Part shown: positions 1 to 64,000 of the stretch, piece after piece
Numbering within the stretch: position 1 is the first letter of the stretch
Layout of the letters: every line of letters begins with the position of its first letter
DNA from: Chondrosia reniformis
Lineage: Eukaryota > Porifera > Demospongiae > Chondrillida > Chondrillidae
Direction of reading: 5' to 3'
Length of the DNA stretch: 64,000 nucleotides
Assembly: GCA_947172415.1 (NCBI GenBank)
Contig: OX359202.1
Location: 3,508,001 to 3,572,000, forward strand
Notes under the pieces: generated by a model
The model's database searches: none
Told to the model about the DNA's origin: nothing
The model's input: the letters and a program-made list of their open reading frames with translations, nothing else
Position numbers and translations under genes: made by a program

Positions 1-3000
1 ACTGATTGTACAAACTAGTTGTATCTACTTGTTGTATGTATTAGTTGTATGTGCTAATACTAGTTATATTTACTAGTAATTGGTTCAAGTTTTTTGTACC
101 AGTTGTATGTACTAGTTACTAGTTGTATATATTTTCTAGTTGTATGTACTTGTTGTATGTATATCCTAGTTGTTTGTACTATTTGTATGCACTAGTACTA
201 GCTATAGTTTTAAGTTGTGTGTACTAGTTGTATCTACTAGTTGCAGGTGCTAATTGTATACATTAGTTGTATGTATTAGTTTTATGTACTACTTGTATGT
301 ACTAGTTGCATGCAGTAGCTGTATGTACTAGTTGTGTGTACTAGATTTATATACTAGTACTAGTTATGTTTGCTAGTTGTAGGTATTAGTTACATTTCCT
401 AGTTGTAGGTTCTAGTTTTATGTAGTTACTGATTGTACAAACTAGTTGTATCTACTTGTTGTATGTATTAGTTGTATGTGCTAATACTAGTTATATTTAC
501 TAGTAATTGGTTCAAGTTTTTTGTACCAGTTGTATGTACTAGTTACTAGTTGTATATATTTTCTAGTTATATGTACTTGTTGTATGTATTAAGTATATGT
601 ACTAGTAAATGGACTAGTTGCATGTACTAGTTCTATCTACTAGTTGTGTGTACTTGTTTTATGTATTTGTTGTATGTACTAATACTTGTTATATTTACTA
701 GTCGCAGGTATTAGTTGTGTATACTAGTTGTATGTACTACTACTAGTTATATTTACTAGGTTTAGTTATTAGTTGTATGTTTTACTTGTAATTAATAGTT
801 GTAAGTACTAGTTTTATATACTAGATGTATTTACTAGTTATATGTACTAGTTACTAGCTGTATGTGCCAATTGTATGTTCTAGTTGTATGTACTAGTGCT
901 AGTTTTACTTACTAGTCATAGGTACTAGTTGTATGTACCAGTTGTATGTACTGGTACCAGGTATATTTAATATTTGTAGGTACTATATGTATGTACTAGT
1001 TGTAAGGACTAGATTTTTGTTCCAGTTGTAGGTAGTAGTTGTATGTATTAGTTGTATGTAACAGTTTTTATGTACTCGTTACTAGTTGTTGGTATATACA
1101 AATTGTATGTACTACATGTATGTACTCAGAAGTAGTATGTACTTCTGTATGTACTTGTTGTAAGTAATAGTTGTAAGTATTAGTTGTGTGTACTAGTTGC
1201 ATGCACTACTCATATGTACTAGTTATATGGACTAGTACATACACCTAGTACATACAACTAATACATACAACTTCTAAATAACTAGTACAAACAACTAGTA
1301 AATATAAATAGTTGTAGGTACTAATTTTATGTACTAATTGTGTGTAATAGTTGTATGTACTGGTTTAGGGACTACTTGTATGTACTCGTTACTAGTTGTA
1401 TATACTAGTTGTAAGGACTAGTTGCATGTACATACAGGTTGAATGTACTAGTTGTGTAAAGTAGTCATATATACTAGGTATATATACTAGTTATATATAT
1501 TTAATAGTTATATACTACTTGTATGTACTAGTTGTATGTACTATTTGAATGTACTACTTGTAATAACTGTTTGTATGTAATTTACTTGTTGTATGTACCA
1601 GGACTAGTTACATTTTCACGTTGAAGAGCCTAAATGTACGTGCTAGTTGTATGAACTAGTTTTATGGACTAGATGAATGTACTAGTTGTATGTTCTGGTT
1701 ATATTTACTAGTTATATGAACTAGTTATTTTTACTTGGTGTATGGACTAGTTGTATGTACTAGTATATACTAGGTTTATTTACCAGTTGTAGGTACAAGT
1801 TTATGTAATAGTTGTTTGTACTGATTGTATGTACTAGTTGTATGTAATAGTTGTAAGTACCAAATATGCGGTAGTTGTTTATGCTAGTTATATTAACTAG
1901 TTTTATGCACTTTTTATTGACTAGTTGTATGAACTAGTTTTATGAACTAGTTGGAGGTAATATTACTGGTAATATTATAGACTTGTAGGTACCACTTGTA
2001 TGTACTAGTTATATGTACCAGTTATATGTACTAGTTATATATACAGGTATATATACTAGCTATACATATACTAGCTTTGTAATACTTCTATGTACTAGTT
2101 GAAATACTAGTTATATGTACTAGTTGTATGTGCTATTTGTATGTATTATTTGCATGTACTAGTTATATTTTCTTGTTGTAGGTTTCAGTTGTGTGTACTA
2201 GTTGTATGAACTGATTGTATGTAATTTACTAGTTGTATATACTAGTTGTATGTACTAGTAACCAGTTGTATGTCCAAGTTATATGTACTAGTTGTATTTA
2301 TTAGTTGTATGTACTAGTTGTATGTTCCAGTTGTATGTACTAGTTGTATGTTCTAATTGTTAGTACTAGTCATATGTACTAGTTGTATGTACTCGATACT
2401 AGTTTTTGTACTAATTGTTTGGACGAGTTATATTTAGTAGTTGTATGTACTAAGTATATGTACTAGTTGTATGAACTAGTTGTATGTACTAATTATATGT
2501 ACTAGTTGTATGAACTAGTTGTATGTACTAATTATATGTACTAGTTGTATGTACTAATTATATGTACTAGTTGTATGAACTAGTTGTATGTACTAGTTGT
2601 ATTTACTAGTTGCATATACTAGTTGTATGCACTATTTATATGTACTAGTAGTATGTACTAGTTGTAATAACTAGTGGTATGTATTAGTTGTAGGTACTAG
2701 TTGTACGTTCTAGTACTAGTTATACTAAGTACTAGGTAGGTACCAGTTGTATGAACTAGTTGTATCGACTAGTTGTGTGTACAAGTTGAATGTACTAGTT
2801 GTTTGTACTAATGTCTTGTTGTTCGAACTAGTTGTATGCATGAGTTTTTTGAACTCTTTTTATGTACTAGTTTAGTTGCATGTACTAGTTTCTAGTTGTA
2901 TGTACTAGTTGTAAGCACTGGTTGTGTGTACTAGTTGTATATTTTACTTGTATGTCCTAGTTGCATGTACTAGGTGTATGGACTGTTTATATGTACTAGT

Positions 3001-3714
3001 TGTAAGTACTAGTTGTAGGTTCTAGTACTCATTGTACTAGGTACTACGTGGGTTCTAGTAGTATATACTAGTTCAATGTACTAGTTGTATGTTCTAGTTT
3101 ATGTTCTACTTGCATACACTATTTATATGTACTAGTTACCTGTGTACTGGTTGTAAGTACAAGCTGTTTGTACTAGTTGTACGTTCTAGTATTAGTTATA
3201 CTAGGTACTAGGTAGGTACTAGTTGTATGTACTAGTTGTATGTACTAGTTGTATGGACTAGGTGTATGTACTAGTTGTTTGTACTAGTTGTATGCACTCG
3301 ATACTTGTTGTATGTACTAGTTGTAAGTACTAGTTGTAGGTTCTAGTACTAGTTGTACTAGGTACTAAATAGGTTCTAGTTGTATGTACTAGTTCAATAT
3401 ACTAATTGTATGTACTAGTTGATTTTACTAGTTGTATATATGTACTATTACAAGTTATATTTACTAGTTGTAAGTACAAGTTGTATGTAATGGTTGTATG
3501 TAATAGTTTAATGTAATAGTTGTATGTACTAGTTGTATGTACTAGTTGTATGTATATATTACTTGTCTGTACTAGCTGCATACTAGTATTATATACTAGT
3601 TTTATGTGGTACTTTTATGTTAACGTTCTATAACCTAGGTGTATGTACTAGTCTCTTGTTGTTCCTACTAGTTGTATGTATGAGTTTTATGTACTCTTTA
3701 TATGTACTAATTGC
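1..3714 (+). repeat. 13-bp minisatellite array (TAGTTGTATGTAC), left block 1
   Basis: Degenerate tandem array of a 13-bp unit, consensus TAGTTGTATGTAC, with many point changes and small indels. Each unit carries the dyad ACTAGT. A longer repeat sits on top of it: the segment beginning ACTGATTGTACAAAC at position 1 recurs at 428, a period of about 427 bp. Related segments with TATACTAGGTACTAGGTAG recur around 2710, 3190 and 4145. No coding potential is seen; short open frames here arise from the repeat. The array probably continues beyond the left edge. Confidence 0.93.
1233..1308 (-). repeat. short inverted tract inside the 13-bp array
   Basis: For about 75 bp the unit is read on the opposite strand (ACATACAACTA form) before the + orientation returns. 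Local array orientation therefore flips and flips back, as after a small inversion or a hairpin-mediated event. Confidence 0.75.
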
Positions 3715-3954
3715 ATGAAAAATCTAATATACCATTTTCCTACATGCTATATGCCTATTCTGTAAAAAGAGCCTATAGGGGAACTAAACCTAAAGAGAGC
3801 TTTAGATGAAGATACAGGAGTCTTTTCTTCCTTCTTTTCCCTTCTTTCATCTTCTTCTCCACTGGGTCAGACAGCCGTTTCTGGGAATTCCACCCTTCAT
3901 CAGTGATCCTGGTAGTCTTTGTCTTTTTCTTTATCTTGATCTTCTGTGAATCCT
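3715..3954 (-). mobile_element. Penelope-like element, 3'-terminal fragment (5'-truncated copy)
   Basis: These 240 bp match 56733-56972 almost base for base at equal length. That segment is the 3' end of the Penelope-like element at 56733-59538. Both copies stop at the same place (ATGAAAAATCTAA on the + strand), and this copy breaks off after GAATCCT into 13-bp array. This is the pattern of a severely 5'-truncated retroelement insertion in the same orientation as the longer copy. It contains no reverse transcriptase sequence. The few differences suggest a fairly recent insertion. Confidence 0.85.
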
Positions 3955-6552
3955 GTGCATGTACTAGTTGCTAGTTGTATTTACTAGTTGTTTGCACTGG
4001 TTGTGTGTACTAGTTGTGTATATTACTTGTATGTCCTAGTTGTATGTACTAGGTGTATGTACTATTTATATATACTAGTTGTATGTGTGTGTACTAGTTA
4101 TATGTGCTAATTGTATATACTAGTTGTAGGTTCTAGTTCTAGTTATACTAGGTACTAGGTAGATCCTAGTTGCATGTACTATATACAAGTTGATGTGCTT
4201 TTTGTATGTTCTAGTTACATGTGTATGTAATAAATATATGTACTAGTTGTATGTACTAGTTGTATATATGTACTAGTTATGTACCAGTTGTATGCACCAG
4301 TTGTATGTACTATTTTTATGTATTTGTTCTATGTACTAGAGGTATGTACTAGTTCTATGTACTAATTGTATGTACTAGTTATGTGTACTAGTTGTATGTA
4401 CTAATTTTATATACTAGGTTTATGTACTAGTATAATGTACTAGATGTAGTGACTAGTATTAGTTATATTTAATAGTTGGAGGGACAAGTTGTATGTAGCA
4501 GTTACATTACTAGTTATGTACCAATTGTATGTACTAGTTGTATGTATATATAACTTGGATGTACTTGCTGTGCACTAGTTGTATATACTAGTTTTATGTG
4601 GTAGTTTTATGTTCACGTTCTATGAAGTAGATGTATGTACTAATGTCTTTTTGCTCGTACTAGTTGTATGTATGAGTTTTATGTACTCTATTTATGTACT
4701 AGTTGCATGTACTATTTTCTAGTTATATGTACTAGCTATATGTACAACTTGTGTGTACTAGTTGAATGTACTAATTTTATTTACTAGGTGTATGTACTAG
4801 TTCTAGGTATTAGTTGTATAGACTAGTATTAGCTATATTTAATAGTTGTAGGTACAAGTTGTATGTAGTAGTTACATTTGGTAGTTGCATGTACGAATTG
4901 CATGTACTAGTTGTATGTAATAGTTGTATGTAATAGTTATGTACCAATTTTATGTACTAGTTGTATGTATATATAACTTATATGTACTAACTCTGTACTA
5001 GTTGTATATACTAGTTTTATGTGGTAGTTTTATGTTCACCTTCTATGAACTAGTTGTATGTACTAGGTTTATATACTATTTATATATACTAGTTATATGT
5101 GTATGTACTAGTTATATGTACTAGTTGTATATACTAGTTGAGGGTTCTAGTTCTAGTTATACTAGGTACTAGGAAGATCCTAGTTGCATGTACTAGATAC
5201 AAGTTGATGTACAATTTGTAAGTACTAGTTATATGTGTATGTAATAAGAATATGTACTAGTTGAATATACTAGTAGGCTATACTAGTTGTAGCACTAGTT
5301 TTATGTAATAGTTGTATGTACTAGATGTATGTACTAATTGTAAGTACTAGTTCTATGTACTAGTTGTGTGAAGTAGTTGTATGTACTAGTAACTAGTTTT
5401 ATGTACTAATAGTTCTATAAACTAGCTGAATGAACTAGTTGTATATACTAGTTTTATATCCTAGTTGTGTGTACTAGTAACTAGTTGTATGGCCTAGTTG
5501 TATGTATAAGTTGTATGTACCAGTTTTATGTACTAGTTTTATGTACTGGTACTAGTTATATTTACTAGTTGTAAGAAATAGTAGTATGTACTAGTTGTTA
5601 GTCCTATTTATACATGCTAGTTATATGTACTAGTTATATATACCAGGTGTATGTACTAGGTACATATACTAGTTATATATACTAGTTATGTACTTCTTGT
5701 ATGAACTAGTTGTATGTAATATTTTTATATACTAGTTGTATGTACTAGTTGTTTGTACTAGTTGTGTGTACTAGTTGTATGTTCTAGTTATATGGACTAG
5801 TTTTGTGGACTAGTTGTATGTACTAGTTGTATGTACTAGTACTGGTTTTATTTGCTAGTTGAAGGTAATAATTGTACGTACTAGTTGTAGGTACTAGTTG
5901 TATTTACTACCTGTATGTAATATTTGTATGTAGTAATTGTGTGTATTCGTTGTATGTACTCGTTGTATGTACTAGTTATATACTAGTTGTTTGTGCTAGT
6001 TTTATGTTCTAGTTGAATGTACTAGTTATAAGTACAATGTATACGTTCTAGTTATATGTGTATGTTCTATGTAAATGTACTAATTGAATGTACTAGTTGT
6101 CTGTACTAGGTAAATGTACTAGATGTGTACCAGTTATATTTACAAGTTTTATGAACAAATTGCATGTAATGGCTATGTATATTTAATATATACTAGCTGT
6201 ATGTACTAGTTTTATGTACCCGTTCTATGAACTAGTTCTAAGTACTAATTGTAGTAATAATTGTATGCACTAGTTGTATGCCCTGGTTGTATGGACTAGG
6301 TGTATGTACTAGTTGTATGTACTAGGTGTATGTAGTTGTATGTACTAGTTGTATGTACTAATTGTAGTTTCTAGTACTAGTTGAACTATGTAATAGGTAG
6401 GTCCTAGTTGTATGTACTAGTTGTTTGTACTAGTTGTATATACTAGTTGTGTGTACTAGTTCTATGTACTAGTTTTTTGTACTAGCTGTATGTACTCATT
6501 CTATATACTAGTTGTATTGTCTAGTTGTATGTAGTAGTTGCATGTACTAGTT
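3955..6552 (+). repeat. 13-bp minisatellite array, left block 2
   Basis: The same TAGTTGTATGTAC array in + orientation resumes directly after the retroelement fragment. Segments at about 4060-4200 and 5070-5240 resemble each other, including a shared GTTCTAGTTCTAGTTATAC stretch, so local higher-order duplication has occurred. No gene seen. Confidence 0.9.
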
Positions 6553-6642
6553 GGGGCGCCGCAGTCGTCCCTATATTGTTTTCAGAAATTATGTTAACGT
6601 ATGGCATCCTGTTCATAGTCTTGTATATATATATACATATAT

Positions 6643-7366
6643 AGTGCAAGTTACAAATTTATACACGGATGCAAGTGACTCACAAGATAATCGCACTGAG
6701 GTTTATAATATAATACGGATGCAAATGACTCCCAAAATAATCACAATCAGGTATATTAAACGCTACAAGACTTTAGACACACTGAAATTCTCAACTGCTG
6801 CATACAGAGTAGTATAGTCTCTACAGATCATATAAGGTTAAACGCATATCCTTCCAATTACCTTATCACAACTTAGTATAGACTGAAGATGATGCATCTG
6901 CATGCCATTATCAGCAAAAATGCCAGTCTCATGCAGGGGTCTCAGCCAATAATCACCGCAGATTTGACTTGCCTTGAGTGTGAGCTAGGAGTGCCGTCGG
7001 TTGCTTGCATGCATTCACATAAACAACACACTCAAGGCAAGTCAAATCGGCTGTGATAATTGGCTGAGACCCCTGCATGAGACTGCAATTTTTGCTGATA
7101 ATGGCTTGCAGATGCATCATCTTCAGTCTATACTAAGGTGTGAAAAGGTAATTGGAAGGCCATGCGTTTAACCTTATATGATCTGTAGAGACTATACTAC
7201 TCTGTATGCAGCAGTTGAGAATTTCAGTGTGTCTAAAGTCTTGTAGCGTTTAATATACCTGATTGTGATTATTTTGGGAGTCATTTGCATCCGTATTATT
7301 TTATATACCTCAGTGTGATTATCTTGGGAGTCACTTGCATCCATGTATAAATTTGTAACTTGCACT
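6643..7366. repeat. long inverted repeat, two 340-bp arms around a 44-bp loop
   Basis: Arm 6643-6982 pairs with arm 7027-7366, both 340 bp, with scattered mismatches and a 44-bp spacer. Landmarks include TGCAAGTGACTC near the outer edge and GACTTGCCTTGAGTGTG at the inner edge. Each outer edge carries the same end sequence as the surrounding transposon. A transcript across it would fold into a long dsRNA stem. The open frame over the left arm is not gene-like. Confidence 0.85.
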
Positions 7367-7836
7367 GTGTAGTACTTGATTGTATTTAAACATGCTTAAT
7401 ATAGCACTCCTTATTCCTACACATGGATTGCAAGTAAAAATATATTAATATATATACTTGCATCCGTGTATAAATTTGTAACTTGCACTGTGTAGTACTT
7501 GATTGTATTAATTATATATATATATATTATTATCTATTGTAAGTATACTTTTGCTGGGGCTAGCAATATACTGAGAGATTGACTATATGTTCCGTATGAG
7601 CTTGCACGCACGCTTATTTATCCAAATGTACCACTATGTATCCCATTACACTCCTGCATACATAACTACACACATGGATAGGTAAAAATATTAACAGAAA
7701 ACAAAAGAAGAGATGGCGGAGCTTAAACTACCAAAGTTTTACTACGGTCGTCTAAACGAATTTATCTTATTTATTTTACATCAATATATAGCAACAATTC
7801 TGGCTTAAACTTAACATGAACATATACAAATACGAT

Positions 7837-7962
7837 TTATCTAAACTTCGCTGCAACTCGCTGATTCCGTACCTCCTTCTCGTAGGAGAGCGTCGACTTG
7901 TCATAGCCGTTCACGAAAGGGATAATCTTCTTTAGCAACGAAGCGGTGATGTCTTCGCAACA
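7837..7962 (-). other. short open frame, unrecognised
   Basis: About 41 codons between two stops on the minus strand inside the TA-flanked insertion. The codon content looks protein-like (KKIIPFVNGYDKSTLSYEK is readable), unlike the AT-rich surroundings. There is no start codon in good context. It could be a remnant of a lost transposase exon or chance. I do not recognise the family. Confidence 0.15.
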
Positions 7963-8746
7963 TCACAAGATTCACTCAATGTTTACGGAGCGACATACAA
8001 GAGGTGTTGGTGACGCACAAGAGAAACATCATAAAACATCATCAGATTGCACAATCGTAACATTGAATTCTTCATTATTATCTTGATTATTTTGCTCATT
8101 TAATTAAGCAAAACTTCGCCAGACGTTTCCTATGCACATGTGTTGGTTTCACAGTTATCTGACAAATTGAAATTTTTTATTAATATAACACATGGTTTGA
8201 ATATAGGTTTTCTATAGTCCTATGGCCCTTTATTTGCAGACTTTGTCCTCCGTTTTCTAACCAACGGAGGCCTAAATAAGACATCCCTTAATTTTATACC
8301 CTATACTTTATGATGATATGCCCATTTTGTTTCTAGATCCTTTCTTGGAACCATATGAATTATTTAATTACATTATATTATATTATATTATATTATTTAT
8401 TTATTTATTTAGATTACCTTAGTATATTGTAACTTGCACTGTAAATATCTGTCAAAAAATTGCGGATGTGCGGCTAGCTTTCACTTTCCAGCTTAACCTT
8501 AGCTATCTCATCCTTAGCGTAGAACATTGAACGAACGTAATGGACTTAAAAACCACCCTTAGTAATACTATGTAACGTAGAGCTTGCGCACAAACGTTTT
8601 CTACGATATATGGCCTTGAAAAATTGACGGCCAACAAGAGTCGATCGGAAATCGCTTAACTGGATATCTATAAGAACCAGCCAAGTAGTTCGAGTTTAGT
8701 TAGGGGCGTCTTGCGCCCCACGAGTTTTTTAAACTCGAACTTCTAG

Positions 8747-11700
8747 TCTTCTTATTATTTACTTTAAGGTTTGTGCAACCCTCCCAGCCTTTGCATGTGC
8801 TTGTTTTATGTAGTAGTTGCGTGTACTAGTTGTATCTAATACTTTTATGAACTAGTTGTGTGTAATTGTTTATTTACTAACTATATTTACTAGTTGTAGT
8901 TACTTGTTGTATGTACTAGTTGTATGTACTAGTTGCAAGTACTAATTATATATAATAATTGTATGTACCATTTTTATGTACTAGTTATGTACTAGCTGTA
9001 TGTACTGGCTGTATATACTAGTAGTATTAACTAGTGGTATGTACTAGTACTGGTAATATTTACTAACTGTAGGCACTAGTTGTATGTACTAGTTGTACGT
9101 ACTAGGTGTATGAACTATTTATGTGTACTAGTTGTAAGTTCTAGTAGTAGTAACACTAGATACTAAGTAGGTATTAGTTGTATGTACAAGTTCTAGTTAT
9201 ATTAACTATTTGTAGGTACTAGTTATATGTACTGGTTGAATGTTATAGTTGCATGTACTAATTCTATATTATAATTGTATGTACCAGTTGTATGTACTAG
9301 TTATGTAATAGCTGTATGTACTAGTTGTATGTACTAGTAGTATTAGCTTGTGGTATGTACTAGTACTGGTAATATTTACTAACTGTAGGCACTAGTTGCA
9401 CTGGTTATATTTACTAGTTGTAAGTACTAGTTGTATGTAGTAGTACAAGTTATATTTACTAGTTGTAGGTACTAGTTGCATGGACTTGTTGAATGTTATA
9501 GTTGTATGTACTAATTGTATGTACTAGTTGTATGTACTAGTTGTAAGAACTAGTTATGTACTAGTTGTAGGTAGTAGTTGTATTAACTACTTGTATGTAA
9601 TAATACTGGTGATATTTACTAGTTGGATATACTAGTTGTAAGTACCAGTTGTATGTACTAGTAGAAGTTATGTTTACTAGTTGTAGGTATTAGTAGCATT
9701 TACTAGTTGTATGGAGTAGTTGTATGTTCTAATTGTATGAACTAGTTGTATGTACCACTTGTATGGACTAGTTATATACTAGGTGTATGTACTTGTTGTG
9801 TGTACTAGTTGTATGTCCTAGTTGTATTTACTACTTGTAAGTCCTAAGTGAATGTACTACTTGTATGTACTAGTAGTATGTACTAGTAGTATGTACTAGT
9901 TGTATGTACTAGGTGTATGTACTAGTTATGTGTACTAGTTGTAGGCAATAGTACTAGTAATACTAGATAATAAGTAGGTATTAGTTGAATGTACAAGTAC
10001 TAGTTATATTAAATATTTGTAGGTACTACTTATATGTACTTGTCAAATGTAATAGTTGCATGTACTAATTGTATATAATAGTTGTATGTACCATTTGTAT
10101 GTACTAGTTATGTACTAGGTGTATGTAATAGTAGTATGATCTAGTAGGATTAACTAGTGGAATGTACTAGTACTGGTAATATATACTAACTGTAGGCACT
10201 AGTTGTGTGTACTAGTTGAATGTAATAGTTGTATGAACTAGTTGTATGTAGTAGTACAAGTTATATTTACTACTTGTAGGTATTAGTTGTATGTCCTAGA
10301 GTATGTAGTAGTTGTATGTTTAATTGTATGAACTAGTTTTATGTACTAGTTGTATGTTCTAGTTATATACTAATGTATGTACTAGTTGTATATATGTACT
10401 AGTTGTACGTACTAGCACTGGTTATATTTACTATTTTGTAGGTATTAGTTGTATGTACTAGTTGTATGTAGTAGTTGTATGGTCTAATTGTATGAACTAG
10501 TTTTATGTACTAGTTGTATGTACTAGTTATATACTAGTTGTATATACTAGTTGTGTGTACTAGTTGTATGTACTAATAGTTTGTACTAGTTAATTACTAG
10601 TTATATGTATAGTTTTATGTACTATTTCTGTGTACTAGTTGTATGTACAACTTGTATATACTACTCGTATGTATTAGTTGTATATACTAGTATATGTACT
10701 ACTTGTAGATTTTACTACTAGTTATACTAGGTACTAGGTAGGTGCTAGTTGTATCTACTAGCACTAGTTATGTTTACAAGTTGTACGTACTAGGTGCATG
10801 TACTTGTTGAATGTTATAGTTGTATGCACTAATTGTATGTACTAGTTGTATGTACTAGTTGTGTGTAATTGTTGTATGTACTAGTTCTATGTACGAGTAC
10901 TAGCTATATTAACTTGTTGTAGGTACTAGTTTTATGTACCAGTTGTAATACTAGTTGTATGTTCTAGTTTTATGCACTATATAGTTGTATCTACTAGTTG
11001 TATTTACTAATTGTATGTAGTAGTTTTATGTACTACTTGTAAGAAATAGTTGTATGTATATATTAGTTGTAGGTACTAATTGTATATCCTAGTTGTATGT
11101 ACTAGTTTTATGTACTAGTACTAGTTATATTTACTAGTTGTAAGTATATACTAGTTGTACGTACTCAATTGTTTGTAGTAGTTGTGTGCACTAATTGCAT
11201 GGACTAGTTTTATGTACTAGTTGTGTGTAATTGTTGTATGTACAGTCCTATGCACTGGTTGTATGTAAAAGTACTAGTTATATTAACTAGTTGTAGGTAC
11301 TAGTTATATGTACTAGTTGAATGTAATAGTTTCCTGTACTAATTGTATATAATAGTTGTATGTACCAGTTGTATGCACTAGTTATGCAGTAGTTGTGTGT
11401 ACTAGTTGTATGTACTAGTAGGAATAACTAGAGGTATGTACTAGTACCAGTAATATTTACTAACTGTAGGCACTAGTTGTATGTACTAGTTGTACATACT
11501 AGCACTGGTTATATTTACTAGTTGTAGGTACTAGTTGTATGATATAGTTGAATGTAATAGTTGTATGAACTAGTTGTATGTAGTAGTTGTATGTTCTAAC
11601 TTAATGAACTAGTTTTATGTACTAGTTGTATGTACTAGTTATATACTAGTTGCAGGTATTACTTGTATGTACTAATTGTATGTAATAGTTGTGTGTACTA

Positions 11701-12566
11701 GTGGTATGTAATAACTGTATGTATTAGTTATGTACTAGTTGCAGGTACTTGTTCTAATAACTTGTTGTTTGTACTAGTACTGGTAATATTTACTAGTTGT
11801 AGGTACTAGTTTTATGCACTAGTTGTATGTACTAGTACATGGTATATTTACTAATTATAGGTATTAGTTTTATGTAGTATTTCTGTGTACTAGTTGTATG
11901 TACTAGTTTCATGTACTACTTGTATGTACTAGTTTTATGGACTAATTGTATGTACTAATTGTATGTACTATTTATAGGTGCCAGTTTTATGTGTATGTAC
12001 TAGTTATATGTAGTAGTTGGGTACTAGTTATAGGTACTAGTTGTAAGTTCTAGTACTAGTAAAACTAGGTACTAAGTAGGTACTAGTTATATGTACTAAT
12101 TGCTTATACTAGTTGTATGTGCTAGTTGCGTACCAGTTGTATGTACAAGTTGTATGTGCTAGTTGGATGAACTAATTGTATGTACTAGTACAAGTTATAT
12201 TTAATAGTTATATATACTAGTTGTATGCACTAGTACCAGTTATATATATTAGTTATATTTACTAGTTATATTTACTAGTTGTTTGTACTGGTTGTTTGTA
12301 CTAGTTGTATGCACTAATTGTATGTATTAGATGTATGTACTTTTTATGTATTAGGTATAGTAGTTATTTGTACTAGTTATATGTACTAGTTGTATGTAAC
12401 AGTTATATGTGCTAGAAACTAGTTGTATGTACTAGTTGTATGTACTAGTTGTGCGTACTAGTTGTGTCTACTATTTGTATTTATGTACTAGTTCTATGTA
12501 TTAGTTGTATTTACTAGTTGTATGTACTAGTTTTATGTGCTATACTAGTTATATTTACTAGTTGTT
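8747..12566 (+). repeat. 13-bp minisatellite array, left block 3
   Basis: After about 50 bp of AT-rich unique sequence (8747-8795) the 13-bp array resumes in + orientation. Longer segments recur: the GTAATATTTACTAACTGTAGG motif (in parts) appears near 9050, 9370, 10180 and 11450, showing units of several hundred bp. No gene seen. Confidence 0.9.
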
Positions 12567-12925
12567 GGGGCGCCACAGGCGCCCCTATATTGTTTTCAGA
12601 AATTATGTTAACATATGGCTTCCTGTTCGTAGTCTTGTATATATATATATATATCTGTCAAAAAATGGCGGACGTTCGGCTAGCTTTCGTTTTCTAGCTT
12701 AAAATTAGCTTTCTCTTCCTTAGCGTAGAACAGTGAACGAACGAAATGGACTTAAAAACCACCCTTACTAATACTATGTAACGTAAAGCTTGCGTAAAAA
12801 TGTTTTCTACGAGATATGGCCTTGAAAAATTGACGGCCAACAAGAGTCGATCGGAAATCGGTTAACCGGATATCTATGAGAAGCAGCCAAGTAGTTCGAG
12901 TTTACTTAGGGGCGCCTCGAACTCC
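12567..12925. mobile_element. short GC-hairpin element (non-autonomous)
   Basis: About 359 bp, starting with a perfect hairpin GGGGCGCC-ACA-GGCGCCCC (12567-12585). It ends with GTTCGAG pairing with CTCGAAC across a GGGGCGC-containing loop. The body matches 6553-6641 plus 8442-8740 of the larger copy. It has no coding capacity and is embedded in 13-bp array. It serves as the empty-site reference for the 6642-8441 insertion. Confidence 0.7.
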
Positions 12926-13225
12926 TTGTTTTTACTAGTTGTATGTACTAGGACTAGTTATATTTACCTGTTGTAAGTATATACTAGTTGTGTGTACTCA
13001 ATTGTATGTAGTGGTTGTGTGTACAATTGTATGTACTGGTTTTATGTACTAGTTGTGTGTAATTGTTGTATGTACTAGTTATATTTACTAGTTGTATTTA
13101 CTAAACGTATTTAGTAGTTGTATATATGTTCCAGTTGTATGTACCACTTGTGTGTACTATATAGTTATATGTAGTAGTTGTATGTACTAGTTGTATGTAC
13201 TAGTTGTATGTACTAGTTGTATGTA
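12926..13225 (+). repeat. 13-bp minisatellite array, left block 4
   Basis: About 300 bp of the same array in + orientation, ending in four near-perfect TAGTTGTATGTAC units before the unknown dispersed sequence. Nothing else seen. Confidence 0.9.
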
Positions 13226-13528
13226 CAAACCATTAGAAACGATTAGCACACATGATTTCAGAAAAGAAGAGGCAACCATACGCAACTACAATTTACTGGA
13301 TTAGATATATGCTCAATTTCTTACTATTGTGATCTGCCGTGACATGCCTAAGAGGATCCAGACACTAATCCAAAAAGCTAAGTGTACCAGATTTTATCGA
13401 GCTAACAAATTCTGAGGCTAGAATCTGACATTGTTTTTATATATACATAAACTTATCAAACTATTAATCTATTATCTATATATAGTCATATTATTGTACA
13501 ATTATCTTATTATAATAAAATGGTTAAC
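13226..13528 (+). repeat. unknown dispersed sequence, left copy
   Basis: Non-satellite sequence of 303 bp. It matches 40421-40694 in inverted orientation, from ACAAAC next to the array through to ATGGTTAAC at the inner side. The first 200 bp contain a plausible open frame, interrupted here but open in the other copy. The rest is AT-rich. The two copies are mirror-placed just outside the satellite palindrome. I do not recognise it. A piece of a transposon or host exon caught in the array is possible. Confidence 0.7.
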
Positions 13529-14095
13529 TACAGTGGAACCTCCTATAACGGACTGCCTGAATAGCGGAAACCTCTCTACTACAGACATTTTTCTGTGGCC
13601 CGAATAGTTGTCATAGGATTCCATACTTACGTAACCTCCGAATAACGAAATCTCTATATCCCGTATAACGAACACTAAAGAAATGATATTGCCCCAATAA
13701 AACCTCTATGAAACGGAAAAGATGTAAAATCGTATTAAAATGAATTATATAAAGATAGATCGCACGACTCCGCGCTAACTCGGCGTCAAAGTGCCCACTA
13801 GTTAACATCCTTCCTGTGACGATCTAGACTCATTTAGTGCCGCGGCCGTCTAGCCTTGTGGACCACACCCCTGAAAGGTTCGAAGAACTGCCAGGGGTCT
13901 GGTTCACGTTCACAAGACTAGACGCCGTCATGCCTCCTTTTTCAATTTGGCATTACTGGGACGCGAACGAAACTAGCTATTGGATGTAGTTGCCACTTTT
14001 TGTATTAACAGTAGTAAAAGTCAAAGAAGTTTGGACACTATTTTTTGGCAGGATCTAACCTTCTATGGTATCTTGTTTTCTTTAGCATAACACTA

Positions 14096-14860
14096 TCAGA
14101 GAGTACGGTAGTACTCTCTATGTAGGGATGGTACGGGTTGTTTCGTTTTCCGCATACATTGGTATAGGAGCAAAATTCCGAATTAGGCTGAAAATCGCCG
14201 AAACGAGACTATGTAGAGTTAAATATAGAACAGCCATGCTATAAATTGGCCTTGAAGGCAAGCGACCGTGTATCGTTGGCAAATGAACCAACTTTGAAAT
14301 CTCCCATTTTCGTTTTCTTCTTCTTCATCTTCTTCTTCTTCTTCATCTTCTTCGCCCGCTGTAACTAAAAAACGAAATAAGCCTTCGGACTACTTCTTAA
14401 TCGAAATTACTCTAAATTTTCCGAGCTGTATTCTTTTGTAGAAGCGAGAGCGATAACGCTATTATTGAGTATGACAGTTTTCATGGCTCCAGAGTCAAGA
14501 CCTCAATAAAATCGCCATTTTAATGACGTCATAATCAGTGGAAGATTGCGAAACCAAAGTGGTTTAAAATACAACGAATTCCTAGCTTATGCTCCATAAA
14601 AAGTACAGAAACTAGAGAACAATAAAAATTTTCTACAAAAATAGTGAAGATGTAGGGATGGCACAAAAAGCATAGAAACAAGAAAGGGATGTTACACAGT
14701 GAAGCATTAGCTATGCATGAATCCTACAAGCAAGGGTGTTGTATGATTCATGCATATATAGCTAATGCTTCACTGTGTAACATCCCTTTCTTGTTTCTAT
14801 GCATTTTGTGCCATCCCTACATCTTCACTATTTTTGTAGAAAATTTTTATTGTTCTCTAG
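14096..14860 (+). mobile_element. hairpin-ended non-autonomous element, copy 1 (nested)
   Basis: A 765-bp element also found at 53354-54092 and, truncated, at 61927-62078. It starts TC then a hairpin AGAGAGTAC-GGTA-GTACTCTCT (14098-14119) and ends CTAG. It lies between A and T, which fits Helitron-type termini. TA on both sides would also fit a TA duplication, so the class is open. It includes a TTC-rich tract at 14318-14352 and a long terminal hairpin (14612-14860). The 95-codon open frame across that hairpin is a product of the palindrome. Confidence 0.65.
14612..14860. repeat. long terminal hairpin of the nested element
   Basis: Arms 14612-14723 and 14745-14860 are near-perfect complements around a 21-bp spacer, running to the last bases of the element. 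The motif GTAGGGATGG occurs in this hairpin and again near the 5' hairpin (14124), suggesting linked end recognition. The copy at 53840-54092 keeps the fold with several differences. Confidence 0.85.
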
Positions 14861-15065
14861 TATACTATATTATTGTAGTAACTGTTACAATAGTTTTGGT
14901 TTATCATTATAGCCTTTATAAACTGTTATTTTGGTTTAGTGTTAATCATATATATTCATATTTATATATTCATTGACTTCAATGAAAACCTCTGAATAGT
15001 GGAAACCTCTGTAAAACATCCTTTCTTTCAGTTCCCAAAGTGTCCGTTGTAGAGAGGTTCCACTG

Positions 15066-15191
15066 TAGTTGTATGTACTAGTTGTATGTACTAGTTGTAG
15101 TACTAGTTGCATGTATATACTAGTTGTATGTACTACTTGTATATACTACTTGTATGTACTAGTTGTATGTAGTAGTTGTGTGTTGTATATA
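15066..15191 (+). repeat. 13-bp minisatellite spacer next to satellite block
   Basis: About 125 bp of 13-bp array. It is mirrored on the far side by 40292-40420, which includes the same irregular GTAGTACTAGTTG piece and the same GTATGTAGTAGTTGTGT next to the satellite edge. Confidence 0.85.
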
Positions 15192-18100
15192 GCCGAACCT
15201 GCATTTAAGGGTCCCCGAAGCTTTACAACCTATTTCCAAGTAAAATGTCCGCCAATCTCGAAACTTTGGGCTATGAAGCGTACAGAAGACCTTGCCAATG
15301 GTAAAAATGGCCGCGGAACCCGATTAAAGGGTCCCCGAAGCTCTACGACCTATCTCCTAATTAAAAATGGCCGCTGATTTCGAAAATATGGGCTATAAAG
15401 CCGTACCGAAAACCGTTCCTAGGATAAAAATGGCCGCGGAACCCGATTAAAGGGTCCCCGAAGCTGTACGACCCCTCTCCGAGTTAAAAATGGCCGCCGA
15501 TTTTGAAAATATGGACTATGGAGCCATACTGAAGACCGTTCCTTGGATAAAAATGGCCGCCGAAGCCGATTGAAGGGTCCAAGAAGCTTTACGACCTATC
15601 TCCTAATTAAAAATGGCTGCCAATTTTGAAAATATGGTATATGAAGCCGTACCGACGACCGTTCCTAGGATAAAAATGGCCGCTGAACCCGATTTTAAAG
15701 GGTCCCCGAAGGTCTACGACCTATCCCGAGTTAAAAATGGCCGCTGATTTCGAAAATATGGGCTATGGAGCCGTACCAAAGACCATTCCTAGGATAAAAA
15801 TGGCCGCCAAACTCAATTTAAGGGTCGCCAAAGCTCTACGACCTAGCTCCGTGTTAAAAATTGCCGCCGATTTCGAAAATATGAGTTATGAAGCCGTACC
15901 GAAGACCTTTTGTAGGATAAAAATGGGCGCCGAACTCGATTAAAGGGACCCCGAATGTCTACGACCTATGAAGCCCTACTGAAGACAGTTTCTAGGATAA
16001 AAATGGCCTCTGAATCCGAATAAAGGGTCCCCGAAGCTGTACGACCTATCCCCTAGTTAAAAATGGCCGCCGATTTCGAAAATATGGGCTATGGAGCCGT
16101 ACCGAAGACCATTCCTAGGAAAAAAATGGCCTCCGAACCTGATTAAATTGTCCCTGAAGCTCTACGACCTATATCTGAGTTAAAAATGGCTGCCGATTTC
16201 GAAAATATGGTCTATGAAGCCGTATGAAGACCGTTGCTAGGGTAAAATGGCCGCCAAACTCGATTTAACGGTCACCAAAGCTCTACAACCTAGCTCCGTG
16301 TTAAAAAGTGCCGCCGATTTCGAAAATATGAGTTATGAAGCCGTACCGAAGACATTTTGTAGGATAAAAATGGCCTCCGAATCCGAATAAAGGGTCCCCG
16401 AAGCTGTACGACCTATCCCGAGTGAAAAATGGCTCCTGATTTCGAAAATATAGGCTATGAAGTCGTATCGAAGACCGTTTCTGGAATAAAAATGGCCGCC
16501 GATTCCGATTAAATGGTCCCTGAAATTCTACAACCTATCCCCGAGTCAAAAATGGCCGCAGATTTCGAAAATATGGGCTATGAAGTCGTACCGTTCCTAG
16601 GATAAAAATGGCCACTGAACCCGATTTTAAAGGGTCCCCGAAGGGCTACGACCTATCCCGAGTTAAAAATGGCTGCTGATTTCGAAAATATAGGCTATGA
16701 AGTCGTACCGAAGACCGTTTCTGGAATAAAAATGGCCGCCGATTCCGATTAAATGGTCCCTGAAACTCTACAACCTATACCGAGTTAAAAATGGCCGCAG
16801 ATTTCGAAAATATTGGCTATGAAGTCGTACCGAAGACCATTCCTAGGATAAAATGGCCGCTGAATCGGATTATTGGGTCCCCGAATCTTTACGACCTAAA
16901 CCCGAGTTAAGAATGGCCGGCGATTTCGAAAATATGGGTTATGAAGCCGTTCTGAAGACCGTTTCTAGGATAAAAATGGCTGCCGAATCCGATTAAATGG
17001 TCCCAGAAGCTCTAAGATTTATCTCGGTGTTAAAAATGGCTGCCGATTTCGAAAATATGAGGTATTAAGCCGTACTGAAGACCGTTTCCAGGATTAAAAT
17101 GGCCATCGAATCCAATTAACGGGTTCCCGAAGCTCTATGATCTATCTCAGAGTCGAAAAAGGCCGTCGATTTCGAAAATATGGGCTATGAAGCCGTAACG
17201 AAGACAGTTTCTAGGATAAAAATGGCCGCCGAATCCCATTAAAGGGTCCACGAAGCTCTACGACCTATCACCGAGTTAAAAATGGCCATGAAGCCGTAAC
17301 GAAGACCGTTCCTAGGATAAAAATGGCCGCTGAATCTGAATAAATGGTCCCCGAAGTTCTACAACCTATCCCCGAGTAAAAAATGGCCGCCGATTTTGAA
17401 AATATGGGCTATTCAGCCTGACTGAAGACAGTTTCTAGGATAAAAATGGCTGCCGAATCCGAGTAAAGGGACCCCGAAGCTCTACGACCTATCCTCGAGT
17501 CGAAAATCGCCGCCAATTTCGAAAATATGAGCTATGAAGCCGTAACAAAGACCTTTTCATGGATTAAAATGGCCGCCTAATCCGAATAAAGGGTCCCCGA
17601 AGCTATACGACCTATCACTGAGTTAAAAATAGCCGCCGATTTCGAAAATATGGGCTATGAAACTGTACCGAAGACCGTTTCCAGGATAAAAATGGCCGCC
17701 GTATCGAAATGAAGGGTCCCCGAAGCTCTACGAACTATCACCGAGTTAAAAATGGCTGCCGATTTCGAAAATATGGGCTATGAAGCCGTCCCGAAGATAG
17801 TTTCCAGGATAAAAATGGCTGCCAAATCCGATTAAAGGGTCCCCGAAGCTCTCCGACCTATCCCCAAGTTTAAAATGGCCCCCGATTTTGAAAATATGGG
17901 CTATGAAGCCGTAACAAAGACAGTTTCTAGGATAAAAATGGCCGCTGAATCCGATTAAAGGGTCCCCGAAGCTCTACGACCTATCCCCGAGTTAAAAATG
18001 GCCGCAAATTTCGAAAATATGGGCTATGAAGCCGTAACGAAGACCGTTTTTAGTATAAAAACGGTCGCCGAATCTGAATAAATGGTCCCCGAAGCTCTAT

Positions 18101-21100
18101 GACCTATCCCCGAGTTAAAAATGGCCGCCAATTTGGAAAATATGGGTTTTTGAAGCCGTACCGAAGACCATTTCTAGAATAAAAATGGCCGCCGAATTCA
18201 ATTAAAGGATCCCCCGAAGCTCTACGACCTATCCCCGGGTTAAAAATGGCCGCCGAACTTTAAAATATGGGTATTAAGGCTTACCGAAGACAGTTTCTTG
18301 GATAGAAATGGCTGCCGAATCCGATTAAAGGGACCCCGAAGCTCTACGACCTATCCTCGAGTCGAAAATGGCCTCCAATTTCGAAAATATGGGGTATGAA
18401 TCCGTAAAGAAGACCTTTCTAGGATTAAAATGGCCGCCGAATCCGATTAACGGGTTCCCTAAGCTCTACGACCTCTTTCCGAGTTAAAAATGGTCGCCGA
18501 TTTTGAATATATGGGCTATGAAGCCGTACCGAAGACCTTTTCCAGGATAAAAATGGCCGCCGAATCCGAATAAAGTGTCTCCGAAGCTATACGACTAATA
18601 CCCGTGTTAAAAATGACCGCCTATTTTGAAAATATGGGCTATGAAGCCGTACCGAAGACCGTTTCTAGGTTAAAAATGGCAGTAGAATCTGAATAATGGG
18701 TCCCCAAAGCTCTACGAACTATCACCGAGTCAAAAATTGCCACCGATTTTGAAAATATGGGCTCTGAAGTCTACCGAAGACCGTTTCAGGATAAAAATGG
18801 ACGCCGAATACGAATAAAGGATCCACGAAGCTCTACGACCTATCACTGAGTTAAAATGGCTGCCGGTTTTGAAAATATGGGCTATGAAGCCGTAACAAAG
18901 ACCGTTTCAAGGATAAAAATGGCCGTCGAATCCGAATAAAGGGTCCCCGAAGCCCTACTATCTATCACCGAGTTAAAAATGGTCGCCGATTTTGAAAATA
19001 GGGGCTATGAAGCCATACCGAAGACCTTTTCTAGGATAAAAATGGCTGCCCAATCCGAATAAATCGTCCCCGAAGCTCTATGACCTATCACCGAGTTAAA
19101 AATGGCCGCCTATTTCGAAAATATGGGCTATGAAGCCGTAACGAAGACCATTTCTAGGATTAAAATGGCCGCCGAATCCGATTAAAGGGTCCCTGAAGCT
19201 CCACGACCTATCACCGAGATAAAAATGTCCACCGATTTCGAAAATATGGGCTATGAAGCCGTACCGAAGACAGTTTCTAGGATAAAATGGCCGCCGAATC
19301 TGAATAAAGGGTCCCCGAAGGTCTACGACCTATCCTTGAGATAAAAATGGTCGCCGATTTCGAAAATATGGGCTGTGAAGGCTTACCAAAGACCTTTCTG
19401 GGATAAGAATGGCCGCCGAATCCGATTAAAGGGTCCACGAAACTCTACGACCTATCCCCGAGTTAAAAATGGCCGTCGATTTCGAAAATATGGGCTATGA
19501 AACGGTTACGAAGAACATTTCTAAGATAAAATGGCCGCCGAATCAGAATTAAGGATACCCGACGCTCTACGACCTATCACTGAGATAAAAATGCCCGCCG
19601 ATTTCGAAAATATGGGCTATGAAACTGTACCGAAGACCGTTTCCAGGATAAAAATGGCCGCCGAATCTGAATAAAGGGTCCCCGAAGCTCTACGACCTAT
19701 CACTGAGTTAAAAATACCCGCCGATTTCGAAAATATGGGCTATGAAACTGTACCGAAGACCGTTTCCAGGATAAAAATGGCCGCCGAATCGAAATGAAGG
19801 GTCCCCGAAGCTCTACGAACTATCACCGAGTTAAAAATGGCTGCCGATTATGAAAATATGGGCTATGAAGCCGTCCCGAAGATAGTTTCCAGGATAAAAA
19901 TGGCTGCCAAATCCGATTAAAGGGTCCCCTAAGCTCTACGACCTAACCCCAAGTTTAAAATGGCCCCCGATTTTGAAAATATGGGCTATGAAGCCGTAAC
20001 AAAGACAGTTTCTAGGATAAAAATGGCCGCTGAATCCGATTAAAGGGTCCCCGAAGCTTTACGACCTATCCCCGAGTTAAAAATGGCCGCAAATTTCGAA
20101 AATATGGGCTATGAAGCCGTAACGAAGACCTTTTTTAGGATAAAAACGGTCGCCGAATCTGAATAAATGGTCCCCGAAGCTCTACGACCTATCCCCGAGT
20201 TAAAAATGGTCGCCGATTTTGAATATATGGGCTATGAAGCCGTACCGAAGACCTTTTCCAGGATAAAAATGGCCACCGAATCCGAATAAAGTGTCCCCGA
20301 AGCTATACGACTAATACCCGTGTTAAAAATGACCGCCTATTTTGAAAATATGGGCTATCAAGCGGTACCGAAGACTGTTTCTAGGGTAAAAATGGCAGCA
20401 GAATCTGAATAATGGGTCCCCAAAGCTCTACGAACTATCACCGAGTCAAAAATGGCCACCGATTTTGAAAATATGGGCTCTGAAGTCGTACCGAAGACCG
20501 TTTCAGGATAAAAATGGCCGCCGAATACGAATAAAGGATCCACGAAGCCCTACGAACTATCACTGAGTTAAAATGGCTGCCGGTTTTGAAAATAAGGGCT
20601 ATGAAGCCGTAACAAAGACTGTTTCAAGGATAAAAATGGCCGCCGAATCCGAATAAAGGGTCCCCGAAGCTCTACGATCTATCACCGAGTTAAAAATGGT
20701 CGCCGATTTCGAAAATATGGGCTATGAGGCCATACCGAAGACCTTTTCTAGGAAAAAATGGCTGCCGAATCCGAATAAATGGTCCCCGAAGCTCTACGAC
20801 CTATCACCGAGTTAAAAATTGCCGCCTATTTTGAAAATATGGGCTATGAAGCAGTACCGAAGACGTTTCCAGGATATAAATGGCCGCCGAATCCGAATGA
20901 AGGGTCCCCGAAATTCTACGACCTATCATCGAGTTAAAAATGGTCGCCGATTTTGAAAATATGGGCTATGAAGTCGTACTAAGACCATTTCCAGGTTAAA
21001 AATGGCCGCCGAATTCGAATAAAGGGTCCCCGAAACTCTACGACCTATGACCGAGTTAAAAATTGCCGCCAATTTTGAAAATGTGGGCTATGAAGCCGTA

Positions 21101-24100
21101 CTGAAGACGTTTCCAGGATTAAAATGGCTGCCGAATCCGAATAAAGGGTCCCTGAAGCTCTACGACCTATCACCGAGTTAAAAATGGCCACCGATTTCGA
21201 AAAAATGGCCTATGACGCCGTACCGTAGACCTTTTCTAGGATAAAAATTGACGCCAAATCTGAATAAAGGGTCCCCGAAGCTCTACGACCTATGACTGAG
21301 TTAAAAATTGCAGCTAATTTTGAAAATATGGGCTATGAAACCGTAATGAAGGTCGTTTCTAGGATAAAAATGGCCGCCGAATTTGATTAAAGGGTCCCCG
21401 AAGCTCTACGACCTATCCCCGAGTTAAATATGGCCGCCGATTTCGAAAATATGGGCTATGAAGCCGTAACGAAGACCATTTCTAGGATAAAAATGGCCGC
21501 CGAATCCGATTTAAGGGTCCCCGAATATCCACGACCTATCACCGAGATAAAAATGTCCACCGATTTCGAAAATATGGGCTATGAAGCCGTACCGAAGACA
21601 GTTTCTTGAATAAAAATGGCCGCCGAATCTGAATAAAGGGTCCCCGAAGGTCTACGACCTATCCTTGAGATAAAAATGGTCGCCGATTTCGAAAATATGG
21701 GCTGTGAAGGCTTACCGAAGACCTTTCTGGGATAAGAATGGCCGCCGAATCTGATTAAAGGGTCCCCGAAACTCTCCGACCTATCCCCGAGTTAAAAATG
21801 GCTGCCGATTTCAAAAATAAGGTCTACGAAGTTGTAACAAAGACCGTTTCTAGGATAAAAATGGCCGCCAAATCCGATTAAAGGGTCCCGGAAGCTCTAC
21901 GACCTATCCCCGAGTTAAAAATGGCCGTCGATTTCGAAAATATGGGCTATGAAACGGTTACGAAGACCATTTCTAGGATAAAATGGCCACCGAATCAGAA
22001 TGTAGGATCCCCGACGCTCTACGACCTATCACAGAGAAAAAAATTGTCGCCGATATTGAAAATATGGGCTATGAAGCCGTACCGAAGACAGTTTTGTAGG
22101 ATAAAAATGGCCGACGAATTCGAAGAACTGATCGCCGAAGGTCTTCTACCTATCACCGAGTTAAAAATGGCCGCCGATTTCGAAAATATGGGCTATGAGA
22201 CCGTAATGAAGGTCGTTTCTAGGATAAAAATGGCCGCCGAATTTGATTAAAGGGTCCCCGAAGCTCTACGACCTATCCCTGAGTTAAAAATGGCCGCCGA
22301 TTTCGAAAATATGGTCTAGGAAGTTGTAACAAAGACCGTTTCTAGGATAAAAATGGCCGCCGAATCCGATTAAAGGGTCCTCGAAGCTCTACGACCTATC
22401 CCGAGTTAAAAATGGGCGCCGATTTTGAAAATATGGGCTATGAAGCCGTACCGAAGATAGTTTCTAGGATAAAATGGCCGCCGAATCCGATTAAAGGGTC
22501 CCCGAAGCTCTACGACCTATCCCCTAGTTTAAAATGGCCGCCGATTTCGAAAATATGGGCTATGAAGTGGTAACGAAGACCATTTCTAGGATAAAATGGC
22601 CGCCGAATCAGAATGTAGGATCCCCGACGCTCTACGACCTATCACAGAGATAAAAATGGCCGCCGATATCGAAAATATGGGCTATGAAGCCGTACCGAAG
22701 ACAGTTTTGTAGGATAAAAATGGCCGACGAATTCGAAGAACTGATCGCCGAAGGTCTTCTACCTATCACCGAGTTAAAAATGGCCGCCGATTTCGAAAAT
22801 ATGGGCTATTAAACCGTAATGAAGGTCGTTTCTAGGATAAAAATGGCCGCCGAATTTGATTAAAGTGTCCCCGAAGCTCTACGACCTATCCCTGAATTAA
22901 AAATGGCCGCCGATTTCAAAAATATGGGCTATGAAGCCGAACCGAAGATAGTTTCTAGGATAAAAATGGCCGCCGAATCCGAATAAAGGGTCCCCGATGC
23001 TCTACGACCTATCCCCGAGTTAAAAATGGTCGCCGATTTCGAAATTATGACCTATGAAACCGAAACGAAGACCATTTCTAGGATAAAAATGGCCGCCGAA
23101 TCCGATTAAAGGGTCCCCGAAGCTCTACGACCTATCCCGAGTTAAAAATGGCCGCCGATTTTGAAAATATGGGCTATGAAGCCGTACCGAAGATAGTTTC
23201 TGGGATAAAAATGGCCGCCGAATCCGATAACAGGGTCCCCGAAGCTCTACGAACTATACCCAAGTTAAAAATGGCCGCCGATTTCGAAAATATGGGCTAT
23301 GAAGCTGTACCGAAGACAGTTTCTAGGATAAAAATGGCCGCCGAATCCGATTAAAGTGTCCCCGAAGCTCCACGACCTATCACCGAGATAAAAATGGCCA
23401 CCGATTTCGAAAATATGGGCTATGAAACCGAAATAAAGGTCGTTTCTAGGATAAAAATGGCCGCCGAATTTGATTAAAGGGTCCCCGAAGCTCTACGACC
23501 TATCCCTGAATTAAAAATGGCCGCCGATTTCAACAATATGGGCTATGAAGCCGAACCGAAGATAGTTTCTAGGATAAAAATGGCCGCCGAATCCGAATAA
23601 AGGGTCCCCGATGCTCTACGACCTATCCCCGAGTTAAAAATGGTCGCCGATTTCGAAATTATGACATATGAAACCGAAACGAAGACCATTTCTAGGATAA
23701 AAATGGCCGCCGAATCCGATTAAAGGGTCCCCGAAGCTCTACGACCTATCCCGAGTTAAAAATGGCCGCCGATTTTGAAAATATGGGCTATGAAGCCGTA
23801 CCGAAGATAGTTTCTGGGATAAAAATGGCCGCCGAATCCGATAACAGGGTCCCCGAAGCTCTACGAACTATACCCAAGTTAAAAATGGCCGCCGATTTCG
23901 AAAATATGGGCTCTGAAGCCGTACCGAAGACAGTTTCTAGGATAAAAATGGCCGCCGAATCCGATTAAAGTGTCCCCGAAGCTCCACGACCTATCACCGA
24001 GATAAAAATGGCCACCGATTTCGAAAATATGGGCTATGAAACCGTAATGAAGGTCGTTTCTAGGATAAAAATGGCCGCCGAATCCGAATAAAGGGTCCCC

Positions 24101-24985
24101 GAAGCTCTACGACCTATCCCGAGTTAAAAATGGTCGCCGATTTCGAAATTATGAGCTATGAAACCGAAACGAAGACCATTTCTAGGATAAAAATGGCCGC
24201 CGAATCCGATAACAGGATCCCCGAAGCTCTACGAACTATACCCAAGTTAAAAATGGCCGCCGATTTCGAAAATATGGGCTATGAAGCCGTACCGAAGACA
24301 GTTTCTAGGATAAAAATGGCCGCCGAATCCGATTAAAGTGTCCCCGAAGCTCCACGACCTATCACCGAGATAAAAATGGCCACCGATTTCGAAAATATGG
24401 GCTATGAAACCGTAATGAAGGTCGTTTCTAGGATAAAAATGGCCGCCGAATTTGATTAAAGGGTCCCCGAAGCTCTACAACCTATTCCTGAGTTAAAAAT
24501 GGACGCCGATTTCGAAAATATGTGCTATGAAGTTGTAACAAAGACCGTTTCTAGGATAAAATGGCCGCCTAATCCGATTAAAAAGTCCCCGAAGCTCTAC
24601 GACCTATCCCGAGTTAAAAATGGCCACCAATTTCGAAAATTTGCGCTATGAAGCCGTACCGAAGTCCTTTTCTAGGATAAAAATGGCCGCCGAATCCGAA
24701 TAAAGGGTCCCCGAAGCTCTACGACCTATCCCCGAGTTAAAAATGGCCGCCGATTTCTAAAATATGAGCTATGAAGCCGAAACGAACACCATTTCTAGGA
24801 TAAAAATGGCCGCCGAATCCGATTAAAAGGTCCCCGAAGCTCTACGACCTATCCCTGAGTTAAAATGGCCGCCGATTTCGAAAATATGGGCTATGAAGTT
24901 GTAACAAAGACCGTTTCTAGGATAAAAGTGGCCGCCGAATCCGATTAAAGGGTCCATGAAGCTCTCCGTCCTATCCCCGAGTAAA
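15192..24985 (+). repeat. 123-bp satellite array, left arm (about 80 copies)
   Basis: Tandem 123-bp unit made of two related halves of about 63 and 60 bp, each starting TAAAAATGGCCGCCGA. Landmarks in order are GAAAATATGGGCTATGAAG, CCGAAGACCGTTTCTAGG, then GGGTCCCCGAAGCTCTACG. The period equals 41 codons, so a frame stays in register until the TAA after GAATCCGAT. Where that TAA is changed, frames of 68-111 codons appear; I treat these as satellite by-products. The outermost unit (15240-15310) has a variant ending CCAATGG shared only with the far end of the block. Copies become more uniform towards the centre. Confidence 0.95.
22113..24440 (+). repeat. higher-order repeat of about 614 bp (5 x 123)
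   Basis: Rare variants recur at a spacing of five units: GACGAATTCGAAGAACTG at 22113 and 22726 (613 bp), GAAATTATGA at 23041 and 23655 (614 bp), and CCGATAACAGG near 23225 and 23839 (614 bp). A further copy at about 24207 is three units away. This is recent block amplification near the inner edge of the left arm. Confidence 0.8.
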
Positions 24986-26450
24986 AATGATCTTCGATTT
25001 TAAAAAATACACCTTTTTTGCCCTCACAGGCCAGTAAAGCCATTATGACCATCATCGCAAAAAAGGCCGATGAAGTCCAAAACGGCCTTTTCGAAATTGA
25101 GACTCTTAACGGCCTCCCTGGTTGGGTAGAGTCTAAATGGCAATTTTCAAAAAAAGCCTTTTTTGCCCTCTCAGGCCAGTAAGGCCGTTAAATCCCTTAT
25201 CGCCAAAAGTGCCGATGAGGTCCAAAACGGCCATTTTGGAAATGAAGCCCTTAACGGCATTACTGGCCGGCGGGAGTCAAAATGGCATTTTTCAAAAAAC
25301 GCCGATTTTGCCCTCACAGGCCAGAAAGGCCGTTAAGACCCTCATGGCCAAAAGAGCCGATATGGCCCAAAACGGCCATTTTGGAAATGAAGCCCTTAAC
25401 GGCCTTACTGGCTGGCGAAAGACAAAATGGCATTTTTCAAAAAACGCCGTTTTTGCCCTCACAGGCCAGTAAGGCCGTTAAGACCCTCATCGCCAAAAGT
25501 GCCGATGGGGTCCAAAACGGCAATTTTGGAAATGAATCCCTCAACGGCCTTACTGGATGGCGAGAGACAAAATGGCATTTTCAAAAAACGCCGATTTTGC
25601 CCTAACAGGCCAGAAAGGCCGTTAAGACCCTCATGGCCAAAAGGGCCGATAGGGTTCAAAACGGCCATTTTGGAAATGAAGCCCTGAACGGCCTTACTGG
25701 CCGGCGGGAGACAAAATGGCATTTTTCAAAAAACGCCGTTTTTGCCCTCACAGGCCGGTAAGGCCGTTAAGACCCTCATCGCCAAAAGGGCCGATGGGGT
25801 CCAAAACGGCCATTTTGGAAATGAAGCCCTTAACGGCCTTACTGGCCGGCTAGAGACAAAATGGCATTTTCAAAAAACGCCGTTTTTGCCCTCACAGGCC
25901 GGTAAGGCCGTTAAGACCCTCATCGCCAAAAGGGCCGATGGGGTCCAAAACGGCCATTTTGGAAATGAAGCCCTTAACGGCCTTACTGGCCGGCGAGAGA
26001 CAAAATGGCATTTTCAAAAAACACCGTTTTTGCCCTCACAGGCCAGTAAGGCCGTTAAGACCCTCATCGTCGAAAGGGCCGATGTGGTCCAAAACGGCCA
26101 TTTTGGAAATGAAGCCCTTACCGGCCTTACTGGCCGGCGGGAGTCAAAATGGCATTTTTCAAAAAACGCCGATTTTCCCCTCACAGGCCAGAAAGGCCGT
26201 TAAGACCCTCATGGCCAAAAGGGCCGATGGGGTCCAAAACGGCCATTTTGGAAATGAAGCCCTTAACGGCCTTACTGGCTGGCGGGAGCCAAAATGGCCT
26301 TTTTCAATAAACGCCGTTTTTGCCCTCACAGGCCAGTAAGGCCGTTAAGATCCTCATCGCCAAAAGGGCCGATGGGGTCCAAAACAGCCTTTGTGGAAAT
26401 GAAGACCTTAACGTCCCTTACTGGCCTGTGATGTCAAAATCGGCGTTTTC
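24986..26450 (+). repeat. 145-bp core repeat (about 10 copies)
   Basis: AATGGCATTT recurs at 25281, 25426, 25571, 25715, 25860, 26004 and 26148, giving a period of 144-145 bp. Each unit contains a 19-bp perfect inverted repeat, GGCCAGTAAGGCCGTTAAG and CTTAACGGCCTTACTGGCC, plus GGCC-rich short dyads. The segment GAGTCAAAATGGC resembles the start of the 123-bp half-unit, so the two satellites may be distantly related. Units of 144 bp keep codon register and give open frames of up to 153 codons on the + strand and one on the - strand. Frames open on both strands of a repeat do not support a gene. Confidence 0.9.
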
Positions 26451-26469
26451 AGAAAATTGCCATTTTGAC
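26433..26469. repeat. axis of the satellite palindrome
   Basis: A 37-bp imperfect palindrome beginning GTCAAAAT and ending ATTTTGAC, centred at 26451. Immediately right of it the 145-bp unit is read on the opposite strand (GACTCCCACTAGCCAGTGAG is the complement of the left-side edge). All 123-bp units from here to 40291 are reversed. Confidence 0.85.
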
Positions 26470-26611
26470 TCCCACTAGCCAGTGAGGCCGTTAAGGGCCT
26501 CATCTCCAAAAAGGCCGTTTTGGCCCTCAACGCTCATTGTTGGCTGAAGGTCTTAACGGCCTTACAGGTCTATCAGGGCAAAAACGGCCTTTTTTCGAAA
26601 TCGTTGGAATT
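26470..26611 (-). repeat. inverted, degenerate 145-bp core unit
   Basis: About one core unit on the minus strand, including CAGTGAGGCCGTTAAGGGC and a second GGCCGTTTTGGCC dyad, before the reversed 123-bp array begins. It is more diverged than the left-side units, so the core is lopsided about the axis (about ten units against one). Confidence 0.75.
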
Positions 26612-28110
26612 TTTTTGTCCCGGTGATAGGTCGTGGAGCTTCGGGGACCCTCTAATCGGATTCGGCGGCCATTTTTATCCCAGAAATGGTCTTTGTTACG
26701 GCTTCACAGCTCATATTTTGGAAATCTTCGGCCATTTTTAGCTCCGTGATAGATCGTAGAGCTTCGGGGACCCTTTAATCGGATTCAGCGGCCATTTTTA
26801 TCCTAGAAACGGTCTTCGTTACGGCTTCATAGCTCAAATTTTCAAAATCGGCGGCCATTTTTAACTCGGGGATAGGTCGCAGAGCTTCGGGGACCCTTTA
26901 ATTGGATTAGGCGGCCATTTTATCCTAGAAACCGTCTTCGTTACGGCTTCACAGCTCATATTTTCAAAATCGGCGGCCATTTTTAGCTCCGTGATAGATC
27001 GTAGAGCTTCGGGGACCCTTTAATCGGATTCAGCGGCCATTTTTATCCTAGAAACGGTCTTCGTTACGGCTTCATAGCTCAAATTTTCAAAATCGGCGGC
27101 CATTTTTAACTCGGGGATAGGTCGCAGAGCTTCGGGGACCCTTTAATTGGATTAGGCGGCCATTTTATCCTAGAAACTGTCTTCGGTATGGCTTTGTAGC
27201 CCACATTTTCGAAATCGGCGGCCATTTTTATGTCGGTGATAGGTCGTAGAGCTTCGGGGACTCTTTAATCGGATTCAGCGGCCATTTTTATCCTAGAAAC
27301 GGTCTTCGTTACGGCTTCATAGTCAATATTTTGGAAATCGGCGGCCATTTTTAGCTCCGTGATAGATCGTAGAGCTTCGGGGACCCTTTAATCGGATTCA
27401 GCGGCCATTTTTATCCTAGAAACGGTCTTCGTTATGGCTTCATACCAATATTTTGGAAATCGGCGGCCATTTTTAGCTCCGTGATAGATCGTAGAGCTTC
27501 GAGGACACTTTAATCGGATTCAGCGGCCATTTTTATCCTAGAAACGGTCTTCGTTACGGCTTCATAGTCCATATTTTGGAAATCGGCGGCCATTTTTAAC
27601 TCGGGGATAGGTCGTAGACCTTCGGGGACGCTTTAATTGGATTAGGCGGCCATTTTTATCCTAGAAACTGTCTTCGGTATGGCTTTGTAGCCCACATTTT
27701 CGAATTCGGCGGCCATTTTTATCTCGGTGATAGGTCGTAGACCTTCGGGGACCCTTTAATCGGATTCAGCGGCCATTTTTATCCTAGAAATGGTCTTCGT
27801 TACGGCTTCATAGCCCATATTTTCGAAATCGACGGCTATTTTTATATCGGTGATAGGTCGTAGAGCTTCGGGGACCCTTTAATCGGATTCAGCGGCCATT
27901 TTTATCCTAGAAACGGTCTTAGTTACGGCTTCATAGCCAATATTTTGGAAATCGGCGGCCATTTTTAGCTCCATGATAGATGGTAGAGCTTCGGGGACCC
28001 TTTAATCGGATTCAGCGGCCATTTTTATCCTAGAAACGGACTTCGTTACGGCTTCATAGTCCATATTTTGGAAATCGGCGGCCATTTTTAGCTCGGGGAT
28101 AGGCCTTAGA

Positions 28111-29630
28111 GCTTTGCGTACCTTTTAATCGGTTTAGACGGCCATTTTTATTCTAGAAATGGTCTTCGTTACGGCTTCCTAGCCCACATTTTCGAAATCG
28201 ACGGTCATTTTTATCTCGGTGATAGGTCGTAGAGTTTCGGGGACCCTTTAATCGGATTAGGCGGCCATTTTTATCCTAGAAACGGTCTTCGTTACGGCTT
28301 CATAGCCCATATTTTCGAAATCGGCGGCCATTTTTAACTCGGGGATAGGTCGTAGACCTTCGGGGACCCTTTAATTTGATTAGGCGGCCATTTTTATCCT
28401 AGAAACTGTCTTCGGTATGGCTTTGTAGCCTACATTTTCGAAATCGGCGGCCATTTTTATCTCGGTGATAGGTCGTGGAGCTTCGGGGACCCTTTAATCG
28501 GATTCAGCGGCCATTTTTATCCTAGAAACGGTCTTCGTTACGGCTTCATAGCCAATATTTTGGAAATCGGCGGCCATTTTTAGCTCCGTGATAGATCGTA
28601 GAGCTTCGGGGACCCTTTAATCGGATTCAGCGGCCATTTTTATCCTAGAAACGGTCTTCGTTACGGCTTCATAGCCAATATTTTGGAAATCGGCGGCCAT
28701 TTTTAGCTCCGTGATAGATCGTAGAGCTTCGGGGACCCTTTAATCGGATTCAGCGACCATTTTTATCCTAGAAACGGTCTTCGTTACGGCTTCATAGTCC
28801 ATATTTTGGAAATCGGCGGCCATTTTTAGCTCGGGGATAGGCCTTAGAGCTTTGCGGACCTTTTAATCGGTTTAGACGGCCATTTTTATCCTAGAAACGG
28901 TCTTCGTTACGGCTTCCTAGCCCACATTTTCGAAATCGACGGTCATTTTTATCTCGGTGATAGGTCGTAGAGTTTCGGGGACCCTTTAATCGGATTAGGC
29001 GGCCATTTTTATCCTAGAAACGGTCTTCGTTACGGCTTCATAGCCCATATTTTCGAAATCGGCGGCCATTTTTAACTCGGGGATAGGTCGTAGACCTTCG
29101 GGGACCCTTTAATTTGATTAGGCGGCCATTTTTATCCTAGAAACTGTCTTCGGTATGGCTTTGTAGCCTACATTTTCGAAATCGGCGGCCATTTTTATCT
29201 CGGTGATAGGTCGTGGAGCTTCGGGGACCCTTTAATCGGATTCAGCGGCCATTTTTATCCTAGAAACGGTCTTCGTTACGGCTTCATAGCCAATATTTTG
29301 GAAATCGGCGGCCATTTTTAGCTCCGTGATAGATCGTAGAGCTTCGGGGACCCTTTAATCGGATTCAGCGGCCATTTTTATCCTAGAAACGGTCTTCGTT
29401 ACGGCTTCATAGCCAATATTTTGGAAATCGGCGGCCATTTTTAGCTCCGTGATAGATCGTAGAGCTTCGGGGACCCTTTAATCGGATTCAGCGACCATTT
29501 TTATCCTAGAAACGGTCTTCGTTACGGCTTCATAGTCCATATTTTGGAAATCGGCGGCCATTTTTAGCTCGGGGATAGGCCTTAGAGCTTTGCGGACCTT
29601 TTAATCGGTTTAGACGGCCATTTTTATCCT
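28111..29630 (-). repeat. higher-order repeat of 738 bp (6 x 123)
   Basis: The rare variant GCTTTGCG (normally GCTTCGGG) occurs at 28111, 28849 and 29587, exactly 738 bp apart. The six units between, with distinctive GCTTCCTAGCCCACATTTTC and GACCTTCGGGG variants, are nearly identical between the first two blocks. The similarity ends soon after 29630. Confidence 0.88.
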
Positions 29631-32600
29631 AGAAACGGTCTTCGTTACGGCTTCATAGCCCATATTTTCGAAATCGGCGGCCATTTTTAACTCGGGGATA
29701 GGTCGTAGAGCTTCGGGGACCCTTTAATTGGATTAGGCGGCCATTTTTATCCTAGAAACTGTCTTTGGTATGGCTTTGTAGCCCACATTTTCGAAATCGG
29801 CGGCCATTTTTATCTCGGTGATAGGTCGTAGAGCTTCGGGGACCCTTTAATCGGATTCAGCGGCCATTTTTATCCTAGAAATGGTCTTCATTACGGCTTC
29901 ATAGCCCAAATTTTGGAAATCGGCGGCCATTTTTCGCTTGGGGATAGTTCATAGAGCTTCGGGGACCCTTTAATCGGATTAGGCAGCCATTTTTATCCTA
30001 GAAACGGTCTTGGTTACGGCTTCATAGCCCATATTTTCGAAATCGGCGGCCTTATTTAACTCGGGGATGGGTCGTAGAACTTCGGGGACCCTTTAATCGG
30101 ATCCAGCGGCCATTTTTATCCTAGAAATGGTCTTCGTTACGGCTTCATAGCCCATATTTTGGAAATCGGCGGCCATTTTAAGCTCGGGGATAGTTCGTAG
30201 AGCTTCGAGGACGCTTTAATCGGATTCGGCCGCCATTTTTATCCTAGACACGGTCTTCGTTACAGCTTCATAGCCCATATTTTCGAAATCAGCGGCCATA
30301 TTTAACTCGGAGATAGGTCGTAGAGCTTCGGGGACCCTTTCATCGGATTAGGCGGCCATTTTTATCCCATAAATGGTCTTCGTTACGGCTTCATAGCGCA
30401 TATTTTTGAAATCAGTGGCCATTTTAGCTCGGGGATAGGTCGTAGAGCTTCGGGGACCCTTTAATCGGATTAGGCGGCCATTTTTATCCTAGAAACGGTC
30501 TTGGTTACGGCTTCATAGTCCATATTTTCGAAATCGGCGGTCATTTTTAACTCAGGGATAGGTCGTAGAGTTTCGGGGACTCTTTTATCGGATAAGGCAG
30601 CCATTTTTATCCTAGAAACTGTCTTCGGTATGGCTTCATAGCCCTTATTTTCGAATTCGGCGGCCATTTTTATCGCGGTGATAGGGCGTGGACCTTCGGG
30701 GAACCTTTAATCGGATTCGGTGGCCATGTTTATCCTAGAAATAGTCTTTCTTACGGCATCATAGCCCATATTTTGGAAATCGGCGGCCATTTTTAGCTCG
30801 GGGATAGTTCATAGAGCTTCGGGGACCCTTTAATTCGTTAGGCGGCCATTTTAATCCTGGAAACTGTCTTCGGTATGGTTTTATAGCCCTCATTTTCGAA
30901 AGCGGCGGTCATTTTTATTTCGGTGATAGGTCGTAGAGCTTGGGGGACCCTTTAATCGGATTCAGCGGCCATTTTTATTCTAGAAATGGCCTTCGTTACG
31001 GATTCATAGCCCATATTTTGGAAATCGGCGGCCATTTTTAGCTCGGGGATAGTTCATAGAGCTTCGGGGACCCTTTAATCGGATTAGGCAGCCATTTTTA
31101 TCCTAGAAACGGTCTTCGTAACGGCTTAATAGCCAATATTTTCGAAATCGGCGGCCATATTTAACTCGAGGATAGGTCGTAGAGCTTCGGGGACCCTTTA
31201 ATCGGATTAGGCGGCCATTTTTATCCCAGAAATGGTCTTAGTTACGACTTCATAGCCCATATTTTGGAAATCGGCGGCCATTTTTAGCTCGGGGATAGGT
31301 CGTAGAGCTTCGGGGACCCTTTAATCGGAATAGGCGGCCATTTTTATCCTAGAAACGGTCTTGGTTACGGCTTCATAGTCCATATTTTCTAAATCGGCGG
31401 CCATTTATAACTCAGGGATAGATCGTAGAGTTTCGGGGACCCTTTAATCGGATTAGGCGGCCATTTTTATCCTAGAAACTGTCTTCGGTATGGCTTTATA
31501 GCCCACATTTTCGAAAGCGGCGGTCATTTTTATTTCGGTGATAGGTCATAGAGCTTCGGGGACCCTTTGATCGAATTCAGCGGCCATTTTTATCCTAGAA
31601 ATGGTCTTCGTTACGGTTTCATAGCCCATATTTTGGAAATCGGCGGCCATTTTTAGCACGGGGATAGGTTGTAGAGCTTCGGGGACCCTTTAATCGGATT
31701 AGGCGGCTATTTTTATCCTAGCAATTGTCTTCGGTAAGGCTTCATAGCCTACATTTTCGAAATCAGCGGCCATTTTTATCTCCGTGATAGGTCGTAGAGC
31801 TTCGGGGACCCTTTAATCGGATTCAGGGGCCATTTTTATCCTAGAAATGGTCTTCGTCACGGCTTCGTAGCCCATATTTTCGAAATCGGCGGCTATTTTT
31901 AGCTCGGGGATAGTTCGTAGAGCTTAGGGGACCCTTTAATCGGATTAGGCGGCCATTTTTATCCTAGAAACGGTCTTCGATATGGCTTTATAGCCCACAT
32001 TTTCGAAAGCGGCGGTCATTTTTATTTTGGTGATAGGTCGTAGAGCTTCGGGGACCCTTTGATCGGATTCAGCGGCCATTTTTATCCTAGAAATGGTCTT
32101 CGTTACGGTCTCATAGCCCATATTTTCAAAATCGGCGGCCATTTTTAGCACGGGGATAGGTCGTAGAGCTTCGGGGACCCTTTAATCGGATTAGGCGGCT
32201 ATTTTTATCCTAGCAATTGTCTTCGGTAAGGCTTCATAGCCTACATTTTCGAAATCGGCAGCCATTTTTATCTCCGTGATAGGTCGTAGAGCTTCGGGGA
32301 CCCTTTAATCGGATTCAGGGGCCATTTTTATCCTAGAAATGGTCTTCGTCACGGCTTCGTAGCCCATATTTTGGAAATCGGCGGCCATTTTTAGCTCGGG
32401 GATAGTTCGTAGAGCTTCGGGGACCCTTTAATCGGTTTAGGCGGCCATTTTTATCCTAGAAACGGTCTTCGATATGGCTTTATAGCCCACATTTTCGAAA
32501 GCGGCGGTCATTTTTATTTCGGTGATAAATCGTAGAGCTTCGGGGACCCTTTGTTCGGATTCAGCGGCCATTTTTATCCTAGAAATGGTCTTCGTTACGG

Positions 32601-35107
32601 TTTCATAGCCCATATTTTGGAAATCGGCGGCCATTTTTAGCACGGGGATAGGTCGTAGAGCATCGGGGACCCTTTAATCGGATTAGGCGGCTATTTTTAT
32701 CCTAGCAATTGTCTTCGGTAAGGCTTCATAGCCTACATTTTCGAAATCAGCGGCCATTTTTATCTCCGTGATAGGTCGTAGAGCTTCGGAGACCCTTTAA
32801 TCGGATTCAGAGGCCATTTTTATCCTAGAAATGGTATTCGTCAAGTCTTCGTAGCCCATATTTTCGAAATCGGCGGCCATTTTTAGCTCGGAGATAGTTC
32901 GGAGAGCTTCGGGGACCCTTTAATCGGATTCGGCGGCCATTTTTATCCTAGAAATGGTCTTCGTTAGGGCGTCATAGCCCATATTTTCGAAATCAGCGGC
33001 CATTTTTATCTCGTTGATAGGTCGTAGAGCTTCGGGGACCCTTTATTCAGATTCTGCGGCCATTTTCATCCTAGAAACGGTCTTCGGTACGGCTTCATAG
33101 CCCATACTTTCGAAATCGGCGGCCATTTTTAACTCTGGGATAGATCGTAGAGCTTCGGGGACCCTTTAATCGGATTTAGCTGCCATTGTTATCCTAGAAA
33201 CGGTCTTCGGTACGCTTCATAGCCCATATTTTCGAAATGGGCGGCCATTTTATCTCGGTGATAGGTCGTAGAGCTTAGGGGACCCTTTAATCGGATTCGG
33301 CGGCCATTTTTATCCTAGAAACGGTCTTCGGTACGCTTCATAGCCCATATTTTCGAAATCGGCGGCCATTTTTATCTCGGTGATGGGTCATAGAACTTCG
33401 GGGACCCTTTACTCTGATTCGGCGGCCATTTTCATCCTAGAAACGGTCTTCGGTGCGACTTCATAGCCCATATTTTCGAAATCGGTGGCTATTTTTATTT
33501 TTGTGATAGGTCATAGAACTTCGGGGACCCTTTACTCTGATTCGGCGGCCATTTTCATCCTAGAAACGGTCTTCGGTACGGCTTCATAGCCCATATTTTC
33601 AAATTCGGTGGCCATTTTTAACTCGGGGATAGATCGCAGAGCTTCGGGGACCCTTAATTCGGATTCGGCGGCCATTTTTCTCCTATAAACGGTTTTCGTT
33701 ACAAGTTCATAGTCCATATTTTCGAAATCATCGGCCATTTTGAAGTCGGGGATAGGTCGTAGAGCTTAGGGGACCCTTTAATCCGGTTCAGTGGCCATTT
33801 TTATCCTAGAAATGGACTTCGGTACAGCTTCATAGCCCATATTTTCGAAATCGGCGGCCAATTTTATTTCGGCGATAGGTCGTAAACCTTCTGGGACCTT
33901 TTAATCGGATTAAGCGGCCATTTTTATCCTAGAAACGGTCTTCGGTACGCTTCATAGCCTATATTTTCGAGATGGGCGGCCATTTTATCTCGGTGATAGG
34001 TCATAGAGCTTCAGGGACCCTATAATCGGATTCGTTGGCCATTTTTATCCTAGAAATGGTCTTCGTCACGGCTTCATAGCCCATATTTTCGAATTCAGCT
34101 GCCATTTTTAAGTCGGGGATAGGTCGTGGAGCTTCGGGGACCCTTTAATCGGATTCAGCGGCCATTTTATCCTAGAAATGGACTTCGGTACGGCTACATA
34201 TCCCATATTTTCGAAATCGGCGGCCATTTTTATCTCGCTGATAGGTCGTAGAGCTTCGGGGACACTTTAATCAGATTGAGCGGCCATTTTTATCCTAGAA
34301 ACGGTCTTCGGTAAGGCTTCATAGCCCATATTTCTGAAATTGGCGGCCATTTTTAAGTCGGGGATAGGTCGTAGAGCTTCGGGGACCCTTTAATCGGATT
34401 AGGCGGCCATTTTTATCCTAGAAACGGTCTTGGTTACAACTTCATAGCCCATATTTTCGAAATAAGCGGCCATTTTTAAGTCGGGGATAGGTCGTAGAGC
34501 TTCGGGGACCCTTTAAGCGGATTCAGCGGCCATTTTTATCCTAGAAATGGACTTCGGTACGGCTTCATAGCCCATATTTTCGTAATCGGCGGCCATTTTT
34601 ATCTCGGTGATAGGTCGTAGGGCTTCGGGTACCCTTTAATCGGATTCAGCGGCCATTTTTATCCTAAAACGGTCTTCGGTACGCCTTCATAGCCCATATT
34701 TTCGAAATCAGCGGCCATTTTTATCTCGGTGATAGGTCGTACAGCTTCAGGGACCCTTTAATCGGATTCGGCGGCCATTTTTATCCTAGAAATGGTCTTC
34801 GTTACGGCTTCATAGCCCATATATTCGAAACCAGCGGCCATATTTAACTCGGGGATAGGTCGTAGAGCTTCGGGGACCCTTTAATCGGATTAGACGGCCA
34901 TTTTTATCCTAGAAACGGTCTTCGTTACAACTTCATAGCCCATATTTTCGAAATCGGCAACCATTTTTATCTTATTGATAGGTCGTAGAGCTTCGGGGAC
35001 CCTTGATTCGGATTCAGCGGCAATTTTTATCCTAGAAACGGTCTTCGGTACGGCTTCACAGCCAATATTTTCGAAATCGTTGGTCTTTTTTAACTCGGGG
35101 ATAGATC

Positions 35108-35250
35108 TAATGTTAACAGTAAGGGTATTGAGGGAAATGTACGCGAGCGCAGGGAGCGAATTTTTTTGAAATCTCACGCATTTTTGGGCGGTCTCACTCA
35201 TTTCTTGAGAAAGTCTCACGCATGCTCTAAGCCTAGCCTTGGCAGGTCTG
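35108..35250. mobile_element. CAGACCT-ended MITE, truncated copy
   Basis: These 143 bp match the right end of the full element, 38407-38549, nearly base for base. They are followed by the same unusual satellite variant (a short ACCTTTATTC run in place of ACCCTTTAATC). The left side breaks off inside a satellite unit after GGGATAGATC. It is best read as a duplicate of the 38-kb insertion together with its flanking satellite, shortened at the junction. Confidence 0.85.
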
Positions 35251-38076
35251 CTTCAGGGACCTTTATTCAGATTCTGCGGCCATTTTTATCCTAGAAACAG
35301 TCTTCGGTACGGCTTCATAGCCCATATTTTCGAAATCTGCGGCCATTTTAATCTCGGTGATAGGTCGTAAAGCTTCAGGGACCCTTTAATCAGATTCAGC
35401 GGCCATTTTTATCTAAGAAACGGTCTTCGGTACGGCTTCATAGCCCATATTTTCGAAATCGGCGGCCATATTTAACTCGGGGATAGGTAGTAGAGTTTCG
35501 GGGACCCTTTAATCGGTTAAGGCGGCCATTTTACCCTACAAACGGTTTTTGGTACGGCTTCATAGCCCATATTTTCGAAATCGGCGGCCATTTTTAACTC
35601 AGGGATAGGTCGTAGAGCTTCAGGGACCCTTTAATCGGTTTAGGCGGCCATTTTTATCCTAGAAACGGTCTTGGTTACAACTTAATAGCCCATATTTTCG
35701 AAATCAGCGGCCATTTTTAAGTCGGAGATAGGTCGTAGAGCTTCGGGGACCCTTTAAGCGGATTCAGCGGCCATTTTTATCCTAGAAATGGACTTCAGTA
35801 TGGCTTCATAGCCCATATTTTCGAAATCGGCGGCCATTTTTATCTCGGTGATAGGTCGTAGGGCTTCGGATACCCTTTAATCGGATTCAGCGGCCATTTT
35901 TATCCCAGAAACGGTCTTAGGTACGGCTTCATAGCCCATATTTTCGAAATCAGCGGGCATTTTTATCTCGGTGATAGGTCGTACGGCTTCAGGGACCCTT
36001 TAATCGGATTCGGCGGCCATTTTTATCCTAGAAATGGTCTTCGTTACGGCTTCATAGCCCATATTTTCGAAATCAGCGGCCATATTTAACTCGGGGATAG
36101 GTCGTAGAGCTTCGGGGACCCTTTAATCGGATTAGACGGCCATTTTTATCCTAGAAATGGTCTTCGTTACAACTTCATAGCCCATATTTTCGAAATCGGC
36201 TGCCATTTTTAACTCGGGGATAGGTCTTCGATCTTCGAGGACCCTTTATTTGTATTCGGCGGCAATTTTTATCTCGGTGATAGGTATTAGAGTTTCGGGG
36301 ACCCTTTAATCGGATTCGGCGGCCATTTTATCCTAGAAACGGTTTTCGGAACGGCTTCATAGCCCATATTTTCGAAATTGGCGGCCATTTTTATCTCGGT
36401 GTTAGGTCGTACAGCTTCAGGGACCCTTTAATCGGATTCGGCGGCCATTTTTATCCTAGAAATGGTCTTCGTTACGGCTTCATAGCCCATATTTTCGAAA
36501 TCAGCGGCCATATTTAACTCGGGGATAGGTCGTAGAGCTTCGTGGACCCTTTAATCGGATTAGACGGCCATTTTTATCCTAGAAACGGTCTTCGTTACAA
36601 CTTCATAGCCCATATTTTCGAAATCGGCGGCCATTTTTATCTCGGTGATAGGTATTAGAGTTTCGGGGACCCTTTAATCGGATTCGGCGGCCATTTTATC
36701 CTAGAAACGGTTTTCGGAACGGCTTCATAGCCCATATTTTCGAAATTGGCGGCCATTTTTATCTCGGTGTTAGGTCATACAGCTTCAGGGACCCTTTAAT
36801 CGGATTCGGCGGCCATTTTTATCCTAGAAATGGTCTTCGTTAGGGCTGCATAGCCCATATTTTCGAAATCGGCGGCCATTTTTAACTCAGGAATAGGTTG
36901 TAGAACTTCGGGGACCCTTTAATCGGATTAGGCGGCCATTTTTATCCTAGAAATGGTCTTCGTTACGGCTTCATAGCCCATATTTTCGAAATCAGCGGCC
37001 ATATTTAACTCGGGGATAGGTCGTAGAGCTTCGGGGACCCTTTAATCGGATTAGACAGCCATTTTTATCCTAGAAACGGTCTTCGTTACAACTTCATAGC
37101 CCATATTTTCGAAATCGGCGGACATTTTTATCTTGTTGATAGGTTGTAGAGCTTCGGGACCCTTTATTCGGATTCAGCGGCAATTTTTATCCTAGAAATG
37201 GTCTTCGGTACGGCTTCACAGCCCATATTTTCGAAATCGGTGGTCTTTTTTAACTCGGGGATAGATCGTAGAGTTTCGGGGACCCTTTAATCGGATTCGG
37301 CGGCCATTTTTATCTTAGAAACGGTCTTCGTTACGGCTTCATAGTCCATATTTTCGAAATCGGCTGCCATTTTTAACTCGGGGATAGGTCTTCGATCTTC
37401 GAGGACCCTTTATTTGTATTCGGCGGCAATTTTTATCTCGGTGATAGGTATTAGAGTTTCGGGGACCCTTTAATCGGATTCGGCGGCCATTTTATCCTAG
37501 AAACGGTTTTCGGTACGGCTTCATAGCCCATATTTTCGAAATTGGCGGCCATTTTTATCTCGGTGTTAGGTCGTAGAGCTTCAGGGACCCTTTAATCGGA
37601 TTCGGCGGCCATTTTTATCCTAGAAATGGTCTTCGTTAGGGCTTCATAGCCCATATTTTCGAAATCGGCGGCCATTTTTAACTCAGGGATAGGTCGTAGA
37701 GCTTCGGGGACCGTTTAATCGGATTAGGCGGCCATTTTTATCCTAGAAAAGGTCTTGGTTACAACTTCATAGCCCATATTTTCGAAATCAGCGGCCATTT
37801 TTAAGTCGGGGATAGGTCGCAGAGCTTTGAGGACCCTTTAATCGGATTGAGCAGCCATTTTTATCCTAGAAATGGACTTCGGTATGGCTTCATAGCCCAT
37901 ATTTTCGAAATCGGCGGCCATTTTTAACTCAGGGATAGGTCGTAGAGCTTCGGGGTCCGTTTAATCGGATTAGGCGGCCATTTTTATCCTAGAAATGGTC
38001 TTCGTTACAACTTCATAGCCCACATTTTCGAAATCGGCGGCCATTTTTATCTTGTTGATGGGTCGTAGAGCTTCGG

Positions 38077-38549
38077 CAGACCTACCAAGTCTCACGCATC
38101 TGGCGTGAGACACACATTTGACCGTCATGTCACGCTCACACGCATATCTGTGCCAGATCTCATGCCTTTTCCTGATTCTCACTCACTGTCACACTCACTC
38201 TAGTCTCCCCAGCAGGTAGATCAGCCATACAGGCTGATGGGGCTATTCCTTGGCTGTGGAGTATATATCTTTAAATTCTTGTCGATGATCTATCCGTATC
38301 CCATTTATTACGACTTATAGACCCATGATCTAGCAGTAATCCGTAAGCGCAGCGGCGCTTTCTCCTCCATTTTTAATTGACGACGTAATGTATGGTATTA
38401 GCCATCTAATGTTAACAGTAAGGGTATTGAGGGAAATGTACGCGAGCGTAGCGAGCGAATTTTTTTGAAATCTCACGCATTTTTGGGCGGTCTCACTCAT
38501 TTCTTGAGAAAGTCTCACACATGCTCTAAGCCTAGCCTTGGCAGGTCTG
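38077..38549. mobile_element. CAGACCT-ended MITE, full copy with 6-bp target duplication
   Basis: A 473-bp non-coding element with ends CAGACCTACCAAG and complement CTTGGCAGGTCTG, inserted in a 123-bp unit. CTTCGG is duplicated on each side (38071-38076 and 38550-38555), and the uninterrupted unit reads GAGCTTCGGGGACC. It contains repeated TCTCACGCAT motifs on both strands. No transposase frame is present. The minus-strand open frames here (60-70 codons) run into satellite and are spurious. I do not assign a superfamily. Confidence 0.85.
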
Positions 38550-40291
38550 CTTCGGGGACCTTTATTCGGATTCTGCGGCCATTTTTATCCTAGAAACAGT
38601 CTTCGGTACGGCTTCATAGCCCATATTTTCGAAATAGGCGGCCATTTTTATCTCGGTGATAGGTCGTAGAGCTTCAGGGACCCTTTAATCGGATTCAGCG
38701 GCCATTTTTATCCAAGAAACGGTCTTCGGTACGGCTTCATAGCCCATATTTTCGAAATCGGCGGCCATATTTAACTCGGGGATAGGTCGTAGAGCTTCGG
38801 GGACCCTTTAATCGGTTAAGGCGGCCATTTTATCCTAGAAACGGTCTTCGGTACGGCTTTATAGCCCATATTTTCGAAATCGGCGGACATTTTTGACTCG
38901 GTGATAGGTCGTAGAGATTCGCGGACCTTTTATTCGTATTCGGCGGACATTTTTATCCTAGAAACTATCTTCGGTACGGCTTCATAGCCCATATTTTAGA
39001 AATAGGCCGCCATTTTTACCTCGGTGATAGGTCTTAGATTTTCGGGGACCTTTTATTTGTATTCTGCGGCCATTTTTATCCTAGAAACGGTCTTCGGGAC
39101 GGCTTGATAGCCCATATTTTCGAAATAGGCGGCCATTTTTAACTCAGTGATAGGTCTTAGATCTTCGGGGACCTTTTATTTGTATTCGGCGGCCATTTTT
39201 ATCCTAGAAACTATCTTCAGTACGGCTTCATAGCCCATATTTTTGAAATAGGCGGCAATTTTTAATTCACGTATAGGTCTTAGATCTTTGGGGACTCTTT
39301 ATTCGTATTCAGGGGCCATTTTTATTCTAGAAATGGACTTCGGTACGGCTTCATAGCCCATATTTTAGAAATTGGTGGCCATTTTTAACACGGAGATAGG
39401 TAGTAGAGCTTCAGGGACCCTTTAAACGGATTCAGCGGCCATTTTATCCTATGAACGGTCTTCAATACGGCTTCAGAGCCCATATGTTCGAAGTCGGCGG
39501 CCATTTTTAACTTGGGGACAGTTCGTAAAGCTTCGGAGACCCTTTAATCGATTTTGGTGGCCATTTTTATCCTAGGAACGGACTGGTACAGCTTCATAGC
39601 CCATACTTTCAATTTCAGCAGCTATTTTTAACTCCGAGATAGGTCGTAGAGTCTCAGGGACCCTTTAATCTGGTTTGGCGGCCATTTTTATCCTTGAAAT
39701 GGTCTTCGGTACAGCTTCATAGCCCATATTTTCAAAATCGGTGGCCATTTTTCACTCATAGATAGGTGGTAGAGCTTCGGAGACCCTTAAATCACGTTTG
39801 GTGGCTATTTTTATCCTAGAAACGGTCTTCGATATGACTTCATGCCCCATATTTTCGAAATTGGCAGCCATTTTTAATATATGGATAGGTAGTAGAGCAT
39901 TGGGACCCTTAAATCGTGTTCGGCGGCCATTTTTATCCTAGGAACAGTCTTTGGTATGGCTTCATGCCCATATTTTCGAAATCGACGGCCATTTTTAACT
40001 CGGAGATAGGTCGTAGAGCTCCAGGGACCCTTAAATTGGGTATGTCATTTATTTTTACCCTCGGAAGAGTCTTTGTTAGAGCTGCATAGACCAAACTTTT
40101 ACAATTGGCGGCCATTTTTATTTACAGACAGGTCGTAGAGCTTCTGGGACCCTTTAATCGAGTACGGCGGCCATTTTTACCATTGGTAAAGTCTTCTGTA
40201 CGGCTTCATAGCCCAAAGTTTGGAAATTGGTGGCCATTTTTACTCGGAAATAAGTTGTAAAACTTCGGGGACCCTTAAATTCAGGTTTGGC

Positions 40292-40420
40292 TACACAACT
40301 ACTACATACAACTAGTACATACAACTAGTACTACAACTAGTACTACAACTAGGACATACAACTAGTACACACAACTATATAGTACTACTACTAGTACACA
40401 CAACTATTACATACAACTAG
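40292..40420 (-). repeat. 13-bp minisatellite spacer, mirror of 15066-15191
   Basis: Array in the ACATACAACTAGT orientation between the satellite edge and the unknown dispersed sequence. It matches the left spacer in length and irregular units once the Tigger-like insertion is removed. Confidence 0.85.
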
Positions 40421-40694
40421 TTAACCATTTTATTATAATACGATAATTATACAATAATATGACTCTATATAGATAATAGATTTATAGTTGGATAAGTTTA
40501 TGTCCCAGAATTTGTTACCTCGATGATGTCTGGTACACTTAGCTTTTTGGATTAGTGTCTGGATCCCCTTAGGTATGTCACGGCAGATCGCAGTAGTGAC
40601 AAATTGAGCATACATCTCATCCAGTAGATTGTAGTTGCGTATGGTTGCTTCTTCTTTTCTGAAATCATGTGTGCTAATCGTTTCTAATCGTTTG
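40421..40694 (-). repeat. unknown dispersed sequence, right copy
   Basis: A 274-bp inverted counterpart of 13226-13528, with a gap of about 29 bp in its AT-rich part. On the minus strand an 88-codon frame (40433-40699) is open. It begins in array sequence and reads TIRNYNLLDEMYAQF and CRDIPKGIQTLIQKAKC, which look protein-like. The left copy has changes that break it. No family is recognised, so the function is unknown and it may be a fragment of a larger coding region. Confidence 0.65.
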
Positions 40695-42808
40695 TACATA
40701 CAACTAGTACATACAACTACTACATAGAACTAGTGAATACAAATAGTAAATTCAACTAGTACATACAACTAGTACATACAACTAGTATCTAGCACATACA
40801 ACTAGAACATATATACATTATAGTTCATACAACTATAGTACATATAACTAGTACAAACAACAACTATATATAACTATTACATAAAAAGTACATACATCTA
40901 ATACATACAACTAGTGCATACAACTAGTAAATACAACTAGTACACACAACTAGTACATAAAACTAGTACATACAAGTAGTAGACACAACTACAATACAAT
41001 ACAACTAGAACCTACCTAGTACCTTACATAACTAGCACAAGAATCAACAACTAGTATATACAACTAGTACATACAACTAGTACATACTACTAGTTCATAG
41101 AACGAGTACATAATACTAGAACACACAACTTGTATATGTAACTAGTACATAACTTGTACATGCAACTACTACATACAACTTCTACATACAACTTCTACAT
41201 ACAACTTGACCTACAATTAGTAAATATAACTAGAGCTAGTACATATAACTAGTGCATACAACTAGTACAAACAATTAGTACATACAACTAGTACATGCAA
41301 CTAGTACATACAACTAGTACATGACAAATAGTACACACAACTAGTACATACAATTAGCACATACAACTACAACATTCAACTAATACCTATAATTAGTAAA
41401 TTTAACTTGTACTAGTACATACAACTAGTAAATATGACCAGTACTAGTACATACAACTAGTTATTAGAACTAGTACATGCAACTAGTACATAACTAATAC
41501 ACACAGTTAATACATACAAATAGTACACACAACTAGTACATACAACTAGCATATACATAGTACATACAACTAGTACATAAAACTAGTTCATGCAATTAGA
41601 ACATACAAGTACTATATACATACAACTAATATATAAAACTGATACCTACAACTAGTAAATATAACTTGTACTAGTAGATACAACTAATTCATACAACTAT
41701 TACATTCAACTAGTACATACAACTAGAACCTACCTAGTACCTTACATAACTAGCACAAGAATCAACAACTAGTATATACAACTAGTACATACAACTAGTA
41801 CATACTACTAGTTCATAGAACGAGTACATAATACTAGAACACACAACTTGTATATGTAACTAGTACATAACTTGTACATGCAACTACTACATACAACTTC
41901 TACATACAACTTCTACATACAACTTGACCTACAATTAGTAAATATAACTAGAGCTAGTACATATAACTAGTGCATACAACTAGTACAAACAATTAGTACA
42001 TACAACTAGTACATACAACTAGAAAATACAACTAGTACATGACAAATAGTACACAAAACTAGTACATACAATTAGCACATACAACTACAACATTCAACTA
42101 ATACCTATAATTAGTAAATTTAACTTGTACTAGTACATACAACTAGTAAATATGACCAGTACTAGTACATACAACTAGTTATTAGAACTAGTACATGCAA
42201 CTAGTACATAACTAATACACACAGTTAATACATACAAATAGTACACACAACTAGTACATACAACTAGCATATACATAGTACATACAACTAGTACATAAAA
42301 CTAGTTCATGCAATTAGAACATACAAGTACTATATACATACAACTAATATATAAAACTGATACCTACAACTAGTAAATATAACTTGTACTAGTAGATACA
42401 ACTAATTCATACAACTATTACATTCAACTAGTACATACAACTAGAACCCACCTAGTACCTTACATAACTAGCACAAGAATCAACAACTAGTGTATACAAC
42501 TAGTACATACTACTAGTTCATAGAACGAGTACATAATACTAGAACACACAACTTGTATATGCAACTAGTACATAACTTGTACATGCAACTACTACATACA
42601 ACTTCTACATACAACTTCTACATACAACTTGACCTACAATTAGTAAATATAACTAGAGCTAGTACATATAACTAGTGCATACAACTAGTACAAACAATTA
42701 GTACATACAACTAGTACATGCAACTAGTACGTACAACTAGTACATGACAAATAGTACACACAACTATTACATACAATTAGCACATACAACTAGTACATTC
42801 AACTAGTA
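40695..42808 (-). repeat. 13-bp array (inverted) with 718-bp higher-order repeat
   Basis: ACATACAACTAGT-orientation array. A marker (CCTACCTAGTACCTTACATA) followed by GCACAAGAATCAACAACTAG occurs at 41011 and 41729 and, with one change, at 42447, spacing 718 bp. The first two blocks are almost identical. A more diverged version lies at about 46408. The Tigger element interrupts or ends the third block. Confidence 0.88.
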
Positions 42809-44782
42809 CAGTGAATCCTCGGTTATCCGAACCCCATTGGTCAAATGGCACAAAAATTTTATTCAGATAAGTGAAAAGTTCAGATAAGTGAAATACAATC
42901 AAATATGTAGAACCGTAGAACGATTTCTTTGGACGATCAAGCACGCCAACAAAACACGTATAGATCAGTTTAATGATTGTATAACATTCTATAACATTGT
43001 ACAAATACATATGCATGTGCTCATACATACATTTACTTTTGTAGCATCTCTAGTAAGGTCCTCTGTTTTAGGGACTCTCCTCGTTTACGCACTGCGAGGG
43101 CATGGAGTTCTCTCAACATGCATGTGTTGTATGGATTTACTTCAGGCTGGTATTCAAGCCATGTGAGGTACTTCTCAATCATATGAGCTGCCAGTTGGAG
43201 ACAGGACAGACATTCGATTCTCCTTCCTCTGGTTCAGGCTCATCTTCCTGGTCAGGCACTTGCTCTGAGAGAACATGGTCACTGATTTTATCATCTGTAA
43301 TCAGCTGAAAGCCAGGATCATTGGAATCACTGTTAAGCCAGGAACTTATCTCATTTTCATCCATACTGTATCCCAACTCCTGAAATTCATGTATAAATTC
43401 TTGCACATCTTCCTCTCCTTCAGTCTGATCTTCACTCTCCTTTGGTTCTTGAATAGGCATGATCTTTCTCCACGACTTGCGTAGTGTGGATTCTTTGATT
43501 TCACCCCATGACTCTGCGATTAGCTCTGTGACAATTTTCATATTCAATGACTTCAGGAAATCAATGAGAGATACGCCATTCTCATCTTCTATCAATAGCC
43601 TTCGTAACAATTTCATCTTGTAGTGGCACTTGAGTGCCATATGTACCCCTTGATCCATTGGTTGAAACAAGGAAGTGAAATTTGGTGGCAAGTAAAGGGC
43701 TGTGATCTTTCCATCATCACTAATGAGGGCTTCTTCACTGGGGTTGGCAGGGCAATTATCCAGCACCAGAACAGCTTTTGGCTCAAAGCCAAGAGAAGAG
43801 AGCTCTTTGCGTACTGTAGGGATGAATGAGTTGTGAAACCAGGCATGAAAAATCTAGGAGCTCTTCCATGCACTTTTCTGGCCACAGTACTCCACAGGAA
43901 GGAAGTCCATCCTCAAACCCCTAAAACACCTTGGGTGTTTTGCTTTTCCGTTAACCTGGAGAGGTAACTTGATGGTGCCTGTAGCATTTGCACAGGCATT
44001 GATTGTGACTCTCTCTTTGCTCAGCTTTCTTCCATCAGCAGAGTGCTCAAAGGAAGCAGCTAGTGTCTTGTCTGAAAACAAGCGAAAGTTAAGTCCAGTC
44101 TAATCACAATTGAAAATTTGATTGAGAGTAAGCTGGGGCTCTTCAACGAATTCCCTGAAAGATGTGACGAAAGCTGCACTTGCTTCTGTATCAGCAGATA
44201 ATTTCTCACCTTCAAGGGACAAGTTGCATATTCCGTGCCTCTTGCAGAACCTCCATTGCCAACCTGTACTTCCAGAGAAACTTGACTCTTCACCGCACAT
44301 CTTCTTGTGCAGCTGGACAGCTTTTTCACACAATATCGGGCCTGAGATAGGTATACCCTCCATCCGCTTTTGTTTGAACCATAAGTAGACGGCCTTATCA
44401 TGCTGTTCGTCATCTCAGACCTTCGTTACTTTTGCCTTTTTACTAATACCCATGTTGTGCATCTCCTGGTTGAAGCAAAGGATCTTATCCCGCTTCTTCT
44501 TAATATCCAAGACTGTGTCCTTTCCAATGCCATAGCGTTTGGCAATAACGTTAGCAGAGCTGCTCTCTAGCTGCTTTATGATGGCCACTTTGTCTTCAAT
44601 ACTTGAAACTGTTCTCTTTCGCTTAGGCTTCGCAGCGTTAGTAGACTCCGTCATCCTCGATCGAGCAAAAAACTTTAGCACGACTGAAAGGTGTCACATT
44701 CGCATACGTTGGTGTAATAATTGCATAATCCACGTGTCATGTGCAAGGTAATTTTGTGATCAAGATAATCGAGGATTCAAAG
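42809..44782 (-). mobile_element. Tigger/pogo DNA transposon, complete but inactivated
   Basis: A 1974-bp element with ends CAGTGAATCCTCGGTTATCC (42809) and the complement of CTTTGAATCCTCGATTATC (ending 44782), flanked by TA (42807-42808 and 44783-44784). It carries one transposase gene on the minus strand. Size, TA duplication and CAG-type end match autonomous Tigger/pogo elements. It is inserted in the 13-bp array. Confidence 0.92.
43179..44681 (-). pseudogene. Tigger-type transposase pseudogene (DDE_1, CENP-B-like)
   Basis: About 500 codons in one unbroken register with three in-frame stops: TGA at 44415-44417, TAG at 44100-44102 and TAG at 43854-43856. The N-terminus has a CENP-B-type helix-turn-helix (VAIIKQLESSSANVIAKRYG, then GKDTVLDIKKKRDKI). 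Next comes the second DNA-binding domain (LYLWF-type region, then WQWRFCKRHGI). The catalytic DDE_1 part has the first Asp in QIFNCD, where the following Glu of the usual DETG is a stop. The second Asp is in LDNCPAN, and the third is in QPMDQG about 34 residues on. The C-terminus is acidic. In the family this protein cuts and pastes the element at TA. No frameshifts are evident, so decay is recent. The first ATG is at 44681; the Met nine codons on is an alternative start. Confidence 0.9.
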
Positions 44783-46790
44783 TACATACAGCTAGGACAA
44801 ACAGCTAAGACATAGAACTAGTACATACACCTACTATATATAACTAGTAAATACACATATACCTTGTAATTATAAATAGTATATACAACTAGTACATAAA
44901 ACTAGAAACTAGTGCATACAACTAGTTCATAGAACGAGTACATAATACTAGAAATTACAACTTGTATATACAACTAGTACATAGCTACTACATACAACTT
45001 GTTTATATGTAAAACTAGTACGTACAATTCGAACATAACTACTGCAATTAGTAAATATAACTAGTACTAGTGCATAAAACTTGTACATGCAACTAGAACA
45101 TACAACTAGTACAACCAAATAGTTCACACAACTAGTACATACAACTAGTACATACAACTAGTACAAACAACTAGGACAAATAGCTAGTACATACACCTAC
45201 TACATATAACTAGTACATACACATATACCTAGAAATTATAAATAGTACATACAACTAGTACACACAGCTAGTGAATACAACAAGTATATCTAGCTAGTAC
45301 ACAAACATAAAGTTGGTTCTTATAAATAGTCCATACACATAGTGCATACAACTAGTTCATAGGACAAGAACTTAATACTAGAACGTACAACTTGTATATA
45401 AAACTAGTACATAGCTACTGCATACAACTAGTACAAACGACTAGGAGATATAACTAGTACATATACCTTCTACATATAACTAGTACATACACATATACCT
45501 GGTAATTATAATAGTATATACAACTAGTACATACACCTAGTGTATACAAATAGTACATATAACTATTTCACAAACATATAACTAGAACTACAAATAGTAC
45601 ATACAACTAGTACATAAAACCAGTACAAACTACTATTAAATACAACTAGTAAATACAACTATTAAATATATATAACTTGTACTAGTACATACAACTAGTA
45701 AATGTAACTATTAAATATAAATTGTACTAGCAGATACAACTAGTAGATACAACTAGTATCTACTTAGTACCTAGTTTTACTAGTATTTGAACTTACAACT
45801 AGTACCTATAACTAGTACCGAACTACTACATATAACTAGTACATACATATAAAAGTGGTAAATATAAATATTACATACACCTAGTACATACAATTAGTAC
45901 ATACAAATAGTACATACAACTAGTACATACAAGTAGAACATAAAACTAGTGCATACAAATAGTACACACAACAAGTACTTAAAACTAGTTCATATAACTA
46001 GTACATACAATTAGTACATACAACTAGTTCAAACAATTAGAACATACAACTACTACATACAACCAATATCTATAATTAGTAAATTTAACTTGTACTAGTA
46101 CATAAAACTAGTAAATATGACCAGTACTAGTACATATAACTAGTTATTAGAACTAGTACATGCAACTAGTACATAACTAATACACACAGTTAATACATGC
46201 AAATAGTACACACAACTAGTACATACAACTAGTATATAACTAGTACATACAACTAGTACTTAAAACTAGTTCATGCAATTAGAACATACAAGTACTACAT
46301 ACAACTAGTACATACAACTGATACCTACAACTAGTAAATATAACTTGTACTAGTACATACAACTAATTCATACAACTCTTACATTCAACTAGTACATACA
46401 ACTAGAACCTACCTAGTACCTTACATAACTAGCACAAGAATCAACAACTAGTATATACAACTAGTACATACAACTCCTACATACTACTCGTTCATAGAAC
46501 GAGTACATAATACTAGAACATACAACTTGTATATGCAACTAGTACATAACTAGTACATGCAACTAGTACATACAACTAGTACAACCAAATAGTACACACA
46601 ACTATTACATACAACTAGTACATACAACTAGTACAAACAACTAGGACAAATAGCTAGTACATACACCTACTACATATAACTAGTACATACACATATACCT
46701 AGAAATTATAAATAGTACATACAACTAGTACACACAGCTAGTGAATACAACTAGTGCATATAGCTAGTACACAAACATAAAGTTGGTTCT
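44783..46790 (-). repeat. 13-bp minisatellite array (inverted)
   Basis: ACATACAACTAGT orientation. A segment around 45108-45345, including ACAAACATAAAGTTGGTTCT (45301-45320), is duplicated at about 46582-46790 and continues after the hAT element at 48177. The duplication is roughly 1.47 kb apart. No gene; open frames are repeat-derived. Confidence 0.9.
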
Positions 46791-47262
46791 CAGGGGCGGA
46801 TTTAGGGGGGGGCTTAGGGGGCTAAAGCCCCCCCTTCAACCAAGACATTGAATTCTAAATATCAAACATTCTGCTGAATCTGAAAGAGACAGTGGAGAAC
46901 CAACCACAGCCACACTTACAGGTTAAACTTAGGTATCTTCATCCATACACAGCTTGTATCAAGCACTGCAGTTCAATACATGCTTAGTTTCATTCTCTGA
47001 TAGTTCCTCCCATGTTAGGCGGCCATTTTGGTTCTGCCCTTCTTTATTCTATTAAACGCCCATTGTTCCTCATGGTTAACCCTTTATGCGCGAGTGACGC
47101 ATATTTACGTCAATTAATTAGGTATCTTCAATAGCGAGTGCCGCATATTTGCGTCAAAGATACCATGGACATTTTGTAGTAAGATTTACAGAGCTACATA
47201 ACACTGCTGCAGCCGAAATGTTGGCGATACAAAGACTAAAGACGGTGGTTTATTTGTGCGCC

Positions 47263-47643
47263 TTATTCTGCTTGCCACGCTTCACTTGATGGTTTGGTAA
47301 GCGATTTGTTTGAGGCTACGACGCTTCTCCAATGTTCTAGGGCTTTGAAAAGACTACATAAAGATATACCGTTACAAAAGGATAACCAGGGCTCTTCCTG
47401 ACCGAATTTGCTTCCGTAGATAGTCAGAGAAAGCTTCTTACCCAAAGGAACTTAGAAAACATAGCCGTGCTTACTTTCTTCACTAAAAGAGGTAATATCT
47501 CGAAAATTAGAGCATCTTAGAAGCCAATAGAGCAACAAAATATGGCTAAAAATCGGCATCAAAGTTTTACCGTCATAAAGAGTTGCCACATTCCTATCGA
47601 GGTGACGAATTTTAATTCCTGCCTCATGGTGTCCTCGTGACAA
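47263..47643 (-). other. minus-strand open frame with one stop, inside hAT element
   Basis: About 127 codons in one register interrupted by a single TAA at 47452-47454 (frames 47643-47452 and 47445-47263). Composition is protein-like (FSHILLLYWLLRCSNFRDI, then LSLTIYGSKFGQEEPWLSF). It lies where the hAT transposase body should be and is on the opposite strand. At about 47080 there is TTAACCCTTTATGCGCGA, which resembles a piggyBac-type end, so a nested insertion is possible. No matching right end was found. The family is not recognised. Confidence 0.3.
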
Positions 47644-47921
47644 TTAAATATCGCTTCTGGTTGAACACCAGGAAGCTTCTTGAGATTGCTTGTACACTGC
47701 CAGTCACGAGTGCAGAGTGTGAACGTTCCGTTAGTCGACTGCGGTATCTGAAGACGTATCTACGAAGTACCACCACAGAGGATCGTCTGAATGGCCTGGC
47801 AATGCTCTATGTACATCGAGATATCCCCTGCCCCATTGAAACAGTAGTGGATGACTTTGCACGTGCACAACCTAGAAGACTAGAATTATCTAACCCATTT
47901 ATTGAGACAGCAGAAGTGTAA
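47637..47921 (+). pseudogene. hAT transposase C-terminal dimerisation domain, remnant
   Basis: A 94-codon frame ending in TAA. It contains the hAT C-terminal signature: LLEIACTLPVTSAECERSVS, then RLRYLKTYLRSTTTEDRLNG and LAMLYVHRDI, roughly residues 14-63. This domain mediates transposase multimerisation in hAT proteins and closely resembles the 52K-repressor/ZMYM-like branch. The RNase H-like catalytic core that should precede it is absent, so this is a broken copy. The ATG is unlikely to be a true start; homology begins a few residues in. The frame is otherwise clean over the domain. Confidence 0.85.
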
Positions 47922-48176
47922 AGAACTAAACATAATAATTATTTCACGTTTCTACCGCTGACATGCATATTTTCATATCTTGGTTTTCTTCACTTTTTGT
48001 TGCTATGTTGTTGCTTGCTTACTACTTACTGCAATTAAGCATTAACAATTATGCTTAAATCAAAATTTAGCTATCCCGAGTGAGTTGCCCCCAGACCCTC
48101 TCCCCCTTCCGCCATGTTTTAACATCATACTGTTCGAGTTAGCCCCCCCCTTCACAACATCCTAGATCCGCCACTG

Positions 48177-50814
48177 GTTCTTATAAATAGTATATACACA
48201 TAGTACTTACAACTAGTACATACAACTAGTACATACAACTAGAAACTAGTACATACAACTAGTTCATAGGACGAGAACTTAATACTAGAACGTACAACTT
48301 GTATATAAAACTAGCACATGACTACTGCATACAACTAGTACAAACGACTGGGACATATAACTAGTACATACACCTACTACATATAACTAGTACATACACA
48401 TATACCTTGTAATTATAATAGTTTATACAACTAGTACATACACCTAGTTTATACAACTAGTACATTATATATAACTAGTACATACCACTAGTTCATACAA
48501 CTAGCACATACAACTAGTACCTATGACTATAACATACACATTTACCTAGTACATATATATAGTCCATACAACTAGTGCATTAAACTAGAACTCCCACTAT
48601 GACGATTAATTATTTCACACAATTAGTACATACATCTAGTACATACAACTAGTCCATACAATTAGTGCTACAACCAGTTCAAACAACTAGTAAATATAAC
48701 TTTTAAATATAACTAATATATATAACTTGTACTAGAACATACAACTAGTACACACAACTAGTTACTACTACGTAAAACTAGTACATACAACTAGAACATA
48801 TAACTAGTACATGCGGCTTGTACATATAACTAGTACATGCAACTAGTCCATATAACTACTTACAAATAGTCCATACAGCTAGTACTTCCAACTAGTAAAT
48901 ACAGATTATTACTAAATCATACACCTGGTACATACAACTTGTATATACATCTAGTTCCTATAACTAGTGCATGCAATTAATTACTAGTTCATAAAACTAC
49001 TACATACAATTATTACATACACCTAGTACATACATCTAGTACATACAACTAGTGCCTACAAGTAGTACATTCAACTAGTACATACATCTACTTACTAGTA
49101 CATACAACTAGTACATGCCACGAGTACATAAAACTATTAAGTACAACTAGTAAATATGAAAAGTGCACACAACTAGTACATTCAAGTACTTAATATAACT
49201 ACATGCAACTAGTTCAAACAACTAGAACATACAACTAGTGGATACTGATAGTCACTAGAACACAAAACTAGTACAACATCTACATACAACTAGGGAATAA
49301 AACTAGTACATACAACTAGTACATACAATAAGTACATACAACTAGTACATATAACTAGTACATGCAACCACTAGCTAGTACATACAACTAGTACATACAC
49401 CTATTATATACAACTAGTATATATAACTTGTACCTAAAACACTTACACACAACTAGTTCATACAACTAGTAAAAACAGATTGTTAATAGTACATACAATT
49501 AGTACATACAACTAGTACATAAAGCTAGTAGATACAACTAGTACATATAACTTGTACATACAACTACTAACTAGAACATATATACAACTAATGCATGTAA
49601 CTAGTACATACAACAAGTATATACATAAAACTAGTACATACAACTAATCCATACAACTAGTACATTCAACTAGCTGCTAGTACATACAACTACTACATAA
49701 AACTAATGCATATAACTAGTAGATACAACTACTTGCTAGTTCAAACAATTAGGGCATACAACTAGTACATTCAAGTAGCTACTGGTACATATAACTAGTT
49801 CATAAAACTAGTACATATAACTAGTAGTTACAACTACTTACTAGTACATACAACTAGAACATTCAACTAGTACATATAACTAGTACATTCAACTATTGCA
49901 AACAACTAGTATTTACAACTAGTATATTCAACAAGTACATACAACTGGAACCTACAATTAGTACATACAACCCGTTTATACAACTTTATAGTTCTTACAA
50001 CTAGTACAACTAGGACATAGAACTAGTACATATAACCAGTACATATAACTTGTTCGTACAAGTACTACATACAACTAGTTACTTCTACATACAACTATTA
50101 CATACAACTAGAAAATACAACTAGTACATAAAACTAGTACATACAGCTAGTACATACAACTAGTACATATAACTAGTAACTAGAATATGCAACTAGTACA
50201 TTCAACTAGGACATACAACTAGTAGCTAGGACATACAGCTAGTACATATAACTAGTACACACACCTATTTCACACAAGGAGTACATAAAAGTTATACATA
50301 GAACTAGTACATACAATTAGTACATACAACTAGTTACTAGTACATCCAACTAGGACATACAACTAGTACAAACAACTAGTACTTATAACTAGTACAAACA
50401 GCTAGTACATACGAGTACTAATAACTAGTGCATAAAACAATTTCACATAACTAGTACATAGAACTAGTAAACATAAGTACATACAATTAGTATTTACAAC
50501 TAGTACATAAACACAGATTGTTACTAGTACATACACCTTGTACATACAACTAGTTCATAAAACTATAACATACAAATAGTACATACAACAAGTACATATA
50601 AGTACATTCAACTAGTATATATAACTAGTACATACAATTAGTAAACACAGATTGTTACTAGTACATACAACTAGTACATATAATTAGAACAAAAATCTAC
50701 TATATATACCTATTAGTTACAACAATTACACAGAACCAGGACTTACAACTAGTACATATAACTACATACAACTAGTTCTAACAACTAATACATAAACTAG
50801 TAAAAACAAGTATT
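48177..50814 (-). repeat. 13-bp minisatellite array (inverted)
   Basis: ACATACAACTAGT orientation throughout, very degenerate, with many single-unit interruptions. No gene or other element seen. Confidence 0.9.
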
Positions 50815-51013
50815 TCGAGTTTAAAAACTCGTGGGGCTGCCGCCCCCAGAATTAACTCGAACTACTTGGCCGCATCATTGGGATTTAATATATATATTCG
50901 TAATACTAATGATTGAGGACGCTTAAGTGTCCTGAACTTTATAAATAATGATGGAAAAGCTTCGTTAACTGAAGCTTCCTGAACGCCAAAATTTGCAATA
51001 TCGATGTATTGCC
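50815..51013 (-). mobile_element. GC-hairpin element relative, about 200 bp
   Basis: On the minus strand its last 60 bp match the right end of the 6553-8746 element: GCCAAGTAGTTCGAGTT, a GGGGGCGGCAGCCCC hairpin, then CGAGTTTTTAAACTCG. The rest differs and is full of short palindromes (AGGACGCTTAAGTGTCCT, GAAGCTTCGTTAACTGAAGC, CAATATCGATGTATTG). It therefore shares a terminus but not a body, as related non-autonomous families often do. Non-coding. Confidence 0.65.
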
Positions 51014-52385
51014 AACAACTAGTACATTCAGATAGTACATAAAACTAGTACATGCAACTATTTACTAGTAGACACAACAATCACACAACTAGTAGACAAC
51101 TAGTCCATATACTTACAAACAAATATTCCATACAGCTAGTATTTACAACTAGTAAATACAGAAAGTTACTAATTCATACACCTAGTACACACAAGTAGTA
51201 CATACAACTGGCACATATAACTAGTGCATGCAACTAATTACTAGTACATACAAACACCACAAACAATCAGTTCTTACAACTAGTACATACAACTAGTACC
51301 TCCAACGAGTTCTTATAACTAGTGCATACAACTACTTAGTAGAACACATATACAACAAGTACATACAACTAGTACATATAACTACTACATACAGCTAGTA
51401 CATAAAACTAATACATGTTACTAAAAATTTCACACAACTAGTACAACTATTCCATATACCAACAAACAAATATTCCATACAGCTAGAACTTAAAACTAGT
51501 AAATACAGATTGTTACTAATTCATACACCTAGTACATACAACTAGTATATACAACTAGTACATACAATTAGTTCTTACAACTATTACATATTACTAGTAT
51601 ATACATCTAGTTCATAAAACTTTATACCACTAGTACATACAATTAGTACATACAATTAGTAAATACAAGTAGTACATTCAACTAGTTACTACTACAACAA
51701 CTAGTAACAACAACAATTGCACACAATTAGTAAATACAATTAATACATATAACTAGTGCACAAAACAAGTATATACAACTAGTATCTAGTACATAAAACT
51801 AGTATATAAAGCTAGTACATAAAACTAGTACATACAGCTAGAACTTACATCTAGTTACTAGTAAATACAACTAGTTCTATTTACTAGTACATAAAGCTAT
51901 TAAACAACAATAGTACATATAACTAGTACATGCAACAACTTACTAGTACATACAACGAGTACATGCAATTAGTACATACATATAGTACACACAGCTAGTA
52001 CTTACATCTAGTTAGTAGTAGATACAACTAGTATATACAACTAGTACATATAAATAGTACATACAACAATTACACATAACTAGTACCTATATAAAATTAG
52101 TCCATATAATTATAAACAAACAACTTGTATATACAACCAGTACATTCACCTAGTACATACAACTGGGACATATAACAAGTACGTGCAACAACTCACTAGT
52201 AGATACAACTGGTACATAAAATTAGTACATACAAATAGTTTATATAACAAGTGCATACAACAATTACACAAACCTACTACATACAACTAGAACATATCTC
52301 AACTTACAACTAGTACATACAACTAGTATATACATACAACTATTACACAAAAATAGTACACACAACTGGTACATGCAACTACTTA
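51014..52385 (-). repeat. 13-bp minisatellite array (inverted)
   Basis: ACATACAACTAGT orientation, degenerate, ending at a direct orientation switch at about 52385. No gene seen. Confidence 0.9.
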
Positions 52386-53353
52386 CTAGTTGTATGTACT
52401 AGTAGTATGTACTACTTATATGTACTTGTTACATTTACATTCACTGGGTGTATGTACTCGTTGTTTGGACTATTTATATATACTAGTTATACGTACTATT
52501 ATATGTACTGTATATATGTGTATGTACTAGGTATATGTACTACTTGTATGTACTAGCTGTATTAGCTGTTTGTATGTACTAATTCAATGAACTAGTTGTG
52601 TATACTAGTTGTATGTACTGGATATGAACCAGTTTTATGTACAAGATGTATGCACTAGTTCTTTGGACTAGTTATATACTAGTTTTATGAACTAGTTGTA
52701 TGCACTAATTGTTTGTACTAGTTGTATATACTAGTCACATGTACTAGCTGTATGTACTAGTTACTAGTTGTATGAACTAGTTGTACCTATTAATATTATG
52801 TACTAGTTGTATGTACTAGTTGTATTTATATACCAGTTGTATGTACTAGTTAAATGTACTAATTTTATATATATACTAGTTGTATGTACTAGTTTCTAGT
52901 TGTATTTACTAGTTATGTGTACTAGTTGAAAGTGCTAGTTGTATGTATTACTTGTATGTACTAGAACTCGCTATATTTATTAGTTGTATATACTAGTTGT
53001 ACGTACTATATAGTTGTATGTGCTAGGTGTGTACTATTTGGTATGTACCATTCATATGTGTGTGTACTAGATATTTGCACTAGTTGTATGCGCTAGCTGT
53101 ATGTACTGGTTGTATGTACTATTTATATTTTCTAGGTATAGATGTATGTACTAGTTATATGTTAGTAGGTGTATGTACTAGTTATATGTCCTAGTTGTAT
53201 GTACTAGTTGCATTCACTAGTTGTATGTACTAGTTAAATGTACTATATAGTTGCATGTACTAATTATATTAACTAGTTACTAATTTTATGAACTAGTTGT
53301 ACCTACGAATTTTATGTACTACTTGTATGTTCTAGTTGTATGTACTAGTTGTA
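52386..53353 (+). repeat. 13-bp minisatellite array, orientation switched to +
   Basis: At about 52385 the unit flips from the ACATACAACTA form to TAGTTGTATGTAC with no intervening sequence (CAACTACTTACTAGTTGTATG). The segment at 52440-52700 (CACTGGGTGTATGTACT, later GATATGAACCAG and CAAGATGTATGCACTAG) recurs at 60310 and 61268, a higher-order unit of about 955 bp. Confidence 0.88.
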
Positions 53354-54092
53354 TCAGAGAGTATGGTAGTACTCTCTATGCAGGGATGGTTCTGGTTGTT
53401 TCGTTTTCCCTATACATTTGTATTTGAGCAAAAATCCGAAATAGGCCGAAAATCGCTGAAAAAAGGCTATGTATAGTTAAACATAGACCAGCCATGCTAT
53501 AAACTGGCCTTTAAGGGAAGCAACCGTGTTCCGCTGTCAAATGAACAAACTTCGAAATTTCCCATTTTCGTTTTCTTCTTCTTCATCTTCTTTGCCCGCT
53601 GTAACTAAAAAACGAAATAAACCTTCGGACTACTACTTAAGCGAAAATACTCTAAATTTTCCGAACTGTATTCTTTTGTAGAAGCGAGAGCGATAACGCT
53701 ATTATTGAATATGACGATTCTCATGGCCACAGAGTCAAGGCCTCAATATATTCGCCATTTTAATGATGTCATATTCAGTCGACGATTGCGTAACCAAAAT
53801 GGGTTTAGAATTTCTAGCTTATGCTCCATAAAAAGTACAGAAACTAGAGAATAATAAAAAATTTCTACAAAATAGGGAAGATGCAGGCATGGCACAAAAA
53901 GCAGAGAAACAAGAAAGGGATGTTACACAGTGAAGCATTACCTATGCATGAATCCTACAAGCAAAGGTGTTGTATGATTCATGAATATATAGCTAATGCT
54001 TCACTGTGTAACATCCCTTTCTTTTTTCTGTGCTTTTTGTGCCATCCCTACACTCTTCACTATTTTTGTAGAAAATTTTTATTATTTTCTGG
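53354..54092 (+). mobile_element. hairpin-ended non-autonomous element, copy 2
   Basis: A 739-bp copy of the 14096-14860 element. It starts TC and AGAGAGTAT-GGTA-GTACTCTCT (one mismatch in the stem) and ends CTGG, between A and T. The TTC-rich tract and the long terminal hairpin (about 53840-54092) are kept. It sits directly in 13-bp array. The 110-codon open frame over the hairpin and array is not a gene. Confidence 0.7.
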
Positions 54093-56732
54093 TATATACC
54101 AGTTGTATGTACCAGTTAAATGTACTAGTTTTATATATATACTAGTTGTATGTACTATGTGTATGTACTATTCAGATATACTAGTTATATGTATATGTAT
54201 TAGTTATATGTAGAAGGTGTGTGTACCTGTTATATGTACTAGTTGAAAGTACTACTTGTATGTGCTAATTGTATGTACACGTTCTGTGTACTAGTTGTAT
54301 GTACTAGCTTTGTACTAGTTGTATGTTCTAGTTGTATGTACTAGATAATAGTTGCATATACTATTTGGATGCACTAGTTGTATGCAATAGTTGTATGTTC
54401 TAGTTGTATTTACTATTTCTATGTACTAGTTATATGTTTGTGTACTAGTTATATGTTCTAGTTTTATGCACAAGCTGTATGTACTAGTTGTATGTACTAT
54501 TTATATTTTCTAGGTACATGTGTACGTACTCGTTATATGTAGCAGTTATATGTACTAGTTGTTTGTGCTGGTTGTACGTACGAGTTGAATGTACTAGTTG
54601 TATGTTCAAGTATTATGTACTCTTTCTATGAATTAGTTGTATGTACTAGTTTCTAGTTGTATACACTAGTTGTATGTACGTTTTGTATGTTTTATGTACT
54701 AGGGGTGTGTACTTTTTTTAAATACAAGTTATATGTGTATGTACTGGTTATATGTAGTAGTTGTATGTAACAGTTGTATGTACAAGTTGCCTATACTACA
54801 TGTATGCGCTAGCTGTATGTACAAGTTGTAGGTTCTAGAACTAGTTATATGAGGTACTAAGTAGGCATTAGTTGTATATACTATTACTTTAAAGTATTAG
54901 TTGTATATACTAGTTCTATGTACTAGTACTAGTTATATTTACTAGTTGTAGGTACTGGTTGTATGTATTAGTTGGATGTAGTAGTTGTATGTACTAATTG
55001 TATGTATTAGTTGTATGCACTAGTTTTATGTATAAATTTCCTAGTTGTATGTAGTAGCTATGTACTAGTTGTATGTACTAGTTTCCTGTTTATGTAGTAG
55101 TTGTATATACTAGTTGAATGTACTAGCTATATATACTAATTGTATGTACTCGATACTATTTGTATATACCAATCAAATGTAGTATTTATATGTACAAGTT
55201 GTATGTATTAGTTGTATGTAGTAGTGATTAATTGTATATACTAGTTGTATGCACTAGTTTTGAACTAGTTGTAGGTTGAAGTCCTAGTTATATTAGGTAC
55301 TAGGGAGATGCTAGTTGTATGTACTAGATACCAATTGTATGTACTAGTTGTATGTACCAGTTGTGTGTAATTGTACTAGTTGTATATACTATTTATATGT
55401 TTATGTACTGGGTATATGTCCTACTTTTATGTACTAGCTGTATGTGCTGGTTTTATGTACTAATTGTATGCACTTGTTATATGTACTAATACTAGTTATA
55501 GTTACTAGTTGTAGGTGCTAGTTGTATGTACAAATTGTATGTGGTAGTTGTATGTTCTAATTGTATGTACTAGTTGGATGTACTAGTTGTATGTTCTTGT
55601 TGTATATACTAGATTTGAACCAGTTATATGTACAAGATGTATGCACTAGTTGTTTGTACTAGCTATATACTAGTTTTATGAAGTAGTTATATGTACTAGT
55701 TGTGTGACATAGTCGCATGTACCAGTTATATGTACTAGTTACTAGTTGTGTGAACTAGTTGTACCTTCTAATTTTATGTGCTAGTTGTATGTACTCTTTG
55801 TATGTATATATATACTAGTTTTATGTACTAGTTAAATGTACTAGAGTTATATATATACTAGTTGTATGGACTAGTTTCTAGTTGTATGTACTAGTTTTAT
55901 GTACCCGTTCTATGTACTAGTTGTATGTACTATTTATAGGTATATGTGTATGTACTAGTTGTATGTATTAGGTGCATGTCCTAGTTATAAGTCCTACTTG
56001 TTTGTACTAGTTGTATGTTCTAGTTGAATGTACTATTTGTGTGTACTGTTAGGATGTACTAGTTGTATGTACTAATTGCCTCTACTAGTTGTGTGCGCAC
56101 TAGTTTTATGAAGTAGTTCTATTTATATTTACTAGTTTTAGGTACTAGTTATATGTAGCAGATGTATGTACTATTTGTATCTACTATTTGGATGCACTAT
56201 GTGCATGTACTATTTTTAAGTACCAGTTATATGTATGTAGTAGTTGTATGTTTGTGAACTAGGTATATGTCCTAGTTACTAGTTGTGTGAACTAGTTGTT
56301 CCTACTAATTTTATATACTAGTTGCATGTACTGGTTGTATGTACTAGTTGTATGTACTAGTTAAATGTACTATTTTTGTATATATTAGTTGTATGTACTA
56401 GTTTCTAGCTGCATGTACTTGTTTTATTTACTCGTTATATGTACTCGTTCTATGTACTAGTAGTTGTATGAACTAATTGTATGTACTATGTTTATGTACT
56501 ATTTATATGTACTAGTTATATTTTTATGTATTAGTTATATGTGGTAGATGTGTGTACTAGTTATATGTACTAGTTGCAAGTACTAGTTGTATATACTAGT
56601 TGTATGGACTAGTACTAGTTATATTTACTAGTTGTAATTACCAGTTGTATGTACTAGTTGTATGTACTAGTTGTATATACTATTTATAATTATTAGGTAA
56701 AAGTGTATGTACTAATCATATGTAGTATGTGT
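54093..56732 (+). repeat. 13-bp minisatellite array (+)
   Basis: TAGTTGTATGTAC orientation. Blocks with GTTAAATGTACTA and TATATATATACTAGTTG recur near 54115, 55830 and 56350, showing units of several hundred bp to over 1 kb. No gene seen. Confidence 0.9.
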
Positions 56733-56972
56733 ATGAAAAATCTAAGATACCATTTTCCTACATGCTATATGCCTATTCTGTAAAAAGAGCCTATAGGGGA
56801 ACTAAACCTAAAGAGAGCTTTAGATGAAGATACAGTAGTCTTTTCTTCCTTCTTTTCCCTTCTCTCATCTTCTTCTCCACTGGGTCAGACAGCCGTTTCT
56901 GGGAATTCCACCCTTCATCAGTGATCCTGGGAGTCTTTGTCTTTTTCTTTATCTTGATCTTCTGTGAATCCT

Positions 56973-57183
56973 TGGCTCACTATGCTAAATCTAGGGGCCT
57001 TATATACACTATTTTGGCGCCAAAAGTTAAATAAGGTGTTTAACTAAGACACATGATGAAATTTAATTTTATGAAAGGAATGTAGGTCCAATTAACTTTT
57101 ATGAATTAATTATAAATCTATTAGTAATCTTGCTTGTACAGGTAAAACAGACTCAGCATAACTATAGACACAAGTAGGACATA
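56973..57183 (-). other. 3' untranslated part of the retroelement
   Basis: A 211-bp AT-rich region between the reverse transcriptase stop (TAA at 57184-57186) and the conserved 240-bp 3' terminus. No frame of note. It is not present in the 3715-3954 fragment, which marks where that copy was truncated. Confidence 0.7.
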
Positions 57184-59538
57184 TTACGTAAGTCTACCCT
57201 TAGGTCTTCTAGTAGTAACATTTCTTTGGAGGTGGGGTAACACAATATGGGGTAACTCAAGACAGTCCTTAAGCATACTAGCTACTTTTTGCTTATACTT
57301 GATTCTAACTAGAGGCTGCCGGGATAGGAAGGTTTTAAAGGTTGATTTTAGCTTAAAGTATTTGTAACCCTGCTTAATAAGCCTACTGCATAACTGCAAA
57401 CTTTTAGCCTGAAAACTGGAGAAGTCACTACATATTCTAGAATACCTAATTAGTTGCGAAATAAAGACACCATAGGCTGCGGTATTAGGAATATTACTAT
57501 CTAAATGGGGGAAATTTACTATATCAAAGTTAAAGTCCTCTCGCTTATCATATACTTTAGTGATAAATTGATTGTTAGTAATGGTTATATCTAAGTCTAA
57601 AAAGGGGGATTTTTTAGGGCTGGTATTTGTCTTTTTAAGAATAAGTTCTTTGGGGTAAATATCACTAATTGACAGTTCAAAATCCTTGTTGTTAATGCAT
57701 AAAAGGTCATCAATATACCTATAAGTATTGGAAAATTTAATAGCTAAGGTAATGTTATCCTTAAGTAGTCCTTTCATAAACTCATACTCATAGGCAAACA
57801 GAAAAAGATTAGCAACTACAGGGGCACAGTCAGTACCCATAGGGATACCTACACATTGCTTAAATACAGAACCGTCTACACATACATAAATGTTGTCAAT
57901 AAGGTAATTAAAGAGCTCTACTAAATGAACAGCTGTGACTGCTTTATTGGAGACATTGTTAGACCAAAAGGCTTTATCCTGACAGACTTCTATATATTGG
58001 GACTTTCTACAGGTATAGGCACTATGAATTAGGTTAGTAATCTTATCTTTTAGTAGATTATGGGGGATCGCTGTATATAATGTAGAAAAATCAAAACTAG
58101 CTAGCTGGGCTTTTCTAGTGGGTATAGACCTAAGACTATCTAAGACTTCTAGTGAGTTTTCTACTATCCAAAAGGCATTAACACCAGTATTCCTATATAT
58201 ACCTAGGCAGTATTCTCTAAAATGTTTGAGAATTAGTCTGAGCGCCGAATTTAGAAATCTAGAAAGGGGTTTGGTAGTACATTTGTGAGAGGCGGCTATG
58301 AATCTGTAGCTGTAAGGGTTCTTATGTAGCTTAGGCATCCAGTAAAAAGAGGGAAGGTTACACCAGTCTGGTTTAGGTTCTAAGTTCTCTAGTTTTAAGA
58401 AATCTATGTGTTTCCTAATTAACTGTTGGGGTTCTACTGCACATTTAGCATAAGTGGAGTTACTGCCTAGTTCTTCATTAATAATTTGTCTATAGTAGGA
58501 CTTACATATAAAAATTATATTATTAGAGGCCTTATCGGCAGGGGCTATAACATACTTATCATGTAGGTCTGCTAAGAATTTCTTAATTTTAGGGCAAGTA
58601 AGGGTCTTCTTGGCTACTGAGGATTTGGTATACGATTTAGACAGCTTAGAGATCCTATCATTAATTTTCTTAAGTACAGCATTTTCCCACTCACTAAATA
58701 CAGAAGTAGATACATTTTCTCTACGGGCCCAGGTAATCTTATATTTTCTAAGACCTTCCTTACACATTTTTAAAGCAGTTACCCAATTAAAGTTATTAGG
58801 TTCTCTAAATTTTGGTCCTTTCTTAAGAAGTTTTCTAAGTTTTGGGTTACTAACAATACGTAGATCACCTGTTAAAACATGGCCTAGGGGCTTGTAAATG
58901 AAGGGGGACTTGTGACACTCACATGGTTCTGGTTTTCTAAAAACATCTGACTTGGAGGCTTGTGAAAAGTTAAAGATTTGAGGTCCTATTGGTTGGGTAT
59001 ACTTATATACTACACATGGGGGCTCTTTGTTTTGTATAAAGGGTGGGACAGTTTCTAACACTAACTTTTGGTTTAAGATACCTGAGAGGCCTATTTTTTC
59101 TACACCTTTATTATGAAACACGATTTTAAGAAACCCTTCTGGACTTGTCGTTTTCGTTGGGTGTTTGGGAAGGCTGGCTGAAGCGCGTGCTTTAATAACG
59201 TCTTTAATCATTAGCATAAGTCTAAGCGGAAAAGGTGTTTCTGGGGTATCGATGAGACATTGTACCGAGTTTAACAAACGATGAAGGTGTCGAGCTGGTA
59301 ATGCAAAAGTATCGCGTTTAAGTTTGGCTAGAAAGCCAACGTTCTTGTAAAGTGGTAGTCGTTCTTTGAGCCATTCAGGGTCGTAGGCAGCGTTATTACT
59401 ACTGCCTGTCGATTTTAGATTGGAGCGCCGATGCCGTCTTTTATGAGATAAGCGATTAAAAAGGTTCCATACGATGATTTCTTTTTTAAGTTTCGAAATA
59501 TTGCCAACGCCTTTAATGTTATCGTTACTTGTATATAA
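57184..59538 (-). CDS. reverse transcriptase, Penelope-like, N-terminus missing
   Basis: A 784-codon open frame with no internal stop. An in-frame TAG at 59539 lies in array. There is no ATG in the first 107 codons; a TTG at 59277 could be taken as a start but is not convincing. Counting from 59277: Cys-rich CECHKSPF (119-126) and GHVLTGDLR (132-140); an APADKASNN segment (245-253); YWMPKLHKNP (312-321); motif A SFDFSTLYTAIP (394-405); motif B GIPMGTDCAP (477-486); catalytic YIDD (521-524); PFLDLDI (558-564). All three catalytic aspartates are present. The family copies its RNA at a nick. The GIY-YIG endonuclease usual for Penelope elements is not seen; it may lie on the lost part or be absent in this branch. 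RT is sure; Penelope-type is likely. Confidence 0.88.
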   Translation of the reverse strand, partial: LYTSNDNIKGVGNISKLKKEIIVWNLFNRLSHKRRHRRSNLKSTGSSNNAAYDPEWLKERLPLYKNVGFLAKLKRDTFALPARHLHRLLNSVQCLIDTPETPFPLRLMLMIKDVIKARASASLPKHPTKTTSPEGFLKIVFHNKGVEKIGLSGILNQKLVLETVPPFIQNKEPPCVVYKYTQPIGPQIFNFSQASKSDVFRKPEPCECHKSPFIYKPLGHVLTGDLRIVSNPKLRKLLKKGPKFREPNNFNWVTALKMCKEGLRKYKITWARRENVSTSVFSEWENAVLKKINDRISKLSKSYTKSSVAKKTLTCPKIKKFLADLHDKYVIAPADKASNNIIFICKSYYRQIINEELGSNSTYAKCAVEPQQLIRKHIDFLKLENLEPKPDWCNLPSFYWMPKLHKNPYSYRFIAASHKCTTKPLSRFLNSALRLILKHFREYCLGIYRNTGVNAFWIVENSLEVLDSLRSIPTRKAQLASFDFSTLYTAIPHNLLKDKITNLIHSAYTCRKSQYIEVCQDKAFWSNNVSNKAVTAVHLVELFNYLIDNIYVCVDGSVFKQCVGIPMGTDCAPVVANLFLFAYEYEFMKGLLKDNITLAIKFSNTYRYIDDLLCINNKDFELSISDIYPKELILKKTNTSPKKSPFLDLDITITNNQFITKVYDKREDFNFDIVNFPHLDSNIPNTAAYGVFISQLIRYSRICSDFSSFQAKSLQLCSRLIKQGYKYFKLKSTFKTFLSRQPLVRIKYKQKVASMLKDCLELPHIVLPHLQRNVTTRRPKGRLT

Positions 59539-61926
59539 CTAGTGTACTAGTGTTATATACAAGTTGTACGTTCTAGTATTATGTACTCGTTCTATTAACT
59601 AGTTGTATGTACTAGGTTATTATTATATGTACTAGTTGTATGTACTCGTTCTATGAACTAGTTGTATGTACTAGTTTATTGTTGTATGTACTAGTTTTAT
59701 GTACTAATTATATGTACTAGTTGTATGTATAATTGTATGTGCTAGGTGTGTGTACTATTTGGTATGTACTAGTTTTATGTACTAGTTGTATATACTCTTT
59801 GTATATACTAGTTATGTACCAGTTGTAGGTAATAGTTGTATGTATATACTAGTTTTTAATATTAACTATGTACTAGATGTATATTCAAGTTGTATGTTCT
59901 ATATAGTAATTATGTACTTGTTCTATGAACTAGTAGTATTTACTAGTTTGTAGTTGTATGTACTAGTTGTAAATACTAGTTGTATGTACTATGTGTAAGT
60001 ATTATATTTATGTACTAGTTATATGTGTATTTACTAGTCATACGTAATATTGATATGCCTTAGTTAGATGTACTAGTTTCATGTACTAGTTGCATGCAGT
60101 AGTAGTATATACTAGTTGTGGGATCTAGTCCTAATTATACTAGGTACTATTGAGGTACCAATTAAAAATACTAGACACTAGTTGTATGTACTAGTTGTAT
60201 CTACCAGTTTTGTATAATTGTTGTATGTATTAGTTGTATGTACTCTTTATATGTACTAATTGTATGTACTAGTTGTTATGTACTACTTATATGTACCCGT
60301 TATGTATATATGTACTGGGTGTATGTACTAGTTGTTTGTACTAGTTATATATAGTAGTTGTACGTACTATTTATATGTACTTTATATATGTGTGTGTACT
60401 AGGTATATGTACTACTTGTATGAACTAGCTGTTTTAGCTGGCTGTATTTACTAATTCTATGTACTAGTTGTATGTACTAGTTGTATGTACTAGATATGAA
60501 CCAGCTGTATGCACAAGATGATTGCACTAGTTCTTTGTACTAGCTATATACTAGTTTTATGAACTAGTTTTATATACTAGTTGTATGTACTAATTGTATG
60601 TACTTGTCGCATGTACTAGTTATATGTATTAGTTACTAGTTGTATGAACCAGTTGTACCTATTAATTTTATATACTAGTTGTATATACTAGTTATATGTT
60701 TATACCAGTTGTATGTACTAGTTAAATGTGCTAATTTTATAAATATACTAATTGTATGTACTGGTTTCTAGTTGTATTTACTAGTTTTAGGTACTAGTTG
60801 TGTGTACTAGCTGTATGTACTCAATACTATATGTATGTACTAGTCGATTGTAGTAGTTATTTTTACTAGTTGAATGTACTAGTTATATGTACTAGTTACT
60901 AGTTGTATGAACTAGTTGTACGTACTAAATGTAAATACTAGTTGTATGAACTAGTAGTATGTCCTAGTTTTTTGCACTAGTTGTGTGTACTCTTTGTATG
61001 TACTAGTTGCACGTACTAGTTCTATGTACTAGTAGTATATACTAGTCGTAGGTTCTAGTCCTAATTATACTAGGTACTAGGGAGGGACTAGTTGTATATA
61101 CTAGCGACTAGTTTTATGTACCCATTATATGAACTAGTTATATGCACTAGTTGTATGTACCAGTTTTGTGTAATTGTGTTATTTATTAGTTATATGTACT
61201 ATTTATATGTACTAGTTGTATGTACTAATTGTATATACTACTTATATGTACTCTTTACATATGTATGTACTGGGTGTATGTACTAGTTGTTTGTACTAGT
61301 TATATATACTAGTTGTACGTAATATTTAAATGTACTATATACATGTGTATGTACTCAGTATACGTACTACTTGTATGTACTAGCTGTATTAACTGGTTGT
61401 ATTTACTAATTCTATGTACTAGTTGTATATACTAGTTGAATATACTAGATATGAACCAGTGGTATGAACAAGATGTATGCACTAGTTCTTTGTATTAGCT
61501 ATATACCAGTTTTATGAACTGGTTTTATGTACTAGTTGTATGTACTAGTTATATGTTCTAGTCGCATGAAATCGTTATATGTACTAGTTACTACTTGTAT
61601 GAACTAGTTGTACCTAGTAATTTAACGTACCAGTTGTATGTATTAGTTGTATGTATTATCTAGTCGTATGTACTAGTTAAATGTACTATATTTTATATAT
61701 ATACTTGTTGTATGTACTAGTTTCTAGTTGTATTTACTAGTTTTAAGTCCTAGTTATATGTACTATGTGGAAGCACTATATATTTGAACTAGTTATATTT
61801 ATATGTATTAGTTATATGTAGTAGGTGTTTGTACTAGTTATATGTACTAGTTGAAAGTACAAGTTGTATGTACTATTTGTATGTACTAGAACTAGCTATA
61901 TTTACTAGTTCTAGGTACTTTATACT
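59539..61926 (+). repeat. 13-bp array (+) with 955-bp higher-order repeat
   Basis: TAGTTGTATGTAC orientation. The marker TACTGGGTGTATGTACTAG is at 60313 and 61268 (955 bp), and GATATGAACCAG is near 60494 and 61450. The array ends at the truncated hairpin element. No gene; the 64-codon open frame here is repeat-derived. Confidence 0.88.
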
Positions 61927-62078
61927 AATTTATAGCATGTTTGTTCTGTATTTAACTCTACATAGTCTCGTTTTGGCGATTTTCAGCCTAATTCGGAATT
62001 TTGCTCCTATACCAATGTATGGGGAAGACGAAACAACCCGTACCATCCCTACATAGAGAGTACTACCGTACTCTCTGA
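61927..62078 (-). mobile_element. hairpin-ended element, truncated copy 3
   Basis: On the minus strand this is the first 152 bp of the 14096-14860 element, ending at 62078 with TC and the hairpin AGAGAGTAC-GGTA-GTACTCTCT. It is closer to copy 1 than to copy 2 (a stem identical to copy 1, CGTTTTGGCG for CGTTTCGGCG). It lies exactly at the switch of array orientation from + to -. Confidence 0.8.
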
Positions 62079-64000
62079 TACAACTACTACATCCAACTAC
62101 TGCATACAACCAGTACTTACATCTAGTAAATATAACTAGTACTAGTACATAGAACTAGGACATACAACTAATTCCTACTTAGTACCCAGTATAACTGGTA
62201 CTAGAACCTACAATTAGTACATACAACTAGCACATACAACAAGTTCAGGAAACTAGCACAAACAACTGGTACATACAATTACTACATATAACCAGTACGT
62301 ACGCTTATAACTACTGTATAAAAATAGTACATAAACCTAGTACATAAAACTAGTACATAAAAAAGTATATACAAAAAGTACATACAACTAGTATATACAA
62401 CTAGAAACTAGAACATACAACTAATTCACAGAACGAGTACATAATACTTGAACATACAACTAGTACATTCAACTCGTACGTACAACTAGCCCAAACAACT
62501 AGGACATATAACTAGTACATACACCTACTACATATAACGAGTACATATGCATATACCTAGAAAATATAAATAGTACATACAACTAGTACATACAGTTAGT
62601 GCATACAACTTGGATATATAACTAGAAAAAACACCTACTACATATAACTAATACATAAACATATAACTGGTTCAAATAAATAGTGCATCCACATAGTACA
62701 TACAACTAGTACATAAAATTATTAGGTACAACTAGTTCATACAACTAGTACTTATAACTAATACATGCGACTAGCACATACAACTAGTACATACAACTAG
62801 TACATTAAACTAGTCCATACAACTAGGACAAACAACTAGGCCAGATAAGTAGTACATACATGTATTACATATAACTAGTAAATACACATATACCTAGTAA
62901 TTATGAATGGTACAGTCAACTAGTACTTACAGATAGTGCATACAATTAGTACATACAACTAAAACATACAACTGTAAACTAGTACTTATCACTAGTTCAT
63001 TGAACGAGTACATAATACCAGAAAGTACAACTTGTATATACAACTAGTGGATAGCTTTTATTTATGACTAGTATATATATACAACTAATATATACAACTG
63101 GTACATAACTAGTACATACAACTAGTACATACACATAGAACAAACAATTACAACATACAACTATTATATACAACTTTTACATACAGCTAGTACCTACAAC
63201 TACTAAATATAACTAGGACTAGTACCTAAAACTAGTGAATACAACTAGTACAAACAATTAGTACATGAAACTAGTACATGCAACTAGTACCTACAACTAG
63301 TACATTCAACTAGTCCATACAACTACGACAAACAGCTAGGACATATAATTAGTACATACACATACTACATATAACTAGTAAATACACTTACCTTGTAATT
63401 ATAAATAGTATATACAACTAGTACATAAAACTAGTACACACAACTAGTACATACAACTAGAAACCAGTATATACAACTAGCTCACAGAATGAGTACATAA
63501 TGCTAGAACGTACAACTTGTATATTCAACTAGTACATAACTACTACACATAATTAGGAAAGACAATTAGAACATATAAAGAGTACATACACCTATATACT
63601 ACATACAACTAGTACATACAACTAGTACATACAACTAGAACATCCAACCAGTACATAGCTAGTACATACAACTAGTATATAAATACAATTAGTACATACA
63701 ACTAGTACTTGCAATTAGTACATATCCCTAGTACCCACATCTACAACATATAACTAATACAGAAAAATATAACTAGTACATATAAATAGTACATAAACAT
63801 AGTACATACTAGTAGTTCATACAACTACTAGTACATAGAATGAGTACATAAAACTAGGACCTATAACTAGTACACACCTACTACATATAATTAGTTCATA
63901 AATATATAACTAGTACATATGAATAGTGCATCCATATAGCATATATATCTAGTACATAAAACTAGTACATGCAACTAGAAACCAGTACATATATATAACT
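62079..64000 (-). repeat. 13-bp minisatellite array (inverted), right edge
   Basis: ACATACAACTAGT orientation to the end of the window, degenerate. Segments such as CACATATACCTAGAAA resemble those at 45 kb and 46.7 kb, so blocks are shared between distant parts of the array. No gene seen. Confidence 0.9.

Follow-up and report, generated by a model that had tools for sequence, protein, structure and literature searches.

Inward-pointing satellite arms around a shared core mark the probable centromeres of fourteen chromosomes in the sponge Chondrosia reniformis

The satellite dyad in the window (the whole stretch of 64,000 nucleotides that was analysed) very probably represents the centromere of chromosome C14, one of 14 compact, dyad-symmetric regional centromeres with a shared plan. 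Such loci occur 14 times, once per chromosome, and the centromere is therefore their most likely identity. The plan comprises a core of hairpin-prone 145-bp units, satellite arms pointing inwards and a pericentromere of 13-bp minisatellite starting with the same polarity. The best reading is a plan like that of the Candida tropicalis centromeres, albeit built of satellites and placed in a sponge. Among the literature matches listed, no title or abstract dealt with sponge centromeres, and the word occurs once each in two sponge genome papers; in the available part of the C. reniformis genome note (PMC12181767), the words centromere and satellite are absent.

Organization of the C14 locus

The initial annotation had described a 25-kb palindrome of a 123-bp satellite with about 80 plus and about 106 minus units around a single axis at 26451. 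A profile HMM bore this out, finding 82 plus units at 15194-25006 and 94 + 14 = 108 minus units at 26588-38077 and 38577-40285, without any unit of the opposite orientation in either arm. The last plus core unit starts at 26302 and the first minus core unit at 26458, in agreement with the proposed axis. The arms do not touch: between them stands a core of 1.6 kb made of another satellite, with a 145-bp unit (25003-26598). The symmetry also reaches beyond 15192-40291, because the flanking 13-bp minisatellite runs plus on the left and minus on the right up to 52.38 kb. The locus is laid out as follows.

14..13226 (14-6553, 8791-12542, 12977-13226), plus strand: pericentromeric 13-bp minisatellite (TACTAGTTGTATG), interrupted (TRF, orientation profile)
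15066-15183: final left block of the 13-bp minisatellite, adjoining the satellite (TRF, orientation profile)
15194..25006, plus strand: left arm, 82 units of the 123-bp satellite, with a type A outer end (15194) and an alpha inner junction (profile HMM, end and junction comparison)
25003..26444, plus strand: core, ten 145-bp satellite units, near-dyads that each fold to a hairpin (profile HMM, folding)
26445..26457, no strand: axis of symmetry (26451), where the core orientation switches (core-unit HMM, axis comparison)
26458..26598, minus strand: core, single inverted 145-bp unit (HMM)
26588..38077, minus strand: inner part of the right arm, 94 units of the 123-bp satellite, with a beta inner junction (HMM, junction comparison)
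38078..38576, no strand: 500-bp insertion with inverted ends, MITE-like by eye (alignment)
38577..40285, minus strand: outer part of the right arm, 14 units of the 123-bp satellite, with a type B outer end (HMM, end comparison)
40295..52381, minus strand: 13-bp minisatellite, inverted and interrupted, turning to plus at ~52384 (TRF, orientation profile)
43182..43766, minus strand: DDE_1 transposase fragment, interrupting the minisatellite outside the dyad (Pfam PF03184, E 2.2e-14)

The arms are unequal, 9.8 kb on the left and 13.7 kb on the right, because the core between them carries the axis at its right end. The window contains no ambiguous bases (N) and 4369 inverted pairs, the 25 longest of which show 84-86% arm likeness over ~1 kb. 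The arms are thus similar yet non-identical, as had been noted, differing also in insertion, length and end type, and their degree of likeness speaks against a copied read. By alignment, the 500-bp insertion of the right arm is also present in the left arm of C2 and in a displaced copy on C10.

One core locus per chromosome

A core locus was found once on each of C1-C14 (14/14 candidates scored) and nowhere else in that search, so that every chromosome carries the single locus expected of a regional centromere. The core lies at 0.376-0.493 of the chromosome length from the nearer end, the length of C14 being obtained by difference. Inverted repeats flank it on every chromosome. On 13 of 14 chromosomes, 123-bp arms adjoin the core and point inwards (26/26 arms), and on C3 the arms consist of a 256-bp repeat. 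Not one contrary unit was met among the 687 counted in core-abutting arms; for nine chromosomes, the count covers only 3-4 units on each side. Within the stretches read, just one further 123-bp dyad turned up, a coreless mini-dyad on C3 with 8 + 8 units.

The cores span 1.4-2.3 kb and, across the loci, consist of 10-16 units of ~145 bp in tandem; where C. tropicalis has a non-repetitive mid core, the sponge core is tandem satellite. Using an orientation HMM built from eight plus units of the window core, we detected exactly one switch of core-unit orientation on 13 of 14 chromosomes; inside the plus run of the C13 core lie three fragments of 26-35 bits, one of which was called minus. The position of the axis within the core varies, e.g., after unit 1 of 11 on C2 and after unit 15 of 16 on C12. 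Its sequence was closely similar on eight of the 13 chromosomes compared (C14 and seven others), and these heterotypic axes are 84-96% identical over ~190 bases. The five homotypic cores carry other axis sequences, matching the common group at 67-81%. An array with one orientation switch (13/14) and a conserved inversion site (similar axis, 8/13) is the arrangement known from Tribolium.

Folding of the DNA gave z values of -5.8 and -6.1 for two 145-bp core units and -9.6 across the axis, and 0.0 and 1.5 for the 123-bp unit. Strong hairpin formation is thus a property of the 145-bp core unit, not of the 123-bp unit. The earlier suggestion of a cruciform, here of 10 kb, or of a long hairpin RNA is a weak proposition because the arms differ by ~15%.

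Arm descent and homogenization

We compared arm units after dropping those with more than 12 gaps (719/779 kept). The units with their best match in the opposite arm of the same chromosome numbered, for left and right arms respectively, 0.5/78 and 0/103 on C14, 0/168 and 0/76 on C1, 1.3/60 and 0.5/51 on C2, and 0/32 and 0/31 on C12. With the own arm excluded, the opposite arm was preferred by 3.5/168 units in C1 left, 2.8/60 in C2 left, 1.3/51 in C2 right and 0.3/78 in C14 left. On the chromosomes read whole, the arms of one centromere thus resemble the arms of other chromosomes, not each other, and likeness within a centromere did not exceed that between chromosomes on C14, C1, C2 or C12, as it does in C. 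tropicalis. Arm-to-arm gene conversion is known in Y-chromosome palindromes; as keeper of the palindrome it found no support in the unit best matches on C1, C2, C12 and C14.

The outer arm ends of C14 and C1 are homologous, including the 13-bp flank, which fits the proposed origin by an old inverted duplication, and tandem blocks inside the arms are consistent with the reshaping by local unequal exchange that had been suggested alongside it. The share of units with their best match in the same arm was 0.66-0.96 in the core-adjacent quarter versus 0.00-0.25 in the outermost one in five of six whole arms; the right arm of C2 showed no edge gradient (0.56, 0.67, 0.85, 0.58). Type A and type B arms have homologous outer ends, which recur on more chromosomes; the 12 ends compared comprised three of type A, four of type B and five truncated or different. 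Blocks of 14-24 units are ~98% collinear between chromosomes. We also compared 26 inner junctions on 13 chromosomes, omitting C3 because it has no 123-bp arm there. Three arm sides, read at their ends, carry a type B outer end together with a different inner junction; therefore, their inner parts seem to have been replaced with the inward polarity kept. Some inner exchange appears to have taken place, judging by the homotypic cores and by these mixed arm sides (C13 right, C5 left, C4 left).

Different arms with the same symmetry on C3

On C3, the core lies between inverted arrays of another pericentromeric repeat, 256 bp long, with 90-96% identity between the two sides of the core. The symmetry therefore persists, though the arm sequence can differ. 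The core units of C3 have no clean orientation switch, and the core taken whole is 82% self-complementary. The C3 flanks are also linked by short matches in direct orientation within A/T-rich sequence.

Polarity away from the core

Of the 123-bp arm ends located more than 100 kb from a core, two pointed inward and five outward (n=7), against 26/26 inward among core-abutting arms (Fisher p 9e-5); for the displaced arms, 7 of 156 and 21 of 164 candidates were scored, and arms are related by descent. Five of the displaced arms lie 134-826 kb away as direct copies of the arm on the opposite side of the core, so any selection for polarity would have to weaken with distance. A 123-bp match at C8 2740064 (minus, left of the core, outward) lacks an arm end and was kept out of this count. 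We also considered the displaced arms of C8 and C10 as simple inversion products. C8 fits in outline; C10 retains its own B-type left end, and its displaced copy is therefore probably an extra one.

Exact 52-base runs of the minisatellite, among the matches listed (100 of 131), pointed inward at 11/11 sites within 70 kb and 31/50 beyond on C1-C11 without C3; merging in 200-base bins reduced the 100 matches to 73 sites, and the 12 on C3 were counted separately. On C14 the minisatellite runs outward from 52.38 to about 62 kb, i.e., 26-36 kb right of the axis, and flips again at ~62 kb; therefore, the all-inward rule within 70 kb does not hold. The left minisatellite of C14 includes a small minus patch at 1.0-1.5 kb within its plus run. 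Apart from the right side of C14, the minisatellite keeps its inward polarity on all five sides covered (C1, C2, C14 left), up to where the sequence read stops 26-31 kb from the axis.

Comparison with known centromeres

In human alpha-satellite, the youngest and most homogenized repeats are central and the older ones lie at the edges of megabase arrays mostly in one orientation. Five of the six whole sponge arms show a comparable homogenization gradient, although the human arrays are not known to follow the core-and-dyad plan. According to the available part of the C. tropicalis study (PMC4741521), every centromere there consists of a few-kb core with inverted repeats, and the cores are related between chromosomes, as in the sponge. 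The left and right repeats of one C. tropicalis centromere, however, resemble one another more closely (97% homology on average) than do repeats of different centromeres, the reverse of the sponge chromosomes read whole. In addition, a non-repetitive core with repeats of ~3.5 kb each contrasts with the tandem-satellite core of the sponge and its 6-21 kb of satellite in arms read whole (PMC4741521). The same source describes the centromeres of Schizosaccharomyces pombe as a central core with inverted flanking repeats (PMC4741521); the sponge loci share this order but differ in size, satellite make-up and animal host.

The satellites of Tribolium madens, from what is available of their description (PMC13081366), mostly switch orientation once in each array, invert at conserved sites and form dyads in both monomer and array. 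They resemble the sponge loci as animal satellites with single switches, conserved inversion sites and dyads at two scales, but T. madens has many dyads, from a few to 75 kb, in megabase regions (PMC13081366). In the sponge, as far as the sequence was read, each chromosome has one dyad with a core, made of a separate satellite; it is 16-32 kb long on the three chromosomes read whole. The 14 small assembled dyad loci, together with the natural change of arm repeat on C3, make the question of orientation versus sequence testable in animal centromeres, and they would form a bridge between yeast centromeres of the inverted-repeat kind and the satellite centromeres of animals.

Possible reasons for the symmetry

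We propose that CENP-A nucleosomes and the kinetochore would assemble on the core, possibly aided by core units that form hairpins or cruciforms. A single repeat family flanking an essential core might fare best when inverted: if direct copies recombined, the core would be deleted or dicentric and acentric products would arise, whereas recombination between inward-pointing copies would only flip the core or give monocentric whole-arm exchanges. Chromosomes whose core-adjacent arm was turned round would be lost. Safety in recombination is tentatively our most likely reason for the symmetry. That polarity, rather than sequence, is the inherited feature of the centromere is a more doubtful extension: the core-adjacent repeats of 14/14 chromosomes aim at one axis, so arm recombination, whether inside one chromosome or involving two, would leave one centromere per chromosome. 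In line with this, C3 carries an altogether different arm satellite, the axis can shift within the core, and likeness between the two arms is dispensable. If this were true, orientation would be a selected trait stabilizing a repeat-rich centromere in an early-branching animal.

The inverted order might instead itself be read at the same centromere, the arms folding the locus or setting flanking heterochromatin and thereby placing CENP-A on the core. We regard this as possible but rather unlikely. It accords with the symmetry retained on C3 with another arm repeat, with the strong hairpin folding of core units and axis, and with a C. tropicalis plasmid that, with one arm in direct orientation, showed no CENP-A binding and lower stability (available part of PMC4741521). 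Against it, the same work indicates that the repeat sequence also matters in C. tropicalis (PMC4741521), yet C3 uses a different repeat; moreover, the C14 arms differ by ~15%, and arms are not homogenized together on the chromosomes read whole. Somewhat less probable still is that the symmetry is history only, i.e., that one inverted duplication in one centromere was spread by exchange, leaving a polarity without function. Shared descent alone could yield inward polarity on 13 chromosomes, and the recurring, homologous A and B ends, the eight closely similar heterotypic axes and the collinear arm blocks all speak for it. Against it stand the symmetry of C3 despite different arms, the other axis sequences of the five homotypic cores, the seemingly replaced inner parts of three arm sides that still point inward, and the near/far contrast, displaced arms beyond 100 kb having no inward bias.

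That the loci are not centromeres but another element present once per chromosome, for example a site of meiotic pairing or of heterochromatin nucleation, appears improbable given a position near mid-chromosome, once each on 14/14, the surrounding pericentromeric repeats and the satellite turnover centred on the core in five of six whole arms. A folded contig is the least credible explanation. The arrays are long relative to the mean HiFi read of ~12.9 kb (10.31 Gb / 0.80 million reads in the available part of PMC12181767), but the arms are only ~85% alike, with the differences in insertion, length and end type given above, and no N occurs in the 17 stretches scanned. As the initial annotation had judged, read folding is very unlikely: the same plan, with a chromosome-specific core, recurs on 12 other chromosomes, and C3 has other arms.

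Boundary elements and kinetochore genes

Transfer RNA genes serve as boundaries in fission yeast. ARAGORN found none in the window or in two C3 stretches, which did not favour this role here; over 23 loci it made three calls, one on a C1 flank and two on C2 flanks. A tRNA-like word seen by eye in the C3 arm repeat was supported by neither ARAGORN nor Rfam, and Rfam at gathering cut-offs gave no match in the window, L038 or L050. Pfam CENP-C_C had no match in the genome in an exon-by-exon search, which makes this a weak negative. Judged by eye alone, the 123-bp unit bears at most a faint likeness to a CENP-B box. CENP-A-like genes were found on C4, as a family at 2.37-3.00 Mb, with a histone fold 47-55% like H3. 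In the one that was read, loop 1 is three residues longer than in the H3 of the sponge. The best solved relatives of the C4 protein were Cnp1 and Cse4, Cnp1 being ahead of the best chain called H3 by only 1.6 bits.

Results

A cored dyad on every chromosome

The assembly comprises 117,379,552 bases in 15 contigs, namely 14 chromosomes (C1 to C14) and a mitochondrial contig of 17,451 bases (COX1, with TGA read as Trp). In the window, which lies on C14 (3508001-3572000), a unit profile HMM delineated two arrays of a 123-bp satellite, the arms, without a unit out of order in either:

15194-25006, + strand, left arm, 82 units of the 123-bp satellite
26588-40285, - strand, right arm, 108 units of the 123-bp satellite, one 500-bp insertion inside

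A core built from 11 units of another satellite, of 145 bp, separates the arms. The initial annotation had placed the orientation axis at 26451, and the core units, ten '+' and one '-', indeed switch there. Outside the arms, a 13-bp minisatellite points inward, that is, at the core axis, as far as the window start on the left side, with one minor exception at 1.0-1.5 kb, and up to 52.38 kb on the right side.

A genome search with an 801-base core query found one core locus on each of C1 to C14 and none elsewhere (14 of 14 candidates scored), at 0.376-0.493 of the chromosome length from the nearer end. On C1, C2 and C4 to C14, 123-bp arms adjoin the core and point inward on both sides (26 of 26 arms, 687 units, no unit of contrary orientation). 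Reading covered the full arms of C1, C2 and C14, about 4 kb of either arm of C12, and 3-4 units per arm on the other nine. A '+' run of core units followed by a '-' run, with a single switch, was found on 13 of the 14 chromosomes.

Position of the orientation switch among core units
After unit 1: C2, C7, C10, C11
Before the last unit: C1, C9, C12, C14
Inside the core: C4, C5, C6, C8, C13

The '+' run of C13 includes three fragments (26-35 bits), one of them called '-'. The core units of C3 have no clean orientation order, and no 123-bp arms lie near that core. Its flanks consist instead of oppositely oriented 256-bp repeat arrays, which span about 1.5 kb to the left and, up to where the sequence read stops, at least 1.4 kb to the right; the 123-bp HMM found no match in this repeat. 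The main flanking blocks are 90-96% identical across the core in the inverted sense, matches joining the two flanks in the direct sense reach no more than 211 bases and are rich in A/T, and the whole C3 core is 82% self-complementary. With 13 cores between inward 123-bp arms and that of C3 between inverted 256-bp arrays, all 14 lie within a dyad. The 256-bp repeat is common towards the middle of chromosomes: at least 425 matches were counted (best 38 of 581 candidates scored). A coreless mini-dyad of eight '+' and eight '-' 123-bp units at C3 2569570-2571562, 1.1 Mb from the C3 core, may be left over from an earlier C3 centromere.

Arm types and exchange between arms

The inner arm-core junctions clustered into groups, two of which, alpha and beta, occupy opposite sides of the core (heterotypic) on C1, C2, C7, C9, C10, C11 and C14. 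The right junction of C12 is beta; its left junction grouped with beta at a coarse cut and separately at a finer one, but 31.5 of its 32 left units match alpha-side arms, those of C1, C14 and C2, so we added C12 as the eighth heterotypic chromosome. The core is oriented from alpha towards beta on each of these eight chromosomes, with the axis adjoining beta. These eight axes are mutually 84-96% identical (about 190 bases), and the five other axes are 67-81% like them. Both junctions are alpha on C5, C8 and C13; on C4 and C6 both are of a third form.

Among 12 outer arm ends compared, three were of type A (C14 left, C1 left and a displaced copy on C8, away from a core) and four of type B (C14 right, C1 right, C2 left and a displaced C10 copy). 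Both types are homologous to each other, 13-bp flank included; the remaining five ends were truncated or different. In genome searches, the matches listed included further B ends (98-99%) on the left of C4, C5, C10 and C11 and on the right of C13. They also included A ends on the right of C11 (99%) and of C7 (100% over 225 bases), and another on C10 at 3258 kb (94%). A accompanies alpha and B accompanies beta on C1, C14 and C11, as well as at C2 left, C10 left and C7 right. A B end occurs with another inner junction at C13 right, C5 left and C4 left, as judged from the ends and junctions.

For units of the whole arms, the best match lay either within the arm itself or in an arm of another chromosome, in the latter case mostly one of the same type, and almost never across the core.

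Units with best match in the opposite arm of the same chromosome
C14: left 0.5 of 78, right 0 of 103
C1: left 0 of 168, right 0 of 76
C2: left 1.3 of 60, right 0.5 of 51

Outer-end blocks of 14-24 units are about 98% collinear between chromosomes. In five of the six whole arms, the best match was in the same arm for 0.66-0.96 of units in the core-side quarter versus 0.00-0.25 in the outermost, which indicates turnover centred on the core; the exception is C2 right (0.56 and 0.58, respectively). Work on human centromeres leads one to expect turnover to centre where the kinetochore sits, and the pattern here agrees. The 500-bp insertion of the right arm (38078-38576) has inverted ends, lies 14 units from the arm edge and is common to C14 right, C2 left and the displaced C10 arm; it is a marker of arm copying between chromosomes.

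Reach of the inward polarity

At least ten displaced arm ends were among the matches listed (best 7 of 156 and 21 of 164 candidates scored). Of these, 3 of 3 at 64-89 kb point inward, and 2 of 7 at 134-826 kb do so while five do not. Set against the 26 of 26 core-abutting arms, the 2 of 7 listed gives a Fisher p of 9e-5 in a comparison of arms that share descent. The outward ones, all coreless, which may be relics or seeds of new centromeres, are:

C8 2578977-2584143, coreless 123-bp arm, outward, read
C10 3328795-3333147, coreless 123-bp arm, outward, read
C4 4435570, outward 123-bp arm, seen as end only
C8 3422380, outward 123-bp arm, seen as end only
C12 2792722, outward 123-bp arm, seen as end only

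The polarity of the minisatellite was sampled with exact 52-base runs (100 of 131 matches, C1 to C11 only, merged to 73 sites). Leaving out C3, 11 of 11 sites within 70 kb were inward versus 31 of 50 farther away, among the matches listed (p 0.013). A 70-kb inward zone is contradicted by the window, however, where the minisatellite turns outward at about 52.38 kb (52384), only 26 kb from the axis, and back inward at about 62 kb, 36 kb out. For the remaining five sides read (both of C1 and C2, and the left of C14), the inward sense persists throughout the stretch, which ends 26-31 kb from the axis. The inward rule thus holds firmly over the 123-bp arms and out to 25 kb, and not farther. With the switches at 52384 and about 62000, the sequence carries on outwards in smaller dyads, and on that side they mark the end of the inward polarity.

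Discussion

The plan of the locus is that of a regional centromere. From the sequence, we consider it very probable that the locus is the centromere, and probable that it is so together with its shared plan. The 145-bp core unit, about the length of a nucleosome, is a near-dyad with strong DNA hairpins (fold z -5.8 and -6.1; -9.6 across the axis), and the 123-bp arm unit has no such hairpin (0.0 and 1.5). Cruciform-prone dyads are reported as frequent at centromeres and as proposed guides of CENP-A loading (PMC8997354). An H3 query matched C4 seven times between 2.37 and 3.00 Mb; the histone folds there are 47-55% identical to H3, and one of the matches contains stops. In the one CENP-A-like copy read, loop 1 is three residues longer than in the sponge's own H3, and the best solved relatives are Cnp1 and Cse4, by a small margin over H3. 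Several CENP-A genes in one sponge would be unusual. An exon-by-exon, and hence weak, search of the genome with Pfam CENP-C_C gave no match.

As the cause of the inward polarity we favour, tentatively, safety in recombination. By topology, exchange between direct copies on both sides would delete the core and, between chromosomes, would give dicentric and acentric products; inward-pointing copies would only flip the core or yield monocentric products, whichever arms take part. Such safety fits both the symmetry of C3, built with another repeat, and the way arms far from a core no longer keep the polarity. The rival reading, that the CENP-A machinery itself reads the inverted order, we hold to be somewhat less probable; there is an experimental precedent for orientation reading in C. 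tropicalis (PMC4741521). Recombination safety and orientation reading may both hold.

Dyad centromeres are known in yeasts. Satellite macro-dyads have already been reported in Tribolium (PMC13081366). As far as our literature searches went, new features are the whole sponge set, in which each chromosome carries a single cored dyad, old and distinct arms wherever complete arms were read, and C3 with a different arm repeat yet retained symmetry.

Two further features lie outside the right arm in the window. A 697-residue frame at 57187-59277 (- strand), without a Pfam match at E 0.01, contains reverse-transcriptase-like words (YIDD) and is, judged by eye, possibly Penelope-like. About 2.9 kb outside the arm, at 43182-43766 (- strand), lies a fragment of a DDE_1 transposase; this is the pogo/Tigger kind, the presumed source of CENP-B.
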